DNA of 64,000 nucleotides from Stichopus chloronotus (taxonomy: Eukaryota > Echinodermata > Holothuroidea > Aspidochirotida > Stichopodidae): NCBI GenBank assembly GCA_021234535.1, contig CM037843.1:6218820-6282819 (forward strand), given 5' to 3'. Position numbers and translations under genes: made by a program. Within the stretch, counting starts at the first letter, position 1. Every line of letters begins with the position of its first letter. The notes under the pieces were generated by a model, which saw only the letters and a program-made list of their open reading frames with translations, was not told where the DNA came from and ran no database searches. This document shows positions 1 through 64,000 of the stretch, in pieces.

Positions 1-441
1 GACTTGCGACAGGCTCACACTTTCTGTTTCAATACTTGCATAACTGAAAAGTCTAAAGAAATTTGTTCTTATGGAGACAAATGAATATATAGAACGCGTT
101 ATTGCTCATTCCGTATTGACGGGAACGACACATCATGGATACTGAATGTCACATTCATAATTTTTATCATTTCATGCGGGCTAATAGTCTTATGTGAAAC
201 GCCCTGCATTGAACTGCGATGGGAGAGAATACAAAATTTGAAACAAAGCGACAATCTCGTACAGGAACGCGGCAATAGAAAACTAAATATACTACAAAAT
301 ACTGGCCTTTTTGAAATGATTGCATAAGGGAATAACTTTGGATTAATCTTCTTAGCAAGATTATTCCATTAGCACACAGCTGAGTAAGGGAGTCATAACT
401 AACTGATAGTTGTTTTTCTTTTGTTTGTTTGTTTTTTTCCT

Positions 442-447
442 TTTATT
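442..447 (-). promoter_or_regulatory. candidate polyadenylation signal for TGF-beta
   Basis: AATAAA on the minus strand about 1 kb after the TGF-beta stop codon, within a T-rich run on plus. Plausible by position only. Confidence 0.25.
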
Positions 448-1201
448 TTTTTTGTCTGCTCATACGCATTGCTTGCTTGTTTGTAATCAACATCAGACTG
501 GTCACCCTGCAGAAGACTACATGATCTGAAGTGAAGGTGTATTCCAAAATAATGACCAAAATGTACAGCATATCATTGTCCGTTTCTTCGTCTGATAACT
601 GGACTATTGCTCGGTTTTGTAAAACCAAAGATTCCGATGTATTGGCAGTTGTGTCAACTATGTAATCCGTAAGGGCTAGTGTGATATAGGCTGTGATATT
701 CACCATACGATGTTTCTTTGAAACACCTTTTTTTCAAGTTTGCCTTACTGTGATATTAGTCCTTTTTCCATCTATCTGTTTCATATGTTCAAAACAGGAA
801 AAAGATTGATTGCATGAAGAATGACCTACATGTGACGTGGTTTCCAGACTTATGCACCGACACTAAACATGGTCGATCTTGGGTCCTTTTCAGACATCTG
901 TAAAGTACCGCATATACTAAACCACGTCTGACTATTCATCAGGAGATATCTATATATGTATTTCTGGGCCTTTCACTACGACAGTGGCACTAAATATGTT
1001 AGCACCAATCAATTCATGGTTCAATATCGCAGTGGTTGCGGTGTCGACACTGTGACCCCAAGTCTCCTGCAGTTTGTACAGTAATGCCACTTGAATCTAA
1101 GACGCATCTCATCTCAACAGAGCAAACGTTCGTGGTTGGTCATAGAAAAACAGATGTAGTTAGCATAACGTCATAGGACTTTAGCTCGATACGTAAATTT
1201 C

Positions 1202-1264
1202 ACAAATATATGTGAGCAAATATTGAAAATTTTTTAATTTGATATTATTCACACATATATTTGT
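1202..1264. repeat. 63-bp imperfect hairpin downstream of TGF-beta stop
   Basis: ACAAATATATGTG at 1202 pairs with CACATATATTTGT ending at 1264, with further imperfect pairing inward. On the minus strand it lies about 170-230 bp after the stop, so probably in the 3' UTR. Confidence 0.8.
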
Positions 1265-1433
1265 AGACAATAAGTGCTCGCACTTCTTCTGTCATTGCAT
1301 AATGATTTACGAGGAACATCGATTCGAATACATGCCAGCTTCAAAATCAAGTCAAGTTCAAAAGTAACTCGAGTCATGACGGCATACATTTTAAACTAGC
1401 ATACATATAATATGAATTCACCAATCACGGGGT

Positions 1434-1921
1434 CTACCTGCAACCACATCCATCGACCACTACGTCTTGCAGGGTAACGATCTTAGGTTTTTCACGTTCG
1501 TAGAAGAGAACGGTGAGGGGTTTGAAAGACAGCGGGGTGCAACAGGGGGACGGCGAGGCGTTTGGGTTGGTACTCCTCTGATATCTGACCAGCTGATTGT
1601 ACATATTAATGTCAGCTCGGATGTAAAGGCAATTTCCAGCACAGAGGTTCGGGTAAAATCCCTTCGGTTGCCTAACCCAAGTCCAACCAAGATCTGCTTC
1701 AAAATTGACATATAGCGTTCTTTTGCAGCAGGTAGCCACGCTGTCGTCGCACCGGCGGTTGAAAAACGCCCTCTTCCGACGCGAATGACCTTCAGTTGAC
1801 AACAACTTTGAGGAGTCTCCGGAGAGCATCACGATTAACTTTGGATGTTTGTCGGGCGGGTGATGATTTCGTCTTGTTATATCGCCTCTTTTAAATGATT
1901 CGGTGTAGGAGCCCCTCGGAT
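1434..1921 (-). CDS. TGFB: TGF-beta coding exon 4: RGD, furin site and mature growth factor
   Basis: The terminal coding exon starts after acceptor cttctgatatag and ends at TAG (1434-1436). It encodes residues 290-451. K300-RGD-I304 is the integrin-binding motif at the same place as in TGFB1/TGFB3 LAP. RRKR at 337-340 is the furin processing site. The mature chain of 111 residues has nine cysteines: C7, C14, C15, C43, C47, C76, C77, C108 and C110 by mature numbering, giving the cystine knot, the extra N-terminal disulfide and the inter-chain cysteine in PCC. The last residues are GCGCR. Vertebrate mature TGF-beta is 112 residues. The whole mature domain is in one exon, whereas vertebrate genes interrupt it. 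Confidence 0.97.
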
Positions 1922-2000
1922 CTATATCAGAAGACGAAATAATGAGTATGTAGTTGTCATCAAATGTCAGCAGCTTTTGAACTCTCCAAACAATATAAAC

Positions 2001-2079
<79 letters not shown>

Positions 2080-5000
2080 CTGAATATCTGGATCAACAAC
2101 ATGATCAACATGGTTCACTCGTGTTTACCCTCACACCTTTGTTCCAAAATTGTGAACCGAGCACATGCACCGGTATTTACCTGCAAATTCAATCTCCAAA
2201 TTGTTCCACGGGTGAGCGGGAAGAAATGCACCACACTCGACATTGACCTCAAATCCATGGTTTGAATCTGGTAAATGATAAATAAGAACAATTAGAATAA
2301 GCAGAATAGACAATGCTGCAGAATTTTAGCAAAGAGAATGCTCAGATAATTGCTCCTCTTATACATGTATATATTTGGAAGTCTCTTCTAATCTGCCTGT
2401 GCACTCAAGGGTCCACACACGCCGCCAAAATGCACACACACCAACGGTAAAACCAACAGTAACACAATATATAGGTCCCTTACCTGATAAACAATTTGGA
2501 CAACGATCACCACGATTGCGCATTGTAACAAATATTGATGGACACATATATGGCTCGAATAACAGACATAGACGAACGGACAGACAGATCTAGAGACAGA
2601 TAGATATATGCCCTTCGATTTCCCTTGACCCTGTATGACAAAGGATTTCTACCCTCTGTGTGAAAGTCTAACCTCTACTGCACAACATGTGTAATAGCAT
2701 AAAGACGCAATAGTTGTGAATGTAATAACCGATTTGAATATACCTAAGCATCTCGTCAACTAGAATCACTGAAGAGTTCAAATGTACTCTGGGAGTCCGG
2801 GATGCACGCAATGAGTGGGTCGTGACGTCACTTTTGTCATTTTTATAAGCCTTTTTCTTTGAAGGCATGAGTTAAACGACCGCAGTTATTGTGGGCTCAG
2901 ATCTATAAATTTCTGACCTCTGGTTTAACCTGTCACCCGTCAGTGAACATCTGAAGATCAGTCCGTCTTCTCTACCTCTGACAATGTCAGACAACTTTAT
3001 TTCAAATTGACGATGATGGGATTGTTTATGTGTTTTGGTTGCTGATAAGGAAAACCCATTTCATGATCTCTGCCGCCATTTTTGTAGTTTGTCCCAAATT
3101 ATCCACAAGCGCTACTGACACATGTTGAACATTCGTTTTGTGTTCACCGGAGTGTGAGCAGTCGGCCATACGTATTTATTGTTCATTTCTGCGTACATGT
3201 GTCTCATTTAGAGTTAAAGGTTTCACTTTTCGTTCCTGGAATGTATACCTACGTTTATCCTGCATACGTAATCAGACCGTAATCACATCCAAAGTTTGAT
3301 TCATTTGGTTCAATGTTTGAGTGGCCTAAACACGTCCTGTGTATGTTTCTGTTTACCAGAAACTGAGTTCAGTGTGACGTTTGAAGAAGGATTCCTTGTG
3401 GAAATGCGAAAAGGCTAAAATCGTAACTACACATTGTCTTGTGTAACCAGTGGGCGTCGTCAAGATGGAGAGGAGGGGGGGGGGGGGGGGTACACGTGCT
3501 CCTTGTGCTCTCTCAACTGAGATTTGGGATTTGAAAGGAATGTATATCTCCTGCAGTCAGAGAATCGTATTCAAAAGTAATCCACCTTTAATATTAGGTG
3601 CGTGTGTTAAATCAATACAATTCTTTAAATGATGACTTACATACATCACAAATACAGTAACACCCAGGAGTCTCTGGGACTTCCCCTCCCCAGACCCCCT
3701 CAGGGACTTTGCCCCTGGACTAGAACAACTTAAATTTTACACTTGCTTTAGGCATACTTGGAGCTATCCAATTGTGATTTTAGACCTATGTTTAGTCCAC
3801 AGAACTACCCTTCGAACGATTAATTCAATACATTACAAGTACTGTAACACCTGGGAGCTTTGTCACATGGACTTGAAGTAGGCCCTAATCCAAATTGGGT
3901 TTAAACCTGTGGTTAGGCATACTTGAGGGTATTCTCTTTTCATTTTTGACTTGTGTTTAGTCTATAGCATTACCTCTCAAATGATGACTTAAATACATCG
4001 TATATACCATAACACCCATGAGCTTCTGAGGTTTTGCCCCCGTGTTCACCGCAGGGACTTTGTCCATCTACTTGAAGTTATCCAGCTGTGTTAATAGACA
4101 ATAGAATCACCCCAAAGTGATGACTTTAATACATCACCAATGTCGTAAAACCTAGGGGCTTCCGGGATTTTGCCCCGTGGGCCCCACCAGGACGTCGCCC
4201 CTGGGTCCCATCAGGAGTCTCATGCAAGCCCTTGGAAGCCTGGATCCCATCCCTTATGGGCCTTGCACTTCGCCCTCGGAGGCAACGCCGGCGCCATGTG
4301 TAGTTTCCCTTGCACAATCATAGTACCCCCAAGTGCGCCCGAAATGAAAAGTCTGGCGACGCCTGTGGTAATAACAGAGCAAACTTTCTCATTTATTCTA
4401 GTTCTATTTATGAGAGTACTCATTCTTGGACGAAAACTCAAATAAATTAGTGGGGGTGGTAATATTTCATAAAAAAATTGTATTATTGGCATAGATTATT
4501 TTGTTTCAAATGTTTCGAATTCCTCAATGTAGGTTTGAGAAAACACATTATGTAATTTTGCTGTACGGCGATAGTGACTTTTTATTCCTCTTGGCTCCAC
4601 GTTAATAAGTCACCTTCTGTATTGTGTCTTATGTTTGCCTTGAGTGTTTTGCTTATGTCAAATTTTGTGGTAGGGCCTAATGAAGCAGGCTACGTTAAAA
4701 CGGTTCCTTCGCATTTCTCACTTACCTGGGTCTCTAAGCCAAGCATGTACTACTTCAGTGACGTCAATGGTAACAGGACCTTCATGTTGGGGATCAAAGG
4801 ACTTAGTGAATACGTGTTTGGTGATATACTCGTTCCTCTTTTTGACCAGCTTATAAACGGAGATGACCTGTTCCATAGACTGTCTGGGGTTGCTTATCTG
4901 ATATAAGCGTAAGTTGGCTTCAGCTACATTTTTGGGACTTCGGCCCTCAAGGTCACTTATATTAAACCAATAAAACCTTGCATATCTTTCCCGACTAAGA

Positions 5001-8000
5001 AAATAATCTGCAAAGAAACCAAAACAAACACAAAATTAATATTAATGGGATGACAAGATTGACGTAGAACAGTTAATGCATTAAATCAATGTGGACCATT
5101 ACGTGTTTGGCCGCCGTTAGCTTATCCGAGAGTTTTATCCCGACTGAATGCACATTTACTCGGCTGTCAAGTGACTGTAGATTTGCTGTCCGATTACCTC
5201 TTCTATCGTACTTGAGTCTGCGTAGCTAATGATCAAGTAATGATCAACGACCGAAAATAAAACATGTTCAAAACAAGTTAACACTCGCTACGCATGCCCT
5301 ATAATAGACTGTGACAGTTTAGGCGTTCAAAATATTCCCCTTTTCAGTCATTCTGTCTCTTGATTGCTCCAATCTCATTCGTGATCAATCAACGTTAACA
5401 ATCAAAACCGATTTGGGGAAGACAGCCGCTAATAATCGAAAATATTGCCTTGCTTGTCTCCTCTTTTCAGTTTTGTCTAATTCCTAAAACGTCTTCCTGT
5501 TTTCCGTCAGTCAAGAAAGGTCGACAAGTTTATCACAATGGGTGGTCTGATGTGTTTTTGTCTCTTTAAGTCTGATTTACATTAATGTAAAATGATATGA
5601 CACGTTATCAAACCAGCTCTCTGATCATAGCAAATGATCCTCCCTTCTGCTTCGACCGACCACCCACTCTTCTCCAGAGTATTTCATACGTTTCCCAATG
5701 GATAAAACATGTAGGCTGAGCATCCAGTACATACATACATACTAGGCCTAACGGCATGTTGCATTTCCCACTCACAAAATCATAGGACTATTTTTATCTT
5801 TTTTTTTTATTTCCTAAAATTTTGTAGCTGGTACAAATTCAGCGAGACAACTTATCTTTTCGTAAGTTGAGTACAAGCAGAGAACTACTGAATACGTTTA
5901 GCGGAATCTGTCGAAGTGTTCTAGGCATTGGCAGAAATAGGCCTAACCAGCGGCAGTATATACCCAGAAAGGGTCTACTTTAAAGCACAGAATTTTCATA
6001 CATGACGTCACAACACAAACACATGACTGGTGAAAAACACAGTGACCCTTTAGTGTTGATAGCGAGGATTTGTTGGTAATCCAGATTCGGTTTATATATA
6101 GCTGCTATCAAAAGGTCATCGTTAACTATTCGTAAAGTGGATGTTGCCGAAAACGTGTTTGAGAGTTGCGGGTTCGGAAGTAGTTCCGAGGGTGAAAAGA
6201 TCTATTCCAAATGATTAACTTGCAGTTGAATACCATATTATTGCACGATGAAGAAGTATTATTCAGCATATAAAACACAGGTAAAGCAGGATGAATATTG
6301 AGATAAACACCAAGATTTGGATAAGGCAATGCCATAAGAGAGTATTAATAAGTCATACGACAGAATTTTGATATTTTGCATTGACTTTTAATGTTATCGG
6401 TTGAAGATTACCATCACTAATTTCCCTTATCATTACTTGCTCACATGACCATTATTACTGTTTGGCAAACCACGAGGAATTATCTAAAATAAAAACATCT
6501 GAAATCTTAAAAACAAAACAATCAAAATATTGATGTTTCATTTACTTCGTTCAATTCGCAATAAAATTAGTACACATTGAATTAATCATAAAAGCTGTTC
6601 GGTAAAAGTTGCTTCACGGCTATAAAATGTTATTTAACAGCATGGCGGTATCCCCTGTAGTCTGCATATACGTACATAATGGAAAGCACGTTTTATGCTT
6701 CACTTTAACACGATTACTACAGAAAGTGTGGATCCCTTTAACCTCTAGAGCAATTATCGCCAGTTCAATGAGAACACATCCAATCCAAGTAAGGTTCCAC
6801 TCTTCTTCGCGTTCGAGCGCTAGTTGCAACATCCCAGTTGTGGCTGTAACGGCACAATTACTATTACCAAGTTTAAAAGCCACAGAAGGCCCAAAATTAA
6901 ACTAAGTCTACTTGATACATAAAAATATGTAACGATACAACGTTGATTCTTGTGACTGTATCTGCTACTTGTAAAATTGATATGACAGCAGCACGGTTTA
7001 TATATATCTATGGTCTCCGTTTATATATCTTTTGTTTCCCACCTTCGCATACCATGGTGTTAAATTATGACTCGCCTTGACCTAAATTTGGCGGTCATTA
7101 CGTTTCGGTCCGTCGGCAGATAGGCTAGTACACACGTCTAGAACGAACTGGAATGCACCAGCTATGTACTTTGCACAGCTACACTATCTTACACACGAAA
7201 GTGTGTGTTAGGAAGATCAAGTGTGGTAGAGACCCAGACACCCAAACAGCATTTGCTTTCTACACTGGATGTGCTCCTTACATGCATTGGAACAACAGCG
7301 ATTCTGATAACACATCGGAAACGCTGTATGCTGGGGTCTACGAAGTAAAACATATTTTTAAATATATTCAGACCACTAAGGCAGCTTTAACTCATAATTT
7401 TGTAGAATTCATATTTTTTCCATGTCTTTCAGGAATACTGCGCGAGTACAAATGCATGCTTCCTTACAACTGCCTTAGTTACTTTCAAAAGAAAGCCATT
7501 TGAAGAGGACGACCGTATATGACAACCCATTTCAGTACTTATTTTAAGATTAAAGATACCTTTAAGTAATTAAGAGTATCTTAAAGTGATTACTGATATC
7601 TTTAATTATTTGATGATATCTGTAAATGATCTTTAATTAGTTATAGATGTCTTCAAATAATTAAAGATACCCGTAATATCAACAGATTACAGATATCTTT
7701 CATTCATAGAAACATATCTTTAAAACTTTTAAAGATACCTTTGATTCAATTCAAGACATATTTTATTCGCCTAAGGATATCTTGAAATAATTTAAAAGTA
7801 TCTACAATTCATCTAAAGATATCTCTAATTCGCATTATTGATATATTGATAATTCCCTATTAAGTATATCGTTAATTCCTATTAAAGATATATTTTAATA
7901 AGTTAAAGTTATCTTTCATTCACTTAAATATATCTTCAATCACTTTATAATATCTTTCATCCTTTAAAGATATCTACAATTCATTTAAAGGTATCTTCAA

Positions 8001-11000
8001 TTGATTTAGAGATGTATCTATAATTCATTTAAAGATATCTAAATTAATTCGATTTACAGTTATCTTCTATTCTTTTAAAGATACGTTTAACCTTTAATTA
8101 ATGAAAGATGTCTTCAATTACTTGAAAATATACTAAAAAAATATACTTGGAAGTACTCAAATGGCTTGCCCTACGACCGAAACTAAACGTCATTTTAAAT
8201 CTTGTTCGACTTGTCTAAATTCCGCTCTTTGAAACCAAAGTAAGTCGTTCCGCAAATTAGTTAAGGACATGCCTATCGTGTTAGAGTTGGAGGGTAACTG
8301 CGTTAAAGTCCGAACATTTGTAGAGAACGTTCTTTCCATTAGAAAGATTTCACAGACTGTTACAAAGAGCCGGTAACTTAGCTGGCAAGGGTCGGCAAGT
8401 TATAGCGGCTCATTACCCAAAGTAACATCACCAAGTTTCCACTTCACGCCATATTTAACTCAAGTTATTTCCGCAATGTTTATTGCAGGCCGCCATTGGA
8501 ATTTATTCCTGAGTCCAAAATGGTGGTGCAAGACAGTAATTACATAGGGCATAAATCACTTTTTGTGACTGTGATAATATTTCCTAGTGTAGGCTCGTGG
8601 TCTACCGCGTGGTAGGTCACTAGCATTGGGGTTTTATAATGCAGTGCATAGGAAGATAAGCAGTTGTGAGGAAAACCTTAAAATGTAATTGGCCTCTGAA
8701 GAAGATACAAATTTCATGAAGATGAGGGAAATTTGTATCTCTTTATTTGTGAAAACCAGATCTCAATAACATGATTGTTGTCTTTTGGGAAAAGAGTACC
8801 CATGTCACAGTGGTGCTACACATTATACTATTGGAAACACTGTGATATTACACAGACACTACTAAGTACTGTAGGCCTTGATATTATGTGGTTTATCTTG
8901 ACTGACGGGAATTGAAGGTACAGTGTGATAGCGTAGGCCTAAGAGATGTGATCTAAGTTTCGCATTTCGAGTTAAATCATCTTTTTTGATCTCCAAGAGC
9001 AAAAAAGACTTGCTGCGTGACATTTTGTTACATTGAGACACCTGGAACTCCTTCCGATTCTCCGATGAAATTATCTTGTCTCAAACGGCTATGGACAAGG
9101 TACTGGTGCGAGATTTGACGTGGCTGCAGTGAGAAAAGTTATGGTCGCTCGTTTCAGAACCTCTTAAAAGTGTCACTGGAATATTCCTTTAAATTTCCTG
9201 TCCGGTTCTCCTTCAAGTAAACTACGTATGCTAGTGGCATTACATAAGAAAGAGACTGAAACGCGCAAATGATCCTTTTATCAACAAAAACTACAGTTGT
9301 TTTAAATTTGAATGTGCTATTCTGTAAATTTTAAATGCCTTGAATTTGGTTGAGTAGAGGCTCATTGCAGTTTCTACTCATCGTCCAAGTTTCTAGTCGT
9401 TCTATGGCTCAATGGGAGAAAGACCTGAAAATAAAAGTAGGTTATGGAAAAGTCATTGGAAGAACCAAATATTCTTCTTTTGAGTGTTGCAGCAAACTAT
9501 GCCTCCGGGTGAATTCCTTTCGATTAAACTTGATCCGAGAAACAAATAGACCTTAGCATTTCTCAATTATTTTGATTGACATGTTTGCGTCTCTTTCATG
9601 TGACTATTTTCCTACATAGGCCTATGTGTTGATTGTTTTTCAGTACTCTTTGTAGATTTGCTGTTATTCTTTTAGTAGGCCTGTGTATTTTAATTAAGTA
9701 GTTTAATCATTGCAGTGAGTTTACATGCCAGTCGGAATAGAATCGAACAAAAAAAAACAAAAAAAAAAAATGGGCGGACTGTCACAGAAAATTATTGGGG
9801 TATCGAAGTAAAAGAGATGCGAAGAAAGACACGGATGGTGGCGTACGTGATATTTTCGTCGAGGAGCAAAACATAACTGTGTCATGGTCTCTACCCTGGC
9901 GTCGTCGTTAACATGGTGGATGATTTTTTTTCCGTCCAGCTTATCGCTGCAGCAGCCACGCGGGACGAAAAAGCCCCAGAGGCGCTACGAAGCTACTCTG
10001 TCGCTTGATCCTACCGTATCTCATGGATATAAACTTTAGCCATACATCCCGCCTGTTAACACTATGTGTGTATACCGAATGTTTCGCTTTGCGTGCCCAT
10101 GGGTGATATTAAATCCCAGCTGCAAACTGATTTCGGAGAAATCTGTTCCAAGGCGAACTTCTGCCCCACCTGAAGCCACTTGGACAGTTGAAGCATGGAA
10201 GTACTACCTCGAAACATTGCACCATATTTACCGTAAAGTAGTTTTCCAGCTCAGGTGTTGCGAATAACGTCATAAGCACCTTTGTAAAATGTTTTTGACC
10301 TCATGTGGTAATGCCTAACTTCCACTCAGTATCTATTTTCAGAATGACTGTTTGGTCCGGAAACCATGTGAAACATGGTGCGGCTAAGTGTAAAAGGGGT
10401 GCTGCCACAATAGTTTAAAACCAATGTTTTGTGGACATAGAATGATAGATCATTCAACATACAGGGAAGGACAGTAGTTTTCCTTTCAAATAATACGCTT
10501 CTCACAGACAGAAATCTTGTTATTTGTTGCTCAACAATAATTTTTCAAAATTCAAATGATACATTTTCCTCATCACATACATTATGTTTTGGGGGAGATG
10601 AAGCTTTAGCAGACGTGTAATGATGAGACTGAATTCTTTCACGATGATTAAAGCTATTTTCTTTCTGTGCTATGTTGGTGTATTCTAAGTGCCCTACTTC
10701 CCTTTAATTTCAACGCTTCTACGTCACAGATTCACAGTTCGTTTACTTTCAACAATCCACAACAGCCGACGAACGCAGCCTTCTTATCGACGTAGGCCTG
10801 TATATCGTATAATAGTATTGGAAGCCTACCGTATATTGCTAAGCCCTTGATAACCTTGCAAGCAGGGTGTGATGTGTCAGAGCTGGTGCATGAGTAATGC
10901 ACATCCGCCGAGCGGGTTGAACCCTCAAGGCAATCAAGTTTACCTGAGACCAGTTGACACGCCAGGCAAAAACTTACCAGTCTAATTGAAGACTTTGGAC

Positions 11001-12330
11001 TGAAAGAGTGGACCATGGACCATGTCATAATCTGTACATTTCTTCAAATTAGTCACTTGCCCTATACATATTAAAGTTCACGGGGAATCCAGGATTAAAA
11101 TTAGTAAGTACCCGTCATTACAGAATTAGGAGCTGAAAGAAGCCCAGGGTTTCCAAACAACTAAGAAGACGGGAACACAAGATGATACTGGAGCTGGGGA
11201 GGGGGGGGGGGGAAACAACGGTATTGAGTGGAGATACGGGGGCGGGTAGGGGAGAGCAGAATTCGACAACCGACTCATCGTTGTGGCAGAAAGTTACGAA
11301 GAGAAGTGCATCTTGTAGAGGGGGTCTCGGTAAGCTACCCAAGCTACTCGGTAAGCTACTCGGTGACTTCGGTAAGCTACCCAAGCTACTCGGTGAGCTA
11401 CTCGGTGACTTCGGTAAGCTACCCAAGCTACTCGGTGAGCTACTCGGTGACTTCGGTAAGCTACTCAAGCTACTCGGTAAGCTACTCGGTGACTTCGGTA
11501 AGCTACTCAATCACAGTAAGTGAAGTGAACTTATTACCGTTCCTCCAAGTTGGTTAGTAACTGAAAGACATACTATGTTCGTTAGCAATGAGATACTTTG
11601 GATCATTTACATAAATACGTTCAGATGTAGCATTCGTAATTCCCCCTCCCTCACCCCATATTTAAATCACTTCATCATAGCCTACATTTACAATGTTTCT
11701 GGATGAAACTTGCTTGCTTCCTCGGACTGAGAGTATTTACTGATCTTTTGTTTACTTGAATCGCAAAAGGACACACGGCGACCATAGTGTCTTGGGGATT
11801 GCGGTGTACTGCGGAATCTTCAATTCGCGGTGGAGGACAAACCGGAAGTAAGTACCTAATGTAACTCTGTGGGCACAAGTGATTCACAGAAGACAAGACA
11901 GTCCAAACAAATGCACGTATGGCATTCCATATGCACGCAGATTCCGGTCCACCTGGGAATATTTGGCACTGAGAGGTGTAGGTAGCCACGAAAAACGTAT
12001 ATACGGCACTGACAGAACTAGGCCTACGCAATATTAGGCCTATACCTGAGCAGAACATGCATTATTGCATGCAAGACCAAGGTGATACATTCAACAAAGA
12101 ATGAAGTATCCAATAACTTCACATTACCGGACTACGTACCCTACCTTTTGTCTATGGTATTTCTTTAAAGTGTGTCGAATAAGCTTATACGTACCTATGT
12201 TTAGCGCTTTATAACTGTTCCGTGACTGCTTTATCCCGTAGTTAAGCGTTAGCGCAACACTAACACTGGTCTGTAACACTGATTAAAAATTTGATCTCTG
12301 TGCTCACTTAACCTGTAAATGTCCTTAGCG

Positions 12331-12419
<89 letters not shown>

Positions 12420-12964
12420 GTTAGGTGAATATTTGAAACATTCTTTCCCTTCAGTGCGTACTCACCATCTTTGTATCCGTCCCAATCTTTCGCCGAATCG
12501 AAAATCATTGGAACTTGAGCGAAATACCCGTCTACATCATCGTCATCTTCATCTTGTCCTAAGTCACCGTCGGCCCCCTCTTCGACGGAGGCGGAAGAGG
12601 TGCAGTGTTTTTTACTGCTGGCGTATTTTTCCTCCATCAGTTCGACCGTCTGATTATAATAATTTATCAGCTCCTCCGGGAGCTGCGCCGGTCCGGTATC
12701 TTCCGGCGGTTGTGAAAAACCTAACTTGGTGAGTATCTGAAACCTCAGAGCGACTTTCCTTCGATTTATGTATTCGTCGAATTTGATAGAGCAGTCTGAA
12801 TGAGCTTGTCGGACGTAAAACGTTAAAATAATCAACCATAGAAACGTCGTTAATTTGCTCCTGACTGATATATGGTGGGTGCATCTCTTTGGTAGACTAT
12901 TTGCGGTCCAAATCCTTCGAAACATTTGGCACATGCCGGTAATCAGGCCGTCCTCCGACAACAT
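1434..12964 (-). CDS. TGFB: TGF-beta sensu stricto ligand precursor, whole gene span (4 coding exons)
   Basis: Spliced minus-strand gene: coding exons 12466-12964, 4726-5007, 2181-2267 and 1434-1921, all junctions in phase 1, summing to 451 residues plus stop. The product is a secreted growth-factor precursor. A hydrophobic signal segment lies at residues 38-51, the latency-associated peptide (LAP) at about 57-340, an RGD at 301-303, a furin site RRKR at 337-340 and a 111-residue mature domain at 341-451. The nine mature cysteines, including the extra N-terminal pair (C7 and the CC at 14-15 of the mature chain), and the DLGWxW and PKG(F/Y)xxN motifs mark the TGF-beta subfamily rather than BMP, activin or GDF. 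TGF-beta is known to be stored as a latent LAP complex that integrins open through RGD. The neighbour upstream on the same strand is RRP15. I see no recognisable promoter. Fewer introns than the vertebrate homologues, which is from memory. Confidence 0.93.
2004..2077. repeat. (AT)n microsatellite in TGF-beta intron 3
   Basis: About 37 uninterrupted AT dinucleotides between coding exons 3 and 4, producing false IYIYIY reading frames on both strands. Confidence 0.98.
2181..2267 (-). CDS. TGFB: TGF-beta coding exon 3: LAP bowtie region
   Basis: An 87-bp exon, phase 1 to phase 1, with acceptor tttaccag and donor TTTGCAG|GTAAAT. It encodes about residues 261-289: DSNHGFEVNVECGAF then WNNLEIEFA. 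This corresponds to the vertebrate LAP segment GF.(L/I)S.HC.C that carries the inter-chain bowtie cysteines. Only one cysteine (C272) is present where vertebrates have the Cys-x-Cys pair. The exon is too short to stand out as an open frame, but both splice sites, the phase and the homology agree. Confidence 0.92.
2268..4725 (-). other. TGF-beta intron 2
   Basis: Besides the tandem repeat at 3627-4345 and a G18 run near 3474-3491, nothing recognisable; the open frames at 2359-2868 match no protein I know. Confidence 0.8.
3627..4345. repeat. degenerate tandem repeat, 4 units of about 135-190 bp
   Basis: Unit starts are recognised by AAATGATGACTTACATACAT-like words at about 3627, 3814, 3979 and 4115, each followed by CAGTAACACCCAGGAG-like sequence and a CCCCTCAGGGACTTTGCCCC segment. 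In TGF-beta intron 2. Open frames at 4126-4445 on both strands lie in the last, GC-rich unit and are not supported as genes. Confidence 0.85.
4726..5007 (-). CDS. TGFB: TGF-beta coding exon 2: central LAP arm domain
   Basis: 94 codons in net, phase 1 to phase 1. The acceptor follows a pyrimidine-rich stretch ending ctttgcag, and the donor is CCCAG|GTAAGT. It encodes residues 167-260: FYWFNIS (equivalent to the conserved LAP F-N/D-x-S strand, with N182 a glycosylation site), AEANLRLYQ (equivalent to AELRLLR), then the arm segment EQVISVYK and finally IDVTEVVHAWLRDP, equivalent to the FDVT..V..WL strand of vertebrate LAP. In vertebrate TGFB genes, as I recall, this segment is split over two exons; here it is one continuous exon, and an apparent acceptor inside it (tatatcag) is simply coding for LYQ. 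The opposite strand is open for 110 codons here, which is a shadow. Confidence 0.93.
7540..8140. repeat. AT-rich palindromic satellite (AAAGATATCTTTAATTCATTT-type units)
   Basis: About 600 bp of roughly 30-bp degenerate units built from AAAGATATCTTTAATT, itself near-palindromic (AAAGATATCTTT). Lies in TGF-beta intron 1. Related sequence recurs at about 20860-20990 and 21400-21650 next to the dispersed repeat copies. Confidence 0.85.
10408..10706 (+). repeat. dispersed repeat family, copy 1 (TGF-beta intron 1)
   Basis: About 300 bp: starts near TTTAAAACCAATGTTTTGTGG, contains GTGGACATAGAATGATAGA, GGGAAGGACAGT, TCTCACAGACAGAAAT, ATTAAAGCTATTTTCTTTCT and ends at CCCTACTTCCCTTTAA. Two further same-strand copies lie at 21090-21400 and 21680-21997. 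No coding frame, no clear terminal repeats. Confidence 0.9.
11325..11515. repeat. 42-bp minisatellite, about 4 copies
   Basis: Units of GGTAAGCTACCCAAGCTACT then CGGTGAGCTACTCGGTGACTTC repeat at 42-bp spacing. The length is a multiple of 3 and the unit lacks stops, so several frames appear open (for example GKLPKLLGKLLGDF and SYPSYSVSYSVTSV). These are repeat artefacts, not genes. Confidence 0.92.
12331..12414. repeat. poly-A then (TA)n microsatellite in TGF-beta intron 1
   Basis: 16 A followed by about 34 TA dinucleotides, ending about 50 bp from the donor of coding exon 1. It generates a false IYIYIY frame on plus. Confidence 0.98.
12466..12964 (-). CDS. TGFB: TGF-beta coding exon 1: signal peptide and N-terminal LAP
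   Basis: Encodes residues 1-166 and ends in phase 1 at donor GATG|GTGAGT. The hydrophobic core (LTTFLWLIILTF, residues 38-49) is the signal peptide, followed by D57-C58, the LAP cysteine that in vertebrates bonds to LTBP or GARP. Helix-1 residues such as INRRKVALRFQILTKLG and the LPEELINYYN stretch match the LAP straitjacket region. N104-Q-T is a likely glycosylation site. Odd features are an acidic run (residues 128-146, mostly D/E) and an extra cysteine C121. The ATG used here gives an unusually long N-terminal extension; M11 and M14 are alternative starts. A good acceptor (ctctttcacacag) sits just before AAATG, so at least one upstream 5' exon, probably untranslated, is likely. Confidence 0.92.
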
Positions 12965-15900
12965 TTCTGTGTGAAAGAGGGTCAGTCAAGATTTACAAGT
13001 CGAATAGGCTATCTGTGGCAGCGTACAAACTTATCACTGCAGACGGTTGTTAATTAATAGTAGGTTACGTTAACATTAATTCGAAATAGCTGGGAAGTCG
13101 AACGAAAGAAAATGAGCTAACAGAATAGCAGCTCTTACAGATAAAACCTGGTAAATACGGTTTACAAGGCAAAGTTATAAATAAATAAAAAAGGCAACTG
13201 AGACAACATAAAACCTATACCTTCACCTATACCTTACCTTATATTAGCTACCTATGTCTTCACATTTCACAGTCACACGGGAGACTACACAAAACTTGTT
13301 CGAAGATGTTAGCAATAATCATAGATAGTGACATACTATCCTAAAATGCACAGGATGTTTCAAAAATGTTTGGATAAAAGTGCGATATTATAAGAAGTTC
13401 AATATCCTTTGAATACCAGCTAATCGCCTTCGTATAACATTTAACATTCCTTGTGGCACTAATGAAGAGAGGCGGTTTATCCAGATGTTGATAAAGGACG
13501 GCACGTGGTAACAGATAGTAGCACTAACACTATGTTACTACGGGATCGATGAATGGAAAAGTGAATGAATGAAAGACCTGTGCGTGCGGTTAGCACGTTC
13601 GGCACGACGAAAACACGGAGCAATTTTACAGTGTGGAGGACCAATAAAGCCCGGCGGATTTACCTGATTGCCACCAATGTACGAAATAGTAAATTGATGT
13701 TACATGTAACCTCCTCAGCTAAATATAATCCCCACTCTCCTCGGGATGGTTGATTTTAAACTTGTAAACTGGTGCTTTTATTCCTTTTTAAATCCTTATT
13801 ATTCCGACTGAGCATTTCATGTAAAATAGACGTCTGCAATACAAATGGCCACCAAACTTTCGCCGAATCAAAAACATAATAACAGCTGTGGATAGACGTC
13901 TTCCGTCTGCTCGTGACTGCATAGACGTCATCGATGACAATCGACCAATGAAATCTTGGGGGCGGGGTCAAGAAACCAAGGCTCGTCGTTTGCTAATCAT
14001 CATAGTGTGAAGTCACTAATAGCACATCCATGAACCAGCGTCGGGAGCGCCGCTAAGGTATGGACGCTCCGTGCATTTACAGTGGACTTTTGTGAGTGTG
14101 AGTGGGGTGTTGGGAAAACCTTACCATGTACTTGGCTCAGGTGATCTCTACAGTGAGTTGCAAGGTCTACATTATTTAGAGGTGATGCACGCAGTTTCAC
14201 CGATTTCGTTTTCTCTTGAATGGTAAGGTTGCTGAAGATTCATTCAAGGGCCAACGGATCCATGCGACCCATTTTCAGCTGCAAAACAAAGTAGACGATA
14301 ACACATGTAAATGATAACATCGTAGTGCCAACCAACAAACTACTGGATACCAGTTCTATCATACAATAGATGGTGAAGAGCCATTGGATGACTCTGCAGA
14401 TTTTCTTCAAATCTAAAAAAAAAAAGAAAAACAGCTCCCATGAAGACAATAAGAAAAAAGTATTTTTGTGCACACCAAAACTGACAAGAATCTGTTTTCT
14501 ATGTATTATACGTAAGTAGATACCATAGGGCTATATTACATACGATAAATTGTTTGAAATCCTTATCTTGTGTTTTATTCAAGCGTAGGCTATTACAGCC
14601 ATTTTGATACACTGGTAATAATGATGAAAGTTCTCTAAACCTAGCCTAATTTTACACAAAAAAGTGGAATAAAAGATTGCGCTTTCGCCATTGCATTGCA
14701 AATCGGCAGTCTCGTTAGGTTGCGTAGCTTGATTGACTGACACATCACAATCATCATCATCATTAACCATCACCGCCATCACTGACATCTTCATTATCAT
14801 CAACCTCGACAGTCTTGTCTTTTTTTTTAGCCTCAGTTATTGCAGACAAAAAAAAAATAAAGGTAACTTTGAATCGTAGCAAACTGACAAAAAAAAAAAA
14901 AAATAAATGTTGACTCACTGCAGTAAACTTGGTCATCGTAAACTTTCTGCTGTTGGGTTAATTTCTTTTCATAATTTTGTTACCTAAGTTACACGCATTC
15001 TTAATGAACCAATGAACTCCAAAACATTGCATCTAGCAAAGATTGTTGAGTTAACGTAGTTTGCACCATAGCTTCCTATATATTCAGAGGAGAGGAAGTC
15101 ACTGCCGTGTGTGCCCTACATATTTTCCTTCGAAAATTCAAATTAAATTATTTTGAGTGAATTAAGTAAGTTGACTTTTGTTAGTCACAACATATCGACC
15201 GCGTCGTACACAGCCTGTTAAAACTTTTTCAGGTGACAAATTTTCCGATGGCGCTATTTTATTTCTTGTAGATAATTCGCCTGATCAGTTGCTCTGTTAC
15301 AGCCTGCGTGCTTAATTCTACTATATTAGCTCACTACAGTGCCACATTTACTTTCCCTTTATTATGGCCGTATTATCTTGATAGCTGTAAGTCCTTTCCA
15401 TGCTTGGAATGAGGTCATTTTATTCTCTTGTTTCATGTAAGCAGATCCTATCCAGAGAATTTCTATTTCCTAGAGGTAAGTAACCTTTTGATCTGTAGGG
15501 TATGGTTGCAAGGAAACCTGAATTGTAGAAGGAAGTCGTTGGTTGGCTAACAGGTTTAAAGCAGTAATTTACGTTTAAAATAGTAGTTTTCCGTCACTAT
15601 ACGAACTTCTAAACTGAGGTGACTGCGTATTACCATATCTATAGACCTTATGAGCTAATCGAGGCAATTCCTATGTGAAACGATCAAATTGATGGCAAGA
15701 AATTCATAACTTCTTGCTTTGCATTCGTTGGAAGTTACTCTTTTCATTACGCAGTCATGATGAACTCAAAAAATAACACTGTTTGAGAAAAAATGGTCAT
15801 GTCGTTGAATAGTATGGCCAGCCTTTGAAGCTCTGTCGTTTCACAGTTTACTGCATACAAGCTTAATAATGACGCGACACGTGGGATGATCATATGTAAC

Positions 15901-18900
15901 TGAATCTGTTTTTAGCATGCTCATAAATAAACATCACATCTGCGATTGGTTGAATTTGGTGCGTCATTTGCATGATCAAAGTATTCACGTTCGCTCAGTA
16001 ATGTTCCCACAGTGGAAAAAAATGGCCGGTCGTGTCAGCATTACAATGTAAACTATCTGAACTAAAAGAAATGACGTGCAGTAGTGTTTACTCGCGAATT
16101 GCTGCTTTAATTACAAATACATTGAGACACCAAATATATACCGTAAATATTATGCCACACTTCCGCTTTTTTCGGCTTTTTTTTCTTCCTTTTTGGTTTG
16201 CAGTGGATATCGTGTCTAAACGGAGAAGAGGCGTCAAGGAAACTTGGTGATGACAACCGGATGAGAAACAGAGCGGTATTTACTTTGAAACTTGCTAGTC
16301 GGACTAGTCACAGTAAAAAAAGAAAGAAAGAGAGTCTTAAAGTTGAAGGAAATGTGAAGAAAACAGTATTAACTTCACTAGAAGAGCGTTTCGTGACTCT
16401 TTCTGATAAATAAGGCCAAAGGAACAAAATTTAGACAGCTTTGCACGATTAAATTACCCCCCCCCCCCCCTTAGGGTTTCCATCACTGTCTTCCTCTGTA
16501 TAACAACTAGTGCATGTTGTTCCGTTGTTACGGTGTTAACGAGAGATTACGGTCTGCGGGAAATAGCCCAAAACATTTGTTTTTCTTTACTTTCCGGACT
16601 TTCCCAAAGTCTACCATGGAGGCTGCACGATCAGCAAATTAACTAAGCTTTATCTTAAAAAGCATTTTGCGTTTCAAACGCTCATTTCATGCCACTTCGG
16701 GATGTCCACTCAGTTTGCAGTATAGTCCTGTCTGTTTACGAACATTTTTAGTTATTTTGGAAAATACTTCGTACTCAGGCAAATGTCTGACAATTTACTC
16801 GCTGCAATCAATCCGGCACAACCACTGTTTCAACCTTGAGCCAATCGCTGATGTGGTGTTTACTTTGTGAACAACATTAAAAATAGATTCACGTACCTTC
16901 GCCGTGTCCCGTCAGTATGACAAGTGCATACAAGGAAAAAGGGAGTAATAACCAATGGTAATAAATCAGCCAATCCTCACATGACATCATACATGTTTAT
17001 GTCTTCTCGGGAGGAACGTACACTAATCATTATGGTATATCTAAACATCCGTCATGTTCTATCATGCATAAAAGGTCTTCTCGGGGCAAGATTTCAACAC
17101 ATTAGGTATATTTTGTGAGGAGTAGGTAGAATAAATGTTTATCCCCTTCATTCAAAGATCTGACTTTTTTAAATATACATAATATAGGCCGAGATCATAA
17201 TGTACGGTAGCTTCGAGGATCAGAGAGTTGTTATTTCTCAACTCATATTTCTCCATTGCAAATACTAATTGGCTAGGTAAGCTGGTAATGTCTGTCGATA
17301 TGGCATTCTGCAGTCACAACGGTCCGTAAAATCGAATGTATCGTGAAAATGCCGGAAGTTCTCTTTTAATACCAAAGTGAACCAATAAGGGTTATTCAAG
17401 TTAAGTCAATGACATATCCAGACCTATGTGTCTCTTTTTTTTTCATGTTGGGATGCCTACACAAAAACTGGTTTACCTTCTCAAAAGCCCACTCACCTCA
17501 CTGGCAGTGGCATGTGGGCGTTTTGCTGCGGTGTGGGTCCGTCTCGGATTATTGTATTATCACGGTCTAGTGATACAGTTATGGTTTAAGCTTGACTCAT
17601 AATTTTAATCTACAAATGTATCTCTTTTTTTGTCGCTGATTCTCTTGGGCATTCAGCTTGCATGTCTGCGCATTTTATTTTCAACAAAAATATGGTTCCA
17701 TCTACCAGAATTTATCCAAAATATGGTCGTCTATTGACAGATTGAACTCATGTAAATATCAGGTCATACCATGATGGCATTCCATGGCGTTCGAAGGCAT
17801 TATCGGTTTCGACACTTCTGTGCTGGGGATCTGATTGACAGTGGTTTTTAATTACTGGATTACATGCAATGATTCACAACAAGGATGTCGTCTGCTCTCT
17901 CGCGTTGGTAACCATATGAAAGTGGTCCGATAGGAAATAAGACCGTTCTCAATTGAAGTTATTTTTCCACACCTGTACTAATATCGAATTGATTTTGATT
18001 CGTATATTTATATGTATATATATTTTGTCTTTTCTTCTTTATTTATGAGAATCACACGCCACATCAAGCTATGAAAAACCACTTATGGTACACAAACTGC
18101 ATGGTGGTATTATTTATTGCAATGCATGACGTAATCGCTTTGTCTTGCCACTGTATCGCTAAACATAGAATGCTTTATGTGTGGTATGACGTACAATCAG
18201 ATTTTCCTTGAATGTATTATTTACGTATGTTGTAGACCCCCACGAAGGTCCTCATGGAGGCATATGAGTACATTTTGGGGGATTGTTTTGAAAGCTATTT
18301 TTAAGACGTGCTGGCCTTAAAAGAAGAAGAATGTTTCGACCGAGAAATGATCGTTATCTACGAGGTGTAAGCTTCCGGCGTAAGTGAATAGGAACAAAGA
18401 AGAGGAGACTTATGCTCACTGGAGGGAAAGCTGTAAAACGTTTATGTGGTATCCACCGCAGACGAAATCCCAGCGTGGTGGTCTGGATTGCAGAGCCCGG
18501 GGGGTTGGGCTTAAAAATTCATGCAGTGCACGTTTGAATTTCTGGTTGACACATGATACTTGATAGGGCTAAATATGATGGCGTTATGTCCTTTGTAGGT
18601 CTTAGGTGTTTTACTGTCGGCCAAGTCTGCACGAAGTCTACAAAGACTCAGACCGAGAAGGGAGGCGTGGTTATTTGGGGTCGGGTGATAAGATTAGACT
18701 CCACCTCCATCCGTAGTTGACATTCACAGAATTTTATCAGTGTTCTTATCAGTTCTAAGGGGAAGGGGGAGGCTTGCCCCACCAAAAAGTTGGGCTAGGA
18801 ATGATTTTACATAAACTATCATCCACCTTTATGGAAAAGTAAACTGTTCAGTTGAAACACGAAACAAGAATGCCTTTTACGAGGCCAGACAAGTGCCTTT

Positions 18901-18956
18901 TCCTGCAATCTGAGAGGTATTTTCGATAAAAATGTCCTCGATAAGACACTTCCCAA

Positions 18957-19180
18957 CCAATGATGGCGCTCCGCTTTGACGGAGTCCATCTAGGAAGACA
19001 CGCCACCCTGATGTATTCATGAATTTTTCCCCTCCTTCAACCCTTTGTTGGTTAGAACATCCCAGAAGTAACTAGCCGATTCGAGCCACCTGGATTGTTC
19101 GTAAAGCCCAAAATTTTCTTGCAAGCTCAGCTACCATCTAAGATCAGCGCCAGTCGATGGTGGCGCTCCGCTTGGATGGT
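18957..19180. repeat. two copies of a short GGCGCTCCGCTT repeat
   Basis: GATGGCGCTCCGCTTTGAC at 18962 and GATGGTGGCGCTCCGCTTGG at 19156. A third relative lies at 62041-62100, where AAAGCCCTAAATTTTCTTGT precedes AATGGTTGCGCTCCGCTTGA, as AAAGCCCAAAATTTTCTTGC precedes the copy at 19156. Confidence 0.75.
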
Positions 19181-20552
19181 AAAACGTGAATCAGTCCCTC
19201 CCCCAAATGCGAGCTATACAATTATATCAATATGACAGTAGTGCAGTGATTATAATGGTCCTATTGAATCTTATCTGACATCCGTCTGCTCTTGATAACC
19301 CTCTGTCACTCGTTTACGTCGTACTCTTTGCATGTACTAAAGTAAATGAAACATAGGCAAGGTGTGTGTATCTACCGCTTTGTTCTCAATGTAGTATTAC
19401 TCACTGTTAATGTACGAGTACGCGCAAAGAGCCGTACGGCGTAAACTAGTAGAGTTTGCAGGGTTATCAAGAGATCAGATGAGATGAGGCGACTAATCAC
19501 CTTTAAATGTGGACAATATTTCCTTTGGTCACCGACTGTGGATATAGCAAGTGATCGTACCTGATTCGAATACTCCAGATTTGTGCCAACAGTACGCGAA
19601 CGAGCAGTTTGTCGATAACAACTACTGCCTCGTTTAAATCCACATACGCAAGCTATTCGAATTCACTACCTCCGAATTAATATATTTTAAATTTAATATG
19701 CAAATTGCGATGTCTGTCTGTTTTGCATACACATAGCGAAATTGTATCTCTGAAAGTGATTAATAGCTGTAACGGGAACGGCAGGAGATTTACGTTGGTC
19801 TCTTTTCTAGGATGCGAAGGAAGTGATTTGGCTGTTACTCACGAAAACAGTTTGCAGGTAATCACTCCAAAAAGGTGACTTCCTGAAAAAAAAAGTCTTT
19901 CTCACTCATATACTTCCGCACACCTGTTGTATCAACTGTTAGGGGATTAGACTAAATTTAACCACCGTAAAGTGAAACTCAAGGAATGGTCTCAATTTGT
20001 GGTCTTAGATGAAACTATTGTTCCCTGTGTCCTGCAAAACCGACGGTCTAAATCTGCTCCTTTTTGTTGGGTATTTAGTAATTTTGTGAGGATAGTATCT
20101 TGGTTCCTTTTTTTTTTTTTGGGGGGGGGGGCTACATGGGGTTTAAGAGTAAAGGACTTCTTGGTTACGTTTAAATAATAACTTCAATAGTCGTTTAACC
20201 TGCAATTAAAGTAGGTCAGTCTTTAAATTCAAAGCCGAGCACCAAATGGGAAAGACAGAAAAAAAAAAGGACAACTGAAAATTTGTGTGTGGTCCGGCTG
20301 AAGGGATTTCGCCGTCTTTTTGTTCTTTTCTTTGAGTCCTTAGAACTTTCCTTTGTCATTTTTACCCAGACAACCACAATGTATATGATATATTGAGCCA
20401 CCACGCACGAGGCTTAGTCATACAAACATAAGCATCAAGCATCGTTCGATTGAGTGTATATGTATGCATGAAGGGAGACCGTCAGTACTACAAAAAAAAA
20501 AAAAAAATTCTACAAATTTACAGATAATAAAACAAAGAAATAAATAAGAATT

Positions 20553-20592
20553 ACAGAAATTGTCTGGAAACTAATTTCCAGACCATTTCTGT
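20553..20592. repeat. near-perfect 18-bp inverted repeat (hairpin)
   Basis: ACAGAAATTGTCTGGAAA and TTTCCAGACCATTTCTGT pair at 17 of 18 positions around a 4-base loop; weaker AT-rich pairing continues outward to about 20510 and 20640. Preceded by a poly-A run at about 20490. Confidence 0.85.
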
Positions 20593-21089
20593 ATTCCTTT
20601 ATTTTATTTTCTATAAACTTTCATTTTACAATTTACATTTTTAACAGTGCGTATTGCAAGGCGTTGTACTTTTTACTCCCCAAATAATTAAAGTTGGGGC
20701 CTACAGTATCATTACATACTTAAAGATATTTGCCTCTATTTTAATGACATTTATAAATTTGGTAACGATACCTGCAATTCTTAGCTACTTGCTGATAAAA
20801 ATTTAATCGAATTAATGATTGATGAATTAATGATGTGGACTATTTCACGATATCTGTAAAAGATATGCCCTATCGAGATACACAATAAATGAATTATTGA
20901 TATCATTAATTGAGTATCAGATATTATTAAATCAGCTAATGATGATTTGTAATATGAGGTCACAAATCATTAGTTTCACCTTATTTCTTCTGCAAAACAA
21001 CGGAAAAGCAAGTATTTAAGGCGATTGCTTCACCATGGAACTACGACGTACCAGCTCCATGTAGTTCCTTCATGGTTTCACAGAAAAGA

Positions 21090-21400
21090 CTGACATTTTT
21101 GAAAACAGTATTTGTGAACATAGAACGACAGCTTGTTTAAAACAGGGAAGGACAGTGGCTTCTTCCTCTTCTAGAAATAAGTTTCTCAAAGATAGAAATT
21201 CATACTTAGAATAATTTGTTCACCCAAACTTTCAAAAATTCAAATGATGCATCTCCCATGACTCATCATATGCATCATGTTTTGGGGAGGTGATCTTTTG
21301 CATATGCGTATTGATGAGTCTGAATGAGTTAACAATGATTAAAGCTATTTTCTTTCTATACCATATCGGTGCATTGTAAAAGCCCCATTTTCCCTTTTAA
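21090..21400 (+). repeat. dispersed repeat family, copy 2
   Basis: Matches copies 1 and 3 along its length (GTGAACATAGAACGACAG, AGGGAAGGACAGTGG, GATTAAAGCTATTTTCTTTC, CCCCATTTTCCCTTTTAAG). It lies beside AT-rich palindromic sequence. Confidence 0.9.
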
Positions 21401-21679
21401 GATATCTTTGTTCGATCTCCATGTTTGGTTTTAACTCGAATGACTGCAGCCAACGGGATATGTGCAGTCATATTTGATGATATCATAAATTCGAATTAAA
21501 GACATCTTTAGTGACAAGTGATTACAATAAAATATGACGTCACATATCGTTAACTCTTTTTTACATCATCACATCGTTAATTCGGCCTTATTTAAAAATA
21601 TCTTTTAATTCAAATTGATGACATCATCAAATATGACGTCAGTGTACTTGAATCCATCGTAGAAAGATGTACATAAAGC

Positions 21680-21997
21680 AACCATATTTTTAAACCAATG
21701 TTTGTGGACATAGAATGATAAATTATTCAAAATATGGAAGGACAGTAGGCATCTTTTCAAAAAATAAGTTTCTCACAGACAGAAATTCAGTTACTTGTTT
21801 CTCAACAATAATTTGTTCGCCCAAACTTTTCAAACTTAAAATGATGAATCTTCCGCTACTCATCACATGCATAATGTTTTGAGGAGATGTAGCTTTGGCA
21901 GCTGTCCATTGATGAGACTGTATGGTTTAACAATGACTAAAACTAGTTTTCTTGTATGCCTTTTTGGTGTATTGTAAACGCCATATTTCCCTTTAAG
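21680..21997 (+). repeat. dispersed repeat family, copy 3
   Basis: Matches copies 1 and 2 (AAACCAATGTTTGTGGACAT, GGAAGGACAGTAGG, TTTCTCACAGACAGAAATTC, GCCATATTTCCCTTTAAG), 280 bp after copy 2 in the same orientation. Confidence 0.9.
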
Positions 21998-22894
21998 GCC
22001 TCTAAAACTAATATTAAAAGTCAACTTTGACCTGTAAAATGAAGGGGTATGAATTTTTTTCTTCATGGTCGCCCAACTTCAAAGCGAAGTTTCCCCTGCG
22101 GATATTATCACACTACCTGTTGAACATGAATAACTTTGTTAGCAATGTTGAATCATACTGCGTATGTACTACAAACACTTTAATTCTTTGTGCTGAAGAC
22201 GGCCTATAGCAGTCACCTTTTGACAGTGACCTTTGGGTGACGACGCCAACAATCCACGTCGATACTAACTAAAACTGAGGAAATTCTTTTAATAGGAAAC
22301 TACTGTAGTATAATTGGGCTGGTGGGTGATTTCCCCTTGACCATGAAAGGTGAACTTGGGAATGATAAAGTCTTTGATAACAAACATACGTTTTTCCGAA
22401 AATTCCTGCTGTGATCTCCCTTCCAGCGAACGGAGATACCAACAAAATACAATTGCGAGTGGTGTTGTGGTTCGGCTTTCGTTCTCATATCAAATGAATA
22501 TCGATCCAAGCAGTTTACACCAAGTGTCCTTCCGTACAAAAAAAAAATGGTTGAGAAAAGAAGAGGATAAGAAAAAAAAGATGCAGATGCACCGTGCATA
22601 AAACCTGGATTGTATCGAACAGTGGCCATTGTAAACTTTGGTGAAAGTCGAACTGAAGCACTTGATACAGTGGCTTTGTCCGTAAACGACTTGAAAATGC
22701 AGTGCTTCAGCGTAAGGGGGTGGTGAGGTGGAGGGAGACTAGTAAAACGCTCTAGCTGTTTGCAATGACAGCTGCTTGTTGCAAGCTAAATCGAAGTAGA
22801 CGATAGGACACATTAAACATAATGTAACAAAAAGAGTGTCTCAGCTGCATACAGACAAGGATGTGGCTATACATGTGAACTAAATGCAATCATA

Positions 22895-22931
22895 TCCAGT
22901 CCACTCTGCAACCTTTATTTAGTGGACTGGA
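22895..22931. repeat. 11-bp perfect inverted repeat
   Basis: TCCAGTCCACT and AGTGGACTGGA pair around a 15-base loop in the RRP15-TGFB spacer. Confidence 0.8.
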
Positions 22932-23465
22932 CGATCTATTTTGTCATGATAAATGGACCACCATCACACCGAAGACAAATTTTACAGTTGGGGTTTACCC
23001 CCTAAATTTAACAGATTTATCATTTGCTTGGCTAAATTTATGAATGACAGAATTGTATAGCATGCGAAGTCACTGCAATCAGCAAGGAAAATAAGAGGTG
23101 CTTCGGTTCCGTTTCTAAATACGTTTACTAGCTGTAGCTAAGAACACGCATAACTGATTTTTTTTCATTTTCTCTTTTTTAGGCAGATTTGGTACTGTAC
23201 ATTCTTTTTGCATTGCCATAATTTTTTTCCATAGAAAGTGAATCAAGAACCAAAAACTCAGGATTGTTGATTGCTAGTAAACATTAACTGAGAACGATCA
23301 GTGATTTCAAAACTGCATCAGCTTCCATGTACGGTACATATTTTGTTCCTGCTGAAGTGTCATCTGTTCTCCTCAGGCTATGCATAGTCGGTTTCGAAAA
23401 GTGTGACGAAACTCCTTTGAAGAGATTACTCTTTATTCCGCACCCTTCTAAAAGCAACCGGCGAT

Positions 23466-23548
23466 ATGCCTAGAGACAATTCACTCGAACCGTCGCCTAC
23501 GGAGACTTTGGCTCCCTTATCCGGGAGGATGGCGGCTCCGACAAAACA
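23466..23548 (+). other. possible short coding exon, unassigned
   Basis: A GC-richer island inside AT-rich sequence. ATG at 23466 opens MPRDNSLEPSPTETLAPLSG and reaches a reasonable donor ACAAAACA|GTATGT. The minus strand is also open across it (67 codons, 23426-23629). Not recognised as any family; either strand or neither could be real. Confidence 0.2.
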
Positions 23549-24829
23549 GTATGTATTGTCCTTACAGAATTTTCCTACCCACGCATTTCTCATGTTTATT
23601 TCTTGCAGTAAATAACGTTTATTAGTCACGCTACGACTCTCTGATCAACTTTACAAAGATTTACCTTTAAGTAATCCCCCTGCGGACATAATGAATCATC
23701 CCAAGTAAACAGCTTACTATGACGTCATCACTGATAGAGTTTCAACTGACACCAGCAAACGTTATTATCGAAGTTCGTTTACCTTTTTTTATCACTACTT
23801 TGGCCTTGGGTAAGAACATTAGTCAGAGGATTGGAAGATAGTCCGAAATATATCTTAAGGCATATATGATGGTGAAGATGATTATGAAATGATTGTAAAC
23901 AACACTCACAGCAGCATGGGATTGGGTAGAATCATTTAAAACAAAACTGCGGAGAATAACCTCAAGTTTCACTTTTGGGGCTACACAGAGTCCGTCTGGG
24001 CTTTCTGACGTCAGTGTTTACGTCAGGGACAGTTTCTCCAGTAGGTGTTTTCCTTTTTGCAGAGTATCTGGAGTCTGCAGTCGTCAAAATTTTGTCATTC
24101 CGTGCTTACGCTAGCATTTCTTTTTTTTTTTTGTCGATCTAATTTTTTAAATAAACAAAATATGTGTTTGTAACTCGATTTCCAAATTTCACAAGAATGC
24201 TGAGAATTTCTCCTTCCAAAGGGTGACAGATTGTTGTGACAAACAATTTTTTTTTCATAGAGAGTTTAACCAGTTTCCTCCCAAGTCGTGGGGTATCCTT
24301 TAGTCTCCTCATGTCGATATTAAAAATGTCTCAAGGTTTCGAACTTTTCCTAGACACTTCCATATTCGTAAAGATCAATCGTACATTCCAAGTTGGTGAC
24401 ATCAAGTAAGTATGGATATATTCTTGGATAGATTCTCATATCCAAATACGGACACACATCCGATAATTTCAAAACCGATGACCCAAAGAGGAATACGTAA
24501 ACAAACTTATGCGTCATGATATGTATTTTTGTATACGTTTCTTTCAGTGCAATTGTTTTCAACACCCATTACTAAAAAGAAAAAAAGAAAAACAATCTAT
24601 TGTATTTTTCTACGCAATGCCATTCCAGTCAACCTACCTATACCCCCTAACATGTTTTGACAACATACGGGATCAAACTAAAGCAATAAATTATTTTTTC
24701 TTGATATTAATATTGTAACTCAAATACCATTGGTGAGTGATTCGGTTTAATCCGGATACTACATCTGCCGTACAGTGTACGAGTATATCATGAAATTAAT
24801 AGGAGACTTTACCGTGATGATAAAATAAA

Positions 24830-26280
24830 GGTACGAATTTGCCCAAATTGATCGGCATTGCTTATAGCACGCGAAAAAAACATGGATTCCTAAATTCGGA
24901 CTCTGTCTTTTTTCTAATAATTTAGCTTTAAAAGAGCTGCTTTCTCTCAACATTTGTAAAGCTCCTGGTTCGGATGCAATCTGTCCAATTTTGTCGAGGT
25001 CACTTGCTCATCATTTCTGTATCCCACTGTCGTCGGGTTGAGGGTTACGTTCCTGACGACTACTGGGGGGGGGGGGGGTGCTAACATCGCCTTAATTTTT
25101 CAGAAGGGAGATAAGTCACAGCCGTATAATTAGACGCCTGTCAGTAGTGTTGTTTGTAAGGTCATCATGGAATATATTGTTAAAAAGTCAATGGTTAGTA
25201 TCTTCAATAGTCATTCATTAATCAGGATGTCTCAACATCGTCAGAAAAGATCCTACCTCACTTTTATCTTGGAGTTCACAGAAGATGTTACTAGTTCATT
25301 GGATAAGCAGAAGTATGTCGATTGATTTCCAAGATTTCCAGAAATCTTTTGATGCTGTTCTTCACCAGCGTTTTTTGCTTAAATTAAGAGTATGGGTATC
25401 TGCGGGAAGTTACTGACCTGGGATTCAGAATTAGCTATGTGATAGGAAACAAAGGATGTTTTTTTTAAGTGGCTGTTCTTCTTCTTAGCAGGAGGTTATT
25501 ATTGGGTTTCCCGGGGTCTGTGTTGGCCTGGGCCGCTTCTGCTTGTCGCTTTTATTAATGATATTGATGCTGATATTGTGGGTAGAGACAAGAAGTTCGC
25601 TCATGAAACTAACTTGACTATATTCTGAGGTCTCCTCTGGATGTGATTCAAAGAGTTTTCAAATGGATTTAGACAAGGTTTTCGCTTGGTCTCCGGAATG
25701 GCAAATGCTTTTCAATGTTGATAAATGCAAAGTAATGCATATTGGTAATAATAATCCTAGGTATACTTACACTTTGAATGGACAGTCAATGCAAGAGGTG
25801 TCCACATAGATTCTTCGTTACAACCATCTAAGCAGTGTGTTGAAGCACCTAAAAGAGGGAGTAGTAGGATTTTAGGTATGATTAAAAGAAATTTAAGTTT
25901 CCTTAAGCAAAACATTGTTGTTAGGCTTTACAAATAGTTGGTTAGGACCTTTTTTTAGAGTATGCTGTTCAAGGTTGGAACGCGGGCCATATTTTTCTAA
26001 AGATACAGATTACTTGAGAAAGTCCAGTGTAGGGCTACTAGATTTTCAAATCAAGGTACCTTAGGGTGTCCCTTACAATAGTAGTCTCTTAAATTTCACT
26101 TCATAAGCTGAAAAGATTATGGGTAGATTTGATACAAGTTTACAGGATTGTTCATGGTTTTGATAACTTTTTATTTTCTGACTTTTTCAAGTTAGCAGCT
26201 TTACTGAGTATTGCGTCATTGACGAAAAGGTTGAGGTGCGTAGTTCAAGAACTCAGTTAACGTTTTTAAACATGTAACCC
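24830..26280 (+). mobile_element. decayed non-LTR (LINE) retrotransposon reverse-transcriptase fragment
   Basis: Read across several frames, the plus strand shows reverse-transcriptase landmarks in order: KAPGSDAI near 24957 (the KAPGPDGI box), AFLEFTEDVTSS-like and DFQKSFDAVLHQR (the D-x-x-K-A-F-D region with its conserved D), GPLLLVAFINDID near 25525, KKFAHE near 25590 at the F/Y-A-D-D catalytic box (both aspartates lost), FNVDKCKVMHIGN near 25715 and a C-terminal Q-G-W-N box near 25970. Stops and frameshifts interrupt it throughout. The layout fits the CR1/Jockey-like group. It is a dead 3' portion in the RRP15-TGFB spacer. Confidence 0.85.
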
Positions 26281-28375
26281 CCCTCCAACATTTCAAATCG
26301 ATGGAAGTCGAGATGTGCGATGGGTTGGCGGAAAACGATCTGGTCGTTTACTCTCCTCCATCCCTTTTTTTGGAAAGCTCAAAAATCAAAATAAGTGAGG
26401 GGGTACTCCAACAAAAGAAAGAATTACAATTTTAACATTCCTTGACAGCCTCCAAATTAATGGACGTGACCAAACATTTACTGGCCATGATCTAAAGGGG
26501 CGGACGCTCTTACTCATCGATTTCTGCCAGGGGAGATGTTTCCTTGTTTTCGAATTTGGTTTCCATCGCTCTATTTTAAATTGTTGAACCGCAGATGTAT
26601 CATTGTCAAAGAAAAAACTGAGTTATTTAGCAAAAGATTGTCTGAAAGAGATAATGTATAGTAAAAGGGTGAAAAGTAAAAAGTTTAGATCTTCCTAGTT
26701 TAGAAAACACTTTTTCATACTAACTTAAAAACTGTTTGAAAATCTGCTGGTTTGAAGCGTTTCCAAAATTTCTTAAAAATGTCAAAATATTTCTACAGAA
26801 ACCTCAGGTTATGCCACTTTTTAGGGTGGCAAGTCTGAAAAAGTGACAAGACAAAGGTTGTATTACTTATCACAGATGTATTAATGTTGTACATTCTTGA
26901 GACAATGTTGTATGTATTGCAATACCTAAACACGTTTACCTTTTTTCCTCAGCAAACTGAGGAAAACGGGTAGGAAAGGAGGGGGGGGGGGGGGGGTTAG
27001 GAGGGAGTCAGCGGGGATTCGGAAGGACTGTGAATCCCATTCTGATATGGTAATCATGTGTGGATTGTTGGAAAGTTAGTTAATAATAATAAAGTTCATG
27101 AAATAGTAGTCAAATCACTTTTATAAGATGTGCCATACAAAATGTTTGTCATGATAATTTAAAACAGGGGAAAGGTAGTACCCATTTCCAAAAAAATTTA
27201 GCACAATGTATCTGAATTTACACAAACAGTAGACTTGAAGTAAACAGATGTGATGACAAGGACAATCCAGCATTTTATTTCATGTTCCCGGTATTTTCTG
27301 GACTTCAGACCAAGAATTGACCTTATACGGACATGTGAAGGCTTACTTAATCATGCCTATGCAACATTGGGGTGTTGAGTGCACAACTCTTTGAGAAAAA
27401 TCTCAAAGAAGAAGCAATATGGTATGTGTAGAAGTGGAACAAAGGCATCAACATCCACTGCCAAGTTCACATCGTGACTAAAGATGCAAACTGCACCTTT
27501 CAATATCTCAACCACACAAATGAAATAAAAAGAATTTTGCTAAAAATTTTCTGAAACTTCCACTTTTGAAAAATGACGAAGAGTGAAGGGAACACTCGAC
27601 CTGCAAAATTGGTGTGAAATTCATCTGTGTTGAGCAGACAGAGATATTAAATAAGATAAATCCAAATTGTATGGGTTTTTCATGAAAAGCACAAAAAAAA
27701 ATAATCTAGATTAAAGATTGACCTGTTCCATTAAACACAATACTCTTCCATCGCAGGCACACACATTTCTTCAGGTCACGTTAAATGTGTAGACAAAGAC
27801 AAAATGAAAGTTGGTAGAGCGAGGAGTACTTTATAGGTGTAATTCCTTAAAGATAAATGGTGCAGACAATTTAAAGAGTCTGCAGGCTAGGGTTCTTTTC
27901 TTTCAAGTTTTCGAAAACTTGACATGATCAGGTAAAACTTGAAACACATTCTCGACACTCAGTACAATAGCCACATGGTCCATGAAGAATGAAATGCCAC
28001 CTGCACACACACCACAGCAATTGTCATTCCACCACTCACAGGAAATTTGTTTTCTCTCTAAAATGTTCTACCAATAATCGACTGCAAAAAACTGTGATTT
28101 CACTTCTTGTTCACATGAGGTGAGCAATTTCAAACACATATCTTTATATATCCCACAAGTTGTTCTGCAGGTTTTCTCCACAGTATATCCTAAGTTTTCT
28201 ACTTGAAACCTGCCGGGGTTCCCTGTCCCTTTTCTGACAGGAACAGACAACAATACAGTTATATACCCATCACGACCATCATTTCATCAGAGACGGGTAC
28301 AAGGTTGCAGGCAGATGGCCTGGGGATTGCTGCTTTTTAGGATGCAGTCAGTTTAAGAGTCAGTGTTCACTGTCC
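26281..28375. other. 3' flank of RRP15
   Basis: Probable RRP15 3' UTR on the minus strand, a candidate polyadenylation signal at 27274-27279 and a long G run near 26980-26996. No coding exon seen. Confidence 0.6.
27274..27279 (-). promoter_or_regulatory. candidate polyadenylation signal for RRP15
   Basis: AATAAA on the minus strand (TTTATT on plus), about 1.1 kb after the RRP15 stop. It is one canonical hexamer in the AT-rich 3' flank; nearer non-canonical signals cannot be excluded. Confidence 0.3.
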
Positions 28376-28537
28376 TCATTCTGAGTTATCATCATCACTC
28401 TCAGATGAAGACTCCTCCTGGACAGCACTTTCTTCTTCATCCTCTTTTGTCCCTTTGTCCCAGTCCTTCATTGTTGCACCCATCATGAAGTCTTCCTTCA
28501 GGACACTCCATGCAGGCTTTTCTTCTTCGACACTGAC
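28376..28537 (-). CDS. RRP15: RRP15 exon 5: C-terminal DFMMGA-MKDWD motif and acidic tail
   Basis: 162 bp including the TGA at 28376-28378. Entered in phase 0 after acceptor gtattcgtag. It encodes [19 protein letters not shown] followed by [10 protein letters not shown] and an acidic serine-rich tail ending DDDNSE. Human RRP15 has the near-identical GWTILRDDFMMGASMKDWD. It lies 2.5 kb from exon 4, across the hAT-like element, and is not visible as a long ORF in isolation. Confidence 0.95.
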
Positions 28538-31500
28538 CTACGAATACAGATGAGAGTGATGTTAATTCGATCAATTGAAATTCACTTTCATGCAAGCGCT
28601 TCCAGAAGACTCACCGTGTAGTGTTTACAACCATAGAAAAGAAAGTAGTCCCATGTACCCCTTCCACAAGACAGCATATTCCTCAGCTTTGAGCCCGGTC
28701 AAATTCCTAAGGGGGTGGGGCCAAAGGAGACACACAGGCGGTTCCACTAGCACTTGTGACATAACATAGGGTTTGTTTGTATATTGTCACTGGTGTTCTG
28801 AGGTTAGCTGCGGTGAGGGGGGATGAGCCTCTAACTGTTCAAACTATGAGGCACCCTCACATGCAATTTAAAGATAAAATTTCAACCTTACATATCCATG
28901 GATTTATGTTTAGGATTTCTTTATCAATTTTCGAAACTTTCAGTGTGGTGAAAACTTCTTCTAGCGAGGGAGGGGGGTAAGCACTCCCATCCCACCCTTC
29001 CCCCTTGACTAGAGCTCTAAGTCTCCTTCAGGATTATGTGTTTGTGTAGAGGGAGTTGACATACATACACTTCAACTTTTCCATTTTTCAGTCATTTTTT
29101 TTTTGTTCACTTGTGCATATTACACTGGGGTAGACAAAAAATCAGATTCACCTGATGACTTGCAGGCATATTTCACGGTCAAAGGATACATTATGAGTTG
29201 AAAGTTGGGGATTTTTTGTAAGTACTTCTTTCTAAGGATGATATTTCTAGTGCTGGTCAGAAGCCAGAAGTTTCAGACCTTGTGTCTAACTAAACTGACC
29301 ACCACCTATGCTAACTAATTAACCAATTAACGACCTATCCTCAGAGGCAGCAGCAGTAGCGGGCATACACCCAATCATTAATAAAGTAACTGTATCTAAC
29401 ATAATCACATTTGCAAATGTTGACATTCCTATACTACAACTACAGGAATTTCAGTGATTTCTTCTCATGGGGGCAAAATCTAGTATTAAGATAATAATCA
29501 GTGGCTCAAAGCTGGGTGACCATTGATCTTAAAAGGTCACTGGTCTGCAAATTGGCAGGGCACTGATCATCAAATGGATACTCTATCAACTCTTTGCAAG
29601 TATGAGTCTGCATCAATATCAGAGCCCACCACCAAAACTTGAGGATAAACAAAAGCCTCTAAAAGCATCGTGAACATTTGAAACGATGCAGTTTGCTTCT
29701 GTGGTAGCACAGATCAGCTCCATGCACAGAGCAATCTATTCTACTGTAGGGATGCACCAGATATCCTGTCCGGTCTGACTATCCTGCTGGATATTGAAAT
29801 AAAATCCGGTTCTGGCCAGACTTTGGCCAGATATTTTTAGTCAATGTCCTGAAGGATTTTTTCTTGCAATTTTCAGATGTTGGTATGAAATGTCAGAGCA
29901 TAGATCTCTCAAAGAATTAAAAGACAGAATATGAACTGTAAGGAACAAGACAGTGTAGAACACAATTTAACATTCTGACCATCAAAAAGACTTGTTATAG
30001 TAATGAAGTGAATGAATTTTAGAATACATCATAGAACTAAGAGCTTTTCTCTTCCATATGTGTGTACACTTCCTCTTTAGGCTTTGTTACTGCATCATTT
30101 TTAAGTGGAGTATCACAAATTAATGCAGCATGATGAGCGACATTCTTGTTATTTCACTTGATGCATAGGCTACTTAAATAAATGTGATCTATCCCTGGGG
30201 GTATTAACATAAAGCTAGCTAAACAAAGTAAAACTGTTCCTCATGACAAACATTTCTCTTGTTGGGTAATTTATATTCAGAGATAACAAGCATGATTTAG
30301 CCTGGGCTTGGATGAAGTCAAGTCTAAGTCCACTATTTGAAGGGACTCGCACCTGGCCTAGACTTGGACCGCAGCTACAGGGAGGGGAGCACTGGGTGGT
30401 GAGGGGCTAGAACAAGCAGGAAAGGGTTACAACTTCAGATGAGTTGAGGAGAGAGAGCTCAAAAGTCTCAAATTGGAGGAAATAGTGGGCAGTGATTTAA
30501 GAGACAGGTGCAGTAAACAGGCCCCACAGAGTAGATATGCGTGCCCTGAGCTTGGATCAAGGAATTCAACAAAACCATATTAAATTTAGTACACAACTTT
30601 CATTTCTAGCTTTTGAAAGATTTCTGTAAAGGGCATATACATGGGAAATCACTTCAATTAGGAATGACAATTCTGAGCTGACCTATTTTGTTATGTCATC
30701 TAAAGGATGTCTGCAAATGTTCAGCAACTTTTCCAAAACATTTTACAAATTGGGGATATTATGACTGTCAGCACACAACAGCACTGGCCAGTTGAATGTG
30801 TTTAGGTTATTGGTGAAATTATTACATAGTTGTATATCAATAGAAGCAGTGATTTTTCAAGTACCTAGTACATTTGTCCTGCACATTATAAAAATGTTGC
30901 ATTTGGGAAGATAGCAATCCTGTCCAACTCTAATTTTCAAAAGGACTGTGAACATCCAGCCGGATCTCAAAATTCAAAATCTTGTGCATCCCTAATTATT
31001 CTATCCATTATCTCAATGACCTGAATCACCATGACGATCTTGAAAAACAAAGATAATCTTACATCCACCGTCTGTTGACTTCTTACCTTTTTCCCTTTTG
31101 CGTTGGAGTTCTCTTTTGAGGTCTTCAGCATGTCTAAGAAGTCTCCTTTGGTCAGCGACGCCTCCGTCTTGATCCTTTTGTTCTCTGTTGTCGCTTCTTT
31201 CAGCTTCTCCTCTCTCAGTTTCTGCTGCTTACCCACTGCATTGAAGAACTGTACAACGCCTCTATATCAGATAGCAGAGAAACATAAGAATTGCTTAACG
31301 GAAACAAAGTTGGCTAAATGAAAAAGAAAAAATTCAAAAAAGGAAGTTTGAAGAAATTGCTGGGCCACAGAAGTTGTATCTTTACGAATATCTCACTTAA
31401 ATCTGTTCTATTATCATGACAAAATCAATTTTGAGGTATACTCTGATGACATATTAGTATGATGCATTGTCTAAATATATTAACTACACACGAGCAAGAC

Positions 31501-34500
31501 ATTTGCAGTTATGTAATTCTAGCAATGAGAATACATCGGATACACTCCACAACATATGTGAAGGACAACATCAAGGGAACATTCTGAAATTGTAATTACT
31601 CCTTGGTGACTAAGGTCCGCTTTGAAAATATTCTGTGACGTTCAATGGATTCTGAACATTTCAACGACTGTCCGACCTTGACAGTTATTGCACACAGACA
31701 CCAGAACTCCCTCTGGAAGGAGACGTTGAGTGGTAGGACATACAGTATCAGATGAAATGCTGTGAGGTACTAACCCGGCATTCAGCATTACCAAACAGGT
31801 ATTACCAGTAACTCACTTGTAAACTATTAAGCCAAAGTCTAAGTGAGTTATCTAATGCTATTAAATGGCTTGCCTCTGTCAAAGTAATGGTAGCTGACTT
31901 TTGGGTTCAGTATTATCCATAGAATTGTTCAATATAGTGAGGAAAAACTTTAAATGGTTAGACAATGACTGTAAGGTAAGAGGAATGAAATGGAAGAATG
32001 AAAAAAAAAAACCAGATGCAATGAAAACTCAAAGTTTATTGTATTGTCTAGTGATGGCTGGATTACCTTACTGCTATTCTTTGTAACTTTTTTTCAACAT
32101 CCTTCTTCAAAGGTTGTGGTTTTTCTCTTCCAATGTTGTCTCTTTGCTTCTTCAGCTCCTCCTGAAACACATTGACAATTTCAATTACTGGCAACTAATT
32201 ATACACATAAATCACTTCAAGGATTTTATCAATAAATTAAGGTATGTAACAGTGTCATGAGATTTCTCTTTCACCTTTGCACTGTTTCATAAAATACAGA
32301 ACAATATAATTTTTTTCTCTTTCAACATGACATTATGACCACTTTAAAGTGTTCAACAGACTCTCTTTCATGCTTGATGACACATATTTGGCCTTTTGAC
32401 ATGACCTTAATACCCCTTGCAAGCCACCTCAAAAAAGTCTAGCATTGGACTGACACACCCAAACAACATAACGAGAATGATGTTTAACTGACCATGTGGA
32501 TCATCACAGCATGAGGTGATAAAACTGACCTAGGGCGAAGAGGGTTCGCAACAAATTGAACCTCACCGAAACAATAAAAAGGTGCTGTTGGGCCAAATGG
32601 CTGTTAAGCGTAGGAATTTCCACATGAATGAATTTCATTCTGTGAAATTCAAGTGAACCCACAGTGCAAGAAATGCCATCCAGAAATAAAATGTGCCATG
32701 ACCACAGATGCATATACCAATACAAAACTAAAAAAGTATAGGCTACAAAATTTTGTTTCAAGACATGACATCATTTGATAAGGTTCATCTGTATTCTGAA
32801 GGTTTCAGTGCTTTTCATTTAAGTTTGTGGTATCAGGAAGACGTTTTCACAACAGGGGCACTATGATACACACGATAAAATTGAGTCGGAAAAAATTTCA
32901 AATTTTTATCGCTTATTGCGGCCATATTTTCATTGTGACCGATTGTTGTCTTTCGTAAAATCACATGATCAACAGGCCAATGAAAAAAATTGCGGAGCAA
33001 TAAAAAAAAGTCACATGTAGTGTGAAAGCAAAAATATAGATGAGCAACATCTTTATCGAACCATATCGCAACACGCTTAGTGTGAAATGGCCTAAGTGCA
33101 GCATAAACGGCCCAATAATGAAAACCTGCTTTAATGACCAATGATTGGAACTCATGTGGCACTGTGCCCTTCCTGAGGCTACTAAAATGAACTTGTAGCT
33201 GATCTTTTTTTCAGGGCTCTTTTCTCATCATGATGCTCTCACCAATTTGTGCTTGGTCTCCAGTTCCTCCTTCTCTGCATCTTTGGCTTTACTGTACGCC
33301 TTTGACTTTGACAGGACAAGTGGCGTTGTCGTAGCTGCAGGGCGACCAAGAATTTTGGACATGACGTCTGCCCAACCGGCACCAGGAACGGGTTTCTGGT
33401 TATCCTCTCCATCACTGGAAACTCTCTCTTCTTCGTGAGTTTCTTCATCATCTTCAGCACTGTCACCTCTCTGGCTTACTTCTTTAGATTTGTGATGCTT
33501 TGCAAGTGATTTTTTGCTCCTTTTCAATTTCTTTGCAGGGGATATGGCTGTTGAATGTAAGATTCAAAATGGGACCAAATTGTTTTGAGTTAAAACTGTA
33601 TGTTTTGCTAAAACTCTGAAAGAACACTAACGCTTTGATTCTTTTAGGTGTAAAGGTCTTGTGTGTATGGGCTAGGGGATTGGGGATGTATTGTGTAAAT
33701 ATATCTTAGAACACCCTTAAGCCGAATTCCCTCTCAAAGCATAGAGGGTTAGTGACAGGAATTTTAACAGACTGTTACTCTACCCGAATGGGTTTGAATC
33801 CTCTTCTAACCTCTTTCTTTTCATAGCGACCCCGATTTTCCATGTTTCAAAGTGGAAAATTCTGTTTTCCATTTCTCAAATTCCATGTTTTTCCATTTTC
33901 AGCTTTCCCATTTCTGTGAATTTCTGTTTCAAACATAAATGGCAATTGCAAGTTACTCGTATGTGAGTTGCTCCGCGTGTAAACAAAAGCGCATAGAGAT
34001 ATAGAATCCATATACACAGTGTAACATTAGGATGAAAAATACATCAGTGTAACGAAGGTTTGCTCAAAAGAAATCATTCCACACTGCTTCAAAACTTAAA
34101 TGCTTCCAAAAATGCTGCATATTTCATGTAAACCAAACTTAAATACATGCAATTTTAAAGTTTAAATGTACAGAAAGGTCTCACTTGAAAAAATATGAGA
34201 TCGCCCAAAGCCTTCTGAAAAGTTAGAGTAATTATATCCCAACGTAGTTAGATGTATAGGGAATAGCCTAACCACCTCAGAGATACTGTAAAGCATATAT
34301 TTCATCACCCGTGAAAAAATGGCTGACTATTTGTAAGTTAAAGAATTCATCTTATTTAGTAAACAGTCAAATGCATTCTACTGTTTTTCAGTCCAAGAGG
34401 CATAAAATATTGAGATTCAAGATTGAATTTGTAGAAGAAAGATGGCTTCATTGAGGCAACAGTAGCATTAACATAAGTTATTTAACCTCTTTGAGTTATC

Positions 34501-35337
34501 AAGGGCTAGGAATAATTCTAGTCTGTGCTAGCCATCATGGGAAAGCTCGGTTGATTCAATCAGGTATTTTAGCCAGTTGCAGCTGGTATGCTGGCGTCGA
34601 CTATCATATTATGCTTACAAAGTGTTACGATAGTTTCTTTGATACATCAAATGTAAATTTTAGAGGGATAAGAAGGCCAAAAAAAAAAGACGATCTCCGA
34701 AAGAGATACAAAAAAACTTCAAAACATAGACACACAGACCCTAGTCACTATTTTAGTTGTCTGAACTCTGATACCCTTGTTGACGTCACTTTGTGGTCAT
34801 GGATTCTAAATTTGTACCATTTACCAAGAATGGTTTATCTGCACACTCTTGAACTAACAAAATAATCCCTGGTCCAATTTGCTAACATTTCAATCTGGGT
34901 GTTGTGCACTGCCCCCACATACTGTAGTGGTACAATGGAGACACATACAGTAACAATAACATTGACTTTAGTACATGTTTTAATATATTATGATCGCGAT
35001 GTTCGTTAAGTGATCGATTCATGATTTCCCCATTATTGCAAGGTATATAGGTTATCCCCACTCTTCATACACTACAGGCCAGTAACAATTTTGCGAAAGT
35101 TTCAAATTCAATGAATCTGTTTATTTCGCCTAGCCTATACCTCCACACTACAGTACTGGCGTTATTGTTTTTCGTGTTAAAAACGTACAATAATTCAGTA
35201 CCTGATGCTAGGTCCGATTCATCGTCCCCATCACTACCAGAAGAATAATTAATTGAAACAAACGGCTTTTTGTACTTATGTTTTCTCCCCTGTCCAGCAT
35301 CGTCTTTGCTAAGAAAAGATACTACCTGGTCACTCAT
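28376..35337 (-). CDS. RRP15: RRP15-like ribosomal RNA processing protein, whole gene span (5 exons)
   Basis: Spliced minus-strand gene, exons 35202-35337, 33243-33547, 32067-32161, 31087-31261 and 28376-28537. Phases match at all four junctions (1, 0, 2, 0) and give 290 residues; the human protein is about 282. RRP15 is a nucleolar factor for pre-60S maturation (processing of 27S/32S pre-rRNA). Family hallmarks are seen in order: an acidic N-terminus, [10 protein letters not shown], a basic coiled K/E-rich stretch, [22 protein letters not shown] and a C-terminal [18 protein letters not shown] motif followed by an acidic tail. The gene lies about 15.4 kb upstream of the TGF-beta gene on the same strand. 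Confidence 0.95.
28538..31086 (-). other. RRP15 intron 4
   Basis: Half of it is the hAT-like insertion at 29744-30996. Short open frames at 28575-28980 on plus are not supported. Confidence 0.85.
29744..30996. mobile_element. non-autonomous hAT-like element in RRP15 intron 4
   Basis: Left end CTGTAGGGATGCACCAGAT at 29744 and right end GTGCATCCCTAA at about 30984-30995 form short terminal inverted repeats sharing TAGGGATGCAC. Both ends are flanked by TATTCTA (29737-29743 and 30997-31003), 7 of the 8 bases expected for a hAT target-site duplication. The GGGATGCAC terminus is typical of hAT-type elements. About 1.25 kb; no transposase frame is visible inside. Confidence 0.65.
31087..31261 (-). 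CDS. RRP15: RRP15 exon 4: GVVQFFNAV and helical core
   Basis: 175 bp. It is entered in phase 2 after acceptor ctgatatag (one base completes an arginine codon) and left in phase 0 at AAAAAG|GTAAGA. It encodes [13 protein letters not shown], a K/E-rich helix, and [11 protein letters not shown], equivalent to the human KKDFISVLR segment. The reading frame stays open into the intron downstream until the end of a hAT-like insertion, so this exon can be mistaken for a longer open frame. Confidence 0.94.
32067..32161 (-). CDS. RRP15: RRP15 exon 3: conserved central helix
   Basis: 95 bp, phase 0 to phase 2. Acceptor tgtttcag|GAGGAG, donor GCAGTAAG|GTAATC. It encodes [18 protein letters not shown] then [11 protein letters not shown], matching the RRP15 segment LQRIATRGVVQLFNAV of which the rest is on exon 4. 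Too short to appear as an open frame on its own; assigned by homology and exact phase fit. Confidence 0.93.
33243..33547 (-). CDS. RRP15: RRP15 exon 2: basic/acidic linker and GWADVM core motif
   Basis: 305 bp, entered in phase 1 after acceptor attcaacag and left in phase 0 at AAATTG|GTGAGA. It encodes about residues 46-147: a lysine-rich block ([20 protein letters not shown]), a strongly acidic block ([10 protein letters not shown]) and then [14 protein letters not shown], the RRP15 signature (GWADAMAKVL in human), followed by a K/E-rich helix. Confidence 0.93.
35202..35337 (-). CDS. RRP15: RRP15 exon 1: acidic N-terminus
   Basis: Starts at ATG 35335-35337 with [13 protein letters not shown] and ends in phase 1 at donor GCATCAG|GTACTG. 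It contains a basic patch (GRKHKYKKP) followed by a serine/aspartate-rich segment ([10 protein letters not shown]), typical of nucleolar proteins and a likely casein-kinase-2 target by composition. The codon split over the junction becomes alanine with exon 2. No other in-frame upstream start was needed. Confidence 0.85.
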
Positions 35338-36333
35338 ATTAACCGTTTCTCAATCGTCCTCGATAGAAAACATGTGTTATTATGAAGTCGAGATTGCACA
35401 ATCGAGCCTGTTTGTCAGCTATAGCGGGCGTATATGGGAAGCCGTCAGGGTATTTTACATTAACCGTATAGAGCAGGAGGGTGTCGTAAGTCGTTCACTT
35501 AAAGGGGAAATCAGGGTTTATTTTTGCAATTTATTTCACTACAATTCCCCACCGGTATCGTGCAATGAGATATAACTAACATGATCAAGTTTATCTCAAA
35601 AAATGTGGACAATTTCGAGAAACGAGTCAATTCGCAAAAATCGGTGAAGAACTCCGAAAGCCTGTAACATCCATATTCATCGAATCAAATATGAATATTC
35701 AATACTATCGCCTTTTCAAGGTATGAGGAGGTGTTCCTGAACAATTTCATACGTAGCCTACGTGTGCTGTATGTATCATCAATTGTCACTAAACTCTTGT
35801 TTACTTAGCATTGCACAATGCACGAACAGCATGGGAACCGTAAACATTCGGTTATGTTTATTCATATAACGTCATCTCAGTCTTACCCCTGTGATTGGTC
35901 ACTGTATAGAGGAGGCTGTCTTGTCTTGTACATGAACGTAAATTGTTTTGTACCCGACAAATATAAAGAGTTCTTATTCAACAGTTATTAACGCAATAAC
36001 TAACGTTTCTTCTAACCTCAAACACCTCCCCAACGTCTCTATATTTCGGTGAACAATCAGTTTAGAAAGAAAAATCAACTAAAGGTTAATTTTCTCAGTC
36101 AAACCCTGATTTCCCCTTTAACAAACATTCTAACCCTAAAAATATGATAACATTATTATAATGTATGTAACTTGACAGAAATATTTCATAACTCTGCCTT
36201 CATCATTCTAACACCTTTTAGTTGTGTTAAAAATGAGTAACTATACTTGGAAATATATTTTGAATTTAATATCGAAGTACTGATCGACTCCGGGAGCTCT
36301 GGACACTTATCGAGTCTCGCCTAGGTTCATCCA

Positions 36334-36401
36334 CGATAAACATGGTATAGGGTCCTTGATGAGCCCATCTGGGGCTTCCTGATCCTCAACTTTCAAATTC
36401 A
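36334..36401 (+). repeat. about 68-bp dispersed repeat, copy 1
   Basis: Shares TATAGGGTCCTTGATGAGCC, GGGCTTCCTG and TCTTTCAAATTCA-like words with 37444-37509. Confidence 0.88.
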
Positions 36402-36462
36402 TTATACACCTCTTTCATTCCATTATTCTAATTTCATTACGTTGTTTTTGCAATTGGGGTGA

Positions 36463-36560
36463 TGTCTTGGGGCCAAGATGTCCCTGGGCCGAGTTGTCCC
36501 AGGGCCGAGTTGTCGTTGTCTTGGGTTGAGTTATGTATGGGGCGAAGTTGTCTTGACACC
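36463..36560. repeat. short tandem repeat (GGGCCGAGTTGTCC-like units)
   Basis: About five degenerate 16-20-bp units of GGGCCGAGTTGTCCCA type between 36463 and 36560. Confidence 0.8.
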
Positions 36561-37443
36561 AGTTTGATGGTACCATCAGGGAATTGCTACAGCCTCGCAT
36601 AGGCTAGTCAGTTGCAACTTTGAAAGGGTTGTACAGTTGTAAAATCAAATAAAAGAGCAAATACAAACCAAGAAAGTTCTTGTAAAGCATTATAAAATTT
36701 GGACGTTTTCGAAGATATGACATCCTTATCTCCTCGCAAATATATACAAACGTTTGAACCATGCAAAAAAGGAATGCATGCGAAGAAAAACAACTCGACT
36801 TTTCACTGTAGTCAGGAGAAGACAGTTACAAATAGAGTCAGAAAACAGATAAATTATATGATGAGCAGGTGACCCTTTCAGAGGTCAATGGGATATTCCA
36901 TTCCTACACGATAGACGTAACTTTTTTATTTGAAGTCAACTTAGGCTTGCTTATAAATATTTTAATTTAGTTTTTAGGTCAAAGGATATTTCAAGTAAAA
37001 ATAATTTACGAAAGAACTGTCCTTTATTCGGTGTTTGAGGAAGAAGATGAGAACGTTTCCCTTTATCCCATCTCCTTATGTCGAGAAAGCTTTGACTCAG
37101 TTTGTCAGTTAGTTCTTTAATTCATGCCTCTGAAAGTCGTGGTTATAGATGCAGGAAGAAGTCTTGTCAAAGTAGTTCACTGTGAATAATGTATGACAAC
37201 GGTATACTGTATACAGTCACACTATATAGCTAAAACATATACGAAGTAATTCCAGCCGAGTCAGAGACGTGGGATGAATTTCAAAACACTTTTCAGTGCA
37301 GAAGCAGCTATTGTAAGTCATTAAACTTGTGCTTTTCCTTGTCCGTTTCAACTAATCGCAATGTATCTTACATCAATTGGAAGAAAGTAGGAAACACTTT
37401 TTTTTTTATTTGGGACAATAAAAATTATTGAGGCGTCGCCGAG

Positions 37444-37509
37444 ATTAACATGCTATAGGGTCCTTGATGAGCCCATACTGGGCTTCCTGGTTCTCATCTT
37501 TCAAATTCA
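37444..37509 (+). repeat. about 68-bp dispersed repeat, copy 2
   Basis: Second copy of the sequence at 36334-36401, about 1.1 kb downstream in direct orientation. Confidence 0.88.
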
Positions 37510-38120
37510 AAAGATCATAGAAACTTGAGGGAAAGTGCTTCCGCTTAAACGTGAGGAGCGATACGATATATCACGTATTTATTGGTATTATTTCATGTTA
37601 TTATGGCCCTAAACAAAAAAAAAAATGAAATTAAATATGTAATAACACGTAAAATGAATTAGAGTAGATTATTAATAATAACCTCAGTAAGTATTACAGT
37701 AAAACTCCGAGAATATTTAGCCATGATATGCATCGTACACTACGTTTTGCATTTTTCTTCTTTTTTCTTTTTCCCGGTTATAGGCATAGGCCTATCTTCT
37801 CAACAGATTTGTGGCAGAAATGATTTACAAATAACATTCAATCAGAGAATGTCCAATAAACAGAAAAAACTTTATTTGTTTTTATTTCTATGTTAACTTT
37901 CCATGCACACTCAATATTCATGAGTAGGCCTTTGTGTCTTATGCCCACTCAAACCATAACATGATATCATACATTTTGACAAATCTCAAGATTTGTACTC
38001 CTTCACCTTTCCTAATATCTCTGATCATAACTCAATCTTGTCAGATTTATCAGGTATATGATATACATTTCTCGAGACACGAAAGTGACATCTAACAAAA
38101 CAAGACTATCTATTTGGTGT

Positions 38121-38204
38121 TTATGCCTCTCCCTAGCTTTGAACGTGGAAAATTGTTTGGTCAAAGGTCATCAGCGATTACCTTCAGAGTTCAAGTAAAT
38201 ATTG
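38121..38204 (+). repeat. dispersed repeat, copy 1 (TTATGCCTCTCC family)
   Basis: TTATGCCTCTCCCTAGCTTT through AAGTAAATATTG matches 43539-43623; an ATATTCATGAGTAG word lies upstream of both copies (37914, 43521). Confidence 0.8.
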
Positions 38205-40399
38205 TCGTCACAGGGGAGAGAATGGGGGGGGGGGTGGTATGGCCTCGAATCCGTATTTTGATGAAAAGCAAATTTATACTTGAAAACGTATCTTAGTTAC
38301 TTACTTGGGGTGGGGTAAACTTTAAATGCTATTTCTTTAGAGAGGTGATATCGACCAAAAAGTTTCCAGTATGCTTCAAGCCAACCGACGGTGTCTCCGA
38401 GTAGCGGTATATGTCCTATCATAGACAAAGGAGTGATATGTGTCCCATCCCAGTCATTAGACTTTGGTAGCACCCCTGTCCCACATTATACACACTCGAC
38501 GGCCTGTCTTAACTTGGTTTACCTGAGCTATGTATAAGTATCCATGAATGCCAGTGTTATACTGATACTACATGTCTGCAGGACTTTAAATCCCTAGATG
38601 AGCCTCCTAAAATCAACCTTTACGGCAGGTATTGGCATATACTTTTTATTTTGTTTTATTAATTGTTTTTACGAATGCAACTACTATTCGGTGTGGGGTA
38701 ATACTTAATACACGTCCATTGTGCTAATCATAATAGGCCTAATTCAATCTCAGACAAGGTGTGGAATTAAACATAGAGATACATACAGTTGCGTGCAATC
38801 TTTTCCTACCTAAGCAAGCTCAACATAAGCTGTCAATTATCCTTTCATCTATTTTGAATGATACACACTGTTTTTCCCCTTCTTGCCATGTCGATGTACA
38901 TGCAGTCTGCTAGTGGTACAATTCTTTGACATGAATGTGCTCGAATCTAAAATAGATATGTTTCACTGAATCAAATCTGAAATCATTTCATGCACTCAAA
39001 AATCGTGACTGCATTCATGTGCTACGATGTATATAACTAAAATTTTGATTTAGAGGAACTTATGTAGGCTTGAAAGCTTTGATTTTTACTCCGTTGATTT
39101 TCATTATGTCACCCCATATGCTGATTCCTAAATTCCTGTATAACTATGCTACCCTTGCCTGTTGGTTTCATTTTTTTAAATATCCGTGACCCTTGTAGCA
39201 TTTCAAGGAAACTTATCTTCTCTCCTTTTCTGTTTGTCATAAATGCTCGAAATTCTCTTCATCACCCAAATCTCCCATCCCATCTTGACACCGTTTTTTA
39301 TTCAACAAGTTATAGACCTTGTTTTCAGAACCAGGATTGCCAGCTCTCACGTGCTAAAAAATACTTGTCAAATGATAAAGCAAATTTCACAAGTACAGTC
39401 ACACTTCGCAAACTGGTCGAAAATTCAGGTTCTTCATTGGCAAACTTGGATTATCTTTTAAGAAGTGATACCTACTGTTAGTTTGACAACGGTATACTAT
39501 AAGCCTCTTGTTTATTGACAGAACACAAAATTGATTAATCCAATTTTTGAACATTTGGCTTGCCATGGATCTGTAGAATTGTTGCTTTCACCGCGGGAAA
39601 GTCTTTTCACTGCATATACAGTATAGTGGTACTCAGTCAGTAAAGTGTTTACAGAGCTAGAGATGTGATGTCTGTGCAGTATACTGATATATGGTACATA
39701 TGAAGAACTTTGCTTCCGTGACAAGACGGCTTTGACAGACCCGGGTTTCAACGAGCCTAGAGTTAGATGATATTGTGGAAATAATAACAGCTTCAAACTC
39801 ATGTATTTATTGTTTTGTGCAGTACGTTAGGTAATTCTCCTCTGTAATGAAAGTCAGGAGATTACCCCCTTGGTCACTTGTTTACCGTAGCTGTCAGTAC
39901 TAGCCTAAGGCATTACAACTAAGCTAAGTAACCAGTAACTTAGTAAATACTTAGCTAAGCTTAGGCTAGGCTAGACTACCATCAAAGTGCACCGCAAGTA
40001 ACAATGAACAGTAGCCTAGTGGTACTGGTAGTATGATTTTTGACTCTGACCTGAACTCTGAACAAAAAATCAGTTAGTAGTAGTGGTGCGGTAATAGTAG
40101 AGTTAGTAGGAGTAAGGTTACCATATTTCTCAAAGCTGAAAGTGGGACATAATTTACTGTAATGTAGAGAAAGGGAGGGAAGGTTGTGGACATCATAGTC
40201 ATAGACTTCAGAGGCCGCATGCAAAAAGTCCATATGCTGGAAATTCTCTCTTGGCATGTAACCATTCATTCTCTATGTGATTTGTACATGCACCTCCTAA
40301 AAGTACGAATTTAGTAATACAGTTGTATGTATCATTAGGTATGAATGAAAAATGTTTATGATTATGTTATGAATATGATATTGCATTATTGACATCATT

Positions 40400-40775
40400 T
40401 ACTGTTTTGTAACATACCGGTCTGGGTTTTTGAATTCCATTGAACGGTTCATCGTCAATTGTCGGTAGCTCCATGTTATGTGGTTTGGAGTAGGATTTCC
40501 AGCAATCGCTGTGTGTTATCGAGCCAGGAAGGATCCATTTTTGCATGAGGGACAGGGGTGTTTGTTCATCTCGGGCCTCAACTGTCTTCATGAACATTTT
40601 TTGTCCGTTATTTCTTTCTCTTCCTTGGAGCACCCACTGACCCTCTTGTATACGTCCTCTGTGATATTTACGTTTGCCGAATTTGGCCTCATCAATTTTG
40701 ACCTCTATGCCTGGACCTCCTATTGCCTCACTGTATCAAATGGGGTATTCCTCAAAAACTTCTCCTGCAAAATTA
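40400..40775 (-). pseudogene. broken ISXO2/IS1595-type (Merlin-like) transposase
   Basis: Minus-strand translation gives NFAGEVFEEYPI, an in-frame TGA (40736-40738), then YSEAIGGPGIEVKIDEAKFG, KRKYHRGR, EGQWVLQG, an open stretch and ILPGSITHSDCWKSYSK. The I-D-E and S-D-C-W-K-(S/A)-Y boxes hold the first two acidic catalytic residues of the DDE-type ISXO2 domain (D codons at 40691-40693 and 40506-40508). The expected V-N-H-S-x-x-F-V box is degraded to TIDDEPFNGI. The N-terminal part and terminal repeats were not found. Merlin DNA transposons carry this domain in animals. Confidence 0.8.
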
Positions 40776-42242
40776 CGCTGAACTCATATTTATTCATGAA
40801 ATGTTGTGGCACTTTCTGCTCCACCTGTATGTAAATTGTAGTAATTGACTTATTGTCAGATAACTCTTTTCAACCAGGAATATTTGCGTATGGACTGCGT
40901 GGACTAATGTAGATTAAGTTTGTCTCTGTAACGACATCTCCATCTGTCAATTTAATAAGTATTTTCAAATGTTGTCAATGAAGAATGCATTTACATTGAA
41001 TTTTTCTTAATTTCCTATTTGGGAGTGTAGTTTATTGAAGTCGGAGTCTCTACTAGAGTAGAAATTAAAAGAATCGTGTATTTAGTACAACTCACCTATA
41101 ACCGTCACTAGACTAGAGTCCAGAAACAGCTTCTAGTTTCATTGGTTCCCTACATTTGGAACATATGGGCGAATGGTGTATTAGTTTATGTTCTTGCAAC
41201 CATTTTATGGTGGTCAGCTTATCTTGTAGGATGCTTCTTTTTAGCTTTAGAAATCTCTCAAAACGTTTGTGGATTTCTTTGTTGCGTGTAATGTATCTGT
41301 CAATGGAAAAACTGCTAAAGGTTATGAAATCTGACTGTCCTTTAAAACTCCTGAACGGTTGGTTAACCGTTTAACCATCGCAAGCCTAGTCTGCACCTAA
41401 GTGGAGTGCCCCCATAGGCACTTAGTGTAAAATAGAATTTTTGGAGAAAAATGCCCCATAGATCGCAGGAAATCAACATTCTTTAACTCTGCAAGTAGGT
41501 TCCTGAGAATGAAACTGTTACTATTTTCTTGGGTGGAAAACCCTTCTCCTTAACATCATGGGACGTTTTCTGCTATAGTCTATATAGAGCTTCAATTCAA
41601 GTAGAGTAGTTGAAGAAAGAATTTTTGCGGCAATCATTGGTTCATTTTTCGTTTAATATATTTTCCTTTTAAGAGCAGTGTCTGGTAAACTGGTTTATGC
41701 ATTTTTTTGTCACTTACTGGATCGTTCAACCCGATTACCCAAATTCCCCTGACTGTCCATTCTCCTGCCAACTAACCTTTTAGACTGTGTGAAGACTTAC
41801 TGTTTAGCTGCGGTAATTAAATTTTATTAGTACAGTAGGTTACCCAAGACCTATTGATATATTCCTAGTCTTGAAAAGTCTTTGCTTACTTTTCCAACCC
41901 TTGCCTGCTTTTGGACCATTACATTACCAACCTGCAGCCTTATTATTTTGAATTGGGTTGCGATGCCTTCTTTCCGTAAAAAATGTTTTTAAAATTCCAT
42001 GAGAATATAACTGTAATGATGTAATTTAGGCTGCCAAAGTTAAGATCTTCTTTGAAGAAGAACAACAATACCATGGGTTAACATCAGTGGAACCTCATTT
42101 TACTTGTTTCCCTCAAACAGACTAAGAGGGTTTGTGATCATCACATTACAGTTATGAAGAGTAAAACAAACCAGTAGTCATGAGCCAAAGGTGTATCAGA
42201 AACCAGAAATAAAGTAGATTCACGGTTTTTTTTTCTTTTCAG

Positions 42243-42393
42243 ATGTCAGTTATTAACAGCATGTCTGTCCTTATCTCAAGTAACGACACAACCAACCAGT
42301 CGAGAGTCCATCTTCTGCCGTGTGCTATAAAGACCAACAGCCCAGCAAAGGTGGACACATTCTTTACAACCATCATTCAGGAAGGTGAAGCAG
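42243..42393 (+). CDS. RNASEH2C: RNASEH2C exon 1 (coding): N-terminus with RVHLLPC
   Basis: The ATG follows directly on a strong acceptor (T-rich tract then cttttcag), so a 5' untranslated exon probably lies upstream; I could not locate it. Encodes MSVINSMSVLISS, then SRVHLLPCAIKTN and VDTFFTTIIQEGEA. The donor GAAGCAG|GTACTG leaves phase 1. A second in-frame ATG at codon 7 is an alternative start. The first intron begins with a (TATG)-type microsatellite about 10 bp after the donor. Confidence 0.92.
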
Positions 42394-45300
42394 GTACTGT
42401 ACGTATGTATTAATGTATGTATGTATTTATGTATGTATTTATGTATGTATTTATGTATGTATGTATTCATGTATGTACGTACGTATGTTTGTGCATGCGT
42501 GCGCGTTTGCCCGCGGGCCCGTCCGTCCTGCCCGTCCATCCTTCATCTTTCTATATGGTAAGATCATCCAGGAGAGGGGAGAGATACCTGTAGTAGAATT
42601 TTGATCTGTGGATGCTTCTTTACTAATTCTGAGTTGCAACAAATGTGTAATTATCTTTCAGTTGTACTTTACACCCTCAAGGTGAACTAATTCAACAAAA
42701 TGAGCCCAAACTTTCTTTTCTGATTACATCATATGCTGATGTGCAGTGTTCTAGCGTGAGAACTGGAGATGACGTGTAAGGGTGCCATAACAGGAGTGCG
42801 GTTACAGCGTCATAAGTAAAGTATGGGTATGGGTCTGAAAGGAGGCTGGACCAGTGGGTATGGGTACAAGAACGGGTCTCAGTACATGAGCAGGGTATAA
42901 ATATAGGAACTACGACTCAAGTACAGGTACCAGTACATTTGAGAGTATGCAGTAAGTGAGTTCAGGTACTACAATGCTGCTAATGTGGACGAAAATTATG
43001 GTTAGCAACATTTCCAGTAGTAGCAGCGACAAGATTGCTGGCAATGTCCATGCGAGGGGTGGACAGTTTTCTCCTTTCAGTGCTTATATGTGTGATTAAG
43101 AACAATCCTGTGAACAAACAAGTTTTGAGGACACAACTAGACCACACTGAGGCCATTGTTGTGCTTCTCAGAGGTGAGAGACCTGCTGTGTTACGTGTTC
43201 TATGTTCAAACTGTGCAGTCTAATACAGGTATAAGTTTTAGATGCTTCTTTGCAAAGATCAAAAGTCTGTTGTGTTTTCTTTTGAGACTGTCACGACATG
43301 CTCCAAGATTATTGCCATCTAGCATACCTCCTTAAGGAAAGTATGTAGTTTTTGACATGTATACATGTTGCATAAATTTTGCACTCTCTTTCACGCTGGG
43401 TGTAAGCATATCTCCTTCACAGGATGATAAAAATGATCTACAAATAGCAAATTCAGTCAGAAAGTCCCCCAGTAGACACAAAAAATTTTCAATGATCCCT
43501 GTGTTGATGTCCCACACAAAATATTCATGAGTAGTTATTTTATGCCTCTCCTTAGCTTTTGAACATGGAATGTTCTTTGATCAGACATCATCAGTGAACC
43601 TGAACTCAGCAGGTAAACATTGATGACCTTTGACCAATCAACATTAAGTATGAGGCACATTGTAAGAGTTACAGAGATTTGTTTCTGCAGGAACAAGTCA
43701 ATTATCAAGCTCAGTTTAACATGCCATTTCTTGTCACATGCAATGGCCTCAAAAGTTGCAGCAGGGGATATTTCTCCAATCAGATATGTGCCCCTGTTTT
43801 TGGACTCAAGTGCTGTCAGTCCATTGATTCCATCAGTTGATTGCATTTGAAAGCCTAAACAAGTTTTTAGCTGGTGTGGTGAAATAAGCAGAATTTGCTG
43901 CCATGATTGGAGTCAGGAATTTTATGATTGTGTAGGACCGCCAGTTCTGATCAAAGATGAAGATGAATATATCCTCTTTCAGGTTGCACAGCCACCTTCA
44001 GAGGCAGAGAACTTCGTGGACGAACGTTGCCCGTTCCGGATGGTTTTAAAGGTAATTTCTTGTCAGCTGCCTTGGCATATTCATTCCTCATCTCTGGTCT
44101 AAATTAAGACAATATCTGAGTGACGTAATGTCCTGTGTTATCCACAGAAGCAAAAACAGAGGAACAGATGATTTATCACTTCTCAAACAATTTTTGGCCA
44201 AATAAAATAAAAGATAGTTGTTTCTTGTCCCTACCTGCATGTTTTTTCCCCACTACATGGCTTTTTAACCCAATATTTTTCAGCATCAAAAGTAGAATGT
44301 TGTATGGGAAATTTCTTGTCCTCATGGCAAAAATCATCAGTCCATGTCTTTGTTACTGTATGTATCGCTCATGGACATGGTGCTGTACTGCCTTGTATGT
44401 AAGTTCGAACATATCACCACTGTGGTGATCGGCAGACACAGTATGCCTTTCCGCTCACTAACCTTTTGGGATCCTGCCTAAAAGTCCCGAAAGACAGCAT
44501 GCTCAAATTTTCTGGAAAGTAAGGACAAGCAGCTAATTTCCTTTTTCTTGGCATGACTGATTTTCATGCATTCAAGAGAGGAAGACAAACACATGACTTG
44601 ATTGAATTCCAAATTTCAATTAAATACAAAGCTTTACACAGTCAGCCTGCATCCATTAAGGGACTATCACAGATTCAACTTAATGATCTGTGGCCATTGT
44701 ATGACTTAGTAATGATCATACAAGGCTTTTTCTTGTAAAAGCAACACCCCTTTTTTCCACATATGTATTGAAATTGTAACACATTTAGAGTGAATTAAAA
44801 GAACATCCAGGACAACCTCATGCATAGTTCATATCATGGTATTTTTATGACTGAAAAGTTGTGCAATGGTTCTGCTCGCTCTTGTCACAAGCAACTTCTA
44901 CATGATAGGCTTGGCCGGCGTATTCAAAAGTTTTGTGGTTCCAAACTACACATATCTATCCAATGAGAATTGGAGCAGATTAAGTGTTGTTAGGAAAATT
45001 GCTTTGTATTATTATAAATTTTCAAGAATATTTGGAAGATTTACCAATTCTTTGATTTATGAATGCTAAGCAGTCAATAGATGCAGACAAGAACACGTCA
45101 CAATTAGTATCTTCAGCATCTATGGTCTAAATTCTAAGCAGCTCTTCATTGGTAAAACTCTATCATATCTCCTTTTTTGTGGTTCACAGGAATTATTTTA
45201 CAGGAGCCAAACAGGCCTTTCATAGAAGACCATGTAAGTTTTTCCTTTTAATGCCATCCTTTGTATACCTGACAATTTTTGTTAACACCTATTCTTTCTT

Positions 45301-48300
45301 AAAATGCCCAAGTGAATTGCATGTATGAGTTGTTGATTTATCACATGGACTTACCATTTTTGTGACCTGAAATGTTTGCACCATTAAAACAGTAGTTAAA
45401 TGGTAGTAATACATCCTGCTTTGTCTTGTTCATCCCTGTTCAGTATGTACTTCTGCAGACTGTAGACACAGTTGTTTCTATGGCCATGAAGACAAGTGAG
45501 TGCATTGCATGGTGTGTGATGGAATTGTAGAAAGGTGGGCATTATTCGCACGGATGCCTCGTAAAATGTGCCAGTGCTCCTACCCCCTGCCGGCCCTAAA
45601 ATAACTCCTAATCCTTAACACTAACAGCTAGGTGATTGGTACTGCAACTAGAATTTTTAGGCCAAATAATTTTACCAGAACCGGCTTCTGTTGCAATGTA
45701 CAGGAACATACGTGCCAATAATGACAACATTGTAGAAAAGGTCCTACAAATGCCTGCCTTTCCTTATTATAATGATAAGATATGTTAGGCACTGTATTCA
45801 ATATAACACCAAATTTAAAAAATGACCTCAAGGTGCTTTACAAGTAGGAGCCCCTGAAAAGATAAGAACCAAAACACAGGATGCTGCAAAGACATGTTAG
45901 GAATTACTGCAAAAATAACTGAAAAAGTGTAAATACAAAACAGCAATGAATAAAAAGATAAGGCAATAGGAGATATGGATATTAATCATTATAGTTCTGT
46001 TGCAACCTATAATGTTTTTTGTATTTGTCTGTTAAAAATGTACTTTTTGTAAAGTTTGTCTTTTAAGAATATACTTTTGGAACTTTCTTGAACTGTCACT
46101 ACACATTTAGTTGAAAAATTCTTCATACTGTGAATCACTTTAAGAAGGTTTTTGATACTGATGAAATCATATCCTTTTGTAATCATGTGACGGTGCATGT
46201 GTGTGTGTGTATGTGTTTTTTTTAAGCCTACCTTGTAAACATGATATCTCAAGGATGAAAGCTTGGACAGGTCTCATACAGCATTTAGTACATACGTGTA
46301 CCACATTGAGTACAAGAACCTTATTATTTTTGGTGAAAGTAAAACGTCATTTGGGGTCAACAGGGGTCAAATAATGAATACCTTGTAAACAAGATATCTA
46401 AAGAAGGGAAGCTTGGATAAATCTCATATTTAGTGTGTAGGTGAACCACTTTGAGTACAAGATTCCTTTTTATGTTGATGAAAGTCAAACGTCATTTGAG
46501 GTCAACTGGGTAAAATTTTAAAAAGTTTGTTACACAATATCTCAAGAAGGAAGTTTGGACGTTTTTCATATTTAGTACATAGGACATACCACATAGGACA
46601 TATAGGACATAAAGGACATATAGTACACATAGGACATTCCACATTAATTATAAGAGCCCTTTTGTTTTTGGTGGAGATCGAAGGTCATGTGGGGTCAATG
46701 GGTCAAATTTTGAAAACCTTGTAAATACAATATTTCAAGAAGGGAGGCTTGGGAAAAAGTCATATGTGGTGTGTTGGTGTACCACATTGAGTCCAAGATG
46801 CCTGTAGACTTTGGTTGAGGTTAAAGGTAATTTGAGGTAACAGGGGTCAAATTGTGAAAACCTTGTAAAGGCCTTATCTCAAGAATGGAAGCTTGGACAA
46901 ATGTCATATGTGGTATGTTGGTGTATCACATTAAATGCAACGTCCTTATCAATTTTGGTGGAAGTTAAAAGTCATTTGAGGTCGAGAAGGGTCAAACTGT
47001 GAATACTTTATAAACATTGTAAACATGTAAACATTGTAAACACCATATCTCAAGAGGGGAAGCTTGGAAAAACATCTTAAGTGTTATGTTGCTGCACCAC
47101 ATTGATTACAAGATCACTTTTGATGTTGGTTAAGGTCAAAGATCATTTGAGGTCAACGTGGCTCAAATTGTGAAAATGTTGTAAACATGATATCTCAAGA
47201 AAGGAAAACTTGGGCAGATCTCCCTTTAAGAATTTAGGTGTATCCATTGTGTATACAAGAATTCCATTGTCTTTGGTGAAGTTTAAAGGTCATTTGAAGT
47301 CAACAGGGTCACATTATGAAAGTCTTGTAAATGTCATATCTCAAGAAGGGAAGCTTTGACATATGTCATATTCTGTATGTAGTTGTATCTCATTAGGTAC
47401 AAGAACTGTTTGGTTTTTAAATGGAAGTCAAAGGTCATTCAATGTCAGCGAGGGTCAAATTGTGAAAACTTTTTAGACATGATCTCAAGAAAGGAAGCTT
47501 GTACGGTTTTCGTTTTTCATGTAAAGCATAGGTAGCCTTTGACACATACCAATTGCTATAATATCATCAGAAAAAAAAATGCTCATAATTGGATCATCAA
47601 AACCACAATGCATTTGTGCATTCTGGTTGTAATGGTAATGACAGGCACTCCATTATCGACAAGAAGGGGATTTTCAGAAAATTTTCCCAGATAAACATTT
47701 TACTGGTGCCAGATCTGTGTGCTGTCATAAATTAAAAAAAGGTTTTGCATATTATATCTTCATAGATAAACATGGAGTCATCATGCAGTGCTCACCTATG
47801 AGTGAGGCACATTTACTCCATTTTTATCAAATAGCCAATTTTGATCAAAGATAATCCTTTGGATTGCATACATTTAACATTGATTTCAAGATCATGTTTG
47901 ACTGTGGTGGAGGTCAAAGGTCATTTGAGATCAACAGGCATGAAATTGTGAAAATGTAAACACAATATCTCAAGAACGAAAACTTTGGCAGATGTCCCAT
48001 TAAGAATGTAGGTGTATCTCTGAGTATATAAGAATTCCATTGTCTAGGGTGAAGGTCAAAGGTCATTTGAGGTGAACATGGTCATTCTGGCTCTAACGGT
48101 AATGATGGGCACTCCATTATCAGACAAGAAGGGGATTTTCAGGAAAGGTTCCTAGATCAAACATTTAACCGGTGCCAGGTGCAGTCATAAATTAAAAAAG
48201 ATTTTGCATATTGTATCTTCATAAATAAACGTGAAGTGATCATGCAGTGCTTACCTAGGAGTGAGGCACATTCACTCCATTTCTATCAAATAGCAAATTT

Positions 48301-51300
48301 TGATAAATGGTAATCCGTTGGATTGCATATATGTAACATTCTAACGTTCTTTTTTCCCTATGGTTCTGAAAAATACTTTCATACACAACTAGATGGACCA
48401 GAATGACATCAGGCTACCTAGTAACATAATGAACAAGTGAAGCGGAACATAACACGTGCGGTCTCTCCTCTGTGTGGCAAAACAGCTCTACCTTCAACAT
48501 CTGTCATACATACAATGCACACATAGTCTGAGAATTTGTTCTTTCAATCTCACATCTTCTTTGTGGAAGACATAAGTAAATGCAAGCATTTGATTTCTTG
48601 AGACAACCTGATGTAATATTCAGGGAAAACTGCATTCCAGCATTTTGTTTACGAGTTATCATCCTGAAAGTACCGTTGGACTTGGTGTTACACAGTTTCA
48701 TGGGAACACCTTTGGCCACTCAGAGTTTGGGCTTCACCTATTGTTCCATGACATTCTGGTTTATCTATGTCTATGGTCCTGCATAAAGAGTTACTGTAAA
48801 TGTGCATTAATTGTTGCCAAAGTTTATGTAGAGAAGAATTCATTGTTGTCAAGAAGTTAACTACAACAAGTGGACTTGACTGAAACAGAAAAGATTGGAA
48901 TAAGATTAAATCTCGAAGTATTTTGTGGTCCTTAGGATCCTTATGTTAGTAGGAAATTTGCAGCCTGATTAAGGTTTTCATGTGCCATGGACTGACACAT
49001 ACAACCAAAGAAGAATAATTGTCTTTGAGGTTGCGAATAAAACTGTTTTTGGTTTTTATGGTAATTGTGACCTTTGTAATCATGCAGGTGTGTGTCTATG
49101 TCTGTGTGTATGCATGTATTTATGTTTGTGATGGATTGATAGATATTTTAAATGCTTTCTTTTCTAGCAAGTTACAAACTTTAAGACACAGAAGTAAAAG
49201 GACATAATTGACATTGCTCTTTCAGGATCGGAGTTTGAGGATATCAGGACAATTTGATGACTTCACATACTGGAACCTTCAGACTCCACCTTCAGAACAA
49301 GACAAAATTGCAAGAGCTCTTCAGTGGGCTAAATTGTCATCTGTGGTAAGAAGTTGCTCCTTCTTGTGCCTGGCTTGGCTTATTTAATTTGCAAGTAAAG
49401 TCAATTGATATTTCTAAGACATCAGTGATTGGTTTCGATGAAAAGAGAAATCTATGCAGTCAGGATTGCGTGTGTGTGCATGTGTGTGCATGTGTGCAAC
49501 GTATTAAGAGGAAGGGTGCTACTGTTTTTGGTGGAGGTCAAAGGTTATCTGAGGTCAACAGAGGTCAAAAACTGAAAAAAAAACAAAACACAATATCTCA
49601 AGATAGGAATGGTCGATACTTCCATACTTAGTGTGTGAGCTGGTCATATTGAGAAGAACAAACATTTTGTTTGTGGTGGAGGTCAAAGGTCATCTGAGAT
49701 CACCAGAGCTGAAATACTGATAATCTTGTTTACACAATATCTAAAGGTAGGAATCATTGAAACTTTTGATATTTAGTCTGTGAATGCATCACATTAAGTG
49801 GAAGCCTGTTGTTTTTGGTGGAGGTCAAAGGTCACTCAGGGTCAAAGGGGTCAATTTATTACAGTTTTATGGACATGGTATTGTAAGAAGGGAAAGCATC
49901 TACAGAACTGACATGGAGTTTGAAGCTGTGACGTATAAAGCAAAACTAGCCCACTGTTTTCTGCTGAGGTCAACAGTTATTTAGGGTCAACTGGTGTCAA
50001 GTTGTGAAAACCTTGTAAACATTAAGAAAGCTTGGACCGATCTCATACTTGATTTTCAGTCGCACCCTATCGTTCGAAGTCAAAATTCATTTGGGGTCAA
50101 CATATCCTCACTGTATGCAATATACCAGACACTGAAAATACTCACAAGTGAATCATTGAAACCATGATGTCTTTTGACTTTCTGATTTTAATCATAAGTT
50201 TGGTTGATGAAAGTGAAACATAGGCAGTCTTGATTGCATATTGGTGTCTATGTGTGTTTGTGATACCTACCTTGAAAACACAATGTCTCAAAGAAGAGAA
50301 GCTTAGATAGATCTGATATTTAGTGGGTAGGTATACCACATTTAGTCCAAACTACATTGCTTTTAGTGGAGGTCAAAGGTAATTTGAGTAGGAGGCAAAT
50401 TGTGTAAACCTTGTAGTGTGATATGTGAAGGGGGAAAGCTTGAATAGATAGTATATTTGTTATGCAGGTGTATGACACTGAGTACGGTACAAAAACCCCA
50501 GGTTATTTTTGGTGGAGATCACAGGTCATTTGATGGTCCACAGATGTGATTGTGAATTTTACAGAAACCAGCATTTTTGGAAGAAAAATGGAATCAAAAG
50601 GTTAAACTGAAGTTGCTTCTTTTTATAGCAGAAAAATAGCTTTGTGTAAGGTAAATATGAACTCTGCTGTCAATACTGAAGGGAAGATTAATAATGGCAA
50701 AACAAGAAAGGCCAATGTTTTGCTGTCATTGAGGTGTATTGTTGAGGGGTATATCAGCAAACACATATGGTATGAAAGTTTTGTTATGGTGGACAGGGTT
50801 GTCACCAGACCATTTTGAGAGCCGGGTAATTTGTGATCGCCGTCCTGGGGGGCGGGGTCTAAGGGAACATCCCCTTTGAAAAATTTTTGCGGGTTGGAGA
50901 GTGCTTAGATGTAAAATGGTGCACTCTAGATTATAAATTATGAATTCGGTACTTTGGTTTCGACCAGTGTGGAAATGTATAAGCTGAATTTGCCGTTTTG
51001 TGGTAAAAAAGGATAATCACTCAGAATTCTAAAGAAATCTAACAATTTTATTCAGTTAAGGTACGAAATTTGTGCCGGGCGGTGATGCTGAAATTGACGG
51101 CGAGTGCAGGCCGGAGATTTTGAGAGCTGGGTAGCACCGCCTGGCACTGCCCGGCGTGGTGACAACCCTGATGGTGGACATAAGGGCACATGCAAGATGT
51201 AAAGTTCCTTAGAATAATTTGCTACCTCAACAAAATTTTGTTTTTGGTTGATATGCTGTCATATCTTTTCTTGACATGTCAGAGAAATTTGCGCTAGAAA

Positions 51301-52424
51301 TGTCTTGTTACTTTATGAGAATGTTGCTTTCTTTTGAGGTACCGACTAACTCAACTCAATCAACATCTTGGAGTAATTTGTCAGATTGCCAGGATGCCGT
51401 GTTAGATATAACTTACCTCGACAAATTTTTGTTTTTGTCTAGATGTTGACTTGTGCTACTTTGACATCATGGAAATATTTGTTGTGATGTTGAGATACTG
51501 TGTTACAAATAACTTGTTATCTTGACAAAAAACAAAATTTTTTGACCAAACAATATTTTATTATTACGTTTTTTTACGTTTTTTTTTCGAAGAAGCCATT
51601 TTGACAATTGAAAAATTTTTCTGAGATGTCAAATAGTGAAGTTGGTTTCTTGATCAAAAACAAACTTGTGTGGAGATGACAGGTAATATTCTAATGCAAT
51701 ATCTTTACATCTCATGTGTCCCTCTATGTCCACCATACTTTCTGCCACTGTTGGTTATTTCAAGCTCTGTTTATTTGATTTGGACCAGTGCAACAGTTTG
51801 TAATATTTTCTAGCTATAAGTTTATAAAATAGCACATTGCTCATCACCCCTTTTACAATGCAACATGTTTTGCAGGGAATCACCACGGTTACATGTAGTA
51901 ACAGATTATGTCTTTGGAAAAGGAAGATTCAATCCAGCTAAAATGACGAGTTGCATCTCTGAAGTTGTTTTCCATAGTAACCGTCATAATGGTGTATCCA
52001 GAGAGTGATGCCCATAGTCATCATAAAATCAAATCAAACCAATTCTACCCTAAGAAAAGTTACTTTTCTACTGAAATTGCTTTTGAAAATATTTCATGGT
52101 CAACATAATTTTCTTTAATTAGTCTAGGTTGCAAAGTGAACTGTTAACATGAAGTGTGCCAAACTCTCTGGAGTCAGTTGGTTCTATGTAAATTAGTGTA
52201 AGATACAGTAGATGATTCAGGTTTTTTTTTCACCTACCCTCAGTGCCTCCCCTTTGCAAGAGTGATCAAAGTTTCTCTCTTTAACTATCAGAGGACTACC
52301 TTCTGTGATTCCACGTGTAGGCCATTCATTGGAATGAAAACTTCTCTCTCTCTGACAGATTCACGCACCCGTGTCCGAGGAAGAGAATAGCAGTCCCTCC
52401 AGCAGTGTAGAATTCAGCAGGTGA
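42243..52424 (+). CDS. RNASEH2C: Ribonuclease H2 subunit C, whole gene span (5 exons)
   Basis: Spliced plus-strand gene, exons 42243-42393, 43983-44051, 45190-45233, 49226-49345 and 52359-52424. Phases are 1, 1, 0, 0 and the sum is 149 residues (human RNASEH2C is 164). Subunit C interlocks with subunit B to support the catalytic A subunit; the complex removes ribonucleotides from genomic DNA and RNA from RNA:DNA hybrids in the nucleus. Conserved segments in order: RVHLLPC, FFTTIIQEG, ATFRGRELRG with LPVPDGFKG, then DDFTYWNLQTPP with a C-terminal ALQWAKLSSVIHAPVSEEE. These match human LHLLPC, FFTPAIRQG, VSFRGRCLRG, FTLWGLETIP and ALTWPSLAAAIHAQVPED. Introns 3 and 4 are filled with a tandem satellite. 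Confidence 0.95.
42404..42490. repeat. (TATG/TATT)n microsatellite in RNASEH2C intron 1
   Basis: Runs of TATGTATGTATT starting about 10 bp after the exon 1 donor; they create false tyrosine-rich frames on both strands. Confidence 0.95.
43539..43623 (+). repeat. dispersed repeat, copy 2 (RNASEH2C intron 1)
   Basis: Diverged copy of 38121-38204 in the same orientation. Confidence 0.8.
43983..44051 (+). CDS. RNASEH2C: RNASEH2C exon 2: FRGRELRG strand
   Basis: 69 bp, phase 1 to phase 1, acceptor cctctttcag, donor TTTAAAG|GTAATT. Encodes GCTATFRGRELRGRTLPVPD and GFK, matching the family segment FRGRCLRGEEVAVPPGLVG. Confidence 0.94.
45190..45233 (+). CDS. RNASEH2C: RNASEH2C exon 3: short GIILQE segment
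   Basis: 44 bp, phase 1 to phase 0, acceptor gtggttcacag, donor GACCAT|GTAAGT. Encodes GIILQEPNRPFIEDH, equivalent to GYVMVTEEK in human. The variable loop that follows in human is much shorter here, which explains most of the length difference. Confidence 0.9.
47615..47880 (+). repeat. about 265-bp block duplicated in direct orientation, copy 1
   Basis: Shares long runs with 48084-48350, including GGCACTCCATTATC, AAGAAGGGGATTTTCAG, GTCATAAATTAAAAAA and TGAGTGAGGCACAT. It sits between satellite units and shows a higher-order duplication of satellite plus spacer. Confidence 0.9.
48084..48350 (+). repeat. about 265-bp block duplicated in direct orientation, copy 2
   Basis: Second copy of the block at 47615-47880, displaced by about 470 bp, with roughly one difference in ten bases by eye. 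Confidence 0.9.
49226..49345 (+). CDS. RNASEH2C: RNASEH2C exon 4: FDDFTYWNL core
   Basis: 120 bp, phase 0 to phase 0, acceptor attgctctttcag, donor TCTGTG|GTAAGA. Encodes DRSLRISGQFDDFTYWNL, then QTPPSEQDKIARALQWAKLS and SV, aligned with human [20 protein letters not shown] and onward. The exon sits between two halves of the 145-bp satellite array. Confidence 0.95.
49346..52358 (+). other. RNASEH2C intron 4
   Basis: Holds a TGTGTGCATG microsatellite (about 49470-49500), the second part of the 145-bp satellite and the MITE at 50794-51170; the rest is unremarkable. Confidence 0.85.
50794..51170. mobile_element. hAT-type MITE with perfect 8-bp target-site duplication
   Basis: A 377-bp element in RNASEH2C intron 4. 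The ends are CAGGGTTGTCACCA and its exact reverse complement TGGTGACAACCCTG. The direct flanks are ATGGTGGA at 50786-50793 and ATGGTGGA at 51171-51178, an exact 8-bp duplication as hAT transposases make. The interior is GC-rich near both ends (GAGAGC-GGGTA subterminal copies in inverted orientation) and has no coding potential. Confidence 0.9.
52359..52424 (+). CDS. RNASEH2C: RNASEH2C exon 5: C-terminal tail and stop
   Basis: 66 bp including TGA at 52422-52424; acceptor tctctctgacag. Encodes IHAPVSEEENSSPSSSVEFS and R. IHAPVSEEE aligns with the human C-terminus IHAQVPED; the serine-rich tail is extra. Confidence 0.93.
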   Translation: MHAPVSEEENSSPSSSVEFSR

Positions 52425-53139
52425 AGACCGACCACCGCATAGCATGCACCGGCAGATGGATGAGTTGAACCAAGCTGTGAAGCAATACTGTAAAATGCTC
52501 TCGGAATATAGGAACAGAGCAATTCAGTAGTTGAATTGCCTCTGGGAGTTGTTGACCACCGATTAAATTGTTGGATGATGGAGGTAGGGTGTGGCTTCTC
52601 ACTCCCTTTATGCTGTGTCTGTTATCACCTCAAGCCAATGGATGTCATCATACAAACTTGCTTATGGTGTAAGATTGAATTTCTGTCATCCTTAAGGATT
52701 TAGCGATAGCGTTCGTTGGGTTTTCGCTATGCACATAAATTTTGAAACCTTCGCCGTGCTGGATTTAGGATCGGGTCTAAAATTTCCTGCATTTATTGTC
52801 CCCTCCTCCTCTCCTTTGCCCGATAATCCAGTATTGAGTAGCGTTTCCACGGGTAGCCTGAGTACCCAAATGGCATTTTATTACTTGGATACAAAATTAT
52901 TACTGGATTCCTTTATAAGGTAAACATCAACAGAACCTCTATGTGACCATACTGTGTCAGATTGCCAAATTTCACATAACCATACACAGCAAATAGTTTA
53001 AAATGGAATTTCCTTTCTTTTTCTCAAGAAATGCAGGTGGTCCTTTTCATGAGAAGGTATAGGCAAGTGTATGTAGTGCACTAGTAAGATGCCTCCACAC
53101 AAATGTGATGTACAGTAATATGGAAGTGCCACTGTAAAC

Positions 53140-53145
53140 AATAAA
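53140..53145 (+). promoter_or_regulatory. candidate polyadenylation signal for RNASEH2C
   Basis: AATAAA in gtaaacaataaagctgcc, about 0.7 kb after the stop. Later hexamers occur near 54166 and 56588, so the real 3' end is open. Confidence 0.35.
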
Positions 53146-56100
53146 GCTGCCATTTTGGTACTCAATGAGTATGAGAAAAAAATTACCTGATTCCAAGTCT
53201 AAGGAATCAATGAAAGCACTAGTATTAAGTAACATCCATTTTGCAAGATTTAAATATGTGGTTTACCATAGTTAACTTGAAGGTAGTCTTTAACCACTTT
53301 GCAAACTGTTTGGACCAAGTGCTCTTTTGTTACACTGTGTTTTCAGACGACCGAAGAAATGTCTCCCTCTATTGCTCTTCAAATAACCAAAGATGGTAAA
53401 AAGTTGAGCAAGAAAATTAATGCTGGTTGGCACAAGAGTTGGACTACTATGATATCTCCAAAAGGTTGGATTACTGGCATGCTGATCTGATTGTGAAGAA
53501 TTCTTGTCCAGATGGTCTTGTTAAATGTTTACAGTGTTCTTTCAAATACTACTTCTGCTTTTAGACTCAGAGACGTCTATGTTGTCGCTATGGTTATGTC
53601 ATAATCACTTACCGAAAGACCATGTGTCAGATATTTTGCTCCGATTGGTTAGATAACTCAGAAGAATATAGCAGTAATTTAGCATCACAATACCAGCCGC
53701 ACCTTTGAATAGGTGTTTTTGTTCGGTACAGCGCTGCAACGTAACCGCGAATGATGCTTGCTCCTAGAAAAGGTATTGCAAATTTGGGCAACTCTGTGTA
53801 TGAGTGAAGATATCCACATATGTTTTAGACATGGGAAGCCTTAAAGACCAAGTCACATGCATCTAGACTAGAGCTCCATTCAGAAGTCGCAGAGTGAAAT
53901 CCTGAATGAAAATCCGTTGGAATTGTGTTTCTGTCTATTGCCGTTTTTGCGATATGGCTTCTCAAAGTTTGACGAAAATGCAAAACAGAGGATGTGGGGT
54001 GTTGCGCAGTGTCAGTATTTCTTTTGTTAGGCCTTTACATTTTATCTCTTTATTACTTAATTACTGGGGTTTCGCATTGGTAAGTCATATCAGTATTTCT
54101 AAAGAAGGCAATACATGCTTTCAAAATAAAACCCTCAGAGCATGTAAAATTCTCAGTTGTTCTTGAAATAAAGGTTAAGTACTAAAACAAATGCCTTATA
54201 AGGTGCGTCCCTACCTAGTTGTCACAAATTTGCATATGCTTATTCATGATGCAATTGTAAAAGAGAAATTTGTTAGTAAAAATGGTCAATGTTCGAAGGA
54301 TTTCCATGAAATTTGTGACTATTTTCAACATTTTTAATGAGAAATTTGGTCATTACTCCAAAATGTGTTTTTCATGTCATATGTAGTTTAAATTGCATAC
54401 TTGAAAAGAAAAAAGAATTGAAATCTATTTGCAGGCCTTGAATGGAAAAAAAAAGGAGTTTAATTTGATGTTGAAAACAATTTCATAGAAGTGATCAAGT
54501 GCATGCAAGGTATTTACAGTACTAGAATCCAGACAAATTTTCACCATGTTTTATTTGAAACAGAGGAATCATGTGCGTGCATTGTGAGAATTATTGCTCA
54601 CATGGCACCTGCAAATACCAAAGATCAGAGAACTTCAAAGATGGCAGCATGCAAACACCACATTTTGTTGTGAATCAAAGATTCAAATACAGGCATTTTT
54701 TTCTCAGCTAATATTTTTGTTTCTCAGTAGAATCACTGATCAGTCACCAGTTTGAAGAGAATGAGTTGGTGTATATCATCACATTTCTTGTGGATTTGAA
54801 AGTCAGAATGGCTATGTGGCAGTGAAAAATTACAGTTAAAATGAAAGACTAACACGTGGTGATCACCAACACTAAATTTCATGTTCATATGTTATTTTAC
54901 TTTTCAAGATATTGCAATTTGAAAGTTCATAAAAAAATCAATCAGGATGCTGCCATTCTTAGATTGTGATGTTATAACTTGGCCACTTGTTAGTTGAAAA
55001 GCTTTTTTTTTATTATTTGACAAATAGTTTTAGCAGTTATGCATCTATCCAAATCAGAGTACTAATTCGATCATTGCATGATACACCTCAGTAATTCAAG
55101 TGCACAAGTGTATATGCATTCATGAAAACTATAGGTGAGGCAAAAAAAAAAGAAGTAAGAAATACATTTTAATTCTGCTATCAGTGGTTATGTGACATCA
55201 TCTTGGACTTACGCAAGTCTGTTTACTCAAGTCACATTCACCTGATACAAAAATGGCAGCAACCTTTTTTCTGAATTTCAAAAGTGCATAACTTGGGAAG
55301 GGACAAATATTTTTTAATGAAACTTTGAGAAGTGTTATGCTAAACACTTCTGCTTTATATTTTATAAAGATATTCCCACGGATTTGTTTTTCTGATTCAT
55401 ATTTTTGAAGTTGTCATTTATAGTTCACCTTAAAGAATTAAATTCATAAATGTATTTAGTTTTGTCAGTCTCAAATTTGCAATCTAGAATATCATGGAAA
55501 GTTAGTCAGTGTATTAAAGGATTACAAGTTCATATGAGATTTTGTCATGAAGTTGTACTTAGAAATTTGTATCGGAAGTGGTGAATATTATATACTGTGT
55601 GTTTACAATTTGCTCAGCATTCATGTAAAAATACCATGAAGGTCAGATAGAAGTTAGTCACATTCAGTGTTTGCACAACCTTTCCAAATCTTTTAGGGAA
55701 TGTCCTTCTTTGCGAACAATTTGGGGTGGATTTGTGTGGAAAGAGAAAGCAAACAATCATCAAGTATATGTTTTATGATAGATTGACTAATTCTAGCTGG
55801 TGATACTGTAGGTTTTTTAAACCAAGTCGCTGTCGGGTCTCCGACTAAGCTTTGTTTATTGCCGTTGAAAGCTGAGGATAAAGGCAGAAAATAACTACTA
55901 ACCAGATTCCATACAGTTCTGAAGTTGTCATGATTTATTACATGCAAATTTTTTACTCAAATTTTTTTCTGACAGATTTTTTCTTGTGGGGAGGAAATGG
56001 CACAATGCCCCAGCTAAATGCAAACATTGGTTTCACTGAGTTTTATTGAACCTTTGGAAAGTAGAAAAAGCCAAGAAAGCATTGAAATACAATGTTCATA

Positions 56101-58739
56101 CATAACTAGATCACAGTTACATCACAGACTTAGAACCAAGAGTCCTTATATTGTAATAAGAGTCCTTATATTGTACTATGCTCCTTTGTGCACTAGCCCT
56201 TTATGGATAAATCTTCCTCATTATTTTTCTTTGATGGGGGATTGATGATCAAGTTAGCAGATAAGACCTAATGTAGTTTAGAGAGAAGCATCATTATATT
56301 GTTTCAAACTGGTAAGAAGCCCTAGAATCTACATAGCCTCAGTTCTTCCTTCTGTGTTATTTGCCATTCTACTTCCCATTCAGTCAAATTTTGGTGTATT
56401 TTTTTCTGTAATTGCTGACATGTAAATTTAAATTTTCCTACCCCATCGCAGAAGGTCTAGGGTCTGGCTGGAAGATTTTATTTGTAAATTAACTTATAAT
56501 TCAAGTTGGTATCTTTATTCAGCTTGAAGCCAGTTTTTCAATATTTAATATTATATTGAAGAAAAAAAGCTTTGAAAAATCTTGAGAACAATAAAATGGG
56601 ACTGATGTCATGTAACACACGGCTAGGCCGTCGTCGTGATATGTTTTCTGTTGTTTTGGTCAATCTGCATGTTCCTTCATTGAAATCAGAACATATTCTG
56701 CACTGTTGACTTTCTTGTATCATAACTAATAAATTACATTTTGGAGGATATGACTTGTTTTCATTTTTATGTCAGCTAGTGTTTTGTTTTCTCATTTATA
56801 CCATCATAGCTGTGACTTAAAAAAGGGGGAGGGAGGGAGAAAAGGGGAATCAAACAATGAAAGGTGGAAGGATTCATCATAATGTAACCTCCTGCATTAA
56901 GGCGACAAAACTCAATACCAAAAAAAAAAATGCACATGCTGCCAGAATTGAGTAGCCAAAGTTTCTCTGGAAAATGCTGAATTGAAGGGTGAAATCTATC
57001 TGCATTTTATTATAATCCATTGCATCCATTATGTGATGTACATAATATTACATGTGTTGTAGCGCATTGTGTACAGTGTCATATGCTTGTCTTTACACAT
57101 TACATCACGTCACTAAACTGCCTTTGTGTGATATACCTAGTCTGTACTAAGTAAATACCTGGTAAATACCTGCTATTCAGTTATGTCCTCATCCCTTATT
57201 ATCCCTTGTTCTCTTATTCTCATGTTTTTTCAACTATAAGCAGGGAGCTGTTATTTAGATGGAGAGCATACAGAAAATTCAGTTAATGCTAATTCTTGAA
57301 GAACCCCAAAGTAAGTGAAGATAAGTTGTGCAATTCGCTCAGGGGTGTATCTTTCCTTTTTTCGTTGCTTCCAGTTCAATATCACCTAGCAGGTATCATT
57401 TAAGTCAGCTAATCCTTTAACAAGAAGCTCATTCAGAACAATGCTTTGATGTGTAGGTTTGTACTGCCAACACTTAAAGAACAGATGGCATGCAACTCTA
57501 AACGACTGTTATATTGAAATGAATGAGTACCTTTAGTGCATTTCTTTAGAAGTCAGCACATGGAAATTAACTACAAAGATGAAAGTCTTATTTTTTGACA
57601 AATGGTGAGAAGCTTCCTTAAGTTTCCAGAAATGGCTTTCCATGGTTTGATATACAACCCAAAAATTGCGTCATCATATGCGTCACGGAGCGTCGAAAGG
57701 CCAAAAGCTATTTCCGTGATGACTGGCAATGGCAGTCGGGAAAGTCACAGTGAAGTTCTGTTCCTGTAGCAGACGACATATATGTTATTATGTTCACTTC
57801 CTATTCTGGTGTAAGTCCTTAGAAATGTCAAGAACGATAAAAGAACATATTTGGATGTGACCTTGGGGGCACAAACCTCACTTCAAAGCATGTTCTCTCC
57901 ATCAACATAAGTTCTCTGCTCTATGTAATGACATAATTACAAGTCATCAGACTGGAGGGAAGGGGAGGTTGGCAGAGATGGAAGCAGCAGACTAGCATTC
58001 TGTATCATACGACATCACACATTGGCATCCACCTTGAGTAACAATTTACTTGTGTAGCAAGTATGATCGTATTACACACTTTCCATCATCCATATAGTAG
58101 GCAGTTTAGCCAAACTTACCAAAATTAATGCTTGCATGGGCTTGAAAAAGTTATGTCACGATTATCACTTCACTCAATCTTGCTCAAAGTCTTCCCATTG
58201 CACATTGTGTAACAATGAAAACATAACGAACAAATATATGCACGTTTCGCGCTCTATAGGTCAGCGGAATGTCTTTTCAAAGTATCTAAGTTAGAACTAA
58301 TTGTGTTTTGATCTGTACACTGCAGTTTACGATCTGCACACCGACATCCTCTGCCCCAAGTGCTAGCTGCCGAGTACTGAGGTCAAGTGACAAGTGCCAG
58401 TAGTCGGTTACTACTGTATATAGTGTAGTAAGTTACATTAGTAATGTTGATTATCATATAACGTTAGTCCTTTGCATCAGATTACAGAAGTGATTCATCC
58501 ACCTCTCACATCGTAAATATTGCAATGCTCTATTAGTCATCTAATACTTAACGATATACTGATGATGAAGATCACATGAGCCAAGCTCATGATTTCCATT
58601 GGTAATCATTTGTTAATCATAGTATGATAAAATGTTTTGTTTTCGTGTGTTTCCTCTATCGTTAGCTCGAGGCCTCTACTGTTTCTTGTGTTAGGACCAG
58701 CATCATTTTATCGTCAGTAACGTGTATTGTTAATGACCA

Positions 58740-59330
58740 TGTTAAGGTTAGGCTAATACAACGGATTCCTGTGTTATGTGTAAGACTAAGAGTTAAACAT
58801 AGGCTAGGATGTAATCTACAATAGTATGTATTGCTCGATTTCTCTATTTAGGCCTAGACTTATTAGGCCTAAAAGGTATTGTTTATCTTTGTTGCATGTG
58901 CATGTAACATTAGCCCAGGAAAGGTGCAGCCATAGTCTTGCTTAGCTACTAGCTAGGCTAGTAGCTAGGTCTAGGATTATGTCAGTCTTATTACTTAGCC
59001 TAGGCCTAGCCTAATTTCCCTAGGTTAGGTGTAAGTTAAGACCACAGGGTGTTTGTTACTTAGAAGTTTTGCCTACATGCCTAGCCTAGGCCCCTGTTAT
59101 ATATCTTAACAGCCCCTTACTCCTTAGGCCCTTATGTTCATGCCAGGCCTACAAGGCTAGCGCTTACCAGTCAAAACGTCCTCTTGCAAAACCTCCTGTC
59201 ACTAAATCATCCCTCGGTTTAATAGTTTATAACAGCTATTACTTTAGGCCTACACTGGTTATTACTCTCTTTTAAGTCAGTTTTCAGGAAATTTAGGCCT
59301 ACTGTATACTACAGCGGTAATTTCTATGCA
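58740..59330. repeat. TAGGCCT/CTAGGC-rich low-complexity stretch
   Basis: Dense short words TAGGCCT, CTAGCCTAG and TTAGGCCTA over about 600 bp; no frame and no unit length. Such words are scattered through the whole window. Confidence 0.7.
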
Positions 59331-62040
59331 GTAAGAGCAATTTCTAAACATCTGCAATAAACAGGTCAATCAATGTAGGCTTAGTTGATCTAAATTTAAG
59401 CAATCGTTTTACTTGAATATTTCGGGCTTTTTAATTATTTTCCTATATCCATCCTTCTCTCCATTTCCAAATTACTTGCACCTTTCCTTCTGCAGATTCA
59501 GTTGGATTCCTTATCAATGTTCAAATATTCTATCATATGTGGGGACTTTTTTTTGTGTAGCAGTACTGTATGTAATACCACAGGGATATTTTGAGTGTCT
59601 TGCTAATAATCTAGGCCAAGCCTTTTGACAACTGGCAACTTTATTAGCAAAGAAAAAAAGATGTTTGCTTTGAATATTTCAATTCATAAAACATGCAAAA
59701 AGGCATCTATAAGGCACACAAAAATGATCTTTATGGATGTTTTTATAGTTTTACAAATTCCACAGAAGAAGAGATAATGCATACCAGTAATAAATAGGGC
59801 TAGGTCTACATGGTACTAGCATTATAGTACATGTCAGAGGTTGCCAACCATTTTTATCAAAATTCCACATTGCTCCCTTGGAACTTTATGATCAGCCGCA
59901 CAGGTCGAAAGCCTTTTCCCTTTTTTCCATTCTCTTTGCACTGTACTTAGTCTCTAGTGGTATGCACAATGTGCATAAACTTCAATGTTTGTCAGTGGCG
60001 GCTAGAATATTTAGAGAGTGCAGGTTTGAGCAACTTGTGTAGAATCTGCAGCTTTGTTACTTTTTAGAAGTGCTTTGACTGTTGTAGGTGGAGGAGCTAA
60101 AGGCATGACAAAGGGTGTTCTTCTTTACTTTGATTAGTAAATACTTAGGTAGGATACTTTAAATTCATTCCAACTTTCATGTAGGCTGTCATTTTAGTCC
60201 ATATCATGGGTTACTCTCAATTGTATTCCCTCAAATTGTCAGATTCACCAAACTACGGATTTTTTTTTTTTGATGATTTTAGCTCCAAAGTGTCATTTTA
60301 CTCTGAAATGTTATATTTCTGTCAATGTACGCCTCGTAAATGTAATTTGTCAAATGTGAAATTGTCTTTAAGTTGAGTAAATTTCATTAAATTGTGCAGC
60401 AGGCCTGTAATTTACAGTGTTTCAAAGTAACATGAATGTCATGGCTGTTGAATTCTCATATATCCTCAAATGCATTCTTATGCTATTCTTCATACCTTTC
60501 ATGTCGTTTGACTATTATTATGGAAATAACTTTTCATGACAATATCAGTGGAAATTGGATTGATGGTTCCCAGGTTCTGCATCTATGCAGTAGGTGTAGT
60601 ACAGATACAGTGCCGTCCCCGTAAGTGGCATACCCCCAAGATTGGCCTACTACCTTAAAAAAATACTACTGTAGCTATCACTGTGGCAACGTTATTGAAA
60701 TGAGCCTAACCTTCTTAAACCTACTGTAACCTCTGTTACATATTTCTCAATTTTGAATCATTTTTGGTATGCTCCTTGTAAATAATGGCTCATTGACACA
60801 TGTGGCAATAGAATTCCCTCAAAGGTGCCAAACACATGGGTGTGGTATTTGTTGTGGTAATGTTTTTTGTCAACTTTATCTGTCACTCCAATTCCTTTTG
60901 CGTGTTTCTGTTTTCTGACATGTCTCATGATAATTGTTACAGTAGTTTTCCTGATGTGAAACTTTGGTTGCTTTGGCATACATTCCCTGATTATTTCTAT
61001 GGAATACGATAATTAATGTTATTATCATGAGGAAGTTATGGAATCTTACCTGTATTTTGTTGACTGAAACAATCACACAACTAATTCTTGACTTATCCCA
61101 TTGAAGCAAACATGGATCTTGAAAGTTGTCTTTGCTATTTGCCCAAGAATCATTCCATATGTGAATATGACAAGTAACCTACAGTAAGTGTTTTGGTTTT
61201 AGCCAGGTTTCTGTGATCGACTTGTACTATCGGACTTCAGTATGATTTTTTATTTACACTCCCTCTGCTTGAGCTAAATCTGAAGTTAATTACTTCAGTC
61301 AACTTTTCCTATTTTGTTGCAAAGAGAGTGACATATTTTGTAGCAATTTTTACATCCATTTAAGGTGCCTGCCTGCCAAATTGTTCTTTCATAAGCTTTT
61401 CACAGTACACCCTTACCTATCGTTTCTTGAAGAAAAAGGCCTCTTGCCTTAATTGGAAGTATAACTGCAACAACTTTAGGAACAAAAAATTTCATCTCAA
61501 AGTAATTATTCTCCTGCTAGATAAAAGTGTACATCATGTGTCTACTTCATGACATATGTTACTCTCTCATTAGTGTCTGCTCACCCCACTGGCTCTTTAC
61601 ATTGTGTATATTGACGAGGTATCATTCAGGAAACCCTGTTTTGACTATCTTGGGAGTTTGCAAAACCCTAATTTTTTTTGTACGTTATGTGCTAACTCAT
61701 TGTGTCCTTCCCCTTAGATACCATAGTAATCCCGCTCAGTAGTAAGAAACCAACAAATTTGGGCAAAAATCTCTTCTCCCAATAATTGCCATTAGTCTGT
61801 ATGTCTATGTGCTCAGCCCCCAAATGTTTACAAAGTACTAAAAGAAAATGAAAGAGAGGATGCATAATTATGATTCTTGTATCATCTCAACCCCCATCAG
61901 ATATGTATTACCGTACCATTTTTCATAGATTGATTTTTTTGGCATCAATTAAGAAATTTCAGACATGATATCCATATTTCAAGGCTGGGTATATTCAGCT
62001 TAGGACGGTCAAGAAATGCCATATCCGCCATGTGGGAGGT

Positions 62041-62100
62041 TTGAAAAGCCCTAAATTTTCTTGTACACTCATTGCCAACCAATGGTTGCGCTCCGCTTGA
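62041..62100. repeat. third copy of the GGCGCTCCGCTT dispersed repeat
   Basis: Same two boxes (AAAGCCC..ATTTTCTTG and GCGCTCCGCTTGA) as at 19096-19176, with a shorter spacer between them. Confidence 0.75.
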
Positions 62101-64000
62101 TAGTCCTGCCGCACATGCCCTCAGGCCAGTCTCTGCCCTGGGTTAAAAACCCTGGACATGCGCCCCCGCATTGTCTGTTCATAGACTTTTGACAATATGT
62201 GTCTTCAAACACTAGACCCTGTGCCACACCCACCTGTCAATCATCACGTTTATCATTTGTCTCAAAATATGCAATATCTGACCAGGTTTGCCCTTTCAAT
62301 GACATTCAAAGTCACAGAAATCCTTCATTCCAAAGCTCACCTTTCTGCAAATACCTCAGAGCTTCCAGGGTTTTTCTTCTGGTCTCTTTATAAATGGACG
62401 TTACCCAAGGGAAAGCCCTAGTGGACCTGTCCAATATACCCAAGCCTATCAAAAAGTGCAGTGGGTATACTTTAGTGTAGGGTCAGCTTTAATCATTCAA
62501 ACCATTCAAAGCTTTAGTCAGTCAAACATGTCTCCCCACATTTCAATTTGGCTTGACCCCCTCGATACGTCCTCCGGCGGAAACACATTTTCAGGTTGCT
62601 GAACAATGGCAAACATCAAATCTAAATTTCCCCAGTCCGATATTTTACTGATAGTTGTGAACATTGGTCAGATCCGATTTATTGTTTGTTCCCTGCTAGC
62701 AATGCTGTTTGGCTATCTGAAATGACCATACACACCTGTAGGCTACACCACATGCATTTACTCTTGACTCAAGCATTATCTTGACTTCTAGTGGTACAGA
62801 AAATTGTGTAAAACATAGTGATAATGTTTATTTGCCAGTTCAATTTGCTGCATAGATTTTATGAGTTTTGGCCTATCTGGACCTTTTTCTTGACCAGGAT
62901 CAAGAAAAATATTTAGAATATTCAAATGAAAAATAATGTTTGTAGTTTCCAGTTACACTTGCAGTCGTGAACAGAAAGCACTTTACAACCCAGTTGCACT
63001 TACAGGGTACCCTCTTAAAGTTGATGTTTGCATAATGTGTGTTACTGAAAGACAAAACCTTTGAGGGCATTTTAATCAGATGCGAGTATCTTTCAATTTC
63101 AGTCAGGAAAGGATGTTCCAACACTGCATCACAAATTCTCATGTTGCAGTCACCTCTATGCTGTGCCCTTCACTGCAAACGGACGCTACCATCATGTTGT
63201 GTCTGACTTTGTGTCACATGGTAAAACACCGCATGGAGATTTAAGATGATCAGCATATGCATTATGCAGGCATGATGATAATTAACTTAGCTTCATATTT
63301 GATATTGAAACCTGTTACATGACACCTGATAAATAAGATTGAAATATAGTCATTGCCAGATCATAACTAAGCATGCATGTTTACCAGTGGTGGCATGGGT
63401 GCATCTTCCCTGGGGAGGGGACCAGGCTCAAGTGGCCCCCATCATCACTTACACGCTAGAATTGCCAGCTAGAACTACAGGAATTTATCCACTGTGAGTG
63501 CAGTGCCACCATCGGTTGGTGTGGTACGAACAGTACCAGAAAATGATAGGATGAATGTACCCCCTACAGTAGGCAGACAGAAGGGCTCTAACTGTTAAAT
63601 CCTGCCATATTATGTTTGGTCATCTGGATAGAGATTTGAGACTGGAAGATAACACTTATTGAACAGGAAGTCATAAAAAAAAAATGTTGATTATTTGTTG
63701 TCTTAGACATATACATGCCTTTTGCAATTTCAATTCACCCAAGGAGTCATGGGATACATGGAGGGTAAGCAAACCACGCTCACCATACATATGTGTGAAA
63801 ATACGCATTTTTCGTCAGATTATAACAGTTATTTAGACCGAGAAGGTGGTTTGGATGCTGTTCAAAACAAAGGAACACTGGTGAAAACATCCTTTTTATT
63901 TGCAGATGATCTTAAACAGAGGATTTAAATACAGTATATTTTCTGAAGTAAAGTTCGTTTTTGGTACGCATCGTAGACATGACAGTGACTTTGTTAATCT

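Follow-up and report, generated by a model that had tools for sequence, protein, structure and literature searches.

Why does RRP15, a ribosome-assembly gene, lie directly upstream of a TGF-beta gene in the echinoderm Stichopus chloronotus, with both genes on the minus strand? Human RRP15 and TGFB2 are adjacent, 7 kb apart (PMC6428585), and PMC8931421 describes lamprey TGF-beta2B as closely adjacent to RRP15 and also puts RRP15 within the region around TGF-beta2 in human, mouse and coelacanth. In the literature searched, reports of an RRP15–TGFB pair come from vertebrates only. We analysed the S. chloronotus pair in a stretch of 64,000 nucleotides (hereafter the window), together with its contig and the genome around it.

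Both genes are open and spliced, with GT-AG boundaries at all introns (Table 1). RRP15 occupies positions 28376-35337 in five coding exons and encodes 290 amino acids without an internal stop. The Pfam Rrp15p domain falls on a single exon, human RRP15 (PDB 8fkp) aligns with residues 67-285, most of the predicted protein (E=7.3e-30), and a search of the 719-Mb genome returned a single RRP15 match. The TGF-beta gene occupies positions 1434-12964 in four coding exons and encodes 451 amino acids. Positions 1434 and 35337, which the initial annotation had given as the outer limits of the pair, coincide exactly with the stop codon of TGF-beta and the start codon of RRP15. Its central claim, that RRP15 sits directly 5' of TGF-beta on a shared strand as in human RRP15–TGFB2, was borne out by the gene models; the human genes have this order and strand relation.

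The TGF-beta gene encodes a TGF-beta sensu stricto. When PDB entries were ranked against the predicted protein, the best matches were the proproteins TGFB2 (E=6.8e-53), TGFB3 (1.3e-51) and TGFB1 (6.6e-42), with GDF8 the first non-TGFB entry at 1.2e-20; these values place the protein nearer to TGFB1-3 than to GDF8, activin or BMP. Nine ligand cysteines follow the RRKR cleavage site, and the straitjacket cysteine of the prodomain, Cys58, lines up with its TGFB1 equivalent. The bowtie C-X-C is missing from the prodomain, which has a single cysteine (C272); one bowtie cysteine is also found in P0002 and P0003, with C-X-C in P0004. This motif, which is typical of vertebrate members, was not counted as defining TGF-beta sensu stricto. 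The prodomain carries RGD at residue 301, a motif that PMC8931421 places in TGFB1 and TGFB3, describes as absent from TGFB2, and reports for sea urchins, tunicates and hemichordates.

Table 1. Features of the RRP15–TGF-beta locus, in positions of the window.
Feature	Position	Strand	Basis
TGF-beta coding exon 4: prodomain end including RGD, then the RRKR cleavage site, the ligand domain in full and the stop codon	1434..1921	-	Pfam, gene model, PDB
TGF-beta coding exon 3	2181..2267	-	GT-AG, in frame; aligned to PDB TGFB matches
TGF-beta coding exon 2 (propeptide)	4726..5007	-	Pfam PF00688 E=2.9e-11
TGF-beta coding exon 1: start codon, a signal peptide (putative, by eye) and the straitjacket including its cysteine	12466..12964	-	PF00688 E=9.8e-5, below curated cut-off
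Spacer, RRP15 stop codon to TGF-beta start codon, 15,411 bases	12965..28375		no gene detected
RRP15 coding exon 5 and stop codon	28376..28537	-	gene model, PDB alignment
RRP15 coding exon 4	31087..31261	-	Pfam Rrp15p E=2.3e-10; gene model
RRP15 coding exon 3	32067..32161	-	gene model, PDB alignment; acceptor possibly 3 or 6 bases further in
RRP15 coding exon 2	33243..33547	-	gene model, PDB alignment
RRP15 coding exon 1 and start codon	35202..35337	-	gene model
RNASEH2C coding exon 1	42243..42393	+	gene model
RNASEH2C exon 2	43983..44051	+	Pfam E=0.0025, below curated cut-off
RNASEH2C exon 3	45190..45233	+	joins in frame
RNASEH2C exon 4	49226..49345	+	Pfam E=0.0085, below curated cut-off; last short exon of gene not placed

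No gene had been recognised between RRP15 and TGF-beta, and searches of the spacer agreed. None of 30 six-frame chunks matched a Pfam family at E<=0.05, and the whole window held no Rfam family at gathering score and no tRNA (ARAGORN, bacterial code). The six-frame scan here covered the spacer between the two coding regions. Small genes are within its reach, since a like scan picked up pieces of the small RNASEH2C gene. The top coding scores of spacer ORFs, among the 120 best ORFs listed, were 12.0 and 10.9; such a score is no exclusion by itself, as certain true exons score only ~9. As far as these searches for Pfam families, Rfam families and tRNAs reach, an additional gene between the two is rejected. 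A non-coding RNA, or a short gene specific to the lineage, could still lie in the spacer, which may also hold the RRP15 3' UTR and the TGF-beta 5' UTR and promoter.

Beyond RRP15 the gene order departs from that of mammals, in which SPATA17 and GPATCH2 are the other neighbours of RRP15. Neither was seen here. The next gene detected upstream is RNASEH2C, divergent from RRP15, followed by SOS and a xanthine-dehydrogenase-like gene, the pieces of both having been placed by eye with a PDB check of one piece each. SPATA17 was considered as the upstream neighbour and rejected, RNASEH2C occupying its place; the Pfam IQ motif was not found at E<=0.05 upstream of RRP15, and SPATA17 is a gene with no good Pfam handle. 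Beyond the window, the scan took in 70 flank ORFs with high coding scores, a sample in which a gene lying between RNASEH2C and SOS, or between SOS and the dehydrogenase, could be missed. Inside the window, a PDB scan of 48901-63900, one frame per strand, gave no match at E<=0.1. bL9m_N (E=0.00013) was also among the flank-ORF matches, as were some weak rows, all of them unplaced.

By our own arithmetic, which assumes 20,000-30,000 genes, the chance that RRP15 is the immediate same-strand upstream neighbour of TGF-beta is ~2e-5 under full scrambling of gene order and ~3e-4 if genes are shuffled within the contig, so the adjacency exceeds chance expectation. The two genes might nevertheless have been linked on one ancestral chromosome and become neighbours separately in both lineages. 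A shared chromosome by itself raises the chance of such a coincidence, and the differing genes beyond RRP15 are in keeping with it, but even given linkage it would need an event with a likelihood of ~3e-4, and it would have to produce immediate adjacency in matching order and orientation in S. chloronotus and, presumably, in human, with adjacency in lamprey as well. We regard independent rearrangement as improbable, and shared ancestry ranks above it.

We asked whether the contig that holds the window (C15, 6.9% of the assembly) corresponds to the vertebrate TGFB regions as they would be without duplication, using six marker families with predictions set beforehand. The vertebrate fourfold paralogy regions are human 1q41-43, 11q13, 14q24 and 19q13, and the places of DPF, actinin, MARK, SOS, XDH and RNASEH2C on the human map serve as background. 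All three clear markers lie on C15 (by chance ~3e-4, again our own arithmetic): the sole DPF row genome-wide at 3.22 Mb, both IFT43 rows at 31.91 Mb, and alpha-actinin at 30.48 Mb, with two weaker EFhand_Ca_insen rows on other contigs. KA1, a domain of MARK kinases, has the best of its three rows on C15 and the other two elsewhere. ERR gave 41 rows over many contigs, seven of them on C15, with the best scores on C10; two partial C15 rows at 2.90-2.95 Mb had the top identities (67-68%) among pieces of at least 40 residues. SIPA1L had no row in this genome and likewise none in control genomes, and was therefore uninformative. The expectation that C15 carries further genes known from the duplicated TGFB regions of vertebrates thus held for DPF, IFT43 and alpha-actinin. 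Like the vertebrate fourfold regions, C15 has TGF-beta together with DPF, with alpha-actinin and with the top-ranking MARK-type KA1 row, whereas DPF and actinin each gave one row in this genome, in line with a state before duplication. Lying ~3 to 27 Mb away, these companions support the contig and not the adjacency.

We conclude, with a probability of about 0.82, that the RRP15–TGF-beta pair is inherited microsynteny, kept since before vertebrates. In the ancestor of S. chloronotus and vertebrates, RRP15 would have lain directly upstream of the only TGF-beta gene and shared its strand, an arrangement that S. chloronotus would have retained. In vertebrates the region would have been duplicated and different genes lost from each copy, RRP15 remaining with TGFB2 and IFT43 with TGFB3, while RNASEH2C and others were presumably retained in further regions of this set. 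We infer that the adjacency goes back to the common ancestor and has held ever since, with no break and re-formation; its continuity between S. chloronotus and lamprey is presumed from these two ends. Retention would most likely reflect simple inertia, in that the chromosome rearranges slowly; the cost of breaking a putative TGF-beta regulatory domain may have helped.

The initial annotation had also cast TGFB2 as the paralogue that kept the ancestral neighbourhood. This stands as far as RRP15 lies beside TGFB2, but IFT43 is with TGFB3, RGD is in TGFB1 and TGFB3, and human RNASEH2C is at 11q13, a region not known to hold a TGFB gene. Because RRP15, IFT43, RNASEH2C and RGD ended up with different copies or regions, there is no single faithful paralogue and none kept everything; the pattern is one of reciprocal loss after duplication. 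What the window has in common with the loci of human, mouse, coelacanth and lamprey TGF-beta2B is RRP15 beside, or in the region of, a gene that is TGF-beta2-type in those species (PMC8931421); here, by contrast, the TGF-beta carries RGD, and RNASEH2C and then SOS lie beyond RRP15. IFT43 is linked to TGFB3, whose neighbourhood comprises IFT43, TTLL5 and ESRRB (PMC8931421). S. chloronotus shares with it IFT43 on the contig and RGD in the protein, but IFT43 lies ~25.6 Mb from the window's TGF-beta, and the available text of PMC8931421 does not name RRP15 beside TGFB3.

A regulatory constraint, as suggested in the initial annotation, could also hold the genes together, RRP15 being a bystander and putative TGF-beta control elements lying in the spacer or in RRP15 introns, with breaks selected against. 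Housekeeping-plus-signalling pairs are a usual form of genomic regulatory blocks. With such blocks, of which PMC3436827 gives an example list, the locus shares a housekeeping gene beside a signalling gene and a long gene-free flank, the likeness being one of gene layout. PMC3436827 lists RRP15 and TGFB2, along with ESRRG, SPATA17 and USH2A, under one cluster of 72 ultraconserved non-coding elements, but the target of that cluster is likely to be ESRRG and not TGFB2. RRP15 is inside the human TGFB2 topological domain, yet work on human breast-cancer cells found 15 regions of one domain in contact with the TGFB2 promoter. Of these, one sits on the domain border at -46 kb, another is at +32 kb and the remaining 13 span 116 to 1450 kb, and RRP15 is described as unaffected by Fra-1 knockdown (PMC10354941). 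By deduction, 14 of the 15 contacts lie downstream, which together with the unaffected RRP15 points away from the RRP15 side. The long gene-free side in S. chloronotus is likewise downstream of TGF-beta, and we consider constraint of this kind unlikely. Co-transcription or shared promoter control, which the common strand and order would permit, is highly improbable as the tie between the genes: their coding regions are 15.4 kb apart, and in the human data RRP15 did not respond alongside TGFB2 to Fra-1 knockdown (PMC10354941).

The downstream side was scanned over 100 kb (C15:6118820-6218819) as ten loci with six-frame Pfam, a search that domain-less genes would escape, and it is the gene-free side found here. 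Matches were to RVT_1 and to a gag-type protease and zinc knuckles, plus a weak TAXi_C row; two further weak rows had E=0.033 and 0.041, and one part of the scan gave no Pfam rows. In one part, Nup54_57_C appeared in three of 24 chunks (best 3.7e-6), DUF5472 in two and RDR6_2nd in one. Their source is not L022:4999-9998, which gave no row in six frames. L021:5223-6807 is a tandem array of 14.5 copies of a 109-base unit, 97% alike and open in several frames. A unit shifting frame with each copy would produce matches in three frames, and we infer that the Nup54 rows stem from the array.

A more far-reaching idea is that RRP15 as upstream boundary gene, TGF-beta and the long gene-free downstream domain form an ancestral regulatory unit that still sets TGF-beta expression, and that this unit passed to TGFB2 and was lost from TGFB1 and TGFB3, whose expression diverged. 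We hold this to be a long shot; if true, the unit would date to the ancestor of echinoderm-like animals and vertebrates. As inherited microsynteny, the pair in S. chloronotus provides a fixed point outside vertebrates for deriving the TGFB1, TGFB2 and TGFB3 regions from one locus, with ancestral features split among the copies: RRP15 with TGFB2, RGD with TGFB1 and TGFB3, and IFT43 with TGFB3. It also opens a clear test, namely whether control of TGF-beta has always come from the downstream side.

Exon-by-exon modelling gave RRP15 five coding exons (290 codons) and TGF-beta four (451 codons), all with GT-AG introns. The RRP15 protein matched human RRP15 in the PDB (E=7.3e-30), and RRP15 has a single match across the 719-Mb, 267-contig assembly. 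The initial annotation had both genes on the minus strand, RRP15 immediately 5' of TGF-beta with no gene recognised between them, and the exon models and scans of the spacer bear this out. The spacer separates the RRP15 stop codon from the TGF-beta start codon by 15,411 bases, and 30 six-frame chunks of it contained no Pfam family at E<=0.05; the equivalent scan did pick up parts of RNASEH2C, a small gene upstream. The whole window yielded no Rfam families and no tRNAs. The promoter of TGF-beta, and a 5' untranslated exon if there is one, probably lie in the spacer as well.

The TGF-beta protein is of the true TGF-beta type, with PDB matches to TGFB2 (E=6.8e-53), TGFB3 (1.3e-51) and TGFB1 (6.6e-42) and GDF8 far behind (1.2e-20). 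The top rank of TGFB2 does not make it TGFB2, because any gene that diverged earlier than the vertebrate duplications would be equally related to all three. The modelled protein has an RRKR site, nine cysteines in the ligand and a lone cysteine in the bowtie region, with no C-X-C. Its prodomain carries an RGD integrin motif at residue 301 (within 1434-1921), as do three further proteins compared with it (P0002-P0004). Across the genome we counted 16 rows for the TGF_beta domain, among which there may be a second true TGF-beta. Five lie on the window's contig (C15), the four besides the window at 32.21, 32.32, 34.86 and 34.90 Mb (loci L001, L002 and L007 are three of these), and two C15 rows are only 37 kb apart; if rows were independent, the binomial tail for five of 16 on 6.9% of the assembly would be 0.0036.

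We surveyed 100 kb either side of the window (C15:6218820-6282819) in this one genome. Upward from RRP15, the detected gene order is RNASEH2C, Son-of-sevenless and xanthine-dehydrogenase/aldehyde-oxidase, all on the plus strand. Four RNASEH2C exons were modelled, with the last short exon unplaced (PDB match E=1.2e-21). In the 100 kb downstream of TGF-beta, a six-frame Pfam scan led us to accept no cellular gene, and retroelement pieces were found. Three Nup54_57_C rows there (best E=3.7e-6) were not accepted as a gene; their source is probably the 109-base array at locus L021, which has long open stretches in more than one reading frame.

Features of the window and its contig (C15). Numbers without prefix are window positions; L-numbers are loci on C15.
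Feature	Location	Strand	Evidence or remark
TGF-beta gene	1434-12964	-	
Tandem array, TGF-beta intron 1	7548-8090		self-complementary 21-base unit around 'TTAAAGATATCTTTAA'
Spacer	12965-28375		
RRP15 gene	28376-35337	-	
ISXO2/IS1595-like transposase piece	40367-40735, in the RRP15-RNASEH2C interval	-	Pfam E=9.8e-7
Diverged tandem array, RNASEH2C region	46229-47188 on to about 50000		~145-base unit; repeated copies resembling 'ggtcaaaggtcatttgaggtcaac' (by eye)
Son-of-sevenless gene	beyond RNASEH2C	+	N-terminal piece vs SOS E=1.1e-27; RasGEF, DH, PH families, placed by eye
Xanthine-dehydrogenase/aldehyde-oxidase gene	beyond SOS	+	E=7.8e-11
Retroelement pieces	L009 or L023, and L012 or L013; C15:6158820-6218819		gag-type protease (L009:8054-8839, by eye), zinc knuckle, reverse transcriptase
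109-base array	L021:5223-6807, ~75 kb downstream of TGF-beta		14.5 copies, 97% alike

Should this locus correspond to the vertebrate TGFB regions before their duplication, C15 would be expected to carry genes that vertebrates have in linkage with TGFB1, TGFB2 or TGFB3. Nine families were fixed beforehand, RRP15 and RNASEH2C among them, and six linkage markers were searched for in the genome; apart from IFT43 with TGFB3 (PMC8931421), we take their links to vertebrate TGFB regions from human map positions. The only DPF row in the genome is on C15, as are both IFT43 rows, which lie about 3 kb apart and so are probably one gene. EFhand_Ca_insen gave one strong C15 row, alpha-actinin by its PDB matches (E=1.3e-26), and two weaker rows on contig C10, taken for candidate alpha-spectrin. 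All three clear markers thus fall on a contig with 6.9% of the assembly; from that share of the length we calculate the probability of this as roughly 3e-4. KA1, the MARK domain, had three rows, only putatively MARK, the best on C15 and the others on C14 and C16. ERR, outside the clear markers, had seven of 41 rows on C15. At C15:2898192-2952501, two apparently intron-split nuclear-receptor DNA-binding domains about 49 kb apart, whose first pieces are 67-68% identical to the ERR query, are a possible ERR pair. SIPA1L gave no rows in the genome, but none in control genomes either. The companion genes lie 3-27 Mb from the window; the test supports C15 overall, and linkage alone gives no date for the RRP15-TGF-beta adjacency.

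According to PMC8931421, RRP15 is a close neighbour of lamprey TGF-beta2B, and in human, mouse and coelacanth it consistently sits within the TGF-beta2 region. A distance of 7 kb separates the adjacent human genes RRP15 and TGFB2 (PMC6428585), and both belong to an ultraconserved-element cluster alongside ESRRG (PMC3436827). A search of the main text of openly licensed papers turned up no invertebrate example of the pair; a large microsynteny table may already contain it. PMC10354941 places a border of the human TGFB2 domain at -46 kb, and Fra-1 knockdown there leaves RRP15 unaffected; from the distances given there, we deduce that 14 of 15 TGFB2-contacting regions lie downstream. The layout here is alike, with a gene-free flank downstream and genes upstream, a weak sign given 100 kb in a genome this large.

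The RRP15-TGF-beta adjacency is best explained as inherited. A constraint such as regulatory elements in the spacer or in RRP15 introns, which the initial annotation suggested, is a possibility. True TGF-beta genes are confined to deuterostomes according to PMC8931421, so an animal with a gene of this type is probably a deuterostome, and an RGD-bearing TGF-beta with single DPF and actinin rows fits an invertebrate. The initial annotation had also proposed that, of the vertebrate paralogues, TGFB2 preserves the ancestral neighbourhood. RRP15 in the vertebrate TGF-beta2 region favours this, whereas IFT43 is linked to TGFB3, and RGD, absent from TGFB2, is retained in TGFB1 and TGFB3 (PMC8931421). 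The idea of TGFB2 alone therefore needs correction: the vertebrate TGFB copies each retained a different part of the ancestral neighbourhood.
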